A DNA stretch of 64,000 nucleotides from Anaerolineales bacterium (GTDB lineage: Bacteria > Chloroflexota > Anaerolineae > Anaerolineales > Villigracilaceae). Of the stretch, positions 1 through 64,000 are shown piece after piece (position 1 is the first letter of the stretch; every line of letters begins with the position of its first letter). Position numbers and translations under genes: made by a program. The stretch is from contig JADZCC010000004.1 in assembly GCA_020851785.1 (NCBI GenBank), forward strand, positions 1 to 64,000, read 5' to 3'. The notes beneath the pieces are model-generated. The model had not been told where the DNA came from, did not search any database, and worked only from the letters and a program-made list of their open reading frames with translations.

Positions 1-2118
1 ATTTACGTCGCCGCGCATAAAGCGGCCGAGCGCCTTGTGCCGCTGGAATTTTTCCTGATCACCTTGTTGGATGAGGAAAAGAATGAAATTGACCCGGTCT
101 ATTTGGTGGATCGCGGCAAACGCTTTAAAAGCGAACGTTTTCCATTTGGGCAGGGGTTAAGCACCCAGGTGATTCAAACCCGCAAACCGATTCTGATTTC
201 ATCCTCAGAAGAAGCGGAACGGGCGACAACCGTTCACATAGGCGACCCTGAAAACGAAGTTACCCAATCTGCGATGGCTGTGCCCATGCTACTGGGCGGT
301 AAGGCCCTGGGGATGCTCTCCGCGCAAAGCTATGCCCCCGGCGTATACACCGAAGAAGATGTGCAAATTTTGGGAACCTTTGCCAACCAGGCCATCGTCG
401 CCATTCAAAACGCGCGGCTCTTTGCCGAAACCCAAAACCTGGCTTCGCAAATGGAAGCGCGCGTCATTGAGCGCACGGCCCAATTACAGCGCGAACAACA
501 AAATACAGAAACGCTCCTGCGCATCCTGACGGAAGTTTCTTCCAGCCTCGACCTGGATCGCGCCTTGAATCGTACGCTTTCATTGCTGAATGACGCGATT
601 GGCGCGGAGCAAGGCACCATCATGCTGGTTCACGCCGAAGACAACCTGCTTCACTACCGCGCCGGATACGGCTACCTCACCGATCAAACAGACGGCGGGA
701 GTCGCGGCTTCACCCTCAAAATTGGGCAAGGGCTGGCCGGATGGGTGGTTCAAAACCGCGAAGCCGCGCTTATCCACGATTTGCACCAGGACCCGCGCTG
801 GGTGCGAAGCTCCAATTCCGGGCAGGATCATCGAAGCGCGATGGCTGTGCCCATGATGGTCGGCGAGGATGTGATTGGCGTGCTGATGGTGTACCAGCGC
901 TCTGAAAATTTCTTCAGCGCCGAAATGCTCAATCTGGTCAAAGCGATTGCCGGTCAGGTGGCGGTGGCGATTAACAACGCCCACTTATACGAACTGATTC
1001 GCGATCAAGCCGAACGCCTGGGCGTCATGCTTCGCAAAGAACAGGAAGAAGCCAGCCGCTCCACCGCCATCTTGGAAGCGGTCGCAGATGGCGTGCTGGT
1101 CACCGGCGCCGACAATCACATTACCTTCGTCAACAGTTCCGCCGAAAAAGTACTGGCTTTGGACGACACCCAATTATTGGATAGCCCGCTGGACGCATTT
1201 GCCGGGCTGTTCGGTCAGGCCGCTGGCACATGGATGGACACCATTCGCCGTTGGTCGGAAGACCCATCCTCCCATCAAGAAGGCGAAAGCTATGCCGAAC
1301 AAGTGGAGTCTGGCAACGGCCGCGTGCTTCTCGTCCATCTGGCCCCGGTGATTCTGCAAAACGATTTTCTGGGGACGGTTTCCATTTTCCGCGATATTAC
1401 GCACGAAGTGGAAGTGGATCGCCTGAAGTCAGAATTCGTCGCCACCGTCAGCCACGAACTGCGCACGCCCATGACCGCGATCAAAGGTTATGTGGATATT
1501 TTGTTGATGGGCGCCACCGGCGCGCTGAATGAAAATCAGAATCACTTTTTACAAATCGTTCACAATAATATCGAACGACTCAACATCCTGGTGGACGACC
1601 TGCTCGACATCTCGCGCATCGAATCCGGGCGCATTACCCTGAACCCACAACCGGTGGACTTGCGCGAATTAACCGAGGAAGTGCTTCAAGACGTCATGCG
1701 CCGCTCACAAAACGAGAACAAGCCGATGGCCGTCTCGTTGGATGCGCCGAAGAAAGTTCCGCCCGTCGTTGGCGACTCGCAAAGAGTCCGCCAGATTATC
1801 GGCAACCTGGTGGATAACGCCTATAACTACACCCCGCAAAATGGCATCATTCGCGTTGGCATTCATCAAGTCAATGGCGATGTGCAGGTGGACGTTCAGG
1901 ATAACGGCGTGGGCGTGGACCCGGCCGATCAGGAACGACTCTTTGAGCGTTTCTTCCGCGGCGAGCATCCCTTGGTCCTCGCCACCCCCGGAACCGGGCT
2001 GGGTTTGCCGATTGTTCGGCAATTGGTTGAAATGCACAATGGAAAACTTTGGATGACGAGCGCAGGCGTGCCAGGCGAAGGAAGCGTGTTTTCCTTCACT
2101 TTACCGCTTCATAAATAA
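1..2118 (+). CDS. GAF-GAF-PAS sensor histidine kinase, 5' end cut by window edge
   Basis: The frame is open from base 1 (upstream of a GTG at 37 it reads IYVAAHKAAERL), so the gene starts outside the window. Seen: a GAF domain in the first ~420 bases, a coiled linker, a second GAF (about 520-1000), a PAS domain (about 1060-1410), a HisKA box SHELRTPM whose phospho-accepting His codon is at 1453, and an HATPase domain with N box NLVDNAYNY, G1 DNGVGVD and G2 GTGLGLPIV. No membrane segment is visible in this part, so it is probably cytosolic or anchored by a missing N-terminus. It autophosphorylates and should pass phosphate to the receiver protein encoded 10 bp downstream. The ligands of the GAF and PAS domains cannot be read from sequence. 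Confidence 0.95.
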   Translation: MYVAAHKAAERLVPLEFFLITLLDEEKNEIDPVYLVDRGKRFKSERFPFGQGLSTQVIQTRKPILISSSEEAERATTVHIGDPENEVTQSAMAVPMLLGGKALGMLSAQSYAPGVYTEEDVQILGTFANQAIVAIQNARLFAETQNLASQMEARVIERTAQLQREQQNTETLLRILTEVSSSLDLDRALNRTLSLLNDAIGAEQGTIMLVHAEDNLLHYRAGYGYLTDQTDGGSRGFTLKIGQGLAGWVVQNREAALIHDLHQDPRWVRSSNSGQDHRSAMAVPMMVGEDVIGVLMVYQRSENFFSAEMLNLVKAIAGQVAVAINNAHLYELIRDQAERLGVMLRKEQEEASRSTAILEAVADGVLVTGADNHITFVNSSAEKVLALDDTQLLDSPLDAFAGLFGQAAGTWMDTIRRWSEDPSSHQEGESYAEQVESGNGRVLLVHLAPVILQNDFLGTVSIFRDITHEVEVDRLKSEFVATVSHELRTPMTAIKGYVDILLMGATGALNENQNHFLQIVHNNIERLNILVDDLLDISRIESGRITLNPQPVDLRELTEEVLQDVMRRSQNENKPMAVSLDAPKKVPPVVGDSQRVRQIIGNLVDNAYNYTPQNGIIRVGIHQVNGDVQVDVQDNGVGVDPADQERLFERFFRGEHPLVLATPGTGLGLPIVRQLVEMHNGKLWMTSAGVPGEGSVFSFTLPLHK

Positions 2119-2128
2119 CGGAGAATAC

Positions 2129-2503
2129 ATGGCCCGAATTTTAATTGCAGAAGACGAACCGGATATCCGCGAACTTGTGGCTTTTACCTTGCGTTTTGCC
2201 GGTCACGAAGTGACCGCCACCGCCAATGGCGAAGAAGCCTTGCAACAAGCCGGACAAATTATCCCGGACCTGATTCTGATGGATGTCCGCATGCCCAAAA
2301 TGACCGGCTACGACGCCTGTCGCGCCATGAAACAAGACGCTACCTTGAAGGATATTCCCGTGGTCTTCCTTTCCGCCAAAGGACAGGACACTGAAATTCA
2401 AACCGGCCTCGAAGCTGGAGCCGAGGAATACCTGCTGAAGCCCTTTGCTCCAGATCAACTCACCGAACGGATTAAAGCCATTTTGGCTAAATTTGGAAAA
2501 TAA
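2129..2503 (+). CDS. single-domain response regulator (CheY-like)
   Basis: This 124-residue stand-alone receiver has the acidic pair at E8/D9, phospho-acceptor D52 (motif LMDVRMP), S82 and K104 (motif LLKPF), so all residues for phosphorylation are intact. There is no output domain; it must act by protein contact or as a phosphorelay intermediate. It starts 10 bp after the kinase stop with a GGAG ribosome site, so it is almost certainly co-transcribed with that kinase and is its natural partner (inference from spacing). Confidence 0.95.
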   Translation: MARILIAEDEPDIRELVAFTLRFAGHEVTATANGEEALQQAGQIIPDLILMDVRMPKMTGYDACRAMKQDATLKDIPVVFLSAKGQDTEIQTGLEAGAEEYLLKPFAPDQLTERIKAILAKFGK

Positions 2504-2514
2504 ACCCGAAAACA

Positions 2515-3303
2515 ATGAGCGCAATTATTCTTGATGGTTCGATGGTGCATTACGAAGCTTTGGGGCGCGGCCGCCCGATTGTCTTCCTGCATGGCTGGGT
2601 CGGCTCCTGGCGCTATTGGATTAACGCCATGCAAGTCGCCTCCACGGCTTATCGCGCCTATGCCATGGATCTGTTTGGCTTTGGCGACAGCGCCAAAGAC
2701 CCACTGCGCTACCCGTTGGACAAACAGGCCGACCTGATTAACCGCTTCCTCGAAGAGATGGGCATTGGCAAAGTGGCTTTGGTAGGGCATGGCCTGGGCG
2801 CCTTGGTGGCCATGTCGTTCATCAAACAATGGCCCAAAAGCGTGGATCGCATGATGGCGATTAACAGCCCCATGGATTACGATGCGATTAATGCCCGCTT
2901 GCGGACTGCGACGCCAACTGAACTGGTGGATTGGCTCTCGGCCCGCACGCCCGAATCGGCTTCGGCGCTGGCAGACGCCGCCAAAGCCGACCCGACGGCG
3001 ATTTCCGCTTCGATTGCCAGTTTTCAAGCCAACAACCTTTTCCCGGAAATTCGCAACCTGGGCGTCCCCTGTTTATTTGTGTACGGGCCAAACGACCCAG
3101 CCATTGCCACGCCCACGCAAGAGCGGGCGGATGCGCTCCCTCTGCACATGCACCTGATTCAACTGGAAAATGAGGGCCACTTTCCGATGGTGGACAACCC
3201 CAGCCAATTCAATCGCCTGATGACCGACTTCCTGGCCCTGGATTCAGGCGCCTTACCCAGAGACTTGCAACTCAAGGAAGAATGGAAACGCCGCGTGCGC
3301 TAA
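2515..3303 (+). CDS. alpha/beta-hydrolase fold protein lacking the nucleophile serine
   Basis: This 262-residue protein has the order of an alpha/beta hydrolase: oxyanion-hole motif HGW at 26-28, nucleophile elbow at 90-95, acid candidate D194 (YGPND) and conserved H222 (EGHF). The elbow reads VGHGLG instead of the usual VGHSLG: codon 93 (2791-2793) is GGC, one base from the serine codon AGC. Family knowledge says the elbow residue is the Ser/Asp/Cys nucleophile, so ordinary esterase chemistry is unlikely. It may be a non-catalytic signalling member (compare RsbQ-like partners of PAS proteins, which keep the serine) or use cofactor-free chemistry. It lies 11 bp behind the receiver gene, in the same operon. 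Confidence 0.85.
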   Translation: MSAIILDGSMVHYEALGRGRPIVFLHGWVGSWRYWINAMQVASTAYRAYAMDLFGFGDSAKDPLRYPLDKQADLINRFLEEMGIGKVALVGHGLGALVAMSFIKQWPKSVDRMMAINSPMDYDAINARLRTATPTELVDWLSARTPESASALADAAKADPTAISASIASFQANNLFPEIRNLGVPCLFVYGPNDPAIATPTQERADALPLHMHLIQLENEGHFPMVDNPSQFNRLMTDFLALDSGALPRDLQLKEEWKRRVR

Positions 3304-3317
3304 TCGCGGAGGAAATT

Positions 3318-3355
3318 CCCTTCTCCAGCGGGAGAAGGGTTGGGGATGAGGGGGA
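3318..3355 (+). repeat. short palindromic (REP-like) repeat
   Basis: The arms CCCTTCTCC (3318-3326) and GGAGAAGGG (3331-3339) form a perfect 9-bp hairpin with loop AGCG, followed by a G-rich tail TTGGGGATGAGGGGGA. A second copy of the same family lies inside the dihydropyrimidinase gene (26582-26625, read on the minus strand). It could also act as a transcription brake after the hydrolase gene, but it lacks a T-run. Confidence 0.7.
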
Positions 3356-3373
3356 TCAAGTTGGGTTATTAAC

Positions 3374-3402
3374 TTGACAGTCCACCCGCACAGTCATATA
3401 CT
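3374..3402 (+). promoter_or_regulatory. sigma70-type promoter of the thiamine operon
   Basis: TTGACA at 3374-3379 and TATACT at 3397-3402, separated by 17 bp. The predicted start of transcription near 3409 falls just before the TPP riboswitch. Confidence 0.85.
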
Positions 3403-3411
3403 GCCTGCACA

Positions 3412-3508
3412 ATTGAACGGGGAGCCTGCCCAAACACAGGCTGAGAGGAGCGTGATACGCTCGACCCGCATTACCTGATCTGGTTCGTACCAGCGGAGGG
3501 ATTTTCAG
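3412..3508 (+). ncRNA. TPP riboswitch (THI element)
   Basis: The conserved core is readable: GGGGAGCC (3419-3426), CTGAGAGG (3441-3448), a variable stem, then ACCTGATCTGGTT (3472-3484) and CCAGCGGAGGGA (3490-3501). These are the pyrimidine- and pyrophosphate-binding elements of TPP aptamers. It sits between a strong promoter and thiN, so thiamine pyrophosphate should lower expression of thiN and the transporter genes behind it. Confidence 0.95.
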
Positions 3509-3523
3509 CCTGTTGATTTCATC

Positions 3524-3550
3524 ATCCTCCGCTTTGGAGGATTTTTCTTT
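3524..3550 (+). terminator. riboswitch expression platform: intrinsic terminator / antiterminator
   Basis: Arms ATCCTCC (3524-3530) and GGAGGAT (3536-3542) form a hairpin followed by TTTTCTTTT. The aptamer segment GCGGAGG (3493-3499) is a perfect complement of CCTCCGC (3526-3532), so the free aptamer strand can pair with the left arm and block the terminator. TPP binding, which locks GCGGAGG in the aptamer, should release the terminator. GGAGG at 3536-3540 lies 15 nt before the thiN start, so translational control is a weaker alternative. Confidence 0.8.
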
Positions 3551-3555
3551 TCAAC

Positions 3556-4191
3556 ATGAAGCGCGTCTTAATTTTTGCGAACGGCGAACTGCCCAACTTG
3601 CCGGCCGCCCGCAACATTTTGCAAGCGGATGATTACATCCTCTGCGCGGATGGCGGAACGCGCCACGCGTTGGCGCTGGGCCTGACTCCCAACCTGATCA
3701 TTGGCGATCTGGATTCGCTTCCTGTGGATTTCAACATTCCGACAACGACGCAGGTTCTTAAATTTCCAACCGATAAAAACGAAACCGACCTTGAACTGGC
3801 CATTCAACACACGCTGACTTTAAACCCGGATGAGGCGATCATCCTCGGCGCGTTGGGCGGGCGGCTGGATCAGACGCTTGCAAATATTGCTTTACTTGCC
3901 AACTTTCAACTTGCAACCTGTAACTTGAAAATCAATGATGGGGTGGAGGAAATTTTCTTTTGCCGCCAGCAGGTTCAGGTCCGGGGAAGAAGCGGAGACA
4001 TTGTCTCGCTGATTCCGTGGAACGGCGAAGCGCGCGGCGTCACCACTGAAAATTTGAAGTGGCCGCTTCGCAACGAAACTTTGTACCCGCAGAAGACGCG
4101 CGGAATTAGTAACGAAATGCTCGGCGGGGAGGCGTCCGTCAAAATTGAATCCGGCGCTTTGCTGGTCGTTCATAAATTTAATTTGGAGTAG
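3556..4191 (+). CDS. thiN: thiamine pyrophosphokinase
   Basis: This 211-residue protein transfers pyrophosphate from ATP to thiamine (EC 2.7.6.2), making TPP from imported thiamine. Family motifs are all present: ADGG (31-34), GDLDS (50-54), DKNETDLE (73-80), GGRLDQTLAN (101-110) and RGISNEM near the C-terminus. Residues 116-125 (NFQLATCNLK) are encoded by four tandem heptanucleotides at 3901-3928 and look like a repeat inserted in frame at a surface loop. It is first gene behind the TPP riboswitch, followed after 3 bp by a thiamine-type binding protein, which supports both calls. Confidence 0.95.
   Translation: MKRVLIFANGELPNLPAARNILQADDYILCADGGTRHALALGLTPNLIIGDLDSLPVDFNIPTTTQVLKFPTDKNETDLELAIQHTLTLNPDEAIILGALGGRLDQTLANIALLANFQLATCNLKINDGVEEIFFCRQQVQVRGRSGDIVSLIPWNGEARGVTTENLKWPLRNETLYPQKTRGISNEMLGGEASVKIESGALLVVHKFNLE
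3901..3928 (+). repeat. heptanucleotide tandem repeat inside thiN
   Basis: Four consecutive 7-mers: AACTTTC, AACTTGC, AACCTGT, AACTTGA. Related clusters occur at 33307, 34651 and 35118. Such short tandem heptads are known as intergenic repeats in several bacteria; here the array lies within a coding frame. Confidence 0.75.
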
Positions 4192-4194
4192 TGG

Positions 4195-5229
4195 ATGAAG
4201 AAATTGACGTTAATTGGATGTGTGATTTTGAGTTTTATGTTTGCGGCCTGCGCTCCGGCCGCGCCCGCTGAGTTGGTGGTGATGACGCATAGTTCGTTTG
4301 CGGTTAGCGAGGCGGTCATTCGGACGTTTGAAACGCAGAACAACGTAAAGGTTTCGTTCGTGCAGGGCGGGGATGCGGGCGAAACGTTGAACAAGGCGAT
4401 TTTATCCAAGGATGCGCCGCTGGCAGATGTGCTGTTTGGCGTGGACAATACCTTTTTATCCCGCGCTGTGGAAGCGGGAATTTTTGAAACCTATGCCTCG
4501 CCGGAGTTGGCGAACGTTGACTCAATTTATCAACTTGATTCTACCCATCAACTTACGCCGATTGATTTTGGCGATGTCTGTATCAATTACGATAAAAGTT
4601 ATTTTGCCCAGCATAAACTGGCGCTTCCCAATTCTTTGGAAAGCCTGACTCAGCCGGAATATAAAAACCTGCTGGCGGTGGAAAACCCAGCGACCTCATC
4701 CGTGGGACTGGCGTTTTTATTAGCCACCCGCGCACATTTTGGCGAGGGCTATTTGGATTATTGGCGTGAATTAAAAGAGAATGGCGTGGTGGTGACGGAT
4801 GGTTGGGAAACCGCCTATTACACAAACTTTAGCGGCTCTTCCGGACATGGAGCGCAACCGTTGGTGGTGTCATACGCTTCTTCTCCAGCGGCGGAGGTGA
4901 TCTTTGCCGAGCCGCCGTTGACGGACGCGCCCACCGCCTCGATTCTCGAAGCTGGAACCTGCTTCCGCCAAATTGAGTTTGCGGGCGTTTTGAAAGGCGC
5001 GACCAACCCAAAGCTCGCCGAAAAATTTATAGACTTTCTGTTAAGCGCCGAATTTCAAAACGACCTGCCCTTGCAAATGTTTGTGTATCCGGTCAATCAA
5101 AAAGCGACGTTGCCCGAAGCCTTTGTGAAATACTCGCAAATTCCCGCGCAACCGGCGGAGCTGACTCCGGCGGAAATTTCCGCCAACCGCGACGCCTGGA
5201 TTGAAGCCTGGACTGAAGCCATGCAGTAG
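4195..5229 (+). CDS. thiB: thiamine ABC transporter, substrate-binding lipoprotein
   Basis: This 344-residue protein has a lipoprotein signal ending in FAAC with lipidated Cys19, so it should be anchored on the outer face of the membrane. The rest matches an iron/thiamine-type solute-binding fold: an N-terminal ELVVMTHSSF strand, the segment DFGDVCINYDKSYF, and a C-terminal region common to TbpA/ThiB and ferric-ion binding proteins. Sequence alone does not separate thiamine from iron binding, but the TPP riboswitch, thiN upstream and a permease/ATPase pair downstream make thiamine or a thiamine phosphate the likely ligand. Confidence 0.88.
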   Translation: MKKLTLIGCVILSFMFAACAPAAPAELVVMTHSSFAVSEAVIRTFETQNNVKVSFVQGGDAGETLNKAILSKDAPLADVLFGVDNTFLSRAVEAGIFETYASPELANVDSIYQLDSTHQLTPIDFGDVCINYDKSYFAQHKLALPNSLESLTQPEYKNLLAVENPATSSVGLAFLLATRAHFGEGYLDYWRELKENGVVVTDGWETAYYTNFSGSSGHGAQPLVVSYASSPAAEVIFAEPPLTDAPTASILEAGTCFRQIEFAGVLKGATNPKLAEKFIDFLLSAEFQNDLPLQMFVYPVNQKATLPEAFVKYSQIPAQPAELTPAEISANRDAWIEAWTEAMQ

Positions 5230-5264
5230 GAATCGAAAAATGAATTCTAGCCGCCAGACACTTT

Positions 5265-5375
5265 TCTTTTGGGACGCAGATTTACGCGGAAAACGCGGAG
5301 ATTTTCGAGAAAAAAGATGGTTTTCCGCGTCCATCGGCGCTCGTCCGCGTCCAATTTAGAAACTGCCAGGTCACT
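5265..5375. repeat. intergenic repeat element between thiB and thiP
   Basis: The 149-bp gap separates two genes that are normally adjacent. It contains a perfect 11-bp inverted repeat (ACGCGGAAAAC at 5284-5294, GTTTTCCGCGT at 5320-5330) and repeated GTCCGCGTCC-like words. The stretch 5345-5375 matches 63523-63553 at 25 of 31 positions by eye, so it is a dispersed repeat rather than operon-specific leader. A hairpin here could lower downstream expression relative to thiB. Confidence 0.65.
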
Positions 5376-5378
5376 AGA

Positions 5379-7037
5379 ATGAATTTAGACAAGCGGATTG
5401 CTCAGGAAGGGCAGGCGTATGGCGGGCCTGCCCGCTGGCCAATTTCGCGCTTCATCTTGTGGGCCCTCCCAAGCGCCTTTTTGCTGGCCTTTTTCTTTTA
5501 TCCGCTTGTAAAAATTTTTGCGCTGACGTTTGAAGCGCAGGCTCTGACCGCTCAGGAAAATTTACAAATTGTCTGGCGCGTCACGCGCTTCACGTTTTAT
5601 CAGGCCGCGCTTTCCACACTGCTCACTTTGGCGCTGGGACTGCCCGCCGCGTTTTTGTTTGCGCGTTTTAACTTTTGGGGCAAATCTTTTTTACGCGCGT
5701 TAACCGCCATTCCGTTTATGCTTCCGACGGTGGTCGTCGCCGCCGCATTTAATTCGATTCTGCAACTGCCGGTTTTCTCCGCCCTGCGCCAGCCCGCGCC
5801 CTTGACGCTGATTCTGCTGGCGCACGTGTTTTATAACGCGACCATCGTCATTCGCATTCTGGGCGCGGCGCTGGCGCAATTAGACCCAAAACTGGAGCAG
5901 GTTTCCCGTTCGCTGGGCGCGAATGGGGCTCAGGTCTGGCATGAAATCCTTCTGCCGCTTTTAAAGCCCGCTTTGCTCTCGGCCGTTTTACTCATTTTTA
6001 TTTTGGACTTCACCAGTTTTGGCGTGATCCTTTTGCTGGGCGGGGGAAAGGTTTCAACGCTGGAAGTGGAAATCTACCTGCGCGTGTTAAAACTTCCCAA
6101 CCTGCCGTTGGCCGCGCTCCTGGCGATTTTGCAACTTGTCTTTACTTTGATTTTTTCGATTCTCTACGCCCAAGCCTTGCGTCGCTCCAGCCACCCCACT
6201 GCGCCGCGCTTCTCCATTGCGCGCCCGCCGCAAACCCTGCGGGAGAAAATTTTCGTCGGCGTATTTTCAATCCTCTTGTTGAGTTTCTTTTCGCTTCCTC
6301 TGATTTCCCTGCCGTTTCGTTCTGTGCTTCGCCTTGAAGCCGATCGTGGAGATCGCGCGCAAGTTCAAATTGGCCTCACGACTGAATATTATCAGGAACT
6401 TTTTATCAATCGGCGTAACGCTTTATTTTATGTCCCGCCGATTCAGGCCGCGATTAACTCCATTGTGATTGCGAGTCTCACGGTTTTATTTTCGCTTGCT
6501 TTGGGTATTCCAACGGCGTGGGCCTTGGCCAAGCCCACCAACCTGGAGAAAATTCTCGACCCGCTGATCATGCTTCCGCTGGGTTCTTCGGCGGTGATGC
6601 TCGGACTGGGCCTAATCCTCACGTATGGGCGCGCGCTGGCTTCGCCCATTTTCATTCCCATCGCGCACACGCTCATTGCTTTACCGTTTGTCATCCGCGC
6701 CTTGCAACCGGCCATCGCCTCCATCCCCGAAAGGTTGCGTCAATCTGCCAGCGTCTTGGGCGCGTCGCCCTGGCGCGTCTGGCGTCTGATTGATTTTCCA
6801 ATCCTACGCCGCGCCGCGTTAACCGCCGCCACATTCGCCTTCACCATTTCGCTCGGCGAATTCGGCGCCACGCTTTTGCTCTCCCGCCCCGAACTGCCTA
6901 CTATTCCCGTCGCCATTGCGCGTTTTCTTTCGCAGGCGGGCGGGCTCAATTATGGTCAAGCCATGGCCATGTCCACAATTTTGATGGCGTTAACGCTGGC
7001 GGGCATCCTCCTGCTTGAGAAAGACCACCATGCTTGA
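5379..7037 (+). CDS. thiP: thiamine ABC transporter, two-domain permease
   Basis: This 552-residue integral membrane protein has two homologous permease halves, each with a binding-protein-dependent transport (EAA) loop: SLGANGAQVWHEILLPLLKP in the first half and ASVLGASPWRVWRLIDFPIL in the second. I count about twelve hydrophobic segments. This fused FbpB/ThiP-type arrangement is typical of thiamine and ferric-ion importers. It lies downstream of the binding protein and overlaps the ATPase gene by 8 bp (ATGCTTGA), so the last two genes are translationally coupled. Confidence 0.9.
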   Translation: MNLDKRIAQEGQAYGGPARWPISRFILWALPSAFLLAFFFYPLVKIFALTFEAQALTAQENLQIVWRVTRFTFYQAALSTLLTLALGLPAAFLFARFNFWGKSFLRALTAIPFMLPTVVVAAAFNSILQLPVFSALRQPAPLTLILLAHVFYNATIVIRILGAALAQLDPKLEQVSRSLGANGAQVWHEILLPLLKPALLSAVLLIFILDFTSFGVILLLGGGKVSTLEVEIYLRVLKLPNLPLAALLAILQLVFTLIFSILYAQALRRSSHPTAPRFSIARPPQTLREKIFVGVFSILLLSFFSLPLISLPFRSVLRLEADRGDRAQVQIGLTTEYYQELFINRRNALFYVPPIQAAINSIVIASLTVLFSLALGIPTAWALAKPTNLEKILDPLIMLPLGSSAVMLGLGLILTYGRALASPIFIPIAHTLIALPFVIRALQPAIASIPERLRQSASVLGASPWRVWRLIDFPILRRAALTAATFAFTISLGEFGATLLLSRPELPTIPVAIARFLSQAGGLNYGQAMAMSTILMALTLAGILLLEKDHHA

Positions 7038-8046
7038 AGTCAAAAACATTTTCAAAAGTTATGCCGGTCAGCCGTTATTAAAAAACATTTCGTTCAAAAT
7101 CAAAAAGGCGGAAACGGTCTGCCTGCTCGGCGCTTCGGGGAGCGGCAAATCCACGTTACTGCAATTGATTGCGGGATTGGAAAAGCCCGATGCGGGCATG
7201 ATCCGCTTCAACGGCGCGGATCTGGCCCAAACGCCGCCGCACCTTCGGGACTTTGGGCTGGTCTTTCAAGACTATGGGCTTTTTCCACACCTCAACATTT
7301 ACGAAAACATCGCGTTCGGGTTGAAGATGAAAAATAAACCTGCGGCAGAAATTCAAGCGCGGGTGAGCGCGCTCCTGACGCAGGTCAATTTGACCGGCTT
7401 TGAACAGCGGAAAGTAACCGAACTCTCCGGCGGAGAACAACAGCGCGTGGCTTTGGCCCGGGCTTTGGCCCCCAACCCGCGGCTGATGATGTTCGACGAG
7501 CCGCTCGGCGCGTTGGATAAAAATCATAAAGAAAGCCTGCTGAATGAATTGCGCGCGCTCTTACGTCGGGAAAAAATCCCGGCCCTCTACGTCACTCACG
7601 ATCAGGAGGAGGCCTTCGCGCTGGCGGATTGCATCCTGCTTTTGCACGACGGCCAAATCATCCGCGCCGGAACGCCCGAAGAAATCTGGAATGATCCGCG
7701 TTCGGCGGTTGCGGCCAAATTCTTCGGCGTGGGGAATGTCGTGACGGGAGCGATTAAGCTCACGGGGAAGAAAACGCAGGTGGAAACGGAATTTGGGACG
7801 TTTAATTTGTATTGTAAATATAAGCATAAACCCAATGAAAGCGTCAGCGTGTTAATTCGGCAATGCGACGACGGGTCGGAGGCGCTTAAACTCAAAGTGG
7901 AAGACCTGCTGTTTAAGCAGGATCAATTTCAGGCGCAGAGTCGCGGCGCGTTTTTTTTCGTCAAAGAAAAACCGAAGCTGGGTCAACTAATTCGTCTGCG
8001 GGTTAAGGTAGAATGCCTGCATGAAAATTCAGAAGAAAAATATTAA
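7030..8046 (+). CDS. thiQ: thiamine ABC transporter, ATP-binding protein
   Basis: This 338-residue ATPase has Walker A GASGSGKST, Q-loop VFQDYGLFPHL, signature LSGGEQQRVALARALA, Walker B LMMFDEP, D-loop GALD and H-loop YVTHD. The extra ~100 residues at the C-terminus resemble the TOBE regulatory domain of PotA/FbpC-type importers. I chose the ATG at 7030 because it overlaps the permease stop as ATGCTTGA and starts the canonical MLEVKNIFKSY; an upstream TTG at 7015 is less likely. Context assigns it to thiamine uptake. Confidence 0.9.
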   Translation: MLEVKNIFKSYAGQPLLKNISFKIKKAETVCLLGASGSGKSTLLQLIAGLEKPDAGMIRFNGADLAQTPPHLRDFGLVFQDYGLFPHLNIYENIAFGLKMKNKPAAEIQARVSALLTQVNLTGFEQRKVTELSGGEQQRVALARALAPNPRLMMFDEPLGALDKNHKESLLNELRALLRREKIPALYVTHDQEEAFALADCILLLHDGQIIRAGTPEEIWNDPRSAVAAKFFGVGNVVTGAIKLTGKKTQVETEFGTFNLYCKYKHKPNESVSVLIRQCDDGSEALKLKVEDLLFKQDQFQAQSRGAFFFVKEKPKLGQLIRLRVKVECLHENSEEKY

Positions 8047-8470
8047 AGGCGAAGTTGTTTTTGAATATGACGGGGAGGCGCTTAACCAAAATGAAGATGA
8101 AATTATTTTGGAGGCGTTCTTTGGGCGTGAAGATCTGGCCTTTTTGAACACAACCTTGAAGCGCGGCGACCGTTTCGTCGAGACGTTTTATACGAAGCGC
8201 TGGTATAACATCTTTGAAATTTACGACCGCGACGATTTCGCTTTTAAGGGCTGGTATTGCAACATTGGCAAACCTGCCGTAATTGAAGGCGATACGGTTT
8301 CGTATGTGGATTTGGCGCTGGATTTATGGGTGGAACCGAACGGCGCGCAAACCGTTTTGGACGAAGACGAGTTTGAAGCCTTGAAACTGGACGATGGGTT
8401 AAGAAAACCGGCATTGGCCGGGTTGGACGAATTGCAGGCGTTGATGAAACAAAAAAATCCTCCAAAATAA
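8021..8470 (+). CDS. DUF402-family protein
   Basis: This 149-residue protein has the DUF402 pattern: RWYNIFEIYD, GWYCNIGKPA, VSYVDLALDLWVEPNG and VLDEDEFE. Characterised relatives include a nucleoside tri-/diphosphatase (Ntdp) and an RNA-binding domain of FAU-1/RNase AM type; the acidic residues of the conserved core are present. It overlaps the transporter ATPase by 26 bp and ends inside a terminator, so it is the last gene of the thiamine operon. Whether it acts on a thiamine-pathway phosphate ester is unknown. Confidence 0.8.
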   Translation: MKIQKKNIKGEVVFEYDGEALNQNEDEIILEAFFGREDLAFLNTTLKRGDRFVETFYTKRWYNIFEIYDRDDFAFKGWYCNIGKPAVIEGDTVSYVDLALDLWVEPNGAQTVLDEDEFEALKLDDGLRKPALAGLDELQALMKQKNPPK

Positions 8471-8485
8471 TTTGGAGGATTTTTT
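8454..8485 (+). terminator. intrinsic terminator of the thiamine operon
   Basis: Arms AAATCCTCCAAA (8455-8466) and TTTGGAGGATTT (8471-8482) with loop ATAA, followed by a T-run. The stop codon of the DUF402 gene (TAA 8468-8470) is in the loop. The core AATCCTCC/GGAGGATT is the same as in the riboswitch terminator at 3524. Confidence 0.9.
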
Positions 8486-8500
8486 ATACCGCAGAATGAA

Positions 8501-8686
8501 TTAGGCGAAGTTGGCGATGACTTGCGCGGCGTTCCCCAGCATTGCGTCGCCGTTTTCCCAAAGATACCAGCCGCCAATTGCGCCAGCGCAACAGCAACAC
8601 AGTAACACGACCACCACGACGGCAATAATAATCGTCTGGTTGTTTTTCTTGGGTTCATCGGCGGGATTAACAGGCATATCAGACAT
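8501..8686 (-). CDS. small single-span membrane protein with a four-cysteine run
   Basis: This 61-residue protein has a hydrophilic N-terminus (MSDMPVNPADEPKKNNQT), one membrane segment (about 18-45) containing the run LLCCCCAGA, and a short tail. The start is supported by AAGGAGAAG 7-8 nt upstream. It lies 50 bp behind a DUF4126 gene on the same strand. Function is not recognised; adjacent cysteines at the membrane could be acylation, metal or disulfide sites, or simply chance. Confidence 0.7.
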   Translation of the reverse strand: MSDMPVNPADEPKKNNQTIIIAVVVVVLLCCCCAGAIGGWYLWENGDAMLGNAAQVIANFA

Positions 8687-8736
8687 GATTTCTTCTCCTT
8701 AAGAAAATGGATTGAATGAATACGAGTCGGATTATA

Positions 8737-9309
8737 TCAGGCTGTTTGACGTTTGTCTTTACGCCCCGACCACCATAAATACACCAGGACAACCAGGATG
8801 ATGAGCAGGATGGCCATGATGATGGGGAGGACGATGGCCAGGATGGAGATAATGGTGGAAACCACATCTTCCGCGATGGAAACCGGCACGTTGCCCGCCC
8901 CGCCGGTGGTGGCGGTGACGATGGGGCGCACCACTGCAGACTTGGCGGTGTGGACGGTGCCTGCCACGAGTAAACCGCAGGCCAGCGCCACGATCGGATG
9001 CACGTCGGTGATGACTTTGGCGCTGGCGGCAAAGGCGATGGCGCCCGCCGCCGGACGGACCAACGTTTGAATCAGGTCGTTGAGGTGGTTGACCGCCGGT
9101 ACTTTATCCGCCAGCATTTCGATGATAACGAGTACGCCCAGCAGGAGCAGAATCCACGGGTTGGCGATCAAATCCCAGGGCTGGCTGAGGTGAAGCAGGT
9201 TTGGAAAGTAATGGGAAATGACGCCCACCGTGAGCAGGGGGATGTAGGCGTTGAGTCCAGCGCTGGCAGACAGGCCAAAAGCTGAAAAGATTCCGAGGAA
9301 GGTGTCCAT
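8737..9309 (-). CDS. DUF4126 membrane protein
   Basis: This 190-residue hydrophobic protein carries DUF4126 signatures: GLSASAGLNAYIPLL at the N-terminus, EMLADKVPAVNH and RPAAGAIAFAA in the middle. I see about five membrane segments and a basic tail (WWSGRKDKRQTA). The start has a strong ribosome site AAAGGAG. The family has no established function. It is probably co-transcribed with the small protein downstream (8501-8686). Confidence 0.85.
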   Translation of the reverse strand: MDTFLGIFSAFGLSASAGLNAYIPLLTVGVISHYFPNLLHLSQPWDLIANPWILLLLGVLVIIEMLADKVPAVNHLNDLIQTLVRPAAGAIAFAASAKVITDVHPIVALACGLLVAGTVHTAKSAVVRPIVTATTGGAGNVPVSIAEDVVSTIISILAIVLPIIMAILLIILVVLVYLWWSGRKDKRQTA

Positions 9310-9421
9310 TTGATTTCTCCTTTGTAAAACCGAACTTTATAAAATAACCGTACTGCTACCCATAAAACTGCATGGCGTCTTGCTGATATTGTATCTACGT
9401 TTGTGAAGCGTTTTTGTTGCG

Positions 9422-10270
9422 TTATCCGTTCAGTCCGGGGAAGCCGCTCCAGGTGCCGGTGAAGTTTAAGCGTAGAAAGTCAATGCTCAGGACGAGGAGC
9501 AAGGCCAGGGTAAAACCGGCCAGGATCGGCAGAGCTAATTGCCGCGCTGATGTGAAGGTGTTGTCGCTTTTCATGATCATCATCCAAATCAGGCTGAAGA
9601 CAATCACCAACAAAGATAATGTGCCCAACGCGCTGAGGTAGGCGATTGGATACAGGACGATGGGATTTTCGGTGAGGATTAACAGGTTGATGACCACGAT
9701 GGCGAGGACCAACGCGCCGAACGTTTTCCAGTTGAGCGCGGGCTTTTCCTCCGCGGTTTGCCAGATGGTTTGATTCAGCACGGGGTAGAGAACTGCCGCG
9801 AGGGCAATGCCCATGCCCGAACCGGTGAAGAGGCGCAAGACGCTGTTGGGCGCATAGAGCGCAGGAATCTGATTCACAAACGAATCGGCGGGCGCGGTTC
9901 CTTTTAGCAGATAGACGTAGGAGTTTACGCCGTCGAAACCGAAGGCCAGAAAAAAGAGAAACAGGACGGCCAAAATTCCACGCGCGGGGAATTGAGCGCT
10001 TTTGCGGCTGACGAAGCCGAGGACGATTAAGGTGAGCGCGGCGGAATAAAACTCGCCGGTGCAACGGGCGCACAACGGAAGTTGGCGCTCGCCGAGGTGA
10101 AAGGAACGCGCGTCAATCCGGTGACAGACGGCGTAGCCAATCGCGTCCAGTTTGCCCAGCGCGCCCTCGGGCGCAAAGGACATCCATGCGGCAAAAGCGA
10201 TGATGGCGGCGGCTGGGACAAGCCAGCGAATGATTTTTTGTAAAGTTGACGTTGAGGGTTGGGTTTCCAT
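9422..10270 (-). CDS. DUF2085 membrane protein
   Basis: The protein (282 residues from this start) contains the DUF2085 signature: AVCHRIDARSF followed by LPLCARCTGE, a Cys/His cluster near the first membrane segments, and five to six further hydrophobic spans. The cluster could bind a metal; no function is established. I chose the ATG at 10270 because ATTATA at 10278-10283 (TATAAT on this strand) lies 7 nt upstream, which would give a leaderless message; an ATG at 10291 would lie upstream of that promoter element. Confidence 0.8.
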   Translation of the reverse strand: METQPSTSTLQKIIRWLVPAAAIIAFAAWMSFAPEGALGKLDAIGYAVCHRIDARSFHLGERQLPLCARCTGEFYSAALTLIVLGFVSRKSAQFPARGILAVLFLFFLAFGFDGVNSYVYLLKGTAPADSFVNQIPALYAPNSVLRLFTGSGMGIALAAVLYPVLNQTIWQTAEEKPALNWKTFGALVLAIVVINLLILTENPIVLYPIAYLSALGTLSLLVIVFSLIWMMIMKSDNTFTSARQLALPILAGFTLALLLVLSIDFLRLNFTGTWSGFPGLNG

Positions 10271-10277
10271 TCTGTGA

Positions 10278-10283
10278 ATTATA
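10278..10283 (-). promoter_or_regulatory. -10 element, probable leaderless start of the DUF2085 gene
   Basis: TATAAT read on the minus strand, 7 nt before the ATG at 10270. No good -35 is visible, so the call rests on the -10 match and its distance. Confidence 0.45.
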
Positions 10284-10299
10284 CCCAGCACGTCATAAA

Positions 10300-10329
10300 T
10301 TGCGCCTTTTTCGGCCTTCGCGGTATGAT
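10300..10329 (+). promoter_or_regulatory. promoter of the phosphofructokinase gene
   Basis: TTGCGC (10300-10305), 18-bp spacer, TATGAT (10324-10329), 31 bp before the chosen start codon. Divergent from the DUF2085 gene. Confidence 0.5.
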
Positions 10330-10360
10330 AGGCTCAATTATTGCACAAGGAGTGGCTGAG

Positions 10361-11440
10361 ATGAAACGAATTGGAATCCTAACCGGCGGGGGAGACGCCC
10401 CCGGCTTAAACGCAGTCATTCGGGCGGCGGTGAAAACCGCGGTCAACGAATATCAATGTCAGGTCTTTGGCGTCAAAGACGGCTACGACGGCTTTTTGAT
10501 GGATGGCGGAATCCTTCCGTTGGGGCTGGAGGAAGTGCGCGGAATTTTAGCGCGCGGCGGAACGATCCTCGGCGCGGCCAATCGCGGCAACCCATTTGCG
10601 CGGAAAGTTTTTCGGCGTGGAAAGCCCATTACGCTGGATGTTTCAGACGAAATTGTCAAAAAAATACATAAGCAAAAGCTCGACGCGCTCCTCGTCCTCG
10701 GCGGAGATGGCACACTGCACATCGCGCATGAACTCTGTCAGAAGGGCGTGCCGATTATCGGCGTGCCCAAGACGATTGATAACGACATTGGCGGCACGGA
10801 AGTGACCTTCGGCTATGATACCGCGCTAAACATCGCCACCGAAGCGCTGGACCGTTTGCAAACCACGGCCGAGTCGCATCATCGCGTGATGGTCGTGGAA
10901 TTAATGGGGCGCGACGCGGGCTTTATCGCGCTCAACGCCGGCATCTCCGGCGGGGCGGACGTAATCCTCATCCCGGAAATTCCGTTTAAGTTTGAAAAGA
11001 TTCTCGCCAAGATTCACGAACGCGCCAAACGCGGCCGCAAGTTCAGCATCATCGCCGTTTCCGAAGGCGCCAAACCGGCTGGCGGCGCGCAAACCTTCTC
11101 GCGCAAAGGCGATGAAATTTACATCCCACGCTTGGGCGGCATTGGTCAGGTGGTGGCGGAATACGTTGAACGGCAGGGCTTTGAATCGCGCGTCACGGTC
11201 TTGGGGCATATTCAACGCGGCGGCACGCCCACTGCGTTTGACCGTGTCCTCGCTACACGCTATGGTTCTGCCGCAGTGCGGCTGGCCGCTCAGGGCAAGT
11301 TTGATCGCATGGTCGCGCTCAACGGGGGAGTCGTTACGGAGATCTCTTTGGCGAAGGCCACCACGCATCCCAAACGCGTCAAGTTAACCGACGACGCCGT
11401 CGTCACTGCCAGAAAGATTGGTATCGCGCTGGGCGATTAA
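10361..11440 (+). CDS. pfkA: 6-phosphofructokinase
   Basis: This protein phosphorylates fructose 6-phosphate to the 1,6-bisphosphate, the committed step of glycolysis. From the ATG at 10361 it has 359 residues and starts MKRIGILTGGGDAPGLNAV. Other motifs: GGDGT (114-118), PKTIDNDIGG (136-145), MGRDAGFIAL and GHIQRGGTP. Family knowledge: Gly at the fourth position of GGDG favours ATP, while Lys in PKTIDND is typical of PPi-type and group III enzymes. The phosphoryl donor is therefore uncertain, with ATP more likely. The start was chosen for its AAGGAG site (10347-10352, 8 nt spacing) and because the family begins there. Confidence 0.93.
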   Translation: MKRIGILTGGGDAPGLNAVIRAAVKTAVNEYQCQVFGVKDGYDGFLMDGGILPLGLEEVRGILARGGTILGAANRGNPFARKVFRRGKPITLDVSDEIVKKIHKQKLDALLVLGGDGTLHIAHELCQKGVPIIGVPKTIDNDIGGTEVTFGYDTALNIATEALDRLQTTAESHHRVMVVELMGRDAGFIALNAGISGGADVILIPEIPFKFEKILAKIHERAKRGRKFSIIAVSEGAKPAGGAQTFSRKGDEIYIPRLGGIGQVVAEYVERQGFESRVTVLGHIQRGGTPTAFDRVLATRYGSAAVRLAAQGKFDRMVALNGGVVTEISLAKATTHPKRVKLTDDAVVTARKIGIALGD

Positions 11441-11446
11441 ACCAGA

Positions 11447-11601
11447 ACGCCATCCTTGCGGATGACGTTCGTGGGGCGCTATGGCTTCCTGAAACTTACT
11501 TGAGGAGGGATGCCATAGCGCTGGGTTTATTACTACTATCCATATGAGCAACACCTCCTCCTTTCTATAGGATGGCGAATTGATGTTTTACCCCGCAACC
11601 T
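11447..11601 (-). ncRNA. candidate structured RNA / leader with tiny ORF, antisense side of the pfkA-DUF4173 gap
   Basis: This explains most of the 315-bp gap 11441-11755. Read on the minus strand from a strong promoter: a 7-bp closing pair GCCATCC (11570-11576) with GGATGGC (11449-11455); a perfect 10-bp stem GCGCTATGGC (11512-11521) with GCCATAGCGC (11476-11485); and an alternative end hairpin AACGTCATCC-GCAA-GGATGGCGTT (11447-11470). The Shine-Dalgarno segment GAGGAGG (11554-11560) is exactly complementary to CCTCCTC (11502-11508) in the loop. No known RNA family is recognised. The ends are estimates. Confidence 0.5.
11496..11543 (-). CDS. 15-codon ORF with very strong ribosome-binding site
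   Basis: ATG at 11543 follows AGGAGGAGGTG with 8-nt spacing, close to a full anti-16S complement. The peptide is MDSSNKPSAMASLLK. The stop lies in the loop of the 10-bp stem, so a translating ribosome would open that stem. The ORF could be a regulatory leader peptide or a chance ORF in an RNA that uses CCTCCTC to bind ribosome sites elsewhere. Too short for a family call. Confidence 0.4.
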   Translation of the reverse strand: MDSSNKPSAMASLLK

Positions 11602-11607
11602 GCCGGT

Positions 11608-11636
11608 AGTATGGCATAAAATAAAATGAATGTCAA
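11608..11636 (-). promoter_or_regulatory. sigma70-type promoter of the minus-strand small RNA
   Basis: Read on the minus strand: TTGACA (11631-11636), 17-bp spacer, CATACT (11608-11613); predicted start near 11601. Confidence 0.7.
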
Positions 11637-11755
11637 TAGGCGCAATGCCCCGCTCACAAAACTGTAATTTACGGCTCAGACAAATTTTGATACGTTTTGA
11701 CAGCCTTCGCCAGCCTCGCGCCGGTATCCTTGGCTGAAAAATTCATGGAGAATAT

Positions 11756-13372
11756 ATGCAAAACAAACCGAACAAACTTTGGATCGCTACCCTGCTCTTG
11801 GGCTGGACGTTTGACTTCCTGTTTTGGAATAAAGGCCTGGGCGTTAACTTTGCGATCTTTACTTCGCTCTGCGTAATCGGGACGTTCTACCTGCTCTTAT
11901 CGGAAGGGCTTCGCCCGCATCGGGCGACCCTGATCCTGCTTCCGCTCTTTGGCTTTTTCGCCGCCGTGACATTCACCCGCGCCGAACCCATGACCGTCTT
12001 TCTCGCCATCCTGTTCACCTTCCTGGCGATGATCCTGATCGCTTCCAGCTATCTGGGCGGGCGCTGGCTTCAATATACGCTGGCCGATTATGTGATCAAG
12101 CCGGTTTTGTTGTTCGTCAGTATGCTCTGGCGCCCAATTGGTTTTCTCGTTGAAACCGCCAAAGTGAAAAAAGAAGACGCGGCAGAACCAGCCAAAAGCG
12201 CCCTCTGGCCGATCCTGCGCGGGTTGTTAATTGCCATTCCCGTGGTGGCCATCTTTGCCTCTTTGCTAGCCTCAGCGGATTTAATCTTCTCCCAAAGGCT
12301 GGGGGACTTTGTCAAACTATTTAATCTGGAAAGATTGCCCGAATATATCGCCCGTCTGATTCTGATCGCCAGCGTCGCCTACGGCCTGATGGGCGTAGCC
12401 TTGCACGCGATTAACGAATCCAGAGATGAGAAAATTACAGCGGATGGCAAGCCGCTCATTCCCGCCTTTTTGGGTTTTACCGAATCGGCGATTGTGTTGG
12501 GAAGCGTGATCGTCTTGTTCGCCTTGTTTGTGACGATTCAATTTCAATATTTCTTTGGCGGACATGCCAACATCAACGTTGCCGGCTATACCTACTCTGA
12601 ATATGCCGTGCGCGGGTTTAATGAATTGGTCACCACCGCGTTTTTGGCGCTGGCCATGCTCTTAAGTTTAAGCGCCATTACCCGGCGCGAAACCGAAAAA
12701 CAACGCTGGATTTATTCCGGACTGGGCGTTGCTTTGGTGGCCTTGCTCTTGGTGATGTTATTCTCCGCCTATCAGCGGCTTAATTTGTACGAAGCGGTGT
12801 ACGGCTTTTCCCGCTTGCGAACCTACACCCATGTCGTGCTGTATTGGATCGGCTTGTTGTTAATCGTCACGCTGATTTTGGAAATCCTGCGCCGCGAAAA
12901 ATATTTCACCCTGGCCTTACTTTGCGCTTCCTTCGGCTTTGCCATCTCTTTGCCGCTCCTCAACGTGGATGCGTTCATCGTCAACCAGAACATCCGGCAT
13001 GGAATTACGTTGTCGGAGATTCCAGTGGCGGGCGTTTCTCGAAGCGAAGACGCTTTGGACGAACAATATTTCATCCAGCTTTCGGACGACGCAATCCCGG
13101 CCTTAGTCTCCGCTCTAAAAGACCCCAGCGTGGCGGAAGATTTAAGCGAACAGGTCGGCGCGTCGCTGGCTTGTATTCAGAATGCGCGCCACACAACTGA
13201 CGAAAAGCCAACCTGGCAGGCTTTCCATTGGTCGCGCTTTCAAGCAGATCTGGCGCTGGATTCCGTCAGCCGCATTTTGGCGAAATATGAACTCACCGGC
13301 GAGGATTGGAATCCCACCGTGATTGCTCCTTCCGGCCGGGAATTTCAGTGCTTGCCAGTTTACATGGATTAG
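11756..13372 (+). CDS. DUF4173/DUF4153-type membrane protein
   Basis: This 538-residue protein has about a dozen membrane segments in residues 10-400, with the family-typical stretch YSEYAVRGFNELV followed by a membrane span. After that comes a ~130-residue soluble C-terminal region including DEQYFIQLSDDAIPALVSAL. A GGAG site lies 6 nt before the start. The family is widespread and uncharacterised. It stands alone between a small-RNA locus and the polX gene. Confidence 0.8.
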   Translation: MQNKPNKLWIATLLLGWTFDFLFWNKGLGVNFAIFTSLCVIGTFYLLLSEGLRPHRATLILLPLFGFFAAVTFTRAEPMTVFLAILFTFLAMILIASSYLGGRWLQYTLADYVIKPVLLFVSMLWRPIGFLVETAKVKKEDAAEPAKSALWPILRGLLIAIPVVAIFASLLASADLIFSQRLGDFVKLFNLERLPEYIARLILIASVAYGLMGVALHAINESRDEKITADGKPLIPAFLGFTESAIVLGSVIVLFALFVTIQFQYFFGGHANINVAGYTYSEYAVRGFNELVTTAFLALAMLLSLSAITRRETEKQRWIYSGLGVALVALLLVMLFSAYQRLNLYEAVYGFSRLRTYTHVVLYWIGLLLIVTLILEILRREKYFTLALLCASFGFAISLPLLNVDAFIVNQNIRHGITLSEIPVAGVSRSEDALDEQYFIQLSDDAIPALVSALKDPSVAEDLSEQVGASLACIQNARHTTDEKPTWQAFHWSRFQADLALDSVSRILAKYELTGEDWNPTVIAPSGREFQCLPVYMD

Positions 13373-13445
13373 TGTTTTAATCTTACGGGTAATGAAACGC
13401 ACTTAATGTTTTTCGAGAAACCGATGGACTTTGAGAAGCAACCTG

Positions 13446-15173
13446 ATGATGAACAACAAACAACTGGCCGATACATTTACCCTGATTGCGGATTTGCTTG
13501 AAATTAAAGGCGAAATTGTCTTTAAGACGATTGCTTATCGCAAAGCCGCCGAAAGTTTAATCGGCTTGACTCGCGACGCCAGCGAATATTCGAAAGAAAG
13601 AACCTTGCAGGAAATTCCCGGCGTGGGCAAAGCGATTGCCGAGAAAATTGACGAGTTGCTTTCAACTGGCAAGTTGGAATTTTTAGAAAAGCTAAAAAAA
13701 GAAGTGCATCCCGATTTGGCGATATGGATGAAAGTGCCGAGTTTGGGCCCCAAAAAAATCGCCATGATTTCGAGGGAGTTGGGCATCACCTCGTTGGCAG
13801 ATTTGGAAAAAGCCGCCAAGGCAGGCAAGTTGAAGGATTTGCCCGGCATGGGCGCCAAATCTGAAACCGCAATTTTGGAAGGGCTGGCTTCGTTAAGTAG
13901 AAGGACGGGCAGAATTTCGGTGGGCAAAGCGCTTCCGCTGGCGAATGAAATTATTGCGGCGTTGAAAAAAGTAAAAGGCGTGGTGGATGCCCAACCCGCC
14001 GGAAGTTTAAGGAGGATGCGCTCCACGGTGGGGGATTTGGATATTTTAGTTGCCGCAAAAGATTCTAAAGCGGTGATGGAAACTTTTACAACTTTGCCGC
14101 GCATCAGTCGTGTGTTGGGAAAAGGCGAAACAAAGTCGAGCGTTGAATTTTCGGATGGCGTTCGCGCGCAAGTGTGGGTCCATCCGCCCGAAAAATTCGG
14201 CACGGCCCTGCAATATGCGACGGGTTCAAAAGACCATAACGTGCAGTTGCGGCAGTTGGCGCTGGATCAAGGCTTGTCTTTATCTGAGCATTCTTTTGCA
14301 AAAGTTAAAGGCGGTAAAGAAATTTTCTGCGCAACCGAAGAGGAAGTGTATAAAACTTTAGGCTTGCAATGGATTCCGCCGGAACTGCGCGAAGGTCGCG
14401 ATGAAATCGCATTGGCGAAAGCCAAGAAACTTCCCAAGTTGATTGAAGTCAAAGATATCAAATCAAATTTGCACATGCACTCAACGTATAGTGATGGCGC
14501 GTTATCCATGCTGGAGATGACCAAAGCCGCCATCAAACGTGGGCTGAAAGTGATTGTGTTTTCAGACCATTCGGTTAGCTTGGGCGTGGCCAATGGTTTA
14601 TCCATTGAACGGCATAAACAACAAGCCGCTGAAATCAAGAAACTTCAAAAGCAATTTGGCGACGCAATCACGATTCTGCATTCAAGCGAAGTGGAAATTA
14701 AAGCTGATGGCTCGCTGGATTATCCCGATGAATTTCTCGCCTCACTTGACCTGGTAGTTGCTTCGCTCCATTCGAGCTTGCGCCAACCCCGCGAAAAAAT
14801 CACCGAGCGTTTGTTGCAGGCGGTGAATAATCCGCATGTGGATATTATCGGTCATCCGACTGGACGCGAAATCCCAGACCGCGAAGGCGCGGATTTGGAT
14901 ATGGAGGTGATTTTGAAAGCCGCCGCCAAATCTGGCGTGGCCATGGAAATGAGCGCCAGCCCCTATCGCCTCGATCTCGACGACCATCATGCGCGCCGCG
15001 CGAAAGAATTGGGCGTACTCCTCAGCATTAACACGGATGCGCATTCCGAAGCGGATTACGATATGCTTCCGTATGGCGTTGCCATTGCGCGCCGCGCTGG
15101 ATTGGCGAAAGAGGATGTGATTAATACCTGGTCGCCAAAGAAGCTGTTGGATTGGTTGAAAAAGAGAGGATAA
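13446..15173 (+). CDS. polX: DNA polymerase X family protein with PHP domain
   Basis: This 575-residue repair polymerase has N-terminal helix-hairpin-helix segments (IPGVGKAIAEKIDELL; LPGMGAKSETAI) and a nucleotidyltransferase core GSLRRMRSTVGDLDILV (about 187-203) with the metal-binding Asp pair GDLD. The C-terminal PHP domain starts near 342: NLHMHSTYSDG, FSDHS, SSEVEIKADG, ASLHSS, GHPTGR and NTDAHS supply its metal ligands. Bacterial PolX fills short gaps in base-excision repair and its PHP domain gives 3'-5' exonuclease and phosphatase activity. An ATG 3 bp further on is also possible. The next small gene follows after 5 bp. Confidence 0.93.
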   Translation: MMNNKQLADTFTLIADLLEIKGEIVFKTIAYRKAAESLIGLTRDASEYSKERTLQEIPGVGKAIAEKIDELLSTGKLEFLEKLKKEVHPDLAIWMKVPSLGPKKIAMISRELGITSLADLEKAAKAGKLKDLPGMGAKSETAILEGLASLSRRTGRISVGKALPLANEIIAALKKVKGVVDAQPAGSLRRMRSTVGDLDILVAAKDSKAVMETFTTLPRISRVLGKGETKSSVEFSDGVRAQVWVHPPEKFGTALQYATGSKDHNVQLRQLALDQGLSLSEHSFAKVKGGKEIFCATEEEVYKTLGLQWIPPELREGRDEIALAKAKKLPKLIEVKDIKSNLHMHSTYSDGALSMLEMTKAAIKRGLKVIVFSDHSVSLGVANGLSIERHKQQAAEIKKLQKQFGDAITILHSSEVEIKADGSLDYPDEFLASLDLVVASLHSSLRQPREKITERLLQAVNNPHVDIIGHPTGREIPDREGADLDMEVILKAAAKSGVAMEMSASPYRLDLDDHHARRAKELGVLLSINTDAHSEADYDMLPYGVAIARRAGLAKEDVINTWSPKKLLDWLKKRG

Positions 15174-15178
15174 CGAAG

Positions 15179-15379
15179 ATGAATAACAAACGAACCGTCT
15201 TTATGATTTCAGGGGCGACGGACGCTGTGCTGGGCGGCGTTGGACTGATGATTTATTTCGGCTGGCTTCCCATAGAAACCGGCATTGAAAAATGGATAAT
15301 CGGTTTAATTGGCGCTGCTTTGTTTTTTAGCGGGCTGACCCTGTTCACGTTCTTCTTGCTAAAAAATGAGCAGAGATAG
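15179..15379 (+). CDS. small two-span membrane protein
   Basis: This 66-residue protein from the ATG at 15179 has GAGAGGA upstream. It has two hydrophobic segments (about 8-30 and 37-60) separated by a short loop GWLPIETGIEK, and a short basic end. It sits between polX and the acetyltransferase gene, whose possible first ATG (15366) overlaps its 3' end. Function not recognised. Confidence 0.65.
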   Translation: MNNKRTVFMISGATDAVLGGVGLMIYFGWLPIETGIEKWIIGLIGAALFFSGLTLFTFFLLKNEQR

Positions 15380-15383
15380 TTCC

Positions 15384-15830
15384 ATGAATGTTGAAATCCG
15401 CCGCGTAAATTCGCAAGATAAAGAAATCTGGCTTCAGATGCGTAAGGGCATTTGGCCCGACGCGCCAGACGCCGACCTGAGTTATGACATGGACAAACTT
15501 TTGGCAAATGCAGATGGCGCGGCCTTTATCGCTTTTGTGGATGGCCAACCGGCCGGGATGATCGAAGCCAGCTTGCGTAAAGACTATGTAGAAGGGTGCG
15601 AGACCAGCCCTGTCGGATATATCGAAGCTTGGTTTGTGTACCCCAACTTTCGGGGAAGTGGCGTGGCGGGCGTTTTAACCTCCGCCGCTGAAAATTGGGC
15701 CCGTGAGAAAGGCTGTGCGGAAATGGGGTCAGATACCTGGCTGGAAAATGAAGCGAGTATTCGCGCCCACAAGAAGCTGGGCTATGCCGAAATCGAGCGT
15801 TTGGTTCACTTTGTCAAGCCGCTGGGCTGA
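15384..15830 (+). CDS. GNAT acetyltransferase resembling aminoglycoside 6'-N-acetyltransferase
   Basis: This 148-residue protein is close in layout to chromosomal AAC(6')-I enzymes: IRRVNSQDKEIWLQMRKGIW at the start, RKDYVEGCETSPVGYIEAW in the middle, the acetyl-CoA motif FRGSGVAGVL, then GCAEMGSDTWLEN and HKKLGYAEIER. These segments are recalled as characteristic of that family. Such enzymes acetylate the 6'-amine of aminoglycosides, but relatives in environmental bacteria may have other amine substrates. The ATG at 15384 matches the family N-terminus; 15366 is an alternative. Confidence 0.82.
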   Translation: MNVEIRRVNSQDKEIWLQMRKGIWPDAPDADLSYDMDKLLANADGAAFIAFVDGQPAGMIEASLRKDYVEGCETSPVGYIEAWFVYPNFRGSGVAGVLTSAAENWAREKGCAEMGSDTWLENEASIRAHKKLGYAEIERLVHFVKPLG

Positions 15831-15960
15831 AACTCAAAAGAATGGTCAAAAACATGCCAAAACACGACAGAATCGGTGGAATTTTCAAAGTTGTCGGCTG
15901 TTTCCCCTGAAACATCATTATAATAGGCTTACAGTTCCATAAATTATGAGGGCTATTTCT

Positions 15961-15966
15961 TATAAT
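15961..15966 (+). promoter_or_regulatory. -10 element before the HAMP kinase gene
   Basis: TATAAT, 26 nt before the ATG at 15993. A second TATAAT lies at 15919-15924. No clear -35 was found for either. Confidence 0.4.
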
Positions 15967-15992
15967 GCTCTCATTACTATCTGGATTTCCTT

Positions 15993-17876
15993 ATGAGTAT
16001 TCGGCTGAAAGTCATCCTGCCCTACTTGATACTCACTCTGTCTATCGCGTTGATTGGAGTGTATATCGTTACGCGCCTGGTGACCAATAGCCTGAGCGAG
16101 CGGTTGACCAACCAGTTGCTGGAGGCGGGCCGCGCCGTTTCAGATGCGTTTAACCGTCAGGAAAGCGCACATGTGGATGAGGCGCGTACAATCTCTTTTA
16201 CCGTGGGGCTGGCCGAAGCGCTTCAAAATTCGGACCGTCAAGCGGCTCTGGCTCTCGTTCAGCCAATCGCTTCCGGTTTGAACGTTCAAAACGTCATTTT
16301 GGTGACGGCCGACGGCAAGGAACTTCTGCACCTCTTGATGGACGAGCAGGGCAATTTGCAACCCATCAGTCAGGAGACGGGCGCCGGTCAATCGCCGATT
16401 GTTGTGCCGTATTTGAAAAATAGAAATGCGTCTGCGCCGCCCAGCCGCGCGTTTGGACAGAACCTGGTTAATAAAAGATATTTTTATTACACAGCCCTGC
16501 CCGTTGGGGTTGATTCCGAATTTGTTGGGGTGATTGTGATTGGCACGGCGGTGGATGCCATTTTGCCAAGTTTGAAAACCGCAGTTCTGGCGGATATCGT
16601 TTTATATGCGGGCAATGGGCAGGTGATTGGCACGACCCTTTCCGCAGACGACGCCAGCGTGAATGTGATTCAAGCTTTGAGTATTTCCCCCCAGGAATAT
16701 CAAACGCTGATTTCCTCCAGCAATATTGTGCAAGGCGATAATGAGGTGGCGCTGGGGAGTAGGCAATATGGTTTGGCGCGTGGACCGCTTCAGGTTGGGA
16801 ACGATCGGATCGGCGTGTTTGCGGTGGGCCTGCCGCTCAACTTCGTCTTCCAGTCTGCGACGGAAAACCGCACCAACTATACCTTGTTGTTCTTTGCCGA
16901 GATGGTGATTGTGGTGGTGGTGGGCGTGATTGTGGCCCGCATTATTACCCGGCCTTTGAGTTCTCTGGTGAATACCTCGCAAGCGATTGCTGGCGGAAAT
17001 TTGGAACAACGCACGGGCATTCAATCCAACGATGAGATCGGCGAATTGGCGACAACGTTCGACATGATGACCAACAGCCTGCAAGAACGCACGCGGGAAC
17101 TCCAGACTAAAAACGAACTTCTGGAAAAGATGGATCGCACCAAGGCGAACTTTATCCAAATCTCGGCTCATGAATTACGCACTCCGCTGACCTTGATTGT
17201 TGGCTACGCTCAAATGCTTGAATACCTTTCCGAGGGAAATGAGGAAGCCCTGAAGTTGATTAAGGGAATCGTGGAAGGCTCCGACCGGATGAAGGAAACG
17301 GTGGACAACATGTTGGACGTTTCGCGGATTGACAGCAACATGCTCTACGTCCGTAAAAGCGAAGTTCAAATTGCGCCAGTCCTTCAACGCGTTCAAAGGG
17401 TCTTCTCGGCAGATTTGAAGGAACGTAAAATTAACCTGGAACTAAAAGACCTATCCAAACTCCCGGCCTTACAAGGCGACCCGGAGATGCTTCAAAAAGC
17501 CTTTTATCAGGTGATTATGAATTCAATTAAATATACGCCGGATGGTGGGCTGGTGACAGTCAGCGGACAATATAAAAATGGAACCGAGCCGCCGCATTTG
17601 GAGATTGTCGTTCAAGATACGGGGATTGGCATTGACCCCAAAGAACTCCCCAATATCTTTAACAAATTCTCGCAAACGGGCGACGTGATGTTGCATTCTT
17701 CGGGGAAGACCAAGTTCAAAGGGGGCGGGCTGGGGATGGGCTTGGTGATTGCACGCGGGATTGTTGAAGCGCATGGCGGCAAAATTTGGGCAGAGAGCCG
17801 CGGCCATGATGAAGTGAATTTTCCAGGAAGCGCTTTTTATATTTCTCTGCCTGTGGAAAAAGAAGGTAAAGCATGA
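15993..17876 (+). CDS. membrane sensor histidine kinase (Cache-like, HAMP, HisKA, HATPase)
   Basis: This 627-residue protein has a first membrane span at about 8-30, a ~260-residue extracytoplasmic sensor of Cache type containing RYFYYTALPVGVDSEFVGV, and a second span at about 300-320. HAMP follows (ITRPLSSLVNTSQAI), with a coiled linker, HisKA box SAHELRTPL and HATPase with N box QVIMNSIKYTPDG, G1 DTGIGID and G2 GGGLGMGLVI. It senses an outside signal and autophosphorylates. No response regulator is adjacent. It overlaps the next gene by ATGA, which couples it to an anchored Thr/Pro-rich protein. Confidence 0.93.
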   Translation: MSIRLKVILPYLILTLSIALIGVYIVTRLVTNSLSERLTNQLLEAGRAVSDAFNRQESAHVDEARTISFTVGLAEALQNSDRQAALALVQPIASGLNVQNVILVTADGKELLHLLMDEQGNLQPISQETGAGQSPIVVPYLKNRNASAPPSRAFGQNLVNKRYFYYTALPVGVDSEFVGVIVIGTAVDAILPSLKTAVLADIVLYAGNGQVIGTTLSADDASVNVIQALSISPQEYQTLISSSNIVQGDNEVALGSRQYGLARGPLQVGNDRIGVFAVGLPLNFVFQSATENRTNYTLLFFAEMVIVVVVGVIVARIITRPLSSLVNTSQAIAGGNLEQRTGIQSNDEIGELATTFDMMTNSLQERTRELQTKNELLEKMDRTKANFIQISAHELRTPLTLIVGYAQMLEYLSEGNEEALKLIKGIVEGSDRMKETVDNMLDVSRIDSNMLYVRKSEVQIAPVLQRVQRVFSADLKERKINLELKDLSKLPALQGDPEMLQKAFYQVIMNSIKYTPDGGLVTVSGQYKNGTEPPHLEIVVQDTGIGIDPKELPNIFNKFSQTGDVMLHSSGKTKFKGGGLGMGLVIARGIVEAHGGKIWAESRGHDEVNFPGSAFYISLPVEKEGKA

Positions 17877-18949
17877 ACGCTACTCAAAAGAAAAAGCGCG
17901 ATTGGCAGATTATTATCTTAATTTTCCCAATTGGCATCTTGTTAATGTTGGTTTGTGGGCAATTGGGCGTGCGCCTTTCTCCGCATTGGTCGGTGGAGGC
18001 AGATATGAACTCCGCTTTAGACCCTGAGAACATTTCTCAAAAGGACGCGCTGGTTGTCCCGCCAATCTCAAACGACATCCTCACGCCGGTGGATTGGCTG
18101 GATAAATTTCTAACCCCATCCGATAATTCCGGCGTTGTCTTTCCGCCGTTCATTACATTTGAACCCTCGTTGACGCCAACGGCCAGCGCTTCGCCAACCG
18201 CGACTGGTACTGAAACGCCTTCCCCTTCGCCAACGGTGACGGATACCGTTACGCCAACGGCGACCACCACCACGCCAACCAAAAAGCCGACAGATGATGA
18301 CACCACTACGCCAACAGCTTCTCCTACGACCGTTACGCCCACCGCTACCACCACCACGCCGACGGCTTCTCCTACGACCGTTACGCCTACTGCCACCACC
18401 ACCACGCCAACGGCCACTTCAATTACTTCTACTCCAGTTGGTACGCAAGTAACTGCAACGCCGCCTGGCTTTAATGTTGGCAACCCCGGTAGTGGCGGAG
18501 GCGCAAGCGGAAATATTTCCAGCGGAACATACTACGTGGCCACCCTGCCAGTCCCAATCATTGTTAACGGGCCAACCGATACAAATTACGATCTGGTGTA
18601 TTACGAACTGCAATTTGGATTTGGACAAATTGCCATGGATTCAATCATCCTCAGTATCTCTTCCGATGGGAGTACTTATTATGAGGTCTTTAATTGGGGC
18701 GATGGAACTCCTGACACTAACTCCAATGTGGGCGACGTGGCTGGCGCAGAAAATGACAATCAGGTTATTCCAACTTCTGAACTGTATGGAACGCCGCCCA
18801 ATCAAACTGGAATATTGATTGATGTGGACAATGCGCCCAGCGCGCCGCCGCCTGGCTCCTACTCCTACCTCGCCATCCAGGCCCCAACGCCAGACGGAGA
18901 TGGCGGGTTGGATGTTGACGCGGTGGATGTGGTGGACGTCGCGCCGTAA
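17873..18949 (+). CDS. membrane-anchored extracytoplasmic protein with Thr/Pro-rich linker
   Basis: This 358-residue protein has a short basic N-terminus, one membrane span (about 13-31), then ~65 residues, a low-complexity Thr/Pro/Ser stalk (about 100-195), a Gly/Ser hinge, and a folded C-terminal region of ~145 residues with many aromatic and Asp residues (NYDLVYYELQFGFG; YYEVFNWGDGTPD). The stalk looks like a cell-wall-spanning, possibly O-glycosylated spacer. Overlap with the kinase gene suggests it supplies or presents the kinase signal at the surface (inference). No known domain is recognised in the C-terminal part. Confidence 0.8.
   Translation: MNATQKKKRDWQIIILIFPIGILLMLVCGQLGVRLSPHWSVEADMNSALDPENISQKDALVVPPISNDILTPVDWLDKFLTPSDNSGVVFPPFITFEPSLTPTASASPTATGTETPSPSPTVTDTVTPTATTTTPTKKPTDDDTTTPTASPTTVTPTATTTTPTASPTTVTPTATTTTPTATSITSTPVGTQVTATPPGFNVGNPGSGGGASGNISSGTYYVATLPVPIIVNGPTDTNYDLVYYELQFGFGQIAMDSIILSISSDGSTYYEVFNWGDGTPDTNSNVGDVAGAENDNQVIPTSELYGTPPNQTGILIDVDNAPSAPPPGSYSYLAIQAPTPDGDGGLDVDAVDVVDVAP
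18308..18403 (+). repeat. 48-bp tandem repeat in the Thr/Pro stalk
   Basis: Two adjacent 16-codon units (18308-18355, 18356-18403) both encode TPTASPTTVTPTATTT and differ by a few silent bases. The unit is a likely site of length variation by slippage or recombination. Confidence 0.85.
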
Positions 18950-18968
18950 TTAAAAGATTTATGTAGAA

Positions 18969-18999
18969 GCGTCTCGCAAATCGGCGGGACGCTTTTTTT
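18969..18999 (+). terminator. intrinsic terminator
   Basis: GCGTCTCGC (18969-18977) pairs with GCGGGACGC (18984-18992, one G-U pair), followed by seven T. Confidence 0.88.
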
Positions 19000-19062
19000 A
19001 TATGTAGACCTCAAATGTTTTTAGATTCTAATAAGAATTTTTCTTTTTAAGTCAGACAAGAT

Positions 19063-19068
19063 TATAAT
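19063..19068 (+). promoter_or_regulatory. -10 element of the secreted repeat-protein gene
   Basis: TATAAT, about 35 nt before the start codon, in an A/T-rich stretch; the -35 is weak (TTTCTT near 19040). Confidence 0.45.
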
Positions 19069-19103
19069 TTCATTCAGGGACAAAAACATCTTCGGAGGAT
19101 ATG

Positions 19104-21656
19104 ATGATCGCTAAAAATTGTTTGGTTTTTCCTTTTGTAAGCATTTTGCTGGGCTTCGCAATGGCGGCAACTTGGGTTGTTCCGGTTTTTGCGGATGGCG
19201 AACAGCCTCCCGTTGCGCCGGAAGTTGTCATTGCGCCGGACGATTCGGGCGATCCCGGCGTTCCTGAAGAATCAGCGGTCCCTGCGGCTGTTGAAGAGAC
19301 TCAACCCGCAGTGGCCGGCGACCCGCTTTGGTGCCCGGCTGGGGTTGCGCCAAAAGCCAATACAGGGGGATGTAGCCCAACCTTTAATCGCTTTGGTTCT
19401 TCCAGCGATTCGGGTAGCTTGATAGATTGGCTGGAAGCTAACCAGCCTAATAAGGCTGGGACCATCTGGGTGGAACATGATTACGATAATTCCGCGGTGG
19501 AGACTTTGGATATCGTTTTGTCCGGCGCAGACTATGCGACTTTGGATAATTATGCGTTGACGATTCAGGGCGGTTGGAACGGAATTGCCGCCAGTAAATT
19601 ACTGAACGCAACCGATCCCTACTCCCACTTCAACAAATCCCTTTCAGTCATTGGCTGGTCGGGCGCGGTGACCATTAATAATGTGATTATCGGCAACGCT
19701 TTAACGAACGTCGCTTCGACGACCTTCGGCCTCAATGTGGCAACGAAGGGCAATATTCTCCTCAACAACGTCTTTATTCAAGGCGGTCAAAATACGGATG
19801 GTTCCCATGTGATGAACGGCGCCGTTCTGGATAATACCAGTGGCGCAGGGACAATTACAGTCAATAATAGCGATTTTTCAGGGAATGAAGGCTTTGGCTT
19901 AAGCGCGCTTTCCAAGAACGCCATTACGCTGAACGGCATTTCGGCAAATTTAAACGGCGGGGACGGCGTGGCTTTAACCAATAATTCCGTGCAGGGAAAG
20001 GCTGTCACCTTAAAAGGTTTAAAAGAGTTCAATCACAATGCGGGAGATGGCTTGAAAATCACATCCGCCGGCCTGATTACCTTGAGCAATCTTGTCGCGC
20101 ACACCAATGGCGGCGCAGGCGTTTTCCTGGATAATACAAGTAGCGTGAGTAATTTGGGCGTGACGGTGGGCGGCGTCAATTCCCTGCTCTCAAATGGGGG
20201 AGTCGGAATTGAGATTTACTCACACGGCGTAATCACTGCCAGTAACTTAAACGCTTCGTATAACTCTGAGACTGGAGCCATCCTGGATAATTGCGACGAT
20301 GAAGGTTTAGGGTGTACGGCAATTGTTGCCAAGTTTATAAAACTAACCGGAAGTAACATTTTTAATGGCAATGGCGCTACAAATGAAAATGGGCTTGAAA
20401 TCCTGTCTTTTGGGGCAATTAGCGTAAACGCCTTGAACGCTTCTGGCAATGTGGGCTCCGGCGCTTACATTGATAACGCCCGCGATAACGTTAATGGACT
20501 TGCCTCCACGGGCACGTGGACGTTAACCGGCTACGGATCTTTTAATGACAATGGCGGAAATGGTTTGGAAGCTCATACAAATGGCAACATGGTTTTGCTT
20601 AACCTTAACGCCAGCAATAATGGCGGAGACGGCGCAAACCTTGTGACGGATAAAGCCGCTGGCGGCTCCAACTTTACGCTGGGCGGTTTTAACGTCCTTT
20701 CTGATAACGGCGGGTGCGGTTTATGCGTGGTGGCCGCTGGCGCAATTACGGCCAGCAACATCACTGCAAATGGAAATGGCGGCGTCGGCGCGTCTTTAGA
20801 CAACCTCTATGATGCGGCCAAGCCTTTCAATACCGCTATTAAAGGAACCAATCTCTTTAATCATAATGGCGGCGAAGGCTTAAGCGTGCATAGCTTTGGG
20901 ACGATCCTGGCCAATAATTTAACCGCAAATTCGAACGGCGTTTCAAGCGAGGTGGGGGTTATTTTGGACAATTGCAATCAGGTGGTCTTATGCGGTACGA
21001 CCATTGCGAAGACCATTACCGTAACCGGATATTTAAACGCCAGCCGTAACGCCGGAAATGGCGTTGGAATTGACAGCCTCGGCGCGGTGACCATTACCAA
21101 TCTCTTAACCGAATTAAATAACGGAGCTGGCGCAATCCTTAATAACAACTATGACCCTACGAAAGCCCAGGCGGTAACGCTGAAAGGCTCGAACTTTTTT
21201 AACTACAATGGCGATACCGGTTTGACAATTGCCACATTTGGCGCCATTACCGCCAACAATCTCACGGCGCTGGGCAATGACGCTTCCGGCGCAATTTTGG
21301 ACAACATAGGCGGCGTGACGCCGAAATCCATTACCCTGACGGGTGCGAATATTTTTGTGGGCAACTATGCCGACGGGCTCAACTTTAATGCCAGCGGCTC
21401 CGCCATCCTCAATCGAATTAACGCCGACGGAAACGGCTGGAGCGTGGCTGGTAACGGGCTTACCGGAACCGCCGGAACCTCGATTACGCTGGCCTGCGCC
21501 CATCTTACCAATCAAACCAACGGCGCAGGGTATGATCTGTCCGCCGCCGTTTCAATAACGCTTAGCGGAATTTATCTTTACAACAACAACTTAATTAATA
21601 CAACTCATACCACTCCAACGGTGACAACCATCTTTAAGCCGTGCGTTTTACCGTAA
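19104..21656 (+). CDS. secreted repeat protein, probably a parallel beta-helix
   Basis: From the second ATG (GGAGG at 19094-19098 with 5-nt spacing) the protein has 850 residues. A Sec-type signal peptide ends near FADGE. After a Pro/Glu-rich spacer and a Cys-containing region, residues ~150-830 repeat a loose unit of about 45-50 residues: a (V/I)T(L/I)xG strand, NGGxG(L/V), and LDN-type turns, rich in Asn, Gly and Thr. This pattern is typical of right-handed beta-helix surface proteins. The end (TTIFKPCVLP) shows no sortase, PEP-CTERM or type IX signal. It is probably secreted or wall-associated; ligand unknown. Confidence 0.8.
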   Translation: MIAKNCLVFPFVSILLGFAMAATWVVPVFADGEQPPVAPEVVIAPDDSGDPGVPEESAVPAAVEETQPAVAGDPLWCPAGVAPKANTGGCSPTFNRFGSSSDSGSLIDWLEANQPNKAGTIWVEHDYDNSAVETLDIVLSGADYATLDNYALTIQGGWNGIAASKLLNATDPYSHFNKSLSVIGWSGAVTINNVIIGNALTNVASTTFGLNVATKGNILLNNVFIQGGQNTDGSHVMNGAVLDNTSGAGTITVNNSDFSGNEGFGLSALSKNAITLNGISANLNGGDGVALTNNSVQGKAVTLKGLKEFNHNAGDGLKITSAGLITLSNLVAHTNGGAGVFLDNTSSVSNLGVTVGGVNSLLSNGGVGIEIYSHGVITASNLNASYNSETGAILDNCDDEGLGCTAIVAKFIKLTGSNIFNGNGATNENGLEILSFGAISVNALNASGNVGSGAYIDNARDNVNGLASTGTWTLTGYGSFNDNGGNGLEAHTNGNMVLLNLNASNNGGDGANLVTDKAAGGSNFTLGGFNVLSDNGGCGLCVVAAGAITASNITANGNGGVGASLDNLYDAAKPFNTAIKGTNLFNHNGGEGLSVHSFGTILANNLTANSNGVSSEVGVILDNCNQVVLCGTTIAKTITVTGYLNASRNAGNGVGIDSLGAVTITNLLTELNNGAGAILNNNYDPTKAQAVTLKGSNFFNYNGDTGLTIATFGAITANNLTALGNDASGAILDNIGGVTPKSITLTGANIFVGNYADGLNFNASGSAILNRINADGNGWSVAGNGLTGTAGTSITLACAHLTNQTNGAGYDLSAAVSITLSGIYLYNNNLINTTHTTPTVTTIFKPCVLP

Positions 21657-21676
21657 ACCTGACGCGTAAACTAAGT

Positions 21677-21717
21677 AAATGGATGGAGGCGACGAAAAGT
21701 TGCCTCCATCCATTTTT
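21677..21717 (+). terminator. intrinsic terminator
   Basis: AAATGGATGGAGGC (21677-21690) pairs with GCCTCCATCCATTT (21702-21715), followed by TTT. Long perfect stem. Confidence 0.9.
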
Positions 21718-21794
21718 ATGATCCGCGTGCCTCAACCTTACCCACAGCCTGATTCTGTTTCCAGACTCAGCGGCCCGCCCGTTTCATTTTCCAC

Positions 21795-21823
21795 TTGACC
21801 CTTGCCCCGTATCGTTCTACAAT
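21795..21823 (+). promoter_or_regulatory. sigma70-type promoter of the glyA-gcvT fusion
   Basis: TTGACC (21795-21800), 17-bp spacer, TACAAT (21818-21823). Confidence 0.75.
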
Positions 21824-21858
21824 TCACAATAAAATACATCACTTTTGGAGACTGCTCA

Positions 21859-24800
21859 ATGCCTGATTATTTGTTTCGTGGCTCGCTTGAAAAACTGGAC
21901 CCGGACGTTTACGAACTGACGCAACTGGAAGCTGAACGCCAATATCGTAAATTGATCCTGATCGCCTCCGAATCTTCCGCGCCTCTGGCCGTGCGCGAAA
22001 CCTTGTCTTCCGCGTTTCAAAATATCTACGCTGAAGGCTACCCCGACGAAGAAACGCGCCAAATGGACGACGCTGAAATTTTAGACTACCCCGCGCGTTT
22101 GGCGGATTATCGCCGCAACAGCGACCCGCGCTATTACAAAGGCGTGGAATACGCGGACGCCGTGGAAGCCCTGGCGCGCCGCCGCGTGGCCCAAACTTTT
22201 GCCGCCAATGGCGTTTCTCCCGACCAACTTTATGTCAATGTGCAGGCCCTCTCTGGCGGCCCGGCCAATAACGCGGTCTATCACGCTCTGATCGAATTGG
22301 GCAGTACTGTCATGGGATTGAACCTCCTGCACGGTGGGCATCTTTCGCATGGCTCGTCGGTCAATCGCTCTGGTAAGTGGTTCAAGGCCGTGCATTACAC
22401 CATTGATCAAAACGAAAAGATTGATTACGAAGCCGTGCGCGCCCTGGCTTTGGAGCATAAACCCAAACTCATGATCGCCGGTTATTCTTCCTATTCCTGG
22501 ATGCCAGACTGGAAAAAGTTCAGGCAAATTGCCGACGAAGTTGGCGCCTATTTCCTCGCGGATATTTCACACATTGGCGGGTTGGTGGCGGCGGGCGTTG
22601 TGCCTTCGCCAATTGGATACGCCCATGTCGTCATGTCCACCACGCACAAAAGCATTGATGGCCCGCGCGGCGCAGTCCTGCTGACCACTTCCGCTGAGAT
22701 TGCCAAAAAGATTGACAAGGCCGTTTTCCCCGGCGAACAGGGCGGCCCGCACGTGAACGTCTTTGCCGGGCTGGCGCTCACTTTTAAACTGACGCAAACC
22801 AAGCAGTTTAAACAACTGCAAGCGCAAACGATTAAGAACGCCAAAGCCATGGCCGCTCAATTTGAAAAGCGCGGCCTGCGCGTGCCGTTTGGCGGAACCA
22901 ACACCCATCTGGTGAACGTGGATTGTACGAGCATCGTCGGCGAAGATGGCACGAAACTCAGCGGCGATCAGGCTTCGCGTATTTTGGATTTGGCGGGCGT
23001 GGTGGTTAATCGCAACACCATCCCCGGCGATAAAAGCGCCATGGACCCCAGCGGCATTCGTCTCGGTACGCCGTGGATTACGCAACGCGGCTTTGACGAA
23101 AAAAAGACGCGCGAACTGGCCAACATTATGGCCGACGTTTTGTTGGCCTGCGCGCCGCATTCGGTGGATACGGTTCGCAAAGGCCGCCAACGCCGCGCCA
23201 AAATTGACTTCAACGTTTTGAACGAGGCCAAGCTCAAAATTCGTAAGTTGACTCAATCTGCCGGAGTTGATTACAAGCCGACCCAACATGGCTACCCTCA
23301 CTTTTATTATCTTGACGAGAAGGCTACCAGCGGCGTGTATGAATTGAGCGGGGGGCGCGTGCGCCAGATGTTGGATTACGCCGTCTCAACCGATTTATCT
23401 ACATTGAAAAAAGGCCAAACCCAATCTACGGAAATTGCCACGCCTAAAGGCAAAATCAAAGGCCTGTTGAAGAACGTGGACGGAGAAACTTATCAGCTGG
23501 CTGTGCCGTTGAAGAACGCCAATGCAGTGGCTACCTGGCTGAGAGATTTGTCCGATGGATATACCTCGTTTAATTTGAACGGCGCTAAAGATTTTTCAGC
23601 CAAGCGCCTGCCCGGCCCATTCATTGTGAATGAAGTCAAGGCGAAACTTGTCGAGCCGAAGGGCCAAAGCGTCGGCGTGGAAAAACCCTTTTATATCGGG
23701 GCCAGCCCCGAGGTCAAAAAAGAGGCGCTCCCTCCTTTCCAATGGAATGAACCGGCGGAAGGCGAACTTAAGAAGACAGCGCTTAATCAAACGCATCGCG
23801 AGTTGGGCGGCAGGATGGTTCCGTTTGCGGGCTGGGAAATGCCGGTGGTGTACACGTCCATTTATGAAGAACATCTCGCCACGCGACAGGCGGCCGGGTT
23901 GTTCGACGTGAGTCACATGGGCGTGTATGATTTGCGCGGCCCGGATGCGGCTTCGTTCCTGGATTCGGTCTGCGGCAACGATTGCGGTGGGTTGGTCCCT
24001 GGCGCCAGTTTGTACACGCACTTCCTCACGCCCGAAGCGGAAGTGTTGGATGATACGTTGGTGTATCGGCGCGGCTGGGATAATTACCTGGTCGTGGTGA
24101 ACGCATCCAATGATGATAAAGTGCGCGCCTGGTGGGAAGCTGTGCGCGACGGCAAAGCGTTGGTGGACACTGCGCGACCGAATGCCCGCGCGTATGGGTA
24201 CGATGTAAACCTTCGCAACCTGCGGGACCCGAAAGCTGGTTCTGCCATGCGGGTGGATTTGGCGCTTCAAGGGCCCAAGAGCCGCGAGGTTCTGTTTGCG
24301 CTCGGCGTGGACGATCAGACGCGCGCAAAGATTATGAAACTCAAGCGCACGGAGTTGTGCGACGCCACGCTCGGCGCCCAGCGCTTTGACTTGATCGTTT
24401 CGCGCACGGGATACACGGGTGAGAAGATGGCCTTTGAATTGTTTGTTCATCCCGAGCGCGCCGTTGAATTTTGGAATGCGCTTCTAAAAGTGGGGGAGCC
24501 GTTTGGCGTAAAGCCAATTGGCTTGGGCGCGCGCGATTCGCTCAGAACGGAAGCCGGATTGCCGTTATATGGCCACGAAATGGGGCTTGGCTCTGCGAAT
24601 GCATTTGTTGGCGGGCGCGATTTGGGCGTGGCCGAAGGCGGCTTTGGCTCATACGTGAAGACCTATAAACCCTGGTTCATTGGGCGCGAGGCTTTTGTGG
24701 CGAAAGAGAAAGCAAGAAAGGGCGTGGTGATTCGCTTCCGCTTTGATGACCAGCGTGTGCGCCCGGCCCACAACGGCGACCCGGTGGTGAATGCCGCTGG

Positions 24801-24978
24801 CGAGCAGATTGGTTTTGTTACTTCCTGCGCGATTGATAGCGAACGCTTCTTAACTGGCCAGGCGTATGTCCAGTTGGAATACGCCAAAGAAGGCACAGCG
24901 TTTGGCATTCATCAAGGCGGCGTGATGGATCGCCCGGCCAGTTTGGCCAAGGTCGTGAGCAGGTTTGCGAAACTGTAA
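21859..24978 (+). CDS. glyA-gcvT: serine hydroxymethyltransferase fused to glycine cleavage T protein
   Basis: One 1039-residue ORF joins two one-carbon enzymes. Residues ~1-450 are serine hydroxymethyltransferase: the folate/PLP core with the internal-aldimine Lys264 in STTHKSIDGPRG, and GEQGGPH. Residues ~640-1039 are aminomethyltransferase (GcvT): GGRMVPFAGWEMP, LFDVSHMG, VVNASNDDK, SRTGYTGE and GARDSLRTEAGLPLYGHE. Residues ~490-575 between them resemble a decayed piece of a GcvT-like folate barrel. The fusion would hand methylene-THF between glycine cleavage and serine synthesis. The start has GGAG with 8-nt spacing; no gcvH or gcvP is in this window. Confidence 0.93.
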   Translation: MPDYLFRGSLEKLDPDVYELTQLEAERQYRKLILIASESSAPLAVRETLSSAFQNIYAEGYPDEETRQMDDAEILDYPARLADYRRNSDPRYYKGVEYADAVEALARRRVAQTFAANGVSPDQLYVNVQALSGGPANNAVYHALIELGSTVMGLNLLHGGHLSHGSSVNRSGKWFKAVHYTIDQNEKIDYEAVRALALEHKPKLMIAGYSSYSWMPDWKKFRQIADEVGAYFLADISHIGGLVAAGVVPSPIGYAHVVMSTTHKSIDGPRGAVLLTTSAEIAKKIDKAVFPGEQGGPHVNVFAGLALTFKLTQTKQFKQLQAQTIKNAKAMAAQFEKRGLRVPFGGTNTHLVNVDCTSIVGEDGTKLSGDQASRILDLAGVVVNRNTIPGDKSAMDPSGIRLGTPWITQRGFDEKKTRELANIMADVLLACAPHSVDTVRKGRQRRAKIDFNVLNEAKLKIRKLTQSAGVDYKPTQHGYPHFYYLDEKATSGVYELSGGRVRQMLDYAVSTDLSTLKKGQTQSTEIATPKGKIKGLLKNVDGETYQLAVPLKNANAVATWLRDLSDGYTSFNLNGAKDFSAKRLPGPFIVNEVKAKLVEPKGQSVGVEKPFYIGASPEVKKEALPPFQWNEPAEGELKKTALNQTHRELGGRMVPFAGWEMPVVYTSIYEEHLATRQAAGLFDVSHMGVYDLRGPDAASFLDSVCGNDCGGLVPGASLYTHFLTPEAEVLDDTLVYRRGWDNYLVVVNASNDDKVRAWWEAVRDGKALVDTARPNARAYGYDVNLRNLRDPKAGSAMRVDLALQGPKSREVLFALGVDDQTRAKIMKLKRTELCDATLGAQRFDLIVSRTGYTGEKMAFELFVHPERAVEFWNALLKVGEPFGVKPIGLGARDSLRTEAGLPLYGHEMGLGSANAFVGGRDLGVAEGGFGSYVKTYKPWFIGREAFVAKEKARKGVVIRFRFDDQRVRPAHNGDPVVNAAGEQIGFVTSCAIDSERFLTGQAYVQLEYAKEGTAFGIHQGGVMDRPASLAKVVSRFAKL

Positions 24979-24993
24979 GCGGATGAATTTCTA

Positions 24994-25032
24994 AAAGATG
25001 GAGACGGCATCTTCTGCCGTCTCCATCTTTTT
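24994..25032 (+). terminator. intrinsic terminator, possibly bidirectional
   Basis: AAAGATGGAGACGGCA (24994-25009) pairs with TGCCGTCTCCATCTTT (25015-25030), followed by TT and A/T-rich sequence. The minus-strand gene ending at 25067 may share it. Confidence 0.9.
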
Positions 25033-25066
25033 ATTTCAAAAAAAGAACAGGGCTGGTCTTCTGTCC

Positions 25067-25453
25067 TTATTTATTCTTCGAAATCGCCTCAAAAGTTCCA
25101 TCCAAATGCAGATAATAGGTTTCAATTTGCAAATGGGGGTATAAGGCTAAAAGTTTTTCCTGCGTCGCTTTGAGGTCGTGTTGGTGGCGCGGATAGGTTC
25201 CGGCTTCGCCATAGGCCCGGCAATCTTCGTGATTGACGATGCACACGACATCCACCGTATGCACGCGCACGGCCAGTTCCACGTGTTTCAGTAGCATGTT
25301 GTAGTCCAACGTGCAACCGGCAATGGCGGTTGTGTCAAAGTTGTCGTAGCCGAAGCGCTGGACCACCCAGGGGTAAATGTATTTTGGCAAACGATAGTCC
25401 ATACAGTGAATGATCAGTCCGTCGCAGTGGTTGTTGGGGTTTTGAATGGGCAT
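25067..25453 (-). CDS. short carbonic-anhydrase-like zinc protein
   Basis: This 128-residue protein has both signature elements of beta-class carbonic anhydrases: CxDxR as C17-M-D19-Y-R21 and HxxC as H75-E-D-C78, the usual zinc ligands and Asp-Arg dyad. It is much shorter than the typical ~200 residues and lacks the long C-terminal part. It starts 3 bp after the dihydropyrimidinase stop and is probably co-transcribed. It may hydrate CO2 or act on another small carbonyl compound; enzyme activity is not certain. Confidence 0.75.
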   Translation of the reverse strand: MPIQNPNNHCDGLIIHCMDYRLPKYIYPWVVQRFGYDNFDTTAIAGCTLDYNMLLKHVELAVRVHTVDVVCIVNHEDCRAYGEAGTYPRHQHDLKATQEKLLALYPHLQIETYYLHLDGTFEAISKNK

Positions 25454-25456
25454 TAC

Positions 25457-26905
25457 CTATAAAATCTCGCCTTCTTTTCTTTTGATAAATTTTCCGTCGC
25501 CGCGTTGACCGCGCCATTCGACGCCATCTACAATTAATTTGCCGCGCAGAAAAACTTTTTCGGGATACCCGGCAATTTCCCAGCCTTCGTACAAATTGTA
25601 ATCTGTGCGTTGATGTGAATGCACGACGCCATATTTGAAGCGCGTTTCAGGATTCCAAATCGCCAGGTCGGCGTCGGCGCCGGGGAGGAGCGCGCCTTTC
25701 TGGGGATATAACCCGAAAATCTTCGCAGGGTTCGTTGCCGTGTAGGCGACAAATTGATTGGGCGTAATTTGCCCGCTTTGCACGCCATACGTCCAGAGGA
25801 TGGGCAGGCGATCTTGCACGCCCGGCAACCCGTTTGGAATTTTCGTGAAGTTGTATTGCCCCAGTTCCTTGCCGGGGATGGCGACTGCTTGACCTTCATA
25901 TAAAATTGATTTTGCGCCGTCAAAGAAAAACGGGCAGTGATCCGTGCCAATGGTTTGGAGCGCGCCGTCGTGTAGCCCTTGCCACAGCCGCGCAATATCC
26001 GGCTCTTTGCGAATTGGCGGCGAACAGATCCATTTTGCGCCATCTTCGCGTTGCAGAAAATCCTCGGTAAAAAATAAATATTGCGGGCAGGTTTCGCCCA
26101 TTATTTTGACTCCGCGTTCGCGCGCATATTTGAGCATATCCACTTCGCCTTCCGCGTTCATGTGGACGATGTAAACCGGCGCGTCCGCTTCTGCGCTCAG
26201 ACCTGCCACACGTAAGACGGAGTCGACTGCGCCCCAACTGGGCCGCGTCCAGGCGTGCCAGATCGGGCTGGTGTGACCGTTGGCCAGCGCTTGTTGCGTC
26301 AGCGTTTCGATCACGTCGCCGTTTTCGCAATGCGCCATCACCAGCATTCCATTCTCTTTGGCAATTTGCATGGCTTTAAAGATACTGGCGTCATCGAGGC
26401 GCAAGCGCCCGTTGTAAGCGGTGAACACTTTTAGCGTTTGAATGCCCATTTCGCGCAGAGAGGGAATCTGTCGGGCGATGTGGTCGTTGAACTGCGTCAA
26501 GTTCATGTGGAAGGAATAATCAATGGCGGCTTTTTCGGCTTTCTTGAGCCAAAGGTCAACGGAATATTTGAAATCACCCGACCTCACCCCCGGCCCCTCT
26601 CCTAAAAGGAGAGGGGAGTCGAGGGGCACAAAATCCATGACGGTGGTGGTGCCGCCAAATGCCGCCGCTTTATGACCGGTGTAATGATCGTCCGATGAGA
26701 CGGTCTCGAACATCGGCAAATCCAAATGCACATGCGGATCCACGCCGCCGGGCAGGATCATTTTTCCCCGCGCATCTACAACTTCCGCGCTGGGATGTTG
26801 CAAATTTTTCCCAATTTGCGAAATGACTTCGCCTTCAATCAAAATATCCGCTTCGAAAGTTTCTGAAGCGGTAATGAGCGTGCCATTTTTGATTAAGATT
26901 GCCAA
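25457..26905 (-). CDS. hydA: dihydropyrimidinase / D-hydantoinase
   Basis: This cyclic amidohydrolase opens the ring of dihydropyrimidines or hydantoins. With the start at TTG 26905 it has 482 residues. Metal ligands: H58 and H60 (DPHVHL), carboxylated Lys159 (LKVFTAYNG), H192 (AHCENGD), H248 (IVHMNAEG) and D322 (GTDHCPF). I chose the TTG because AGGAGG lies 7 nt upstream and the family begins AILIKNGTLI; an ATG at 26938 overlaps the neighbour gene. Residues about 94-107 (containing SPLLLGEGPGVRSG) are encoded by a palindromic repeat and are extra relative to the family. It is flanked by a carbonic-anhydrase-like gene and a gene of unknown function. Confidence 0.92.
   Translation of the reverse strand: MAILIKNGTLITASETFEADILIEGEVISQIGKNLQHPSAEVVDARGKMILPGGVDPHVHLDLPMFETVSSDDHYTGHKAAAFGGTTTVMDFVPLDSPLLLGEGPGVRSGDFKYSVDLWLKKAEKAAIDYSFHMNLTQFNDHIARQIPSLREMGIQTLKVFTAYNGRLRLDDASIFKAMQIAKENGMLVMAHCENGDVIETLTQQALANGHTSPIWHAWTRPSWGAVDSVLRVAGLSAEADAPVYIVHMNAEGEVDMLKYARERGVKIMGETCPQYLFFTEDFLQREDGAKWICSPPIRKEPDIARLWQGLHDGALQTIGTDHCPFFFDGAKSILYEGQAVAIPGKELGQYNFTKIPNGLPGVQDRLPILWTYGVQSGQITPNQFVAYTATNPAKIFGLYPQKGALLPGADADLAIWNPETRFKYGVVHSHQRTDYNLYEGWEIAGYPEKVFLRGKLIVDGVEWRGQRGDGKFIKRKEGEIL
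26582..26625. repeat. palindromic repeat inserted in frame in the hydantoinase gene
   Basis: CCCCTCTCCT (26594-26603) and AGGAGAGGGG (26607-26616) are a perfect 10-bp inverted repeat with a 3-base loop; the flank CCTCACCCCCGG completes it. Read on the minus strand it matches the intergenic copy at 3318-3355 in both hairpin and G-rich tail. Confidence 0.8.
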
Positions 26906-26921
26906 AGGAAAACCTCCTGCA

Positions 26922-27464
26922 TTAAGCCGCTCCGTCAAAACCCAGCAAGGCCATGAGCGCTTCCGCTGGCAAATCGGCTTCGGGCAAATTCACTTTATAC
27001 AATTGCTCGTTCTCGGCGCGTTCGCGCAGACTCTTCCAGAGCAGGTCGCGCTCTTCGTTTTGAACGACGAGGTCGTTGAGCGTTTTGGCGTTGAGCAGAT
27101 ATTCGCCAGTGGAATATAAAAACGTCAATCGTTTCCACTTGTCTGTTTTGACGGGTTCTTTGAGCTTTTCCAACGCGCCGAGTTGAATTTTGAAATATTC
27201 TTCTTTGGCGCGCGGATGGGCGGCTTCGTCTTTGAGCAGTTCGCCGCGCGTGGTGAGTTCGTGCCCCTTCACCGGCGCGATGAATTCAATCTGTCCGCGG
27301 TGGGCGCCAAATGCTGAAGGCTGGTAAAAAGCCAGATAGTCCACCGCCACAACTTTGGGCGCGGTGCGAAGCGGGATGCGATACCAGCCGAAGAGTCGCG
27401 CAATTTCGAGATCGCGCGGGGTTTTAATCAAACATACCAAAACAAGAGAAGTGGGGAGAAGCAT
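26922..27464 (-). CDS. conserved protein of unknown function
   Basis: This 180-residue protein has no signal peptide beyond a short hydrophobic start (LLPTSLVLVCLI). It is rich in conserved-looking blocks: RDLEIARLFGWYRIPL, VDYLAFYQ, IEFIAPVKGHEL, HPRAKEEYFKIQLG, and DKWKRLTFLYSTGEYLL. I recall similar proteins in Chloroflexota and other phyla without a defined role. It ends 17 bp before the hydantoinase start, so the two are probably one operon. Confidence 0.75.
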   Translation of the reverse strand: MLLPTSLVLVCLIKTPRDLEIARLFGWYRIPLRTAPKVVAVDYLAFYQPSAFGAHRGQIEFIAPVKGHELTTRGELLKDEAAHPRAKEEYFKIQLGALEKLKEPVKTDKWKRLTFLYSTGEYLLNAKTLNDLVVQNEERDLLWKSLRERAENEQLYKVNLPEADLPAEALMALLGFDGAA

Positions 27465-27537
27465 GGAAAATGGCGCTTGGCGAATTCGCTATGAATACCC
27501 AACTTCTTTGTTAAACCCCATAATCAACGCGTCCATT

Positions 27538-27840
27538 TCAGCGCTGTATTTTGGCGCTGACAACATCCCAAACGATCTTTGGGTGTTTTGCCGCGACTTG
27601 TAAAAGCACGCGCGCCGCGCCCTCGGGAGCGCGCCTGCCTTGTTCCCAGTTCCGAAGCGTTTTTACGCTGATGCCCATTAGCGCCGCAAATTCATTTTGC
27701 GAAAGTTTATAGTTTGACCGAATCTTCTTTACGTCTGGCGCCGCGACTTTGAAAGTGCGACTTGGTTTGGCCTTCCCGCGTAGGATTTTTCCGCCTTCGC
27801 GGATGCTGGCAATTAACTCGTCAAATAGTTCATCTTTCAT
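27538..27840 (-). CDS. higA: HTH antitoxin (HigA/XRE type)
   Basis: This 100-residue protein has a helix-turn-helix at about 45-80 (KLSQNEFAALMGIS, TLRNWEQGRR). Its ATG overlaps the toxin stop (ATGA, 27837-27840), and the toxin-first order is typical of HigBA systems. It should neutralise the toxin and repress the shared promoter through the palindrome at 28169-28183. Confidence 0.85.
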   Translation of the reverse strand: MKDELFDELIASIREGGKILRGKAKPSRTFKVAAPDVKKIRSNYKLSQNEFAALMGISVKTLRNWEQGRRAPEGAARVLLQVAAKHPKIVWDVVSAKIQR

Positions 27841-28154
27841 TTGAACTCCTTTTTTACAATCTCTCGCAAAACCTTTAATTGTGTTGGCGTAAGATCATCC
27901 TTCTCGTTTTTTGAATACATAAACAACATGAGAATTTGGTCTTCTGCGACAACCCAATAGTAAATGGCTCTTACGCCGCCGCGTTTTCCACGCCCTGTCA
28001 TTGACCAGCGGATTTTCCTTAACCCGCCGCTTCGAGGAATGATTGACCCGGAGTCGGGATGGGTGGAAAGCGCAATTTGCAGTTCTCCATACTCGTCATC
28101 CGTCAATAATGCGATTACCTGACGAGTAAAGATACTGGTTTCAATGAATTGCAT
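27837..28154 (-). CDS. higB: RelE/HigB-type toxin
   Basis: The protein has 105 residues from the ATG at 28154 (MQFIETSIFTRQV). It shows the RelE-superfamily pattern: SGGLRKIRWSMTGRGKRGGVRAIYYW, then ILMLFMYSKNEKDDLTPTQ. Family members are ribosome-dependent or free mRNA interferases; the basic stretch and aromatic residues fit. The upstream ATG at 28193 falls in the -35 box, so it is not the start. Predicted transcription begins only about 4 nt before 28154, so the message may be practically leaderless. Confidence 0.85.
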   Translation of the reverse strand: MQFIETSIFTRQVIALLTDDEYGELQIALSTHPDSGSIIPRSGGLRKIRWSMTGRGKRGGVRAIYYWVVAEDQILMLFMYSKNEKDDLTPTQLKVLREIVKKEFK

Positions 28155-28164
28155 AGGCGGATAG

Positions 28165-28193
28165 ATTGTACGCCAATGGCGTATATACGTCAA
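28165..28193 (-). promoter_or_regulatory. higBA promoter with embedded operator
   Basis: Read on the minus strand: TTGACG (28188-28193), 17-bp spacer, TACAAT (28165-28170). A perfect palindrome TACGCCA-T-TGGCGTA (28169-28183) covers the spacer and the edge of the -10, as expected for autorepression by the antitoxin. Confidence 0.8.
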
Positions 28194-28228
28194 GGATAAA
28201 ACGACAGACGGCTATCTTCATTTCCAAA

Positions 28229-29695
28229 TTACGCCAAGCCAGTTTCCTTATTAAACTCAACGATTAACTCGTCAATTTCATCAGCTTGGGTCTGCACATC
28301 CGTCCAATAATTTGGTTCATACCACTGCTTTTGAATCTCGTCATAGGTGCGTCCCTGCTGTTCGACCCAGGTGTAATATTTGAGGTTGTGCACGCGGCGG
28401 CGGTCGGGGTAGCGGAGTTCGAGCAGGTTGTCGGTAGATTCGCCTTGTAGGTAGCGGGCAAAATCGGCGGCGGCGGAACGTTCGCTGTATTCGCCGAATT
28501 CCTGACTCATTTCATGTAGGCGCGAGCGATAGAGTTCCATTGAGTCGGTGAGGATGGTGATCATCACGTCGTTCTCGTCCATCTCATAATATTTTGCGGT
28601 TTTGATACAAGATAATACATTTGAGATGCCGGAGAAGCCAAGTAGATCGAGATTAGAGACCAGAGATTCTGGCACGCCCTGTTCGACTAAATATTGCCGC
28701 CCCGATTCTTCGTTGAACAAACGCGCAAGGTTGACAACGGCATGATCGTCAATCGCGGTGACGACATCCGTGTTCTTCACATTATGGACCCACGGCACAT
28801 GCTTGTCGCCAATCCCTTCGATGCGATGCGCGCCGAATCCGTTTTCGAGGAGCGTGGGACATTGCAGGGCCTCGCTGGCGACGATCTTTGAATCAGGGAA
28901 TAATTTTTTCATGTAATCGCCGCTGGCAATCGTCCCTGCCGATCCCGTCGCAGAGGCCATGCCGCGATAACGTCCGTGCTTGCCCGCGACCTGCTTGAAT
29001 ACTTCCTCCATTGCGTGGCCCGTCACTTCAAAATGCCACAAGTAATTTCCGAACTCTTCAAATTGATTGAAGATCATCAAGTCCTGCCCAGACTTTTTCA
29101 ACTCCCAGCATTTATCGAAGATCTCTTTGACGTTCGATTCGGAGCCGGGGGTTTTGATGGTTTCGCCCGCTACTTTCTCCAGCCATTCAAACCTTTCTTT
29201 GGACATGCCCTCGGGCAAAATGGCGATTGATTCACAACCAAGCAGAGCGGAATCATACGCGCCGCCGCGACAATAATTCCCTGTGGAGGGCCAGACGGCT
29301 TTCTGCGTTGTCGGGTCAAACTGACCTGTGACCAGTCGCGGCACGAGACAGCTAAACGCCGCCCCAACTTTGTGCGCCCCCGTTGGGAACCACTTGCCGA
29401 CGATGGCGATGATGCGGGCGGGGACTCCCGTCAGCGTGGAGGGCAGTTCGAGGTAGTTGACTCCGCTAAAGGTCCCGCCTGAAGCGCTGGGTTGATTGTG
29501 CCAGTTAATCCGAAAGAGGTTGCGCGGATGAATGTCCCATAATCCAATCTTTGTTAATTCATCCTTCACCTTCGCGGGAATCTTCGATGGGTCTTTCATC
29601 TGCGCGTAAGTGGGGATGATGATATTTTTTTCTTTGGCGCGTTGGATGGCGCGCGCGCGGCGATCTTTGTGGATGGTTAAGTCAATTGTGGTCAT
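28229..29695 (-). CDS. PLP-dependent fold-type II enzyme (cysteine/threonine-synthase superfamily)
   Basis: This 488-residue protein has PLP Lys109 in TGAHKVGAA, substrate-carboxylate loop STGNYCRGGA (137-146), and phosphate loop ATGSAGTIASGD (about 249). It is longer than cysteine synthase because of N- and C-terminal extensions. Family assignment is clear but the reaction (beta-replacement or beta-elimination of an amino acid) is not. GGAGGAG with 6-nt spacing supports the start. It is upstream of and on the same strand as the toxin-antitoxin pair and the hydantoinase group, but the toxin has its own promoter. Confidence 0.85.
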   Translation of the reverse strand: MTTIDLTIHKDRRARAIQRAKEKNIIIPTYAQMKDPSKIPAKVKDELTKIGLWDIHPRNLFRINWHNQPSASGGTFSGVNYLELPSTLTGVPARIIAIVGKWFPTGAHKVGAAFSCLVPRLVTGQFDPTTQKAVWPSTGNYCRGGAYDSALLGCESIAILPEGMSKERFEWLEKVAGETIKTPGSESNVKEIFDKCWELKKSGQDLMIFNQFEEFGNYLWHFEVTGHAMEEVFKQVAGKHGRYRGMASATGSAGTIASGDYMKKLFPDSKIVASEALQCPTLLENGFGAHRIEGIGDKHVPWVHNVKNTDVVTAIDDHAVVNLARLFNEESGRQYLVEQGVPESLVSNLDLLGFSGISNVLSCIKTAKYYEMDENDVMITILTDSMELYRSRLHEMSQEFGEYSERSAAADFARYLQGESTDNLLELRYPDRRRVHNLKYYTWVEQQGRTYDEIQKQWYEPNYWTDVQTQADEIDELIVEFNKETGLA

Positions 29696-29716
29696 GGGAA
29701 CTCCTCCGTTAATCTA

Positions 29717-29744
29717 TTGTACATCAGTCTAAATCGGTTATATT
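29717..29744 (+). promoter_or_regulatory. promoter in the divergent gap before the 29788 gene
   Basis: TTGTAC (29717-29722), 16-bp spacer, TATATT (29739-29744). On the other strand TACAAT occurs in the same stretch, so overlapping divergent promoters are likely. Confidence 0.5.
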
Positions 29745-29787
29745 GGTTGTGTGCAGACAAGTTTATCGTTATGTAGAAGGAGCGAAC

Positions 29788-30225
29788 ATGAACAAAACGA
29801 AGAGCGCCGTACTTTCAGGATGTTTGATTTGGCTGGTTTTGCTTGGCACGGTGGGCAGTTGCATTATGCCCATCTTTTTTGCGATTGGCGGAATCAGTTC
29901 GGTGAGCGACTTTGCGATTCAAACCACCGGCGCGTGGATTTGCGACGACGGCATGACGCCGCAAACGCGCACGTACGCAACCACCACCACCGACAGCAAT
30001 GGAAACCGCCAACCGTCCACCGCCTACGTTTTGCAATGCGTTGATTCGAGCGGCGTGGTGGTGAAAGAAGACCCAGTCGCTTATGCGTTTATATGGATTG
30101 GCCTGTGGGCGGCGCTGGGAATGGCGGTAACCGCCATCTTGTGCTTTGTGTTTGCGGCGCCCGGCGGCTTGCTGGCCGCGAAGTTTTTAGAGAAGATTAA
30201 AGTACGGAAGCCTGCCTCAGGCTAA
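29788..30225 (+). CDS. two-span membrane protein with Thr-rich extracytoplasmic loop
   Basis: The protein has 145 residues from the ATG at 29788 with GAAGGAG upstream. One membrane span lies at about 6-35 and another at about 100-130. The ~60-residue loop between them has two Cys (WICDDGMT and VLQCVDSS) and a Thr-rich centre. Not recognised. Its last 29 bp overlap the 3' end of the convergent MFS gene. Confidence 0.7.
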   Translation: MNKTKSAVLSGCLIWLVLLGTVGSCIMPIFFAIGGISSVSDFAIQTTGAWICDDGMTPQTRTYATTTTDSNGNRQPSTAYVLQCVDSSGVVVKEDPVAYAFIWIGLWAALGMAVTAILCFVFAAPGGLLAAKFLEKIKVRKPASG

Positions 30226-31471
30226 GGCGTTTCGGGTCTTGGACCAGCGCCAGCAGGATGAAAATCAGCGCCACGGACAGCGCGGTTGAAATTGAAAACG
30301 TGGGGACGAATCCCGCCGAGTCCGCGATCCAGCCGCCGACGAGCGGGGCGATGATGGTGGCTGGCGCAGTTAGAGTTTGCGATAAGCCAATGTACAGCGG
30401 ACGCTCCGCTTCACTGCCAAAATCCACGGTCATGGCCATGCCAATTGTCCAGATGGAGACGTTAGCGACGCCCGCCAGGGCGAAGATCGGATAAAACCAA
30501 AGGAGCGAAGTGGCGCCCCAGGCCAACCCTGCGCTGAGTAACGCGGCGAACGCGCCGACGATCAGCATGGCGCGATGGCCAATTTTGTCGCCGAGCCAGC
30601 CCATGCCCATGTTGGCAACAGTTTGGGAAATGGTCAGTGTGGCGGTCAGGTATCCGGCCACCACGTCGGTCATGTCAAATGCGCGCAAGGCGTAGATGAT
30701 GTAAAACGAAAAGCCCATGGTCGCAAATTGAGATAAAAAGCGGGCGGCGAGAAACCAATTGAAATTTTTGTCTTGCTTGAGAATTTTTTTAGAGTCTTCC
30801 CAGAAGTGCGTCTTTTCTGCGGGGATGATTTTCTCCTCGTCAATCGGCTCGCGCGTGGCCGAGAGGGAGAACCATGAAATCGTGAAGAAAATGCTGGCGA
30901 TGAAGAAGCAGGCCGCAAAGTCGAAGGGGGCGGCGAGGTACTCCAGCAAATACCCGGCTCCCACCGCTGAAGCGCTGATGAATAAATTGGCCAGCCCGGC
31001 TTGCATCCCAAAGAAAGCGCCGCGCGAATCGGCGGGGATGATTTTTGAGATCATCGAAGTCCACGGGTTGGCGGTGAATCCGCCGCCCAGCCCCTGCCAG
31101 GTTAATAGGATAAACGTCAGCGTCAACCCGGCGCTTGCGCCAAGGACTGGCAAGGCCAACGCGACGAGGGCAAAGCCTAAAAACGGCAGGCGTTCGTGAA
31201 TGGTCATCATCAAAACGTTGCGCTTGTATTGGCGAAGCCGAGCCACATGACTGGCGGTGAATAACTGCGGCAGTTGCCAGCCGACCGAGTGAATGGCCGG
31301 GACGAGTCCAATGAGTAGCGCCGAATCCGTCATCGAGGCGACGAAGAGCGGCAGGATGGCGCTAAAGGAGGCAAAGCCGAGCGCCACGCCGAATAAACTG
31401 CCGTCGCCGAGGTTAACGGCGACGTTGTACTTCAAATTTTTACGAACTTCTTTTTCCAGGGGAGTGAGCAT
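30197..31471 (-). CDS. MFS transporter
   Basis: This 424-residue protein has about twelve membrane segments, a central soluble loop (about 205-225) and MFS-type turns (GDKIGHRAMLI between segments 8 and 9). It should be a proton-driven exporter or facilitator; the substrate cannot be read. It is divergent from the TetR-controlled efflux operon. The ribosome site is poor, so the start is uncertain. Confidence 0.85.
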   Translation of the reverse strand: MLTPLEKEVRKNLKYNVAVNLGDGSLFGVALGFASFSAILPLFVASMTDSALLIGLVPAIHSVGWQLPQLFTASHVARLRQYKRNVLMMTIHERLPFLGFALVALALPVLGASAGLTLTFILLTWQGLGGGFTANPWTSMISKIIPADSRGAFFGMQAGLANLFISASAVGAGYLLEYLAAPFDFAACFFIASIFFTISWFSLSATREPIDEEKIIPAEKTHFWEDSKKILKQDKNFNWFLAARFLSQFATMGFSFYIIYALRAFDMTDVVAGYLTATLTISQTVANMGMGWLGDKIGHRAMLIVGAFAALLSAGLAWGATSLLWFYPIFALAGVANVSIWTIGMAMTVDFGSEAERPLYIGLSQTLTAPATIIAPLVGGWIADSAGFVPTFSISTALSVALIFILLALVQDPKRLSLRQASVL

Positions 31472-31495
31472 GAAGGAATTTTACCTGAAAGCCCC

Positions 31496-31544
31496 TTGAC
31501 AAAAAAATGATTCCCCGTAGAATAAGAACGAACGTACGTTCATT
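31496..31544 (+). promoter_or_regulatory. promoter and TetR operator of the efflux operon
   Basis: TTGACA (31496-31501), 16-bp spacer, TAGAAT (31518-31523). Just downstream, GAACGTACGTTC (31530-31541) is a perfect 12-bp palindrome, extending to 18 bp (31527-31544) with one mismatch pair. It overlaps the predicted transcription start and resembles TetR-type sites, so the first gene probably represses its own operon. Confidence 0.8.
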
Positions 31545-31561
31545 TTTTATAGCGAGGAACC

Positions 31562-32179
31562 ATGCCTGTTAAAACTACAGCGACTCAGACCAAAGGCGAA
31601 GCTACGCGCGCGGCGCTGGAAGACGCCGCGATTGAATTATTCATGGAACAGGGCTACCACGCCACCACCATGCGGCAGATTGCCGAACGCGCCGAACTGG
31701 CCTTGGGCGGCATTTACAACCATTTTTCCAGCAAAGAGGAGATTTTTCAAGCCATCATCCTTGATAAGCATCCGTATAAAAAAGTCCTGCCTGCCATCCT
31801 CAAAGCGCAGGGTGAGGATGTGGACGAATTTATTCGCAACGCCGCCAAAGTGGCGCTTGAAGAGCTTAAAGCCCAGCCGTACTTTATCAAACTGATGTTG
31901 ATTGAAATTGTTGAATTTAACGGGAAACATGGCGCGGCGCTGATCAAAGAACTTGCCCCCAAAGCTCTGCCGATCTTTGAGAAACTGATTAAGTCCAGAA
32001 AAAACCTGCGGATGACCAACCCGGCCATGTTGTTTCGCACCTTTATCGGCCTGCTAATTTCCTACCTGCTGACCGACATCATCATTTCTAACTCCATGAT
32101 GCAGAAGCTAATGCCCAAGAACGCGGCGGATACGTATGTGGATGTTTATTTGCACGGCATTTTGAAGCCGGAGGCCTGA
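31562..32179 (+). CDS. TetR-family repressor
   Basis: This 205-residue protein has the N-terminal TetR helix-turn-helix: ALEDAAIELFMEQGYHATTM, then ELALGGIYNHFSSKEEIF. The all-helical C-terminus should bind a small effector and dimerise. GAGGA lies upstream of the ATG. The operator 20 bp before it and the ABC genes behind it indicate control of the operon 31562-37077. Confidence 0.92.
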   Translation: MPVKTTATQTKGEATRAALEDAAIELFMEQGYHATTMRQIAERAELALGGIYNHFSSKEEIFQAIILDKHPYKKVLPAILKAQGEDVDEFIRNAAKVALEELKAQPYFIKLMLIEIVEFNGKHGAALIKELAPKALPIFEKLIKSRKNLRMTNPAMLFRTFIGLLISYLLTDIIISNSMMQKLMPKNAADTYVDVYLHGILKPEA

Positions 32180-32180
32180 G

Positions 32181-33308
32181 ATGTTCAACTCCAGAATTTA
32201 TTCCATCGTCCGCAAGGAGTTTGTCCAACTCTTTCGCGACCCGCGCACCCTGGCCTTGGCCGTGGTCATTCCGATTGTGCAATTATTTCTGCTGGGGTAT
32301 GCGGCCACCTCGGATGTGCGTAACGTTTCATTAGCCGTCTGGGATCAAAGCAAAACGACCGAATCGCGCCAGTTGATTGACGCATTTCAGGCCACCAGCT
32401 ATTTCACCGTGAACTATCGGGTGAATGCTTCGGAGGAATACCAGGCCCTGATCGAATCGGGCAAGGCGCGCGTCGCCCTGGTCATCCCGCCGGATTACGC
32501 TCAGCGCTTATTTGATGGAAACGCCACAGCCTTAATGGTTTTAGACGGCTCCGACGCCAGCATTGGCGGCACGGCTTTATCCACAGCCCGGCTGGTGGGG
32601 CAATCTTATGCGACAAAGCTATTAACTCAACAAGCCGTCTTAAGCGGGCGCCCTGCGCCCAACCCGCCGGTTGAAGTTCGCACACAAGTTTGGTACAACC
32701 CGGATCTGAACTCCGCCTACTTCATGATTCCCGGCGTCATTGGCATGATCCTTTCCTTCATCACCACCATCCTGACCGCCACCGCCATCGTCCGCGAACG
32801 CGAACGCGGCACGATTGAACAATTAATCGTCACGCCGATTCGTTCATGGGAACTGGTCCTGGGAAAATTACTGCCGTACGTCATCCTCGCGTTTGTTGAA
32901 ACGTTTGAAGTGTTGATCATTGGGCGCTTTTGGTTTGGCGTCCCCGTGCGCGGAAGTTTAACGCTCATCACCGTCACTTCGGGCATTTTCATCATGTCCA
33001 GCTTGGGTATTGGGTTATTGGCCTCCACGGTTGCGAACACCCAACAGGAAGCCATGATGACGGTGATGATGTACAACCTGCCGAGCATTTTCCTTTCCGG
33101 CTTTTTCTTTCCGCTGGAAGCCATGCCGAAAATTTTGCAAGTGGTTTCATACGCCATTCCGTTACGCTATTACCTCGTGGTCATTCGTTCGCTTTTATTA
33201 AAAGGCGTGGGGCTGGACGCCATTCAAGGCGAAGTGATTGCATTAACGATTTTTGGCTTGGTCATTATGGCGCTGGCCGCATTACGTTTTAGAAAACGCC
33301 TTGATTAA
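32181..33308 (+). CDS. ABC-2 type exporter permease (YhhJ/YbhR-like)
   Basis: This 375-residue protein has one span at about 21-41, a large extracytoplasmic loop (about 42-185), and five spans in the C-terminal half. The motif RERERGTIEQLIVTPIRSWELVLGK is split by the family as the intracellular coupling region; the end reads FFFPLEAMPKILQ. It begins 1 bp after the repressor stop. Only one such permease is seen, so it would form a homodimer unless a partner was lost. Confidence 0.9.
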   Translation: MFNSRIYSIVRKEFVQLFRDPRTLALAVVIPIVQLFLLGYAATSDVRNVSLAVWDQSKTTESRQLIDAFQATSYFTVNYRVNASEEYQALIESGKARVALVIPPDYAQRLFDGNATALMVLDGSDASIGGTALSTARLVGQSYATKLLTQQAVLSGRPAPNPPVEVRTQVWYNPDLNSAYFMIPGVIGMILSFITTILTATAIVRERERGTIEQLIVTPIRSWELVLGKLLPYVILAFVETFEVLIIGRFWFGVPVRGSLTLITVTSGIFIMSSLGIGLLASTVANTQQEAMMTVMMYNLPSIFLSGFFFPLEAMPKILQVVSYAIPLRYYLVVIRSLLLKGVGLDAIQGEVIALTIFGLVIMALAALRFRKRLD

Positions 33309-33341
33309 CCTTCAACCTTCAACCTGCCACCTGTAACTTTA
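33307..33341. repeat. heptanucleotide repeat cluster between permease and HlyD genes
   Basis: Five heptads in a row: AACCTTC, AACCTTC, AACCTGC, CACCTGT, AACTTTA. It starts inside the permease stop codon and ends just before the AGGAG of the next gene. Confidence 0.75.
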
Positions 33342-33350
33342 GGAGATTCC

Positions 33351-34652
33351 ATGCAACATAAACTTCCCCCCGTTCCCGTTCGCATTCTGATCATCGTCGT
33401 CATCGGCGCGCTGATTTATTTTGGAGTTCGTTCGCTTAACCAAAACGAATCCACGGCCATTACCGCCTCCGGCTCAATCGAAGCTGTGATTGTCAACGTC
33501 TCGCCTGAAATTTCCGGCAAGGTCGTGGATGTAGACGTGAACGAAGGCGACGCGCTGACAAAGGGCCAACCGCTCCTTTCCCTCGACCCAAGCCTGCTGG
33601 CGGCCCAACGGGCCGTCGCGCAATCCCAGCTTGATTCTGCCAACGCCGCCCTGGCATCCGCCCAACTGAAATACGACCAGACTTTGCAGGCCGCCATTGC
33701 CGCCCAGTCCGCTCAACGCGCAAAAGATTGGAAGACTTCCACGCCCAACGAGTTTGACCAGGCCGGTTGGTACATTGACCAACCCCAGCAAATCGCCGCC
33801 GCCCAAACCGAATTGGACAACGCCAAAGCAGGGATTGACCTGGCCAACGCGGCTCTGGATCAGGCCATCCAAAACGTCAATAACGCCGAATATGTCAACG
33901 CCGAGAAAAAACTAGCCTCAGCCCGCGCCGCGTTTCTAATTGCCAGAGAAGTTCGAGATCAAGCCGAGCGCGCCTCGCAAAGCGGGGGACTGGCGGAAGC
34001 CGCGAACGATTATTACGAATCTGCGCTGGATGAACTTGATACAGCCCAGGAAAAATATAACGACTTATTAGACAGCGCCGCCGCCGAAGATATCGAATAC
34101 GCTCGCGGACAAGTTCTTGTCGCCCAACAAAGATACGACGCCGCCTATGCGCGCCTGCTCGCTCTGCAAACCGGAGAGTATTCCCCGGCCGTCATTTCCG
34201 CCGCGCAGGCGTTGGCTCAGGCTGGGAAAAATGTCAAGCAGGCCGAATCAAGCCTCCGCTTGATTGAAGCGCAAATTTCAAAACTTAATGTCGTCGCGCC
34301 CATGGACGGAATCCTCTTAACGCGCAACGTCGAGCCCGGCGAAATTATTCAGGCGGGCGGAACGGCATTGACGCTGGCGGATTTAAATCAAATTACGCTG
34401 ACGGTCTATGTGCCTGAAAACCTGTATGGAAAAATTTCTTTGGGGCAAACGGTCAGCGTGCGCGTTGATTCTTTTCCGAACGACCCATTCAAAGCCACGG
34501 TGATTTGGATTTCAAGCCAGTCGGAGTTTGCGCCGCGCAACGTGCAAACCGTGGAAGGGCGTAGCGCCACCTATTATGCAATCAAACTGCGCGTTGAAAA
34601 TGTGGACGGCAAGTTGAAGATTGGCATGCCTGCGGATGTGGTTTTCGAATAA
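33351..34652 (+). CDS. HlyD/EmrA-type membrane fusion protein
   Basis: This 433-residue protein has an N-terminal anchor (about 11-25), a biotinyl-lipoyl half motif (SPEISGKVVDVDVNEGD), and a long Ala/Gln-rich coiled-coil hairpin (about 80-295). The second lipoyl half is VVAPMDGILLTRNVEPGE, followed by a beta-barrel domain. It bridges the permease to the outside or envelope. AGGAG is upstream. With one permease and two ATPases it resembles the E. coli ybhGFSR and yhiI-rbbA-yhhJ systems. Confidence 0.92.
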   Translation: MQHKLPPVPVRILIIVVIGALIYFGVRSLNQNESTAITASGSIEAVIVNVSPEISGKVVDVDVNEGDALTKGQPLLSLDPSLLAAQRAVAQSQLDSANAALASAQLKYDQTLQAAIAAQSAQRAKDWKTSTPNEFDQAGWYIDQPQQIAAAQTELDNAKAGIDLANAALDQAIQNVNNAEYVNAEKKLASARAAFLIAREVRDQAERASQSGGLAEAANDYYESALDELDTAQEKYNDLLDSAAAEDIEYARGQVLVAQQRYDAAYARLLALQTGEYSPAVISAAQALAQAGKNVKQAESSLRLIEAQISKLNVVAPMDGILLTRNVEPGEIIQAGGTALTLADLNQITLTVYVPENLYGKISLGQTVSVRVDSFPNDPFKATVIWISSQSEFAPRNVQTVEGRSATYYAIKLRVENVDGKLKIGMPADVVFE

Positions 34653-34691
34653 GTCGAAGGTCGAAGAGTCAAAAGTCACAGGCGAAAGTCA
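34651..34691. repeat. heptad-like repeat cluster, left flank of the four-helix-bundle gene
   Basis: AAGTCGA, AGGTCGA, AGAGTCA, AAAGTCA, CAGGCGA, AAGTCAA: GTC words at about 7-base spacing, starting in the HlyD stop codon. The orientation is opposite to the cluster at 35118. Confidence 0.7.
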
Positions 34692-34705
34692 AAAAGGAGA
34701 ATCGT

Positions 34706-35116
34706 ATGGCTGGCATTACTCGCTTTGAAGAAATTGAATCTTGGAAAACCGCAAGAGACTTAACAAATAAAGTTTATGTTTTTTCAAATCAAGATGGTTT
34801 CAATCGTGACTTTGGATTGCGCGACCAGATTCGCCGGGCGTGTATTTCTATTATGAGTAACATCGCCGAAGGTTTTGAAAGCCGAACGGATGCGCAATTT
34901 ATAAATTTTCTTGGCATGGCTCGCGCTTCGGCTGGAGAAGTTCGTTCTCAACTTTATATTGCCTTAGACCAAAAATATATTTCACAAGAGCAATTTGATA
35001 ATGCTTTTCAACTTGCACAAACTTGTTCGCGGCAAATTGCAAATTTTATTAAATACCTTGAAGCAAACCCTCGCCCTAAAAGAATCTCGGATGATTCAGC
35101 AGATTACAATGTTTAG
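34706..35116 (+). CDS. four-helix-bundle protein (S23/intervening-sequence family)
   Basis: This 136-residue helical protein matches the family encoded in 23S rRNA intervening sequences and related to the Avd protein of diversity-generating retroelements: FEEIESWKTARDL, RDQIRRACISIMSNIAEGFE, FINFLGMARASAGEVRSQL. A pentameric four-helix bundle that binds nucleic acid is the known fold. No reverse transcriptase or variable repeat is nearby. It is inserted between HlyD and ATPase genes that belong together and is bracketed by heptad repeat clusters, so it looks like a small mobile cassette rather than an exporter part. Confidence 0.9.
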   Translation: MAGITRFEEIESWKTARDLTNKVYVFSNQDGFNRDFGLRDQIRRACISIMSNIAEGFESRTDAQFINFLGMARASAGEVRSQLYIALDQKYISQEQFDNAFQLAQTCSRQIANFIKYLEANPRPKRISDDSADYNV

Positions 35117-35117
35117 C

Positions 35118-35145
35118 CGACCTTCGACCTTTGACCTGTGACGAC
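35118..35145. repeat. heptad repeat cluster, right flank of the four-helix-bundle gene
   Basis: CGACCTT, CGACCTT, TGACCTG, TGACGAC. It ends 3 bp before the ATPase start and leaves that gene without a visible ribosome site. Confidence 0.75.
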
Positions 35146-35148
35146 CCC

Positions 35149-36156
35149 ATGAATGAATATTTAGTATCAGCAAAAAATCTACATAAAAAATTCAACGACA
35201 CACATGCTGTCAACGATGTCGCGTTAAATATTAAGGCCGGCGAAATTTACGGGCTGGTCGGTTCGGATGGCGCGGGCAAAACCACAACCATGCGCATGTT
35301 GGTTGGCGCGCTGGCGCCGACTGCAGGCTCGATCAACGTGTGTGGCTATGATGTATTGAAACAAGTTGAAAATGCCCGTGCGCAAATTGGCTATTTATCG
35401 CAACGCTTTTCTTTATACGAAGATTTAACCGTGCTGGAAAACATTCGCTTCTTTGCCGAAATTCGCGGGCTGTCTTCCTCCGCGTGGCTTCCACGCTCGC
35501 TCGAAATTCTGGAATTTGTGGGGCTGGAAAAATTCAAAGACAGAAGGGCGGGGCAACTTTCTGGCGGCATGAAGCAAAAACTTGGGTTGGCCTCGGCATT
35601 GGTGACTCGTCCGCGCCTGCTCCTGCTCGACGAACCCACCACCGGCGTGGACCCCGTCACGCGTCAGGATTTTTGGCAATTGGTGATTAAACTGGTTGCA
35701 TCCCCCGCCCCCGATTCTGAGGGCGTCAGCGTCATCATCTCCACGCCGTATATGGACGAAGCCTCGCGCTGTCATCGCGTTGGCTTTATGAAAGCCGGAA
35801 AAATTATCGCTGAAGATACGCCGTCCAATTTGCGTTCGCGCTTAAATGATTGTATCCTTGAATTGCGCGGCGAGCCTTTGCGCGAATTGAAAAACATTTC
35901 CACGCAGGATCAAGACGTTGAAGAAGTCGCCGCGTTTGGCGACAAACTACATTTGCGCGTAAAAAGCGGATCGGCGCAGGCGGTCATTACAAGGCTTCAA
36001 AAACAAATCAAAGCGCAAAATGCAAACGCGCATAATTTACGAGTCGTTCCGCCAACCCTGGAAGATATTTTCATCTTATTAACCGAGTCTACAGAAAACG
36101 TCCCGCAGGTTGAGTCCACGCATCAAGCGCTTCAAGAAAACCTGCGGGACGGTTAA
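35149..36156 (+). CDS. ABC exporter ATP-binding protein 1
   Basis: This 335-residue ATPase has Walker A GSDGAGKTT, signature LSGGMKQKLGLASALV, Walker B LLLLDEPTTGVDP, and the exporter-typical ending PTLEDIFILLT. The H-loop reads STPYMDEA, with Tyr/Pro where His is expected. The likely start is ATG 35149; a preceding heptad repeat removes any clear Shine-Dalgarno. It pairs with the second ATPase, comparable to the two halves of YbhF. Confidence 0.9.
   Translation: MNEYLVSAKNLHKKFNDTHAVNDVALNIKAGEIYGLVGSDGAGKTTTMRMLVGALAPTAGSINVCGYDVLKQVENARAQIGYLSQRFSLYEDLTVLENIRFFAEIRGLSSSAWLPRSLEILEFVGLEKFKDRRAGQLSGGMKQKLGLASALVTRPRLLLLDEPTTGVDPVTRQDFWQLVIKLVASPAPDSEGVSVIISTPYMDEASRCHRVGFMKAGKIIAEDTPSNLRSRLNDCILELRGEPLRELKNISTQDQDVEEVAAFGDKLHLRVKSGSAQAVITRLQKQIKAQNANAHNLRVVPPTLEDIFILLTESTENVPQVESTHQALQENLRDG
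36100..36150. repeat. 12-bp inverted repeat at the end of ATPase gene 1
   Basis: GTCCCGCAGGTT (36100-36111) and AACCTGCGGGAC (36139-36150) are perfect arms with a 27-base loop. They end 6 bp before the stop codon and encode a variable tail, so they may be another repeat insertion. Confidence 0.75.
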
Positions 36157-36168
36157 GGTAAATAGTTT

Positions 36169-37077
36169 ATGTTAAATGAACCTGTCATCGTCGTTCAAAA
36201 TCTAACGCGCCGCTTTGGCGAATTCACTGCCGTTGACCATGTCAACTTTGAAGTTCGCCCGGGCGAAATCATTGGCTACCTTGGCCCAAACGGCTCTGGC
36301 AAAACCACCACCATTCGCATGTTGCTGGGTTTGCTCGCGCCCACCGAAGGTCGCGCCACTGTGTTGGGGTACGACATTGCCAAAGAAAGCGAAGCGATTC
36401 GCTTGCGCGTCGGATATATGTCTCAAAAATTTGCGATTTACGACGACCTGACCACGCTTGAAAATTTGACGTTCTATGCAGGCGTGTACGGCATCCACGA
36501 CAAAGAGCGTGTCAATCGGACCTTGCAGTTGGTCGGTCTTAACCAGCATCACCACACGCTGACCAAGTCGCTCTCCACCGGCTGGCGCCAAAGATTATCT
36601 TTAGCCATTGCGCTGGTACATGAACCGAAACTACTATTTCTCGACGAACCCACCTCCGGCGTGGACCCTACCGCCCGCCGCGCCTTTTGGGAGTTGATCT
36701 ATCAACTGGCGGAAGGCGGCGTGACGATTCTCGTCACCACGCACTATATGGACGAAGCCGAATACTGCGGGCGCGTGGCGGTGATGCGCGATGGAAAATT
36801 ACTGGCCATGGACACGCCTACGAATCTAAAACAAAAAATCATTACTGGGGAAGTCTGGGAAGTGTACGCGCATCCGCTTGAAGGGGGGCTGGACATTTTG
36901 AATAGAATGGACGGAGTCGTAAGAGTCGGCTTGGCGGGAGATCATTTGCGAGTAATCAGTTCAAAGGTTGAGAAAGAAACCCTGCAAAGCGCATTACAAG
37001 ATCATCAACTGCAAGTTGAGAAAATCGAAAGGGGAGAACCCACTCTGGAAGACGTGTTCCTGGCGCTGGCGCGTTGA
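36169..37077 (+). CDS. ABC exporter ATP-binding protein 2
   Basis: This 302-residue ATPase has Walker A GPNGSGKTT, Walker B LLFLDEPTSGVDP and H-loop TTHYMDEAEYCGR. The signature is changed to LSTGWRQRLSLA (usually LSGGxxQR), as in ATPase pairs where one site is degenerate. It ends EPTLEDVFLALAR. Together with ATPase 1 it should form an asymmetric heterodimer. It is the last intact gene before a decayed region. Confidence 0.92.
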   Translation: MLNEPVIVVQNLTRRFGEFTAVDHVNFEVRPGEIIGYLGPNGSGKTTTIRMLLGLLAPTEGRATVLGYDIAKESEAIRLRVGYMSQKFAIYDDLTTLENLTFYAGVYGIHDKERVNRTLQLVGLNQHHHTLTKSLSTGWRQRLSLAIALVHEPKLLFLDEPTSGVDPTARRAFWELIYQLAEGGVTILVTTHYMDEAEYCGRVAVMRDGKLLAMDTPTNLKQKIITGEVWEVYAHPLEGGLDILNRMDGVVRVGLAGDHLRVISSKVEKETLQSALQDHQLQVEKIERGEPTLEDVFLALAR

Positions 37078-37144
37078 AAGGTAAATCTTTGTATGGAATG
37101 AGCTTTATCTAGGCGCTGATTATCGGTGTGAGAGAGGAGGAGTG

Positions 37145-37213
37145 ATGCGCTTAAAAACATTATATTTAAGATTTTACAATATACTAGACATTATCGGAAG
37201 TAACTGTTCCTGA
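37145..37213 (+). pseudogene. 22-codon gene start cut off next to an IS-like end
   Basis: GAGAGGAGG lies 6-7 nt before an ATG opening MRLKTLYLRFYNILDIIGSN, with a stop where an IS-like end begins. It looks like the 5' remnant of a gene truncated by insertion. The parent family is not identified. A true small ORF is possible. Confidence 0.35.
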
Positions 37214-37318
37214 CCTTGCCCCAATAAAGTAGACACAAAAGATGTCCATCCTCCATTAAGCTAAAAGAACAGGAGCAGGATCAAGCATTTAACAGTATGC
37301 CGAAATTTCATGTGCGGA
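37211..37318. mobile_element. possible insertion-sequence end remnant
   Basis: TGACCTTGCCCCAATAAAG followed by TAGACAC resembles, from memory, the terminal bases of IS3-family elements (TGTCTACTTTATTGGGG in reverse). No transposase frame survives; the rest of 37078-37634 is A/T-richer than its neighbours and holds no intact gene. Confidence 0.35.
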
Positions 37319-37327
37319 GATCTATAA

Positions 37328-37537
37328 AGTGAATTTACGAAATATCCTGGGTATGTTGGTAAGAATGATGAGAAGGATTCTTTGTATGAAGTTCCATGTG
37401 GAGAAATTGTTGAACTGCTGGGTCCAACAAAAGAGGTAGATGGCTTAACCTGGTGGAATGTTTATTGGAACGGATATACTGGATGGATAGCAGACCATAC
37501 GGGAAGTGGAAAGATAATTTTAGATTTCACTCCTTGA
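37328..37537 (+). pseudogene. fragment of a bacterial SH3-domain protein
   Basis: The frame after a stop at 37325 reads through an SH3b-like module: KYPGYVGKNDEKDSLYEVP, EIVELLGPTKEVDGLTWWNV, YWNGYTGWIADH, then ILDFTP and a stop. There is no ATG, GTG or TTG start with a ribosome site upstream and no signal peptide, so only the last domain of a secreted protein remains. Confidence 0.6.
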
Positions 37538-37572
37538 GAATAGGGAGATTTATTGATACTACTTAAGATAAT

Positions 37573-37610
37573 ACCCTCCCCGCCCTGAAATTTATTGGGG
37601 CGGGGAGGGT
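37573..37610 (-). terminator. G/C-rich hairpin at the end of the signalling cluster
   Basis: ACCCTCCCCGCCC (37573-37585) pairs with GGGCGGGGAGGGT (37598-37610). It lies 25 bp beyond the last gene of the minus-strand cluster. The minus-strand tail TATTATCTT is a weak T-run, so termination there is likely but not certain. Confidence 0.6.
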
Positions 37611-37634
37611 TGAGAAAACCGGAGCAGGCTAAGG

Positions 37635-38021
37635 TTAGGGTTTGTGCGGCGCCTGGATGAAGGCTTCCACGCGGGCCCACAGTTCGCGGATGTTAATCGG
37701 CTTGGACATGTAGACGTCGCATCCGGCGGCGAGCGCTTTTTCTGCGTCGCCTTTGAGGGCGTTGGCAGTGATGGCGATGATCGGGGTGTAGGCGAGGGTG
37801 GGCTTGGCGCTTCCGCGCAGGCGGCGGGCCACTTCGTAGCCGTCAATGTCGGGCAGGTTGATGTCGAGCAGGATCAGGTCCACTTCTTTTTTTTCAGCCA
37901 TGGCTACGCCGTCCAACCCGCTGAGGGCTTCGAGCAACGTATAGCCGCGCGATTCGAGCGCGCGTTTGACCAACATCATATTATCTGGATTATCTTCGAT
38001 ATAAAGAATGACGCTTCCCAT
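37635..38021 (-). CDS. single-domain response regulator
   Basis: The receiver has 128 residues from the ATG at 38021 (AAGGAG upstream), with acidic pocket E9/D10, phospho-acceptor D53 (LLDINLPD), T85 and K107 (MSKPI). It has no output domain. It is the last gene of the 17-kb signalling cluster and starts 16 bp after the threonine-synthase-receiver fusion, so it may be a phosphate sink or relay for the same kinases. Confidence 0.92.
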   Translation of the reverse strand: MGSVILYIEDNPDNMMLVKRALESRGYTLLEALSGLDGVAMAEKKEVDLILLDINLPDIDGYEVARRLRGSAKPTLAYTPIIAITANALKGDAEKALAAGCDVYMSKPINIRELWARVEAFIQAPHKP

Positions 38022-38037
38022 AATTTGATTCTCCTTC

Positions 38038-39681
38038 TTATCCGTTTTTATCTTTATCTTCAATCACTTGAATCACCTGATCGACGAATTTGCGCGTGGG
38101 GAGCGATCCCTTTTGATAAACCGCTTCAATGTGTCCGCTCAGTCTTTGGCGCTCTTCGGCGGTGATGTCTTTGGCGCTGACTACGACGACCGGAATGTCT
38201 TTGGTGCGCGGGTCTAGCTTTAATTCTTCCACCAGCCCAAAGCCGTCTATCCCGGGCATGGTCAGGTCGCTCACGATCAGGTCTGGCAGTTTTTGGCGGG
38301 CCATGCTGAGGCCTTCCCAGCCGTCTTTGGCGTGATAAACCCGATATTTTTTGCGTCCTTCCAACAAGCGTTGGATGAGGAGCGCGTCGTCGCTGTTGTC
38401 GTCCACCAGCAGAACGGTTGTGGTGGTTTCGTCCAGGTTTTCCAGGGCGGCGAGCAGACCTTCGCGTGGGGCTGGCGTTTGGTCTTTGCTGAGATGTACA
38501 TCCACGGCCCATTGGTCGCCGAGGACGTGTTTTTCCACCGGGAAGGTGTGACCGGTACAGTTGATGACGACCAGTTCGTCCTCTTTGAGGGTTCCGGCTT
38601 TGCGGAGTTTTTCGTACCCGGCAAAGGCGACGGCTGTTGCCGGTTCGACAGCCATGCCTTCGCTTTTAGCCAAAGAGCGCATGGCGGCGAAGGCTTCCGC
38701 GTCGCTGACGGCCTCCATTGTACCGCCATAGTCCTGAGTTAGATTCCATAAATAAGTATAGGCTTCTCCCGGACTGCCAGTGGAGAGGATGATAATGCGC
38801 GTATCAGGGATGACCGGCGTGGCGATGTTGTGGCCTGCTTTGAAGGCGTTGACCATCGGCGCGCAACCGGAAGATTGAATGATGGCAAGCTTTGGAATTT
38901 TGGAAATTAAGCCCATGGCGTGGAGTTCTTTGAAACCCTGATAAACGCCCAGCGGGCCCAGCCCGCCGCTGACAGCCTGAATGTACCAATCGGGCGCTTT
39001 CCAGCCGAGTTGTTCGACGATTTCATAAGCGATGGTTTTCATCGACTCGCGCGCGGGGATGGAGTTTGCGCCGCGATCCAAGAGCAGGTTTTTGCGTTGG
39101 GCAAATTGCGCGGCGATCTGTTTGGTTTGGTCGTAGTTGCCGCTGACGCGAATCACTTCCGCGCCGAACAAGGCGGCTTCGCGCAGTTTTTCCTGCGGCA
39201 CGAGGCTGGTCATAAAGACCCAGAGTTTGATGCCGGCGCGGGCGCAGGCGGCGGCGTAGGCCACGGCCGCGTTGCCGGTGGAAGCGATCACGGCTTCGCG
39301 GATGCCGTTCTCGTTCATGGCGGCGACTGCAACAGCCGCCTGCCGGTCTTTGAAAGAGGCGGTTGGGCTGTAGCGTTCATCTTTGAAGTAGGTTTGCACA
39401 TGCCCGAGGTTGGGGGCGAAGCGTTGCGAGAGCCAAAGCGGCGTTCCGCCTGCGGGGTATAAATCCAAAGCGGCGGGATTGTCGAGCGGCAAGACATCCT
39501 GATAACGCCAAAGGTTGTTGGGGCGGTTGGGTAAACCGCGCAGGATTTCACGTTTGAACGCTTCGTAATCGTAACGCGCTTCCAGCCATTGAGATTGGCA
39601 CTGCGGGCAAACGGCAGGCGTAAAGGGTTGGTAGGACTGCTGGCTTTTGCAGGCCGCGCATTCCAAGATGGGCTTGGCCAT
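38038..39681 (-). CDS. threonine-synthase-like PLP enzyme fused to a receiver domain
   Basis: This is a 547-residue protein. Residues 1-400: a zinc-ribbon start (C8, C11, C25, C28), the ThrC-type phosphate region AGGTPLW, PLP Lys111 in PTASFKDRQA, STGNAAVA (134-141), SGGLGPLGVYQGF, STGSPGEA and EPATAVAFAGY. Residues ~421-547: a complete receiver with D427/D428, phospho-acceptor D472 (SDLTMPGIDGFG), S502 and K524. Threonine synthase makes threonine from O-phosphohomoserine; a fused receiver suggests control by phosphorylation. It lies 2 bp behind a giant kinase gene. I know no characterised protein with this order. A frame error is excluded within the ORF because both halves are in one open frame. 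Confidence 0.9.
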   Translation of the reverse strand: MAKPILECAACKSQQSYQPFTPAVCPQCQSQWLEARYDYEAFKREILRGLPNRPNNLWRYQDVLPLDNPAALDLYPAGGTPLWLSQRFAPNLGHVQTYFKDERYSPTASFKDRQAAVAVAAMNENGIREAVIASTGNAAVAYAAACARAGIKLWVFMTSLVPQEKLREAALFGAEVIRVSGNYDQTKQIAAQFAQRKNLLLDRGANSIPARESMKTIAYEIVEQLGWKAPDWYIQAVSGGLGPLGVYQGFKELHAMGLISKIPKLAIIQSSGCAPMVNAFKAGHNIATPVIPDTRIIILSTGSPGEAYTYLWNLTQDYGGTMEAVSDAEAFAAMRSLAKSEGMAVEPATAVAFAGYEKLRKAGTLKEDELVVINCTGHTFPVEKHVLGDQWAVDVHLSKDQTPAPREGLLAALENLDETTTTVLLVDDNSDDALLIQRLLEGRKKYRVYHAKDGWEGLSMARQKLPDLIVSDLTMPGIDGFGLVEELKLDPRTKDIPVVVVSAKDITAEERQRLSGHIEAVYQKGSLPTRKFVDQVIQVIEDKDKNG

Positions 39682-39683
39682 GT

Positions 39684-42600
39684 TTACTTGGTTTTCTCCA
39701 GCGGTCCGGAGGCGGTGGCTTCGGAAACGATCGCTTCAATGGGTAGCAAAATGTTGAAGGTTGTGCCTTGACCGGTTTCGCCTGCGCTTTCGGCCCAGAG
39801 TTTTCCGCCGTGCATTTCGATCAGGCGACGGCTGATGGGCAGGCCCAGTCCGGTGCCTCCGGCTTTGCGCGTGGTGCTGGTGTCCACCTGGGTGAACTCG
39901 CTAAAGACCGATTCAAGATGCTCCACTGGAATGCCCAGTCCGGTATCTTTGATGGCCACCAAAACGTCGTTGGCTTGATGCGTGATGCGGACGCTGACGC
40001 TCCCTTTTTCAGTGAACTTGATGCCGTTGTTGATGACGTTGATCAGCACCTGGCGCAGGCGGGTATGGTCTGCGCGGATGAAGACGTTTTTGTCGGACTT
40101 GGGTTCGATGAAAATGGCTAGGGCCTTTTCGTTCGCCAGGGATGAGGTGAGGCTGAGCACGTCTTCAACCGTCTCGTTTAAGTTGAACTTTTCAATCACC
40201 AGGTTCATCTTGCCGGATTCGATTTTGGCCATATCCAGTACGTCGTTAATCAGGTGGAGGAGGTGCTTTCCGTTTTTCTGAATGAGTTTGAGGTCGTTGT
40301 CCATGTTGGGCGTGAGCGGGCCGTCCAGTTCTTCGAGCATGACGTCGGTGAAGCCGAGGATCGAGTTGAGCGGGGTGCGTAACTCGTGCGACATGTTTGC
40401 GAGGAAGGACGATTTGAGACGATCGAGTTCGCGCAATTGGGTGACTGTGGAGGCCTGTTCTTGATACAACCGCGCGTTTTGGAACGCAATCGCGACTTGG
40501 GCGGCAAGGGTGGTGAAGATGTCGGCGTCTTCCTGCGTGAAACGATTCTCAATTTCAGATTGTACGTCGAACACGCCGATGACGTTGCCCGCCACAATCA
40601 TGGGGATGGCCATTTCTGCATGAGTTTCCGGCAGTTTGGGGTTGGGTAAAAAGCCTTCTTCTTTGCGAACGTTGTTGACGATGACGGCGGCGCGTCTGCG
40701 CGCCGCGCGCGCTACCAGCGATTTCTCCGCATCGGCGGAAATGGAATGTCCGGCGGCGGCCATTTCTTTCCCGACTACGCCTGCGCCGGTGGAAAGCGTT
40801 AAGGCGTTTTGAGCTTCATCGGTCAGGTAAATGTGCGCGTGATATAAGTCAAACTTTTCTTTGGTAATGTCCACCACCGTTTGGAGGAGTTCGGCCGGGT
40901 CGAGCAGGGTGGAGGTGGTGGTACTGACGGTGGCCACTGTCGAAAGGTCAGTGGCGCGGCGTTGAAGCGATTCTTCAATGCCTTTCAGCGTGGTGACGTT
41001 GACGGCGCCGATCAGCAGACAATCGTCTGGGCCGTAGCGAATGGGGAAGACGTTCAAGAGCGTCCAAATGAGATGCCCGTCGGAATGCTTGGTGCGGAGT
41101 TCGTATTCAGTGAGCGAGCCTTTCGCCTGTAATTCCTTGAAGAGGCTGGCGCGTTCGCTGGGGTCGTAATAGAAATCCGGCGTGCGTTTCCCGATTAGGT
41201 CATGTGAGTTCAGCCCGTAGAGTTCAGTAAAGGCGGCGTTGTTATACATGAGAACGCCGTCGGAAGCGCGGCTAATTACAATGGAGATTGGCAGAGCCGC
41301 TAAAATATTTTGCAGTCTTCTTTCGTTTTCCTGAATTTGAGCTTCCGCTTCTTTACGCTCGGTGATGTCCGTGTGCGAACCAGCCATACGATAGGGAGCG
41401 CCTTCGGCGTTGCGCAGGGCCTTGCCTCTGGCGAGGATCCACACATAGTGACCGTCTTTATGGCGGGCGCGGAACTCAATGCTATATTCCTCAATCTTGC
41501 CTGTCAGGTAGTTGTTGATATGGGTTGAAACGCGTTCTTGATCGTCTGGATGCAGGAGCTTTTCAAAATCGGCAAAGCCGCCGTTTAATTCGTCTTCGCC
41601 GCAACCAACCATCGCTTTCCAGCGCGGCGAAAAATAAACTTCGTTGGTGATCAAGTTCCAGTCCCACACGCCGTCGTTGGAACCGCCCACGGCTAATTCG
41701 TACTGTTCCTGACTTTTTTGCACTTCTGCGTGGCTGAGTTCGGCTTGCTCCAGCAGGCGCAGGTTTTCAATGTGCGCGCTCAGTTGCGCGGTGATGGCGG
41801 AGATGACCGCGGCGTTTTCCTCTTCGCCAACTTCCACTTCCAGCTCGCCGATTTTTTGGTTATGGACATAGACAGGATGCGCGTTCAATGAATCTGTCAG
41901 AGAGTTCAGTTGTTCTTTGAGCGGCTCAACCTTGTTTTGATCGTAGAGGAAGCCGGTGGCGACGCTTTTCCTCAAGTTGAGATATTCGCTCCACGATTCG
42001 CGCGTGAGGCGTTTGGAAATTTGTTCGGCGTCCACGCGGTATTTTTCAGATTGCGCAAGCAGGCGGAGCCCTTCAATTTGTTGGGCGACCTGCAGGGCAG
42101 TGGAGTTGATCACTTCCGCGTCGGCGGTGGACCATTTTCGATTGCGCGTGTCCGTTAGCTGAATTTCGCCCACGCGCGCGCCAGCCACCTGAATCGGAAC
42201 TACCAAAGCCTCGGCTGGTTGGCTGGCGGGTTGCTCCAGCTCCACCCAGGGCAAAATTTCCTCCTGTTTGAAGATATAACCAATGGCTTCGCTTCGGTCA
42301 ATTGCGTTTAAGAAATCTTCCCAACTGGAGAGTGAGAGTCGTTTGGCTTGTTCCGTGACTTCGGCGCGGGCTTGTTGGGCCTGTTCAAAGAGCGCCGCGT
42401 TTTGAATGGCAACCGCCAATTGCCCGGCGAGCGCTTCAAAGGCGGGCAGGTTGCTTTCGTTCAAACTGTTGGCGGATTCGCTTTGCAGATCCAGCACGCC
42501 GATTACCTGATCGCTGATCGTCAGCGGCACAGCCATTTCGGATTGCGTTTTGGGCAGGAGCGGATTGGGCAAAAAGGCGGCGTTGGTGGAGGTATCTGCC

Positions 42601-43769
42601 ACGATCACGGTTTCCCGGTTTAGCGCCGCGCGCCCGTTCAGCGAATCGCTGTTGATTAATAATTGATGCCCGCGTTGTAAAAGTTGCTTTCCAGCTTCGC
42701 CGGTTCCGGCGCGTAATGTGATGGCGCGATTGGCGCGGTCTGCCAGATAAATTTGAGCGTAATAGAGGTTGAAGCGTGAACGAATTTGTTCCACCGCTTC
42801 GGAGAGCAGAGCAGGCAGGTTATCCACTTTTGCAGTAACGGTTCGGCCGACTTCGGAAGCCAATTCCAGATCGCGCGTGCGTTCATGAACGCGCTGTTCC
42901 AACTGGGTACGGCTGGCAACCAATTCTTCGTTGGCAATTTGCAATTCTATGTTGGCTTCTTTGACTTCTTCGAGGCTTTGGCGCTCGTTGCGCTTGCGGA
43001 AGTTGGTTAATAGAATCAAGATCAGCCCAATCCCGTTAATCAGCCCGGCTTGTACGCCAAACCCATCAGGCGCGGCGGGCAGGTAGGTTTTCACCGTGAA
43101 GACATAGGCGAAGATATTGTAGAGCACTAACGCAAATACGGCCCAGGAAGAAAGGAAGGCGCTGGCGACGATGAAGGCGATTGGCACGTAGATGAATAAT
43201 AATGTGGCGGTGTTTGCGGCAGTCCCATCTCGGGCAATTGTCAGATAAGCCAGCGAACTATAAAAGAGGGCAAAAATGAAGATGGAGGCGCGATACCATT
43301 TTGTACGCGAAAGTAGGTAGCTGGTCGCGGTGGCGATAATGGGCAGGCTGAATGTGCGGTAGGCATTGGCAAAGCCCTGGCTGGATGCGCTTGCAGTGAA
43401 GCCAGATAACTCAAGGAGGAGGATGATGAATAGAAATGAGGCGGCCAGGCGGGCGGAATTTCTTTGTTGCGAATCTTGAATGCTGGGGTGCGCGTCCACT
43501 ATGCGATTCCAGAACTTGATCAGCCAGAATCCTTTGATCGGAGTCGCTTGGGCAGGCCTGGGCGTGATGGGAATTGTGGGGCTTAGGGTTCTTTTGTTTA
43601 ACGCTTCCTGCTCCGCCGTTGCGGCGCGCTGTTTCTGAAGGTTAAGCGCATCTTCAAGTTCTTGAATGCGCCTTTGCATGGCCGCCATCTCGGTCAGGCT
43701 GGCAGGCGCGGGGACTTGCGCCTCATTGAAGATATTATTAATCTTGTCCGGTAAATTTTTGTCAGTCAT
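39684..43769 (-). CDS. giant membrane histidine kinase (GAF/PAS-rich)
   Basis: This is a 1361-residue protein. Order seen: N-terminal coiled coil (about 25-60), six to seven membrane spans (about 100-265), coiled linker, GAF (about 300-465), and two shorter GAF-like units beginning SSWEDFLNAI and ESWSEYLNLR. Then PAS (about 705-830, GSNDGVWDWNL), PAS (about 840-955), GAF (about 965-1115), HisKA with phospho-His near 1128 (NMSHELRTPLNS), and HATPase with DTGLGIP and GTGLGLPIS. There is no receiver in the chain. It follows the second kinase-less sensor by 6 bp and precedes the threonine-synthase-receiver fusion by 2 bp, so its phosphate may go to that receiver (inference). Confidence 0.93.
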   Translation of the reverse strand: MTDKNLPDKINNIFNEAQVPAPASLTEMAAMQRRIQELEDALNLQKQRAATAEQEALNKRTLSPTIPITPRPAQATPIKGFWLIKFWNRIVDAHPSIQDSQQRNSARLAASFLFIILLLELSGFTASASSQGFANAYRTFSLPIIATATSYLLSRTKWYRASIFIFALFYSSLAYLTIARDGTAANTATLLFIYVPIAFIVASAFLSSWAVFALVLYNIFAYVFTVKTYLPAAPDGFGVQAGLINGIGLILILLTNFRKRNERQSLEEVKEANIELQIANEELVASRTQLEQRVHERTRDLELASEVGRTVTAKVDNLPALLSEAVEQIRSRFNLYYAQIYLADRANRAITLRAGTGEAGKQLLQRGHQLLINSDSLNGRAALNRETVIVADTSTNAAFLPNPLLPKTQSEMAVPLTISDQVIGVLDLQSESANSLNESNLPAFEALAGQLAVAIQNAALFEQAQQARAEVTEQAKRLSLSSWEDFLNAIDRSEAIGYIFKQEEILPWVELEQPASQPAEALVVPIQVAGARVGEIQLTDTRNRKWSTADAEVINSTALQVAQQIEGLRLLAQSEKYRVDAEQISKRLTRESWSEYLNLRKSVATGFLYDQNKVEPLKEQLNSLTDSLNAHPVYVHNQKIGELEVEVGEEENAAVISAITAQLSAHIENLRLLEQAELSHAEVQKSQEQYELAVGGSNDGVWDWNLITNEVYFSPRWKAMVGCGEDELNGGFADFEKLLHPDDQERVSTHINNYLTGKIEEYSIEFRARHKDGHYVWILARGKALRNAEGAPYRMAGSHTDITERKEAEAQIQENERRLQNILAALPISIVISRASDGVLMYNNAAFTELYGLNSHDLIGKRTPDFYYDPSERASLFKELQAKGSLTEYELRTKHSDGHLIWTLLNVFPIRYGPDDCLLIGAVNVTTLKGIEESLQRRATDLSTVATVSTTTSTLLDPAELLQTVVDITKEKFDLYHAHIYLTDEAQNALTLSTGAGVVGKEMAAAGHSISADAEKSLVARAARRRAAVIVNNVRKEEGFLPNPKLPETHAEMAIPMIVAGNVIGVFDVQSEIENRFTQEDADIFTTLAAQVAIAFQNARLYQEQASTVTQLRELDRLKSSFLANMSHELRTPLNSILGFTDVMLEELDGPLTPNMDNDLKLIQKNGKHLLHLINDVLDMAKIESGKMNLVIEKFNLNETVEDVLSLTSSLANEKALAIFIEPKSDKNVFIRADHTRLRQVLINVINNGIKFTEKGSVSVRITHQANDVLVAIKDTGLGIPVEHLESVFSEFTQVDTSTTRKAGGTGLGLPISRRLIEMHGGKLWAESAGETGQGTTFNILLPIEAIVSEATASGPLEKTK

Positions 43770-43775
43770 GTGAAT

Positions 43776-45623
43776 CTACTCTTCCTGCCCGTTGGATTGG
43801 GTTAAGCGAATTGCGGCGCGCGTGCCCAACGCGCGTCCAATTTCCCGCACAGCCACTTGTAAAGCGCCTTCCACGTTGTTTTCGCTGATGATTTTCTGAT
43901 TAATTGAAGCGATGAGTTGTTCGCGGTTGGCTTGCTGTTGGATGCCCGCCAGCGTGCGCGCATTTTGAAGCGCGATGGCGATTTGGTTGGAGATGGCTTG
44001 AAGCAGGTCGGCGTCGGCGGCGCTGAGGCCGTTGGTGACGTTTTGTTGCACGTCCAACACGCCCAGCACACGATCTTCAATTGAAATCGGAATCGCCACC
44101 TCCGATTTTGTTTCAGGGAGCAGGGGGTTGGGGAGCCAGTCTGGGTTATTGGTTGTATCCGCCACCAGCACTGGCGCGTTGGTTTCCGCCGCGCGCCCCA
44201 CCAGGCCTTTGCCAAACGCAATTTTATGTTTATTGGCCAGCATGGTTTTTCCAGCTTCGCCGGTGCCGCCCGCCATGAGCAGTTCGTCGCCGGTTTGATT
44301 TAATAAGTAAATGTGGGCGTGATAATAATTGAAGGAGGTTTTTACTTGCTCCACAACTTCCTTCACCAAGTCTGCTTCCACCAACAGGGAGGAGAGTCGG
44401 CGGCTGACTTCGGTGGAGGTGGCCAGCGCTTTCGTACGGTCTGAAATGCGCTGTTCCAATGAACCGATTAATTCGCGCAGACGGCTGGTCATGGTGTTGA
44501 AGGATTCTGCCAGGACGCCAATTTCATCTTTACGACTGGCGTCCGCTTGTAAGGTCAGGTCGCCATGCGAAACTTTGTCCGCAATTTCTGCGAGGTCGGC
44601 GATGGGAGTGGTGATGCCTCTGGCAACGATGTAGGCGATGAAGAGGGCGAGCAAAATGGTCACAATGGCAATCCCAATCACGGTTAGGGTGATGCGGTTC
44701 GTCGCCGCCAACGCCGCCGATTGATTATGCTCCGCGATGAGCGCCACTTGCAATTCTGGAATCCAGCGATACGCGCCAAAGACGGGGTTTCCGGCGTAAT
44801 CCACATAGGTTGCGGAACCTGCAGATTTTTCCTGAATGGCTTTGGTAATGCCTTCCGTGCGGATGTAGGTTTCGCCGGGGATGAGTTCGATATACGCCAA
44901 CTGAGTTAGCACTGCGTTGTTGGCGGTCACGAGGTAAGTTTCGCCTTCTTCGCCCAACCCGGTGGCTTGAGCCATGATGCCGCTGAGGGTATCGAGGTTG
45001 ACGCGCCCGGCCAGTACGCCGATGGTCCGGCCGCTGGCGTTTTTAAGCGGCTCTGAAAGAATGATGGAATAGCGTGCGCGCGAAACTTCATAAGAAGGCG
45101 GTGAGGTGTATTCGCCAAGCAGGCCTTCTTGAAAATAAGCCTGGGTGATTTGAATTTTTCCTTCCTGATTTGAATCGGTAGAAAGGACAACCTTGCCTTC
45201 GGGACTGATTAGAAAGATTTCAACAAAGTAATTCCCGTTTTTGTTAAAGGCAATTAATTCGTTGCGTAGTTCGTCTGGGCTGACGGTCGCTTCGGGATTG
45301 TTTTGCAGGAGTTCGTTGAGGCCTTGCCGAACGAGTTTATCGTTCCCGGCGAGCCGCAAATTTACACGAACGGTCTCCAGCCATTCCCGAATGGCCTCTT
45401 CCTTCAGCGTGGCGATGGATTGAAGCCCCTGGATGATTTCATTTTTTAGCCCGTTTGTGCCAATCGTGGCTGAGACTGAACTGTTGATGAGCATGGGGAC
45501 GAGCGCCAGCGCAATAAAGGCCAAAAGCAGGCGATTTCTCAACGACATATTCCGGAAGAATTTGAAGTTGAAGAAAGGCAGACCTTTCTTTGAGGGATTT
45601 TGTAAAACTGGGTTTTGGCTCAT
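43776..45623 (-). CDS. Cache-HAMP-GAF sensor protein without kinase domain (copy B)
   Basis: The protein has 615 residues from the ATG at 45623 (GGAGG, 5-nt spacing; an upstream ATG at 45677 overlaps the neighbour). First span at about 30-50; a ~260-residue extracytoplasmic double-Cache domain with ISPEGKVVLSTDSNQ and LVTANNAVLTQ; second span at about 315-340; HAMP (ITTPIADLAEIADKV); coiled coil; GAF (about 430-565, SEVAIPISIEDRVLGVLDVQ). It ends with a helical stub and has no HisKA or ATPase. It may pass its signal by contact to the kinase encoded 6 bp downstream. It is a clear paralogue of 46719-48464. Confidence 0.92.
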   Translation of the reverse strand: MSQNPVLQNPSKKGLPFFNFKFFRNMSLRNRLLLAFIALALVPMLINSSVSATIGTNGLKNEIIQGLQSIATLKEEAIREWLETVRVNLRLAGNDKLVRQGLNELLQNNPEATVSPDELRNELIAFNKNGNYFVEIFLISPEGKVVLSTDSNQEGKIQITQAYFQEGLLGEYTSPPSYEVSRARYSIILSEPLKNASGRTIGVLAGRVNLDTLSGIMAQATGLGEEGETYLVTANNAVLTQLAYIELIPGETYIRTEGITKAIQEKSAGSATYVDYAGNPVFGAYRWIPELQVALIAEHNQSAALAATNRITLTVIGIAIVTILLALFIAYIVARGITTPIADLAEIADKVSHGDLTLQADASRKDEIGVLAESFNTMTSRLRELIGSLEQRISDRTKALATSTEVSRRLSSLLVEADLVKEVVEQVKTSFNYYHAHIYLLNQTGDELLMAGGTGEAGKTMLANKHKIAFGKGLVGRAAETNAPVLVADTTNNPDWLPNPLLPETKSEVAIPISIEDRVLGVLDVQQNVTNGLSAADADLLQAISNQIAIALQNARTLAGIQQQANREQLIASINQKIISENNVEGALQVAVREIGRALGTRAAIRLTQSNGQEE

Positions 45624-45660
45624 GGAGACCTCCGCGATTGCGCTGGCTAATCGTTCGAAT

Positions 45661-46659
45661 TTATTTCTGCGTGACAAATTGATTGGTGTAGATGGTATTC
45701 AGGTCAATTGGTTTTTGGATGACGTTGAAATCCAGCAAAATTTCCTGCGTGGTATTCCAAACGCTTTCGCTCATTTCGCCAATTTGGCCGTCGCCGGTGT
45801 TGATGTAGGGAATTTCGGCTTGCATTACCTGCTGTTGATAGGCCAGGTCTAGAGAGCTATCGTAAGTCAGCGCGAGTTTGGCCATTTCGTCGGTGTTTTC
45901 AATTGCGTATTGATAGCCCTTCAAGGTGGCGCGAACGAAACGCGCAACGAGGTCTGGGTTGTTTTTGACCAGGTCCTCAGTGGTAAAGAGCGCGTTGGCG
46001 TACAAATCCACGCCGTAGTCGCTGTAATACATCAGATTGACTTCATCGCCAGCCTGCTGAGTCATCACTTGCATATCGGTGGCGAAGATACTGCTCATCA
46101 CGTCCATTTTTCCAGCTTTGATCTCGTTGACGCCCTGAAAGTCTTCAATCAACGCGTACTTCATTTGATCTTTTTGCAAGCCAGTGCGGTTGAGGAAAGC
46201 GACATACGGAAAGTCTGAAAAGTTGGTTAAGTCGAGCGAGTACGTTCCCACGGTTTTGCCAATTAAATCTTCCGGCTTTTGAATGTTATCTTTGGCCAGC
46301 GAGACGATGGCCACCGGATTTTTCTTGAAGATCGCCGCGACGGCCATCAGGTTTTGTCCCTGAGTTTTGGCGGTAATCAGCGCGTCTCCCTGTCCAATGC
46401 CAAATTGGGCGCGGCCGCTGTTGACTTCATCCAAAGGGCTGGTTTCCGGCCCGCCGGGGTTTAAGGTCACGGACAGGTTTTCGGCGGCGTAATAGCCTTT
46501 CTCCACGGCGGCGTAAAAACCGGCATACTCCACGCCATGAAACCAGCTTAATTGCACAACGACATTATCCGCCGGTTTGGCGGGCGCGCCACAAGCGGCG
46601 AGGACCAGCGCCGCCACCAGCGCGAAGATGAAAAATTTACTTCCTTGTTTTGCGTTCAT
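45661..46659 (-). CDS. NMT1/THI5-like substrate-binding lipoprotein
   Basis: This 332-residue protein has a lipoprotein signal ending VLAAC with Cys23. The mature part begins VVVQLSWFHGVEYAGFYAAVEKGYY, the NMT1/THI5 pattern shared by binding proteins for pyrimidine precursors of thiamine, riboflavin, nitrate or sulfonates; QFGIGQGDALI follows. No permease or ATPase gene is nearby. Instead it lies between two kinase-less Cache sensors, so it probably presents a ligand to them rather than importing it. AAGGAG with 7-nt spacing supports the start. Confidence 0.9.
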   Translation of the reverse strand: MNAKQGSKFFIFALVAALVLAACGAPAKPADNVVVQLSWFHGVEYAGFYAAVEKGYYAAENLSVTLNPGGPETSPLDEVNSGRAQFGIGQGDALITAKTQGQNLMAVAAIFKKNPVAIVSLAKDNIQKPEDLIGKTVGTYSLDLTNFSDFPYVAFLNRTGLQKDQMKYALIEDFQGVNEIKAGKMDVMSSIFATDMQVMTQQAGDEVNLMYYSDYGVDLYANALFTTEDLVKNNPDLVARFVRATLKGYQYAIENTDEMAKLALTYDSSLDLAYQQQVMQAEIPYINTGDGQIGEMSESVWNTTQEILLDFNVIQKPIDLNTIYTNQFVTQK

Positions 46660-46718
46660 AAAAAATCTCCTTGTTTTGTCTATGAAGTTAATCGTTAGTA
46701 GGCGGATTCACAAACCGC

Positions 46719-48464
46719 CTAGCGCGAGCCACTCTTTTCTTTGAGTTCGTTCACGTTGAGCATGATCCGCGCTTCCTGCACGCCCAGCGCCTGGCTTAAT
46801 TCGCGGAGCGCCGTTTGAAGCGCGCCTTCGACAGACCGGGTGTTTTGAATCTTTTGACCAATTAGAGAAATGAGCGCCTCCTGCTTGGCCTGCACTTGAA
46901 TTTCTGTATAAGAAGAGGCGTTCTTCAGCGCGATGGCCACCTGATTGGCAATGGACTGAATTAACGCCGAGCTTTCTGCAGAAATGCCATCCACCTGATT
47001 GTGTTGCACGTCCAGCACGCCTAGGACTTCGTTCCCCAGCGAGATTGGCACAGCCACTTCGGATTTGGTCTCTGGCAGTAGGGGATTGGGAAGCCAGTTC
47101 GAGTCGGCTTCTGTATCCTCTACTAATACCGGCGCATTGAGGCTGGCGGCACGCCCGACCAACCCACGGCCTTTCAAAACTTTGTGCTTGCGTTCCAACA
47201 TAATTTGCCCGGCTTCGCCGGTGCCGCCCGCCATAACCAAATCTCCCGCTTCATCCACCAGGTAAATGTGCGCATGGTAATAGTTGAAAGCCGTCTGTAC
47301 TTGTTCCACCACTTCCTTTACCAGTTGTTCCTGATTTAAGATCGTGGAAAGGCGGCGGCTAACCTCGGTGGAAGCGTTTAGCGCCTTGGTACGATCCGCC
47401 ACGCGTTGTTCCAGCGAACCTACCAAATCGCGCAGTTGAGCCGCCATATGATTGAACGACTCGGCTAACGCGCCAATTTCATCTTCACTTTGAACGTTTG
47501 TAGTTTGGTTTAAATTCCCCGCGCTGATTAATTGCGCCGAAGTCGCCAGTTCCTGAATTGGCGCGGTGATCTGACGCGAGGCGCGTAAGCCGAGAAAGCC
47601 TGCCCCGAGCATGGAGAGCAGGATGACGACGACAGTAAGCAATACGGCGCTATACGCGGACGCCAAGGCGATGGAGGTGGGTTGTTCGGCAAGGATATAA
47701 AAAGTTTGATCTTCAAACTTAAGTTGTTTTACCGCCAGAGCGACGGAAGAACCGTCCAGCCCGGTGGTGAACGAATTTTTTGCAGGCGGGGTAATTTGCT
47801 CCCGTTGTAAGACCACCGAAGGGTTGGCGTGGGCCACTACATACCCGTTGCTATCCGTCATATAAACTTCGTCGCTTTCAGACACGCTCTCCTGCCCCAT
47901 CAGGTCCCAGACAGATTTGAAACGGAATTTGGCAATGATGACGTTAGCCAATTGTCCGCTTTTTAAATTAAAGGAAGGGATTGAAATGATCATATACGGC
48001 TCACTGGTGGTTTCGTTAAAGATCACCGGGCCAAAATAGGGTTCGCCGGTTGCTTTGGGCTTTTCAAACTCATCCGCTCCGGTACGGTTGCTAAATTCCT
48101 GGGAAGTCACCACATCCAGCCGCGAAAGGTAGAGCAATTCTTTTCCACGCCCGTTGGTCAGGATGATTTCTTCGTAAACCGTCTGTTTGGCAAACAGAGT
48201 AGACAATAGCGTTGATTGTTGTTCAAATGTGGCGTTGGAGAAATTGTAAACGTCAATCAGCGCCTGCAAATCGTTCTTGCGCCCGTCAATGAAGTTTTGG
48301 ACTCGTTCAGCCGCCAGTTCGGCCTTTTCCGCTTGAATTTCAAGTGCGTATGCCCGTTCCTGAGTGTAGGTTAGCCAGTTTGCCACCACCCCAACCAGTA
48401 ATAACGGGAGCGATACCAGGGCGATAAAATACACGGTCAAACGGGTTCGTAAACTCTTTTTCAT
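46719..48464 (-). CDS. Cache-HAMP-GAF sensor protein without kinase domain (copy A)
   Basis: The protein has 581 residues from the ATG at 48464 (GGAG, 6-nt spacing). Span at about 7-28, extracytoplasmic Cache domain with YMTDSNGYVVAHANP, second span at about 270-295, HAMP (ITAPIQELATSAQLI), coiled coil, GAF with SEVAVPISLGNEVLGVLDVQ, and a helical end. HAMP-to-GAF is strikingly like copy B (both have LPNPLLPETKSEVA), while the outer domains differ. No kinase core. It probably acts as an adaptor that feeds a second signal into the shared kinase. Confidence 0.92.
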   Translation of the reverse strand: MKKSLRTRLTVYFIALVSLPLLLVGVVANWLTYTQERAYALEIQAEKAELAAERVQNFIDGRKNDLQALIDVYNFSNATFEQQSTLLSTLFAKQTVYEEIILTNGRGKELLYLSRLDVVTSQEFSNRTGADEFEKPKATGEPYFGPVIFNETTSEPYMIISIPSFNLKSGQLANVIIAKFRFKSVWDLMGQESVSESDEVYMTDSNGYVVAHANPSVVLQREQITPPAKNSFTTGLDGSSVALAVKQLKFEDQTFYILAEQPTSIALASAYSAVLLTVVVILLSMLGAGFLGLRASRQITAPIQELATSAQLISAGNLNQTTNVQSEDEIGALAESFNHMAAQLRDLVGSLEQRVADRTKALNASTEVSRRLSTILNQEQLVKEVVEQVQTAFNYYHAHIYLVDEAGDLVMAGGTGEAGQIMLERKHKVLKGRGLVGRAASLNAPVLVEDTEADSNWLPNPLLPETKSEVAVPISLGNEVLGVLDVQHNQVDGISAESSALIQSIANQVAIALKNASSYTEIQVQAKQEALISLIGQKIQNTRSVEGALQTALRELSQALGVQEARIMLNVNELKEKSGSR

Positions 48465-48492
48465 TTCAATCTCCATCCTTTTTGGCGCATGG

Positions 48493-50034
48493 CTATTGCT
48501 GAGCCGCGACAAATTTATCTTCTATAACTTGGCGAATCTGCCCTGCAGAATTTCGTAAACGCTCCAACACTGTGGCTTGTTGCGGGTTGAGTGGCCCTGC
48601 CTGGGCGAGTAACGCGCCGCATTCTTCAATCTCCAGCAGTGGTTTTTGTAGGTCGTGCGCAATGGCGGCCAGCAGTTCGCTTTTAACTTTTTTAGACTGG
48701 TTTTCTTCGTCGCCCACGCTTTGATACAAGCGGATGTTTTCAATCGCAATCGCGGCCTGGCTGGCAATCGCCTGCAGTAATAAAAGCTGTTCCAGCGTGA
48801 AGTAGTTTTCCTGTTCGTGAATTAAGACCAGCAAACCCAGCATGGCGTGGCGCCCAAACAGCGGAGCCACCATCGCCGAACGCCCCGCTTCATTTTGCCG
48901 TTTCACCCAATATGGGTCGTTCAGCATGTTTTTGATGATGACGCCCTGGCGCGTATCTTGAATGCGCCCGATTAGATTTTTGGCAAATTCAATCGGCTCA
49001 GGCGAGATTTCGGATTTGTTCAGCGGGGCTTTAAACTGCTCAATGATTTCAGCTTGCGGGTTGGTTAGAAACATCACGCCGTCAATCGCCCCCATGGTTT
49101 CGCACGTGCGCTTCAAGACGGTCTCCGCAATCGGTGAAATTTCGGTGCGCCCGCTAAGTTCCTTGCCAATTTCCGGCAAAATGCTCAATTCGCGGTTGCG
49201 GCGGCGAATCGCGTCTTCCGCTTCTTTCACCCGTAATTTTGTGCGAATGCGGGCCATTAACTCGTGACGGTCAAAAGGCTTGGTCACGTAATCGTCCGCG
49301 CCTAAATTAAAGCCAGACTGCATGTCCGCCGGGTCCAACCGTGCGGCGGTGAGGATGATGACCGGAATGTGTTCGGTAAAGGGGTTGGCGCGAATTTCCT
49401 CCAACACCACAAACCCGTCTTTGTGCGGCATGTTGATATCCAGTAGCACCAGGTCTGGTTGTCGGTCCTGAATCACTTTCAGCGCTTCAACCCCATCTGC
49501 GGCGGTTAAAACGTTGTAGCCTTCAAACTCCAAATACCGGCCCAGTAAAGTGATGTTATCGGGCTGGTCGTCCGCCACCAGCACGTTGAATTTTTTATGC
49601 GGTCGCAAATTCAACTTGGGCGGGCGGGTGGTGTGCTTCATTTCTTCAATCGCTTGCGTGGCAATTTCGCAAATGCGTTCCGGGCGCACCGGCTTGATGA
49701 TCACTTCGTTGACCTTCAAACGATGCGCGGTTACTTTGAGGCCGGGCACATCGTAGGCGGTAATTAAATATGAAAATGAAGGCCGCCCCGCCGGGTGACT
49801 TTGTAGTTTCTCAATTAACTCCAGCCCGGTCATTTCTGGCATGATCATGTCGGTAATCAAAATGTCCACCCCGTTGTCTTTCACTTTGGCCAGCGCGTCC
49901 CCACCGTTGGAGGCGGAGGTGACTTGCACGCCCGGCCCCAACTGGCTTAATGCGCGAGCCAGCATGGCGGCGGTATTGGGGTGATCGTCCACCACCAAAA
50001 TGCGAACAGGGTGAGTGTTGGAGGGCGTTGTCAT
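48493..50034 (-). CDS. REC-REC-GAF protein ending in a histidine phosphotransfer-like helix pair
   Basis: This 513-residue protein has receiver 1 with D62 (ITDMIMPEMTG) and K114, and receiver 2 with D199 (LLDINMPHKDG) and K252 (VTKPFD). A coiled linker, GAF (about 285-435) and a DHp-like unit follow, with H460 in AAIAHDLQKPLLEIEECG. The chain then stops: no ATPase domain exists here or in other frames before the next gene. The protein can therefore take phosphate on Asp and perhaps on His460 but cannot make it. It could be a relay hub between the two giant kinases and the other receivers. Confidence 0.9.
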   Translation of the reverse strand: MTTPSNTHPVRILVVDDHPNTAAMLARALSQLGPGVQVTSASNGGDALAKVKDNGVDILITDMIMPEMTGLELIEKLQSHPAGRPSFSYLITAYDVPGLKVTAHRLKVNEVIIKPVRPERICEIATQAIEEMKHTTRPPKLNLRPHKKFNVLVADDQPDNITLLGRYLEFEGYNVLTAADGVEALKVIQDRQPDLVLLDINMPHKDGFVVLEEIRANPFTEHIPVIILTAARLDPADMQSGFNLGADDYVTKPFDRHELMARIRTKLRVKEAEDAIRRRNRELSILPEIGKELSGRTEISPIAETVLKRTCETMGAIDGVMFLTNPQAEIIEQFKAPLNKSEISPEPIEFAKNLIGRIQDTRQGVIIKNMLNDPYWVKRQNEAGRSAMVAPLFGRHAMLGLLVLIHEQENYFTLEQLLLLQAIASQAAIAIENIRLYQSVGDEENQSKKVKSELLAAIAHDLQKPLLEIEECGALLAQAGPLNPQQATVLERLRNSAGQIRQVIEDKFVAAQQ

Positions 50035-50129
50035 GCCCCCATTTTAGGGGCTTTCGCTGGATTCAAACGATAGCGATGGGCGTGGAATAGTTGGCATTCG
50101 TTGGGGGAGAAAACTGCCCCTTGAAAGCG

Positions 50130-50162
50130 AAACCCGCCTCGGGCTAAGCCGGAAGCGGGTTT
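50130..50162 (-). repeat. inverted repeat behind the DNA-binding response regulator
   Basis: AAACCCGC (50130-50137) pairs with GCGGGTTT (50155-50162) in the 156-bp gap between response-regulator genes. The downstream T content is low, so it is at most a partial terminator. Confidence 0.5.
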
Positions 50163-50190
50163 AATCCAATTTACATTTAACCACGTTGAG

Positions 50191-50985
50191 TTAATCGGCC
50201 ACGAGCTTGTAGCCCGTCCCGCGGACGTTAATCAGCAGGCCGGTTTTTTGCGCCCCTTTTTCCAAAGCCTGACGGATTTGATGAATGTGCCATTTGCTGA
50301 GTTCTTGCGCCTCGCGGAGTTCGGCCGCATAGCCCTGGGCTTCAGCCACCAGCGTTTGAAAGTCCACCACGTTGGGGGAGTGGCGCATGAGCACGAGCAG
50401 GTAGTCAAACGAGGTCGGCGGCAGGGCGAGCAGTTCTTCATCCACTGCCACGCGATGCGCGTGTAAGTCGAGGACGATGGGGCCGCGTTTAAGATAGCGC
50501 TCGGTTTCAATGACCGGAGAAGGCGCTTCGTTCGTTTCCAGTTGGCTTTCGAGGGTTTTTAATTCGGCCTGTAGCGCCACAATTTGCAGGGCAATTTCAC
50601 GTTTGCGATTTTCCCGCTTTTGCGCTTTGAGGATGGTTTTGGTGCGCTCGATGATGGCTTCCGGCATAAGCGGTTTGAGCAGGTAATCAGTGGCGCCGTG
50701 GCGCAGAGCCTCCACAGCGGAGTTTACGTCGGGTTGGGCGGTGAATAACACTACGGGAATGTTGGGGTGATGGGCATGGATGAATTTGAGGGCTTCCAAC
50801 CCGGCGATGCCAGGCATACGCAAGTCGGTAAAGATCAGGTCGAAGACGCTGGTTTTCAGGAAGGCAATGCCCTGCTCGGCGTTTTCGGCGGTGGTCACGT
50901 CGAACCCGGCTTGTTGCAGGATGCGGGCCAGCGTTTTGCGAAGCGTGGCTTCATCGTCAATAATCAGGATATGGCTGTTTTTCAT
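50191..50985 (-). CDS. response regulator with winged-helix DNA-binding domain
   Basis: This 264-residue protein has a receiver (acidic D10/D11, phospho-acceptor D54 in FTDLRMPG, T82, K104 in LLKPL), a coiled linker (about 118-150), and a C-terminal OmpR-type winged helix (about 165-264: LPPTSFDYLLVLMRHSP, then LLINVRGTGYKLVAD). It is the only DNA-binding output in the cluster. Its ATG overlaps the stop of the upstream giant kinase (ATGA, 50982-50985), so the two are translationally coupled and probably cognate. Confidence 0.93.
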   Translation of the reverse strand: MKNSHILIIDDEATLRKTLARILQQAGFDVTTAENAEQGIAFLKTSVFDLIFTDLRMPGIAGLEALKFIHAHHPNIPVVLFTAQPDVNSAVEALRHGATDYLLKPLMPEAIIERTKTILKAQKRENRKREIALQIVALQAELKTLESQLETNEAPSPVIETERYLKRGPIVLDLHAHRVAVDEELLALPPTSFDYLLVLMRHSPNVVDFQTLVAEAQGYAAELREAQELSKWHIHQIRQALEKGAQKTGLLINVRGTGYKLVAD

Positions 50986-53900
50986 TCGATCTCGATAAAG
51001 GTTTTTGGAAGCCAGACTTTAAACATGGCTCCTCGTTCTGATAGATTTTTGGCCTCGATTCGCCCGCGATGCTTATGAATAATATCATGGGTGATCGTCA
51101 GCCCCAGCCCGGTGCCAGTCTCTTTGTTGGTGATGAAGGCTTCAAAAATATGCGCCAGAATTTCCGGCGCGATGCCGGGGCCGGTATCTGAAATGGTGAT
51201 GAGAATCTCCGCTTCGCCTGCGCAGTGATCGGTGCAAATGGTCAGCGTCCCGCCGCTCGCAGACATCGACTCACCCGCGTTGACGATCAGGTTGAGCAGA
51301 GCCTGACGAATTTGATCTTGAATCGCCGGGATGGTGGGTAGTTCCGGGTCGGGATTAAAGACGAACGCAACCTGATTATGCCGGAGCATGGTTCCGATGA
51401 GCGCGTAAAGTTCCTGAATGGTTGCATTAATCTGCACTTCTTTGAATTCTTCCACGCGCATCGGGCGGTAGGTGGCGCGCAGTTGGGCGATTAAACTAGC
51501 CATCCGCTCTGATTCGGCCAGCACGGTCTCTAAATCCAACTTGCCTTGTGCGGAAAGCCCGCTTTCAGACTTGAGCAGGAAGAGCGCGTTTTGAATGGCT
51601 TGCAGGGGGTTGTTCAGCTCATGCGAGACGGAAGCCAGTAAACGTCCCATCACGGCCAGACGTTCGCTTTGAATTAACTGGGAGCGAACCGCTTGTTCTT
51701 GCTGGAGGGAAATTTGTAAATTGCCGTACAAGGTTGCGCGTTGTAAAGCCACCGCCAGTTGATTGGCCACGGTGATCATTAATTGAAAATCGCTTTCAGT
51801 AAAACGCTGGTGTGGCCGGTTTTGAACGTCCAGCACGCCGACGACTTCCCGATCCACCTTGATGGGGACGGCAATTTCCGATTGCGTTTCCGGGAGCAGG
51901 GGATTCCGCTTAAAGAAGACGACGCCCTCCACGTTGTTGGTAAAGAAGGCTTCGCCGGTTTCGGCGACATGCCCGGGAATGCCTTCCCCGGCCGGTATTT
52001 GATATTGCGCATTCCAGGCTTTATTGCCAAGATAGCCGCTGTTGTGCTGGAGGAGCAATTCGCGGCTTTCCGGGTCCACCAGATAAATTTGAACGTGATA
52101 ATATCCGAAATTTTGCTGGAGTAACGTAATGACTTCCCGAATTAATTCGCCGGGATCCAGCGAAGCGGCCAACCCCTGGTTGATTTTGTATAACGCTTGA
52201 ACTTCTTTTAAACTTTGCTGGGTGGCTTCAAAAAGTTTTGTGTTTTCGATGGAGATGGCGGCTTGCACGCCCAGCCCGTTGAGCAAATTAATTTCTTCCG
52301 CTGAAAAGGCATTCGTCTGATCGCTGTGTAGGCTGATCGTCCCAATCAGGTTTTTGCCGCTTTGAATAGGCACCACCAACAGGGATCTGAAAGTGGGAGC
52401 GGCGTCTCCGGTGACAAAGTTTGGGGAAGCGCTAATGTCTTTGATGTTAATGGCCCGGCCTTCTTGAATGGCCTGTCCGGCTACGCCTTCGCCAAGTTTC
52501 ATCTTTAGCGTGGCTTTTTCCCGATCTTGTCGGTGATAGCCGGAAACGGCGCGCGCGATTAACACTTGCTCGTCCACGTCCAACAGGTGGATGACGCTTT
52601 TTTGCGCCTGTTGGATGAGTTCCAGCGCCGAATCGGCAATTAACTGCAGTACGTCGCTCACGCCGGAGAGTTCTGTGGCTCCCAACGCGCGCCCAATTTT
52701 GGTGAGAACCTGACTTTCCTTAAGGCGTCGTTGAATCTCCAGTTCTTGCTTAAAGTTCCAAAGCGCCAGCGCAACCTGCGCCCCGGCTTGTTCGGCGCGT
52801 TCAATTTCCATTGGAGTAAATGGATGCGCCGTATTAAAGGCGATGATGATTGCGCCCAGTTTTTGTTCGCCGACGATTAAAGGGGCGCTCAACATGGAGC
52901 GCGTCGGATACTGCGCAATAAATTCTGAATTAATGTAAGGGGAGTTCAAAACGTCTTCAATCGCCAGCGCCCGCCCGGTTTTTAAAACTGAGGCGGTCAG
53001 GTTTATATCGTTTGGGTCAATCGCGTGTGTTGGAATTTTGATCTGAACGGTGCTGGCGGTAAAGACGGCTTGTTGTCTTTTTTCGTCCCACTGGGTGACG
53101 TAGCAATCGTCGGCGTTGGTCAACTTGGCGATGTCGTAAGCGAGGCGGGATAAGGTTTCTTCAAAATCATCGGCCAGCAGGATCGTCTGCGTCATGTCGT
53201 TGAGGAGTTTGAGAAATTTTTCGCGGGCCAGCAGGCTTTCTTCCGCTTGTTTGCGCGCGGTAATGTCCAGCATAAAGCCCTGACGATATAACGCCGTCCC
53301 TTGCTTATCCCGAACCTCGGCGACTTCGTCTAATATCCAGCGTACCTCTCCGCCTTTGGTGATCAGCCGATATTCCTCTTTGAAAGGTTCGCGGTTTTTG
53401 ATAATTTGAGCGATGCGCTCTAAAACCCGATCTTTATCGTCGGGGTACAGCCGTTCCAGCCAGAGTTGGGGAGCGTTCAACCATTCCTCTGGCGTAAATC
53501 CCAGGGTTTTGATCTGTGGGCTGATGTAGGTTGCGCCAATATGCTGACCCACGCCTGCCGTATAAATAATCGGTGGGATTTGTTCCACCAGCGTGCGATA
53601 TTTTTCTTCCGCCGCGCGGAGCGTTTCTTCAACCAGTTTTCGCTGGGTAATATCTTCCATCGAGATGATTACTTTGGAATAATCCGCTTCGTGCCCAGGC
53701 ATGACGGTCCAATTGATGTTGACGTAAATTTCCTCGTTGGTCAGCGTGGGATACTTCATCTCAAATTTAAAAGCCTGAATCCCATGCGCGATATTGATTA
53801 ACTCTTTGCGGAAGTATTTCAATGACTTTGGGTTGGTCGCTTCGTATAAATTAGAAAGTAAAGCCTCCTTGCTGGGAGCTTGTTCCAGTTTGATCGCGGC

Positions 53901-55076
53901 ACGATTGACATTTAAAACCTTCACTAATTTGGCGTAGGTCACCAATTCTTTCGGGTGTTCGGAAAAATAGGCTTCAAAATCGCTCGTCCCGTTTTCGCGT
54001 AAAAAGTCAAGTTGACGTTTGACCTGCGAGAAATCCTCCTCCCAGATTGCAATCGGCGAATCCTCAAATAGCGCCCGATATTGCCTTTCAACGCTCCGTA
54101 CGCTTTCTTCAACTTGTTTGCGTTCTTCAATTTCTTCAAAGAAATCGCTGATGGCGCGCCCAATGATTAACATCACGCCGGATAGGAAAAGGATGTTGAA
54201 GTTAACGTCAATGTAGGTCTTGAAATTGTCGCTACTCAATGACTTTGACGTGAGGATCGGGATGAACATGGCGGTCAGCCCAACCCAGCCCGCTCCCACG
54301 GCGGCCACCGAAATGCCGTAACGCACGGAGAGAAAAATTAGAAAAAAAGCGTATCCGATGCGTAAATCTTCCAGTTGAAAGACCGCCATCACCAGCGGGG
54401 CGATCGCCAGCGTGGCCGTGATGAATAAATCATTAACGCGGGAGTTGCGCCCTTCCGGCAGAAAGGGATGGACCGGAATTTCTGCCGGAACGTTGGTTAG
54501 CTTTTTTGTGGCAAGGAATTTTGAAACCAAAATCAGGAGCGGCGCCGTGATGACGAAATGTGTGGTCAAGTCGGCAGAGCCAATCACGCGTAGCGCAAGC
54601 CAAAATGATTCTGTATCCAGGTGTCCGCTGAGATAGGGTTGGAGGGCTAAAGCAACGTCGGCTAATAGCGTGGGGAACAGGGAGCCAAGCAGGAGAAATT
54701 TTCCCAGGTTTAATAAATCTGGCAGATAAACTTTCCCTTTTCCCAAACGCACAAAGAAAAGCCAGCTTAACCCAATTTCGAGGATTTCGGGCAACCCGTA
54801 AAAAGGCGCCTGCTCCCACGGAACCCCCCATAAGGGCATGCAAACTAAAGTGTTGAGGTAAATCCCTACTAAAACGCGCGGCCCCCACCAGTAGATCAGC
54901 GCGATTCCCAGGGCGGTGGGGAAGTACCAAATTGAAATTCCAAAATCGGTTTTGAAAAATAGGGAAAGCCAAGTGCCCAAGTTGGCGATGAAAAAAGGCA
55001 GGATCCAAGTCCACCAAGGCAGGGGCGGTGTGATTGTCTTTAGGTTACGTTGGGCTTCAGTCGGGTTGGCATCCAA
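50982..55076 (-). CDS. giant MASE1-PAS-GAF histidine kinase
   Basis: This is a 1364-residue protein. A MASE1-like membrane sensor comes first (about 20-325, eight or more spans, ISIWYFPTALGIALIYWWGP). Then PAS (about 335-490), PAS (about 495-625, ITARKQAEESL at its end), three GAF domains (about 640-780, 790-945, 960-1120), HisKA of the SHELNNPLQ type with His1152, and HATPase with DTGPGI and GTGLGLTI. It is the first gene of the cluster, behind an extended -10 promoter, and feeds the overlapping winged-helix regulator. Confidence 0.93.
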   Translation of the reverse strand: MDANPTEAQRNLKTITPPLPWWTWILPFFIANLGTWLSLFFKTDFGISIWYFPTALGIALIYWWGPRVLVGIYLNTLVCMPLWGVPWEQAPFYGLPEILEIGLSWLFFVRLGKGKVYLPDLLNLGKFLLLGSLFPTLLADVALALQPYLSGHLDTESFWLALRVIGSADLTTHFVITAPLLILVSKFLATKKLTNVPAEIPVHPFLPEGRNSRVNDLFITATLAIAPLVMAVFQLEDLRIGYAFFLIFLSVRYGISVAAVGAGWVGLTAMFIPILTSKSLSSDNFKTYIDVNFNILFLSGVMLIIGRAISDFFEEIEERKQVEESVRSVERQYRALFEDSPIAIWEEDFSQVKRQLDFLRENGTSDFEAYFSEHPKELVTYAKLVKVLNVNRAAIKLEQAPSKEALLSNLYEATNPKSLKYFRKELINIAHGIQAFKFEMKYPTLTNEEIYVNINWTVMPGHEADYSKVIISMEDITQRKLVEETLRAAEEKYRTLVEQIPPIIYTAGVGQHIGATYISPQIKTLGFTPEEWLNAPQLWLERLYPDDKDRVLERIAQIIKNREPFKEEYRLITKGGEVRWILDEVAEVRDKQGTALYRQGFMLDITARKQAEESLLAREKFLKLLNDMTQTILLADDFEETLSRLAYDIAKLTNADDCYVTQWDEKRQQAVFTASTVQIKIPTHAIDPNDINLTASVLKTGRALAIEDVLNSPYINSEFIAQYPTRSMLSAPLIVGEQKLGAIIIAFNTAHPFTPMEIERAEQAGAQVALALWNFKQELEIQRRLKESQVLTKIGRALGATELSGVSDVLQLIADSALELIQQAQKSVIHLLDVDEQVLIARAVSGYHRQDREKATLKMKLGEGVAGQAIQEGRAINIKDISASPNFVTGDAAPTFRSLLVVPIQSGKNLIGTISLHSDQTNAFSAEEINLLNGLGVQAAISIENTKLFEATQQSLKEVQALYKINQGLAASLDPGELIREVITLLQQNFGYYHVQIYLVDPESRELLLQHNSGYLGNKAWNAQYQIPAGEGIPGHVAETGEAFFTNNVEGVVFFKRNPLLPETQSEIAVPIKVDREVVGVLDVQNRPHQRFTESDFQLMITVANQLAVALQRATLYGNLQISLQQEQAVRSQLIQSERLAVMGRLLASVSHELNNPLQAIQNALFLLKSESGLSAQGKLDLETVLAESERMASLIAQLRATYRPMRVEEFKEVQINATIQELYALIGTMLRHNQVAFVFNPDPELPTIPAIQDQIRQALLNLIVNAGESMSASGGTLTICTDHCAGEAEILITISDTGPGIAPEILAHIFEAFITNKETGTGLGLTITHDIIHKHRGRIEAKNLSERGAMFKVWLPKTFIEIE

Positions 55077-55126
55077 TGGCGACGTTCCTCTGAAAGACTT
55101 GAAACTGTAAATTATCGAGATAAAAA

Positions 55127-55135
55127 GTATAGCAT
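55127..55135 (-). promoter_or_regulatory. extended -10 promoter of the signalling cluster
   Basis: TGCTATACT read on the minus strand, about 50 nt before the kinase ATG. No good -35, which an extended -10 can make up for. Confidence 0.5.
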
Positions 55136-55191
55136 AGTCAGGCGCGTGGCGTTATGAAAAGCCGCGCTCAAAAAATAGTAAGTTGGATGAA

Positions 55192-55253
55192 AAAGGCCCC
55201 ATTTCCGCAGTGCGAATGAAATTCATTCTACCGCCTTGCGAAATGGGGCCTTT
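55192..55253 (-). terminator. intrinsic terminator of recX-rny
   Basis: Read on the minus strand: AAAGGCCCCATTTC (55240-55253) pairs with GAAATGGGGCCTTT (55192-55205), followed by TT. The loop contains a further weak pairing. Confidence 0.85.
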
Positions 55254-55277
55254 GGTTTGCAAGCGCCTTGCAATGAA

Positions 55278-56807
55278 TTATTTGGCGTACTCTGTGGAGC
55301 GCGTTTCGCGGATGACCGTCACCCGGATTTGGCCGGGATATTGCATGGTCTCTTCGATTTTCTTGGCGATGTCGCGCGCCAGCCGCGCCGAGCCTAGGTC
55401 GTCAATCGCATCCGGCTTGACCAGAATGCGCACCTCGCGCCCGGCCTGAATGGCAAACGCCTGTTGCACGCCCGGAAAGGATAGCGACATTTCTTCCAGC
55501 GAGCGAATCCGTTTGATGTAGGCTTCCAAATCTTCGCGGCGCGCGCCCGGGCGGGCCCCAGAGATCGCATCCGCCGCTTCGGTGATCACCGCTTCGACCG
55601 TTTCCTGATCCACTTCGTGGTGGTGCGCGGCGATGGCGTTCACGACAATCGGGTTCACGCCGTAGCGTTTGCAAAACTCCGCGCCCAGCCCGGCATGAGT
55701 CCCTTCCTGATTATGATCCATCGCCTTGCCGATGTCGTGCAGGAAGCCGCCCAGCTTGGCATATTCCACGTTCGCGCCAATTTCTGCGGCGAGGATGCCC
55801 GCCAACTTCGAGACTTCCACGGCGTGGGCCAATTGGTTTTGCCCATACGAAGTGCGGAACTTCAAACGCCCAATCATGCGCAAGACTTCAGGATGAATCC
55901 CGGAGACGTTCGCGTCATACGCGGCTTGTTCGCCCGCTTCATTGATGATTTTTTCAACCGCTTTGGTTTCGTCTTCCACGATCTTTTCGATGTGCGCGGG
56001 ATGAATGCGCCCGTCCAGAATTAATTTCGCCAGAGCGCGGCGTCCAATTTCGCGGCGTACCGAGTCGAAGCAGGAAACCGTCACCGAGTCTGGCGTATCG
56101 TCCACGATCACGTCCACGCCGGCGGCCTGTTCAAAGGCTTTGATGTTGCGCCCGTTGCGGCCCACGATGCGCCCCTTCATTTCTTCGCTGGGCAAAGTGA
56201 CCACCGCCCGCGTCACTTCGGCCACATGTTCTGAAGCGACGCGTTGAATCGCGTCTGCGATGAGTTTGCGCGCGCGCTTCTCGCCTTCTTCGCGCGCTTC
56301 CGCTTCAATCTGCCGCATGATTCTGGCCATGTCGCCGCGCGCTTCTTTTTCCACCGCCGCAAAGAGTTCCTTGCGCGCGTCTTCCGGGGTCATCTGCGCC
56401 ACCTGCTCAAGTTTCTTCACTTGATCTTCGTGCAGTTTTTCAATTTCGTTACTGCGCTTATCCACTTGCGATTGACGCTTGTTCAGGGTCTGTTCGCGCT
56501 GTTCAATTTTGTCAAAGCGTGAATCCAACTCGCCGCGCCGTTTGTCCAGGCGTTCGGTTTCGCGGTTGAGTTCAATGCGGCGCTCCTTCATTTCAGATTC
56601 GGCCGCTTGCACAATCTTGGTCGCGTTATCGCGCGCGCCGCTTTCAATTAAACGGGCCTGCGAATTGGCGGCTTTGAGAATGTCGTCGGATTTGTCCTGC
56701 TTGGCTTTGTTGGCGCGGTCCACCTGATATTTTCGGAAGAAATACCCCAGCCCGCCGCCAATCAGCAAACCCAAAAGTACAATTAGTAATATGGTAATCG
56801 GATTCAT
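55278..56807 (-). CDS. rny: ribonuclease Y
   Basis: This 509-residue endoribonuclease starts mRNA decay at the membrane. It has an N-terminal anchor (about 3-24, GLLIGGGLGYFFRKYQ), a long coiled coil (about 30-195), a KH domain (about 200-265, GRIVGRNGRNIKAFEQAAGV) and an HD domain (about 320-420, FLHDIGKAMDHNQEGTHAGLG). The length and order match the family. Its ATG overlaps the recX stop (56804-56807). Confidence 0.96.
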   Translation of the reverse strand: MNPITILLIVLLGLLIGGGLGYFFRKYQVDRANKAKQDKSDDILKAANSQARLIESGARDNATKIVQAAESEMKERRIELNRETERLDKRRGELDSRFDKIEQREQTLNKRQSQVDKRSNEIEKLHEDQVKKLEQVAQMTPEDARKELFAAVEKEARGDMARIMRQIEAEAREEGEKRARKLIADAIQRVASEHVAEVTRAVVTLPSEEMKGRIVGRNGRNIKAFEQAAGVDVIVDDTPDSVTVSCFDSVRREIGRRALAKLILDGRIHPAHIEKIVEDETKAVEKIINEAGEQAAYDANVSGIHPEVLRMIGRLKFRTSYGQNQLAHAVEVSKLAGILAAEIGANVEYAKLGGFLHDIGKAMDHNQEGTHAGLGAEFCKRYGVNPIVVNAIAAHHHEVDQETVEAVITEAADAISGARPGARREDLEAYIKRIRSLEEMSLSFPGVQQAFAIQAGREVRILVKPDAIDDLGSARLARDIAKKIEETMQYPGQIRVTVIRETRSTEYAK

Positions 56808-57457
56808 GTCATATCCTCGTGATCTTCAAAATATTTGTTATCTGCGTGGGTCTCGTTCCAGATTTGTGAAACGACCGGAGCGATGACGGCATACGAGAAG
56901 CCGCGCCGCGCAAGATACTCTGATAATTTTTTGCGAAACTCGTTCCACTCCAGACTTTTGAACCGGCCAGCCCTTTTTTGAGCGGATGTGTACGCGAGGG
57001 CTTGGTCGTCCACTTCCGCCACGGCAGATTGGACAGCCTCGTCGGCGAGGCCTTTTTGGCGAAGCTCCATCGTCAATACGCGACGGCTACGCGGGCGGAA
57101 GGTGTTGCGATTTTCCACCCAGATGCGGGCAAATTTGTCGTCGTTCGCCAACCCGTCCGCTCTAAGCCGTTCAAGCGTATCTTCAATAATTTCGGCGGGA
57201 ATCTCATGCTTGCTTAAGTTCTGCCGAATTTCTTTCTCCGAGCGTGGGCGATAACTCAAAAAGAGCAAAGCCTGTTGAAGCGCGCGCTCGCGGGCGTCTT
57301 CGGCCTGCAGGCTGGCGATCTTCTCAGCGCTTAAGCTGTCGCCAACTTTGAGCCAGGCGGCGGTGATGCGGGCCAACCCGAAGGCAAAAGTTCCGTCTAA
57401 ATAAATGTTCAGCCGGTTGCGGTTCTTTTGCGGCTCAATCGCGGTTATCTTTTGCAT
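56804..57457 (-). CDS. recX: regulatory protein RecX
   Basis: This 217-residue protein has the three tandem three-helix repeats of RecX: LLFLSYRPRSEKEIRQNLSK, then LERLRADGLANDDKFARIWVE, and the end RKKLSEYLARRGFSYAVI. RecX binds RecA filaments and limits recombination. recA itself is not in this window. Translational overlap with rny is seen. A hairpin at 57478-57513 lies 21 bp upstream of the start. Confidence 0.88.
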   Translation of the reverse strand: MQKITAIEPQKNRNRLNIYLDGTFAFGLARITAAWLKVGDSLSAEKIASLQAEDARERALQQALLFLSYRPRSEKEIRQNLSKHEIPAEIIEDTLERLRADGLANDDKFARIWVENRNTFRPRSRRVLTMELRQKGLADEAVQSAVAEVDDQALAYTSAQKRAGRFKSLEWNEFRKKLSEYLARRGFSYAVIAPVVSQIWNETHADNKYFEDHEDMT

Positions 57458-57477
57458 GGCTCGATCCTTAAACGAAC

Positions 57478-57513
57478 ACAGCCGAGTCTGCCGAACGAAT
57501 CGGCCTCGGCTGT
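57478..57513. repeat. inverted repeat in the recX upstream region
   Basis: Perfect 9-bp arms ACAGCCGAG / CTCGGCTGT (57478-57486, 57505-57513) with an inner 5-bp stem GCCGA / TCGGC. It would form a stable hairpin in the recX leader or be a repressor site; no known SOS box is recognised. Confidence 0.6.
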
Positions 57514-57582
57514 GAAAATGTCTGGGTAGGGCAACCAGTTCCCCAAGTCTAAGTAAGAAGCGGGGAGGGGAAGGATAAAATT

Positions 57583-57735
57583 ATGCAGGGGTGTTGCGTC
57601 AAGCTCAGCATAAGTTGTGGGGTGAAGCCGGTGGGCTTTCAAATGTCGCCGGTTGAAACTTCACAAAGTAACTCCCAAAAATTGGAGGGAGGCGGTGCGC
57701 CAGGGTCCAGTCAGGTTCAAGCAAAGGCCGCGTGA
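57583..57735 (+). CDS. possible 50-residue ORF in the recX / glycan-operon gap
   Basis: ATG at 57583 has AAGGA 7 nt upstream and runs to a stop at 57733, with Gly/Ser/Gln-rich content (KLEGGGAPGSSQVQAKAA at the end). No promoter or similarity is recognised. The rest of the 479-bp gap (57458-57936) holds the recX hairpin and an A/T-rich promoter for the glycan operon; I see no riboswitch or tRNA. Confidence 0.2.
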   Translation: MQGCCVKLSISCGVKPVGFQMSPVETSQSNSQKLEGGGAPGSSQVQAKAA

Positions 57736-57843
57736 GCGGCAGAGATTTCTAAAAACATCCTTGCGGATTTCTTTAATTATACATGAATTTCAAAATTTGT
57801 TAACATTCCGATTTTATATTAAAATTATTTTAGTTAATCCTTG

Positions 57844-57888
57844 CAGGTTTGAAATTTTTTTAATCAGCCTGCCAAACCTGTGTATAAT
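57844..57888 (+). promoter_or_regulatory. promoter of the glycan operon with overlapping inverted repeat
   Basis: TATAAT (57883-57888) about 50 nt before the first gene, with a poor -35. CAGGTTT (57844-57850) and AAACCTG (57874-57880) form an inverted repeat that brackets the -35 region and could be an operator. Confidence 0.5.
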
Positions 57889-57936
57889 CGAAAACTCTTC
57901 GAACAATAAAAAAATTTAACCGCTGGAGGTAACCTG

Positions 57937-59901
57937 ATGACCGATTCAAAACCGGAGGACCGGGGGGATGTCGGCAAGATCAAACGGTTTGTCGCCTTTT
58001 TAGGCCTTTTCTTTATTCTGCTGAGCCAGCTTTTGGTGTTTTCCAAGCCGCCAGAAGACGTTTGGGTTCCGCCGTATTTTTGGCTGACGGGCCTTGGCCT
58101 GCTAACGCTTGGGTTAAGTCAATTAATTAAGCCCATTCCCTTTTTTGTAAAAATTTCGCAGTCGTTTATTTTTCAAGACCAGCCGTTTTGGATCATTACC
58201 GCGTTCTTGCTGTCTTTTTTAGTGACCGCGGCTAACGCCAAACTGTTGAACTTCGCGCGGATTAATTTTATTCCGCTGGTGACCGTCTGGTTGTTAAGTG
58301 GGGTGGTTTACTTTTATGCGTTTTTCAATGCGCCGGTGGATCTTAAGAAGCTTGTGGAATGGTTGCGCGAAAACCGCGCCGAACTGCTCGGCATCCTGGC
58401 GATTACGGTTTTGGGGATTGCGCTTCGCTTTTATCATTTGGGCGACTCGCCGCGCGTGCTGGATGGCGACGAGGGACTGGTTGGGTTGTTTGCTCAAGGT
58501 TCCATCTCCGATTCGCTGGTGAATCCCTTTGCGTTATGGGAAAATTTTGGGGCGTTATACCTGCAACTAATCAATATCGGGTTGAAAATTTTTGGAAGTA
58601 ACAGCGCATTTGCCTTGCGCTTATTACCCGCGATTGGCGGCGTGTTGGCGATTCCAGCGGTGTACCTTTTTACCAGATGGCTGACTGGAAAGAGAGTGGC
58701 CATGCTGGCGGCCTTCCTGATCGCCGTTTCGCACTCGCACATTCATTTTAGCCGCATCGTTTCAGTGGCTTACATTCAAGGAACCTGGCTGGTTCCGCTG
58801 GAACTGTATTTCCTCCTGAGTGGGTTGAGAAAACAGCAATCCTGGCGGGCGGCTTTGGGCGGCATCTTGCTGGCGATTCATTTCTCCGTTTACCTAACCT
58901 CTCAAGTCATTGCCGGAGTAGTCTTAATTTATTTCCTGCTGGCCGTCAGCTTTTACCATAAGTGGATGAGAGCGCGCCTCGTGCAGATGTTTGCCTTCCT
59001 CGGCGGCTTTACGCTGATGCTGGCGCCGATGGTCTATTATTACGTTACCCATCCAGACTTGGCCTTCGGGCGCTTAAACCAGGATGGGACGTTTCAATCC
59101 GGCTGGCTGGCGAGCACCATGCAGTCCACCGGGCAATCGGCGGTGGAAGTGCTGTTCGGCCGCTTCCTGCACGCCTTCTTTTCCCTGTTCTATTACCCCG
59201 CTTATGATTTTTACGGTTCTACCTCTCCAACCATGAGCGCGATTCCCACAGTCTTCCTGTTCATCGGCTTGATCGTTATTTTACTGCGCCTGAAAAACCC
59301 GGATTACCTGTTGTTGAACGGTTATTTTTGGGGCGCCACGGTATCTGTCGGCGTCTTTGCCCTGCCGCCCTCCGCCGATACCTATCGGATGTTGATGACT
59401 CTCCCGGCCGCCTTCATCATCGTTGCCATTGGCCTGGATGAAACGCTGAAACTTTTAGGGCTGGGCATCCATACCTCGCGTAACGCTTATCTCTTTGCAA
59501 CTTCGGCCTTGCTCTTTAGCCTGCTTCTTTATAACGTCTGGACATACTATGGAGATTTTATCGGGCGCTGTCAGTTTGGCGGCGGCATTGGCACGCGCTT
59601 TGCCTCCTACCTCGGCCGGTATGCCGGAGCGATAGACAACGAAGCCTCGGTCTATTTGTTGAGTAACGAATTCATCTTATATGGCACGCACGCCTCAACG
59701 GACTTTTTGAGCGGCAAAAGAAAAATTATCAACGTCCCCGAACCAGTGGATGAACTTCAAGCAGTTTCAGGCGAGACGATTATCGCCATCCCCGAACGCA
59801 TTGACGAATTGGAAGCCTGGGCGCGTTTACACCCCGGCGGGCAGTTGCATTACAACTATGATTGCGACGTTCCGATTTTGCTGGCCTACCGGGTACCTTA
59901 A
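57937..59901 (+). CDS. GT-C type membrane glycosyltransferase (GT39/PMT-like)
   Basis: This 654-residue protein has 13 or more membrane segments. The first outer loop after a ~165-residue N-terminal part reads LGDSPRVLDGDEGLVG, the acidic D/E motif of lipid-phosphate-sugar-dependent GT-C enzymes. A C-terminal soluble part of ~90 residues follows the last span. It should move a sugar from a polyprenyl-phosphate donor to lipid or protein outside the membrane. CTGGAGG upstream of the ATG is a good ribosome site. First gene of a five-gene operon. Confidence 0.85.
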   Translation: MTDSKPEDRGDVGKIKRFVAFLGLFFILLSQLLVFSKPPEDVWVPPYFWLTGLGLLTLGLSQLIKPIPFFVKISQSFIFQDQPFWIITAFLLSFLVTAANAKLLNFARINFIPLVTVWLLSGVVYFYAFFNAPVDLKKLVEWLRENRAELLGILAITVLGIALRFYHLGDSPRVLDGDEGLVGLFAQGSISDSLVNPFALWENFGALYLQLINIGLKIFGSNSAFALRLLPAIGGVLAIPAVYLFTRWLTGKRVAMLAAFLIAVSHSHIHFSRIVSVAYIQGTWLVPLELYFLLSGLRKQQSWRAALGGILLAIHFSVYLTSQVIAGVVLIYFLLAVSFYHKWMRARLVQMFAFLGGFTLMLAPMVYYYVTHPDLAFGRLNQDGTFQSGWLASTMQSTGQSAVEVLFGRFLHAFFSLFYYPAYDFYGSTSPTMSAIPTVFLFIGLIVILLRLKNPDYLLLNGYFWGATVSVGVFALPPSADTYRMLMTLPAAFIIVAIGLDETLKLLGLGIHTSRNAYLFATSALLFSLLLYNVWTYYGDFIGRCQFGGGIGTRFASYLGRYAGAIDNEASVYLLSNEFILYGTHASTDFLSGKRKIINVPEPVDELQAVSGETIIAIPERIDELEAWARLHPGGQLHYNYDCDVPILLAYRVP

Positions 59902-59913
59902 GCAAGGCTCACC

Positions 59914-60654
59914 TTGGATCTAAAAGAATATGACCTGATGTACCAGGTCGAAACCCGCCACTGGTGGTATTTGGGGATGGCGGCGCTGACCAGAGTTTTG
60001 CTGAAGCGCTGGGTGAGTAGCAGTCCCTTGCGAATTTTAGACGCCGGATGCGGAACCGGAAGCGCCATGACTACCTATCTGGCGGAGCATGGAAAAGTCA
60101 CCGGTGTGGATTTATACCCGCAGGCCCTGACTTATTGTCAAAGACGCAAAGCCTCGCGTTTGGCCTGCGCCTCCGTTCTGGACCTGCCGCTGGCTTCGGC
60201 TTCTTTTGACTTGGTCGCCACTTTCGACGTGCTCTACGAGCGCGGCGTCTCCGATGAATTAAAAGCGCTACGAGAATTTTCGCGCGTCCTTGTTCCACAC
60301 GGAAAAATACTCTTGCGCTTGCCCGCCTACGACTGGCTCCGCGGCTCGCATGATGCGCGCGTTCACACGCAACGCCGCTATACCAAAAGCCGAGTCAAAA
60401 GCCTGTTGGAACAAAGCGGCTTCCGCGTTGAACACCTGACGTATGCCAACATGCTTCTATTCCCTTTGGCGCTGATCAAACGCCTGAGCGAAAGGTTAAC
60501 CCCGCAAGCAGAGGCCAAGTCGGATTTGTCCCTGCCGGTTGGCCCTTTGAATGGGCTCCTTAAAGCCATCCTCGCCAGCGAAGCTCCGCTGGTCGCCAAC
60601 TTTGAACTCCCCTATGGATTAAGCGTCATCGCGCTTGGTAGAAAGGAAGAATGA
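59914..60654 (+). CDS. SAM-dependent methyltransferase (class I)
   Basis: This 246-residue protein has the SAM-binding motif ILDAGCGTGSAM (about 41-52), the acidic end of strand 2 in VTGVDLYP, and FDLVATFDVLYE as motif IV. The start is read as TTG at 59914 (AAGG upstream); an ATG at 59938 would shorten it by eight residues. It sits between two glycosyltransferases, so a sugar or lipid hydroxyl is the likely acceptor. Confidence 0.85.
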   Translation: MDLKEYDLMYQVETRHWWYLGMAALTRVLLKRWVSSSPLRILDAGCGTGSAMTTYLAEHGKVTGVDLYPQALTYCQRRKASRLACASVLDLPLASASFDLVATFDVLYERGVSDELKALREFSRVLVPHGKILLRLPAYDWLRGSHDARVHTQRRYTKSRVKSLLEQSGFRVEHLTYANMLLFPLALIKRLSERLTPQAEAKSDLSLPVGPLNGLLKAILASEAPLVANFELPYGLSVIALGRKEE

Positions 60655-61400
60655 TGAATGGACCTCCCCCCGTAAAAAAACTTTCCAGCATGAGCGCGGT
60701 GTTCCCCGCCTATAACGATGGCGGCACAATTACCAGCATGGTGGCGGCCGCGGCCCTGGCCCTGCGCCAAACCACAACGGATTTTGAAATCATCGTAGTG
60801 AACGACGGCAGTACGGATTACACTGCGACGATCCTGGAAGAGACCGCCCGACTCTACCCGGAATTGAAAGTGATTACGCATTCCGTCAATCAGGGCTATG
60901 GCGCGGCCTTGCGAAGCGGCTTTCAGGCGGCCGTCAAAGATTGGGTCTTCTACACCGACGGCGATTCGCAATACAACCCTTTGGAATTGGTCAATTTGGT
61001 GAACGCGCTGGCAGGCGGCGCAGACGCGGTCAATGGCTACAAACTCACGCGCAACGATTCATGGATGCGCATTGTGATTGGGCGGGCGTACCATTACTTC
61101 GTCAAATTTCTTTTCGGCATTCGCATCCGCGACGTGGATTGCGACTTTCGCTTGATCCCCCGTAAAATTTTGGCGGAAATTAAACTCACCAGCAAAACCG
61201 GCGCCATTTGTTTGGAACTGGTCAAAAAGATTCAGGATTTTGGATATACCTTCGCGGAAATTCCGGTCAACCATTATTCGCGTAAATATGGCGTTTCGCA
61301 GTTCTTTTCGCCGAAAAGAATCGCCCGCACGTTATCCCAACTCTCCAACCTGTATTGGATTTTGGTCGTCAAAAAAGAACACCTTAAGCGGGCGGGCTGA
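60651..61400 (+). CDS. family 2 glycosyltransferase (DPM1/polyprenyl-phosphate type)
   Basis: This 249-residue protein has VFPAYNDGGTI, VVNDGSTD, NQGYGAALRSGF and the DxD-like YTDGDSQYNP, with late motif VDCDFRLI. There are no membrane spans. Such enzymes put a sugar from a nucleotide donor onto polyprenyl phosphate, the donor needed by the GT-C enzyme of the same operon. The start ATGATG overlaps the methyltransferase stop. Confidence 0.9.
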   Translation: MMNGPPPVKKLSSMSAVFPAYNDGGTITSMVAAAALALRQTTTDFEIIVVNDGSTDYTATILEETARLYPELKVITHSVNQGYGAALRSGFQAAVKDWVFYTDGDSQYNPLELVNLVNALAGGADAVNGYKLTRNDSWMRIVIGRAYHYFVKFLFGIRIRDVDCDFRLIPRKILAEIKLTSKTGAICLELVKKIQDFGYTFAEIPVNHYSRKYGVSQFFSPKRIARTLSQLSNLYWILVVKKEHLKRAG

Positions 61401-62398
61401 TGGATTGGCAGGCCGCATACCATCACAAACGCGCGTTGATTACCGGCGGGCTGGGCTTTATTGGCAGTAACCTGGCGCGTAAACTCCTGGCTTTGGGAGT
61501 CGAAGTCACGATTGTAGATAATCTCGATTCGGATGGCGGCGGGAATCCATTTAACCTTGCGGGCGTGGAGCGGGACGTGCGTGTGATTCGCGCTGAACTT
61601 GCCGACGAAACTCAAATGAAACCATTGCTTCACGGACAGGATTATTTATTCAACCTGGCCGGGCAGATGAGTCACCTGGGCAGTATGCAAAACCCGCTTA
61701 AGGATTTACACGTTAATGCAACTTCGCAATTGCAAGTCTTGGAACTCTGCCGCGTGCAGAATCCTGAAATCAAGATCGTCTTTGCCGGTACGCGTCAGGT
61801 CTATGGGCGGCCGCAAACTCTGCCCGTGGATGAACAGCACGCGCTCAAGCCAGTAGATAATAACGGCGTGAGCAAACGCGCAGGCGAGATGTATCATCTG
61901 GTGTATCACCGCGCATACGGCATGAAAACCAGTGTCATCCGTATGACCAACGTGTATGGCCCGCGAATGCGCATCAAAGATGCGTCCCTCAATTTCATGG
62001 CCTGGTGGTTTCGTCAATTGTTGGCGGGCGCGCCCATTCAAATTTTTGGAACTGGCGCGCAAGTGCGCGACTTTACCTATGTGGACGACGTGGTTTCAGC
62101 GTTACTGTCGTGCGCGGCCGCGCCGGAGGCTTACGGAAAAATCTATAACTTGGGCGGGGAGCGGAGTAACCTCCTCAACCTGGCGCGCCGGATGATTGAA
62201 CTCAACGGCGCTGGCGCCTACGAGCTTGTGCCTTTCCCTGAAGGACGCAAACGAATTGACATTGGCGACTACTATGCGGATTACAAGCTGATTCAGCGTG
62301 AGTTGGGTTGGGAGCCGCAAGTTTCGTTGGCCGCGGGCATTCGCCAAACTCTGGAATATTATCGCGCGCATCAAAAGGAGTATCTGTCAGATGCCTGA
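61400..62398 (+). CDS. NAD-dependent nucleotide-sugar epimerase/dehydratase
   Basis: This 332-residue extended SDR protein has the NAD motif [13 protein letters not shown] (about 15-27), acidic strand end [10 protein letters not shown], active-site Thr in FAGTRQVYG, and the YxxxK site. The expected Y-x-x-x-K is seen only as [17 protein letters not shown] with Tyr and no obvious Lys at +4 where GVSKRAGE precedes it, so the catalytic pair should be checked. It probably makes the sugar precursor for the aminotransferase that overlaps its 3' end. Confidence 0.85.
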
Positions 62399-63497
62399 GA
62401 TTCCGATGATTCAGTTAAGCGAACAATATCGCGCCTTGCGCGTGGAGTTGGATGAAACGGTCAGGCGGGTTTTTGAGCAGGGCGCGTTCATCCTCGGCGC
62501 TGAAGTGGCCGTGTTTGAAAGCGAGTTCGCCGCCTATTGCGAATCCGCTTATGCGGTTGGCGTGGCTTCCGGCACAGAGGCCTTGCAGTTGGCGCTGATG
62601 GCTTGCGGGGTTGGAGAAAATGATGAGGTGATCACCTCTGCCCATACCGCTGTGGCCACCGTCGCCGCGATTGAGGCGTGCGGCGCGCGTCCGCGTTTGG
62701 TGGATGTAACCCTCGAACGCTACACGCTCAATCCTGCTCTGCTTACTGAAGCGCTCAGCCAGCGGACGCGCGCCATCGTTCCGGTTCATCTCTATGGATG
62801 TCCCGCAGACTTGACTCCCATTTTGGAATTTGCAAAAACACAGGGACTTTTTGTCATCGAAGATTGCTCGCAGGCGCATGGCGCAACCTACGCCGGACGA
62901 AAAGTCGGCTCGTTTGGAGAGTTGGCCGCGTTTAGTTTTTATCCCACTAAAAATTTGGGCGCGTTTGGCGACGGGGGAGCGGTGACGACGAAAGACCCAA
63001 GCCTCGCGGAAAAACTGAAAGCCCTGCGCCAATATGGTTGGAAGGAACATTATGTCAGTTCGCTCAAAGGCTTGAACAGCCGCTTAGACGAATTGCAAGC
63101 CGCGCTCTTGCGCGTGAAATTAAGATATTTGGATGCGTGGAATCAGCGCCGCCGCGAATTGGCTAACTTATATTTGGAACTGTTGGCCGGGACGGAACTG
63201 ACTTTGCCGATTCAGCCCGCAGATGCGACGCATGTCTTTCATCAATTTGTGATTCGCCATCCCCAGCGTGATGCCTTGCGGGCTTTTCTAAAAGCGTGGG
63301 GCATTCATACGCTGATTCATTATCCTGTGCCGATTCATTTACAACCCGCCTATGCGGACCTGGGCTACGCGCGCGGCTCTCTTCCAAACGCAGAACGGGC
63401 GGCGAATGAAGTCCTCTCCCTGCCGCTCTACCCGGAGTTGACGGAAGAACAGGTCCGCTTTGTGTGTGCGGGCATTCGGGAGTTTGCGAAAGGCTAA
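62391..63497 (+). CDS. DegT/DnrJ/EryC1/StrS-type sugar aminotransferase
   Basis: This 368-residue PLP enzyme has [23 protein letters not shown], and the PLP Lys in [15 protein letters not shown]. It transfers an amino group to a keto-sugar nucleotide. The ATG at 62391 overlaps the epimerase stop, has AGGAG upstream, and matches the family start [14 protein letters not shown]. With the preceding genes it suggests an amino-sugar-containing surface glycan. Confidence 0.93.
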
Positions 63498-63522
63498 GTT
63501 TTCAATTGAAAAAGGCGTTTTT

Positions 63523-63553
63523 CCGCGTCCAATTTTGAAACGATCAGGTTGCT
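63523..63553. repeat. second copy of the thiB-thiP intergenic repeat
   Basis: CCGCGTCCAATTT, then GAAAC, three variable bases, CAGGT, two variable bases and CT: 25 of 31 bases agree with 5345-5375. Confidence 0.65.
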
Positions 63554-63583
63554 GGATTTTTTCAAGCTATTTTTTGAGCAGAG

Positions 63584-63589
63584 TATAAT
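63584..63589 (+). promoter_or_regulatory. -10 element, probable leaderless start of the MFS gene
   Basis: TATAAT ends 7 bases before the ATG at 63597, so transcription should begin at or next to the start codon. The -35 is weak (TTCAAG, 17-bp spacing). No ribosome site precedes the ATG. Confidence 0.5.
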
Positions 63590-63596
63590 TTCCCCC

Positions 63597-64000
63597 ATGA
63601 CTAAAAACCTTGAAGCAATTGCCAGAAAAATTACCGGGATCTTGTTCGCGCAACAAGCGCTGGCTTCAGCGGGCTTTATTGCGGCGGCCACCCTAAACTC
63701 CATTGTGGGGAAGGAATTAACGCAAAACGCCAGTTGGGCGGGAGTTCCAACGGCGGTCTATTTGTTGGCCGGGGCCTTCGCCGCTTTTGGCTGGGGCTAT
63801 GTCTTCGATGCGATTGGCAGGCGCAAAGGGCTGACCATTGGCTTACTCTCCGGCGCGGTGGGTTCGGGCGTCACCTTTTATGCCATTGCGATTCATTCGT
63901 TCTTCTTTTTTATGATTGGGATGATTCTGATGGGCATTGGCAACGCGGCCGTGACGTTGGGCCGGTTTGCGGCGGCGGAAGTGAACAAGCCGGAGCATCG
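63597..64000 (+). CDS. MFS transporter, 3' end cut by window edge
   Basis: The first 134 codons are visible (MTKNLEAIARKITGILFAQQ start). There are at least four hydrophobic segments, with the MFS loop 2-3 motif DAIGRRKGLTIG after the second. The substrate cannot be inferred. The start is chosen from the initial basic amphipathic segment and the -10 element placed for a leaderless message. Confidence 0.8.
   Translation, partial: MTKNLEAIARKITGILFAQQALASAGFIAAATLNSIVGKELTQNASWAGVPTAVYLLAGAFAAFGWGYVFDAIGRRKGLTIGLLSGAVGSGVTFYAIAIHSFFFFMIGMILMGIGNAAVTLGRFAAAEVNKPEH

Follow-up and report, generated by a model that had tools for sequence, protein, structure and literature searches.

Tailed kinase-less receptors beside a threonine-synthase-like receiver protein in Anaerolineales: a candidate receptor array with a metabolic output

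Nine neighbouring genes of an Anaerolineales bacterium encode kinases, sensors, receivers, a binding protein and an enzyme of metabolic type, and the question raised by this locus is whether they work as one signalling system and, if so, how a signal would travel through it and what it would control. The window, by which we mean the whole stretch of 64,000 nucleotides that was analysed (contig JADZCC010000004.1, positions 1 to 64,000), carries the nine open reading frames on the minus strand at 37635..55076, as seen in its ORF list and Pfam matches. The genes, numbered g1 to g9, and the elements around them are the following.

50982..55076, minus strand: g1, membrane PAS/GAF histidine kinase of 1364 aa (Pfam HisKA, HATPase_c, three GAF stretches, PAS)
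50191..50985, minus strand: g2, OmpR-type DNA-binding response regulator (REC and Trans_reg_C; 4-bp overlap with g1)
50130..50162, minus strand: hairpin 3' of g2, predicted terminator (11-bp stem at its core)
50090..50104, minus strand: direct repeat CCAAC-N5-CCAAC with a 10-bp period, predicted g2 operator
50039..50048, minus strand: putative -10-like element directly before g3 (found by eye)
48493..50034, minus strand: g3, REC-REC-GAF-DHp protein, ATPase domain missing here (Pfam; H460 kept)
46719..48512, minus strand: g4, dCache-HAMP-GAF kinase-less sensor (Pfam)
46758..46892, minus strand: C-terminal tail of g4 (E 1.1e-16 against tail alignment A1, which includes it as a row)
45661..46659, minus strand: g5, NMT1/THI5-type solute-binding lipoprotein (PF09084, E 1.2e-49, 169.6 bits)
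43776..45677, minus strand: g6, dCache-HAMP-GAF kinase-less sensor (Pfam; model mean pLDDT 82.3)
43812..43937, minus strand: C-terminal tail of g6 (E 5.2e-16 against alignment A1, which includes it as a row)
39684..43769, minus strand: g7, GAF-PAS-PAS-GAF histidine kinase of 1361 aa (Pfam)
38038..39681, minus strand: g8, TS-REC, a threonine-synthase-like PLP enzyme with zinc-ribbon-like Cys4 and a C-terminal receiver (PALP and REC)
37635..38063 (start probably 38021), minus strand: g9, single-domain receiver (REC)
37573..37611, minus strand: hairpin 3' of g9, possible terminator (75-nt stretch, -32.8 kcal/mol, z -5.06)

At the level of single genes, the preliminary description of this DNA proved accurate. 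The two giant kinases (g1, 1364 aa; g7, 1361 aa), the two sensors without kinase domains (g4 and g6), the solute-binding lipoprotein (g5, with a start that by eye is lipobox-like, LAAC) and the four receiver proteins (g2, g3, g8 and g9, among which g8 is the PLP enzyme) are all present. By sequence, both kinases are complete histidine kinases with HisKA, HATPase and a G box, g1 having H1152 and N1266, and g7 H1128 and N1247. The tight spacing claimed for the genes holds at six of the eight junctions, which overlap or are shorter than 30 bp, and fails at g5/g4 (59 bp) and g3/g2 (156 bp); several overlaps depend on TTG starts. The start of g9 is probably at 38021, because most relatives match this protein only from about residue 14. 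Upstream of the cluster lie rny and recX, and ABC exporter genes lie downstream on the opposite strand; searches for RNA families gave no match between 30 and 60 kb in the window. The genome as a whole is rich in receivers (66 matches) and GAF-like stretches (55 matches to g6).

The neighbourhoods of relatives, annotated with profiles made from the domains present in the window, keep the nine-gene order on which the proposal of a single system had been staked. The recurring arrangement is recX-rny-HK1-RR-(REC-REC-GAF kinase)-binding proteins and sensors-HK2-TS-REC-REC. Because 16 of the 18 window-type stretches that could be judged have g1-g2-g3 ahead of the sensors (these genes are absent in L090 and L085; L099 was left out as too short), the nine-gene set is not a product of chance, and g2 and g3 are also seen at the further loci L040, L052 and L077. 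A TS-REC orthologue (68-92% identity) is found in 33 of 61 genomes, the window's own included, and these are divided into 29 of the 37 genomes of the genus (one of them a contig-edge fragment) and 4 of the 24 others.

The middle of the cluster is variable. The kinase-less sensors number 0 to 4, and the binding proteins are either of the NMT1 type (0 to 2) or members of other families (PF04392, Peripla_BP_6, Bmp), so that at least four Pfam families occur at the place of g5. Median identity is 83% for g8 and 82% for g9 (20/20 loci), 67% for g2, 64% for g5, 61% for g3 and 47-52% for the sensors and the g1 and g7 kinases (g1, 51% in 14 relative loci); for RNase Y it is 90% (8 loci). The core that stays fixed consists of TS-REC and the small receiver, and the exchangeable part of the system is made up of the binding proteins and sensors.

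Nearly all of these sensors share their C-terminal end. After the last GAF (or PAS) domain comes a tail of about 45 residues of the type RAxRExxIxxIxxKI....ExxLQTAxRELGxxLG, followed by a short end, and Pfam gave no family above chance for three tail peptides (one chance-level match, E 0.16). We counted tails in 33 loci chosen among those fetched, namely 20 window-type loci from relatives and 13 sister-type loci, including that of the window's own genome; the window itself and ORFs cut by the ends of a stretch are left out of this count, and the 33 do not include G016 (L087), where the reading frames look broken. At a domain E < 1e-3, the tail stands at the C-terminus of 141 of 146 kinase-less sensors and in none of the 59 kinases of the same loci. 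Three of the five tail-less sensors are broken-looking ORFs (L092 twice, L101), the one in G031 has a divergent tail that is detected at E 3e-6 in a whole-genome search, and the one in G281 is without explanation. In addition, a GAF sensor at L073 has a Ser/Lys-rich end instead of the tail. In the AlphaFold model of g6 the tail is the end of a long helix (553-597) plus a short helix (602-617), with a block pLDDT of 80-85, and its position is roughly that of the DHp helices in a kinase.

The tail alignment A1 (32 rows) was built from these loci, and whole-genome searches test it elsewhere. All 14 strong matches in the window's genome are at TS-REC loci (2 here and 12 at the sister locus), and all 63 matches at E <= 1e-5 in six other genomes are on the contig of a TS-REC. 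Moreover, in the three genomes with TS-REC on a multi-megabase contig, the tail matches lie at most 27 kb from it. Of seven weaker matches (E 1e-4 to 0.008), some fall outside TS-REC loci, for example inside proteins of about 2470 aa. Among 251 Chloroflexota genomes, 23 have tail and TS-REC, 7 have TS-REC only, 5 have a single tail only and 216 have neither (Fisher p 8e-22, kinship uncorrected), and all 22 genomes of this sample with at least two tail matches have TS-REC. The exceptions are therefore 7 of 30 TS-REC genomes without tail matches and 5 of 28 tail genomes without TS-REC; in G240, tailed sensors are on a different contig from TS-REC, beside another dCache kinase. The nearest tail in another genome belongs to the same system in 142 of 148 cases, a grouping that orthology of the whole sensors could also cause.

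The same genome contains a larger sister locus (G000:C37), of about 35 kb with its genes on one strand. It encodes 12 tailed sensors, two receivers, one NMT1 protein, one GAF kinase with two receivers, a ParA-like ATPase (PF13614), an EamA transporter and a TS-REC 49% identical to g8. A full-length second TS-REC (47-53% identity) occurs in 48 of 61 genomes, counted by identity and not by locus. All 13 sister-type loci examined have a single kinase, upstream on the same strand, for 2-13 sensors, and all 13 have an EamA gene near TS-REC. The system is larger than the preliminary description had it, which missed the tail, the sister locus and the division into a fixed core and exchangeable sensors.

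Which protein would the sensors act on? In relatives, dCache-HAMP-GAF is found fused to a kinase just before TS-REC (L103/L084, L052, L081), and family f43 has one 1877-aa dCache-HAMP-GAF-PAS-GAF kinase followed by TS-REC and REC (two genomes annotated). The TS-REC of f43 groups with the window clade, and the five f43 genomes that have TS-REC gave no tail match. Since these fusions occupy the same place, the sensors likely act on the kinase before TS-REC, in agreement with the step from Cache adaptor to kinase proposed earlier. Thus, g7 is the likely collector of the sensors. The likely partner of g2 is g1; g1, and g3 in relatives, could be alternative phosphodonors to g8. The earlier idea of g3 as a truncated REC-REC-GAF-DHp hub had to be given up: the HATPase domain is present, and the kinase complete, in 14 of the 16 relative stretches showing g2 and g3, and a purpose-built hub was rejected on this ground. 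The domain is missing from g3 here and in a minority of relatives; two further loci, L040 and L067, also lack it.

The tail could also bind a partner other than the kinase. It might dock on TS-REC, a receiver, the ParA-like ATPase or other tails, in which case the sensors would serve as a scaffold to sequester or position the enzyme, with the kinase acting separately. The link of tails to TS-REC is as strict as their link to any kinase. A ParA-like gene separates sensors from kinase in 11 of 13 sister-type loci, and a minority of window-type loci also have one (G022, and elsewhere in the locus L074 and L105; also L064). However, there is no ParA-like gene in the window or in 16 of 17 window-type stretches, G022 being the exception, and the sensor-kinase fusions point to the kinase. 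We consider docking on such another partner unlikely.

The candidate output is g8. Ordinary ThrC is treated in PMC7090099, and in the literature searched we found neither this cluster nor a receiver fused to a threonine synthase. The solved structures nearest to g8, whether compared by sequence or by fold, are threonine synthases, and it scores 252.7 bits against NCBIfam PRK08197 (cut-off 303) and, narrowly below the cut-off of 167.1, 164.2 bits against thrC. A role as the housekeeping threonine synthase was rejected on account of a clear thrC elsewhere in the genome (305 bits), where a second synthase (184 bits) is also encoded. TS-REC retains the PLP lysine K111 in its SFKDR context, the STGN loop and K116. 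In contrast, the GNAGN loop of thrC is replaced, and so are N154, S155 and R160 (T. thermophilus numbers), which we take to be the residues holding the substrate phosphate in threonine synthase: all five TS-RECs compared have R/G/A, M/G/S or K/G/G there, g8 itself having R/G/A in an alignment that is gapped nearby. The 305-bit thrC keeps N/S/R; because the second synthase, which is above the thrC cut-off, has N/T/T, these residues are not an absolute mark. On the receiver side, the acid pocket and phosphoacceptor are complete, with D427, D428, D472 and K524 invariant in all 21 aligned TS-REC sequences, as are K111 and the four Cys; g9 likewise has the phosphoacceptor Asp and Lys. For g8, AlphaFold gives a model of mediocre quality (pLDDT 71.7). 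Since the thrC-like residues are lost and the PLP lysine and receiver residues are kept, g8 is likely, judging from its sequence, to be a phosphorylation-gated PLP enzyme with a substrate other than that of threonine synthase.

The replaced residues would also fit a PLP domain that is an amino-acid or PLP sensor regulating its own receiver, and not a working enzyme, so that the output would be purely regulatory. The scores of TS-REC below the NCBIfam threonine synthase cut-offs go in the same direction as the losses at the presumed phosphate site. Against this, TS-REC retains the PLP lysine and STGN loop together with Cys4, and most invariant columns of the 21-sequence alignment fall in the enzyme part, which makes a mere sensor quite improbable next to a gated enzyme. 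Least probable of all is an ordinary two-component island in which sensors and TS-REC are uncoupled, neighbours are co-inherited and the tail is a folding cap for GAF: receivers (66) and GAF-like stretches (55 to g6) do abound in this genome and a few single tails exist without TS-REC, but the gene order and the link between tail and TS-REC persist though the sensors diverge to about 48% identity and change type, and the cap is missing from all 59 kinases examined.

How the genes are expressed could be read in part from the gap between g2 and g3. The preliminary description had proposed one transcript from a single good promoter, ending at a hairpin. The 3' hairpin at 37573-37611 is real, with 0 of 200 shuffles as good and no clear T run, but the promoter does not stand out (12 promoter-like sites versus 12.5 expected by shuffling), and a single nine-gene transcript was rejected on account of the hairpin and the conserved direct-repeat operator in the g2-g3 gap. 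This inner hairpin is the weaker one (z -2.07 over 81 nt, a fold matched by 9 of 200 shuffles), and a similar hairpin is seen by eye at the same place in several relatives. It is followed by CCAACTTTTSCCAAC-type direct repeats with a 10-bp period. The window copy, CCAACGAATGCCAAC at 50090-50104, is the sole match in the window, where 0.24 matches are expected and 22 of 100 shuffles contain one. A single exact CCAAC-N5-CCAAC stands in this position in 20 of 22 window-type stretches (17 of 19 after removal of three same-contig repeats), the misses being L098, where it is present with one change, and L153; it is absent from all 13 sister-type stretches. A stricter pattern, CCAACTTTTNCCAAC, has 25 occurrences in 61 genomes versus 2 for the reversed control, and 15 of the 25 are at most 17 kb from a TS-REC, with none in the window's genome. 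In G018 and G021 the gap contains extra DNA and the repeat is still beside g3; in L097 the extra gap DNA resembles a Y1 transposase weakly, with a score under the cut-off. Lengthening the pattern to operator plus promoter at a fixed spacing gave matches at only 4 of 157 loci, so the element downstream of the operator varies. From these sequence features we infer that g2 controls g3-g9 and that g1-g2 form their own unit.

Taken together, the orphan binding proteins, the adaptor-like Cache sensors and the threonine-synthase-REC output of the system first proposed are upheld, whereas its single transcript and its g3 hub are not. On balance, we think it probable that the tailed kinase-less receptors dock on g7, as predicted, and that g7 phosphorylates the receiver of g8, likely switching its enzyme activity. 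We infer every protein-to-protein step of this route. Loaded with its ligand, the lipoprotein g5 would bind one of the two sensors, g4 or g6, at its Cache domain; the solved chains nearest to g5 are 4nmy (a solute-binding protein) and 3ix1 (a pyrimidine-binding protein), and our guess for the ligand is a thiamin-type pyrimidine. The signal would then pass through the HAMP and GAF helices to the tail and alter the activity of g7 there. In turn, g7 would phosphorylate g8 and g9, the latter serving as phosphate sink or partner, and the substrate of g8 would not be O-phosphohomoserine. Meanwhile, g1 and g2 would be a separate two-component pair that sets the expression of g3-g9 through the direct repeat.

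Our best reading, by analogy, is a receptor array that would work like a chemosensory array, without CheW and with a PLP enzyme as output. Chemosensory arrays (MCP, CheW, CheA, CheY) similarly combine many receptors, exchangeable sensor parts and a common C-terminal end with few kinases, and share the single-domain receiver and, probably, a co-receptor role for binding proteins; that such proteins can act through receptors is described in PMC9602780. The ParA-like ATPase of 11/13 sister-type loci also recalls the arrays placed by ParA-like proteins (PpfA, ParC/ParP), ParC and ParP being described as array placers in PMC5706961. In structure, the two Foldseek matches that rank best for the g6 model are MCP models, with a large rmsd. 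The differences are equally clear: an MCP hairpin there and HAMP-GAF here, where the kinase is an ordinary HisKA kinase, and motor output there and a PLP enzyme here. Among their Pfam matches, g4 and g6 have no MCP signal domain, and the CheW domain (PF01584), which CheW and CheA have in common, was found in 0 of 6 genomes, with matches in 7 of 14 for the control.

Other known systems resemble single parts of the cluster. TorT-TorS and LuxP-LuxQ are binding-protein-coupled kinases. Like these and XylFII-LytS, the present cluster has an orphan solute-binding protein beside a periplasmic sensor domain; unlike them, its sensor has no kinase of its own, and the binding proteins of relatives belong to at least four Pfam families. 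ThrC of the PRK08197 type shares with TS-REC the fold, the PLP lysine and the zinc-ribbon-like N-terminus, but has no C-terminal receiver fusion and keeps the N154/S155/R160 residues and GNAGN loop that TS-REC has replaced. PleD and CheB are response regulators with enzyme outputs, and PleD is also among the matches of g8 against solved structures. As in these regulators, a receiver is fused to a catalytic domain; TS-REC differs in having its receiver at the C-terminus and a PLP fold-type II enzyme as output.

It is tempting to go further and to see here a third kind of sensory array, in which up to 13 kinase-less receptors with a common docking tail of about 45 residues would serve one histidine kinase, with no CheA or CheW and with ParA-like placement in the larger version. 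Its output would be neither motility nor transcription: a phosphorylation-gated PLP enzyme would make, and with the adjoining EamA protein export, an amino-acid-like compound. We offer this full picture as speculation, and as a whole it is rather doubtful.

If the array reading is true, a modular receptor array with a metabolic output would have evolved in a widespread group that is largely known from metagenomes and has no CheW in the genomes checked. It would come with a defined docking tail and a rule for exchanging sensor inputs on one kinase. Moreover, TS-REC would be an enzyme with its activity set by receiver phosphorylation, and there would be an explanation for many GAF orphans and for many Chloroflexota proteins annotated as 'threonine synthase'.

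The genome from which the window derives carries a sister array of kinase-less sensors that share a C-terminal end of ~45 residues (tailed sensors), and this array exceeds the nine-gene cluster of the window in size:

G000:C37:12944-48718 (loci L106, L107 and L108), all on one strand, tailed-sensor array, ~35 kb

It comprises 12 tailed kinase-less sensors, one hybrid kinase, a ParA-like ATPase and a threonine-synthase-like enzyme fused to a receiver (TS-REC), with an EamA transporter close by. Among the loci arranged like the window cluster (window-type loci), a few carry a ParA-like gene:

L089 raw 7930-8733, ParA-like gene
L074 4891-5871, ParA-like gene
L105 raw 6396-7178, ParA-like gene
L064 2664-3473, ParA-like gene

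In the more distant Chloroflexota genome G068, a FIST-domain protein lies amid tailed sensors (L141 3901-5037). The window itself encodes a further HAMP protein (16470-17111, +), weakly similar to the kinase-less sensor g6 (E 8e-6), which gave no match when the genome was searched with the tail alignment. A 23S rRNA-intervening-sequence-type protein (PF05635; window 34706-35116) sits within an ABC-2/HlyD exporter gene set.

Many relatives, including L084 (12052-13227) and several more window-type loci, encode after g9 a third threonine-synthase-like enzyme, which stands alone and has ~392 aa; in the window none follows g9. In L083 (3453-7862), a TS-REC with two receivers directly follows recX-rny, with no intervening sensors.

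The g2-g3 gap of L097 (raw 16769-17488) and of L095 contains extra DNA bearing REP-like palindromes, as read by eye, and the L097 insert includes an ORF with weak likeness to an IS200 transposase (score below cut-off). The predicted operator (CCAAC-N5-CCAAC) still adjoins g3 at both loci.
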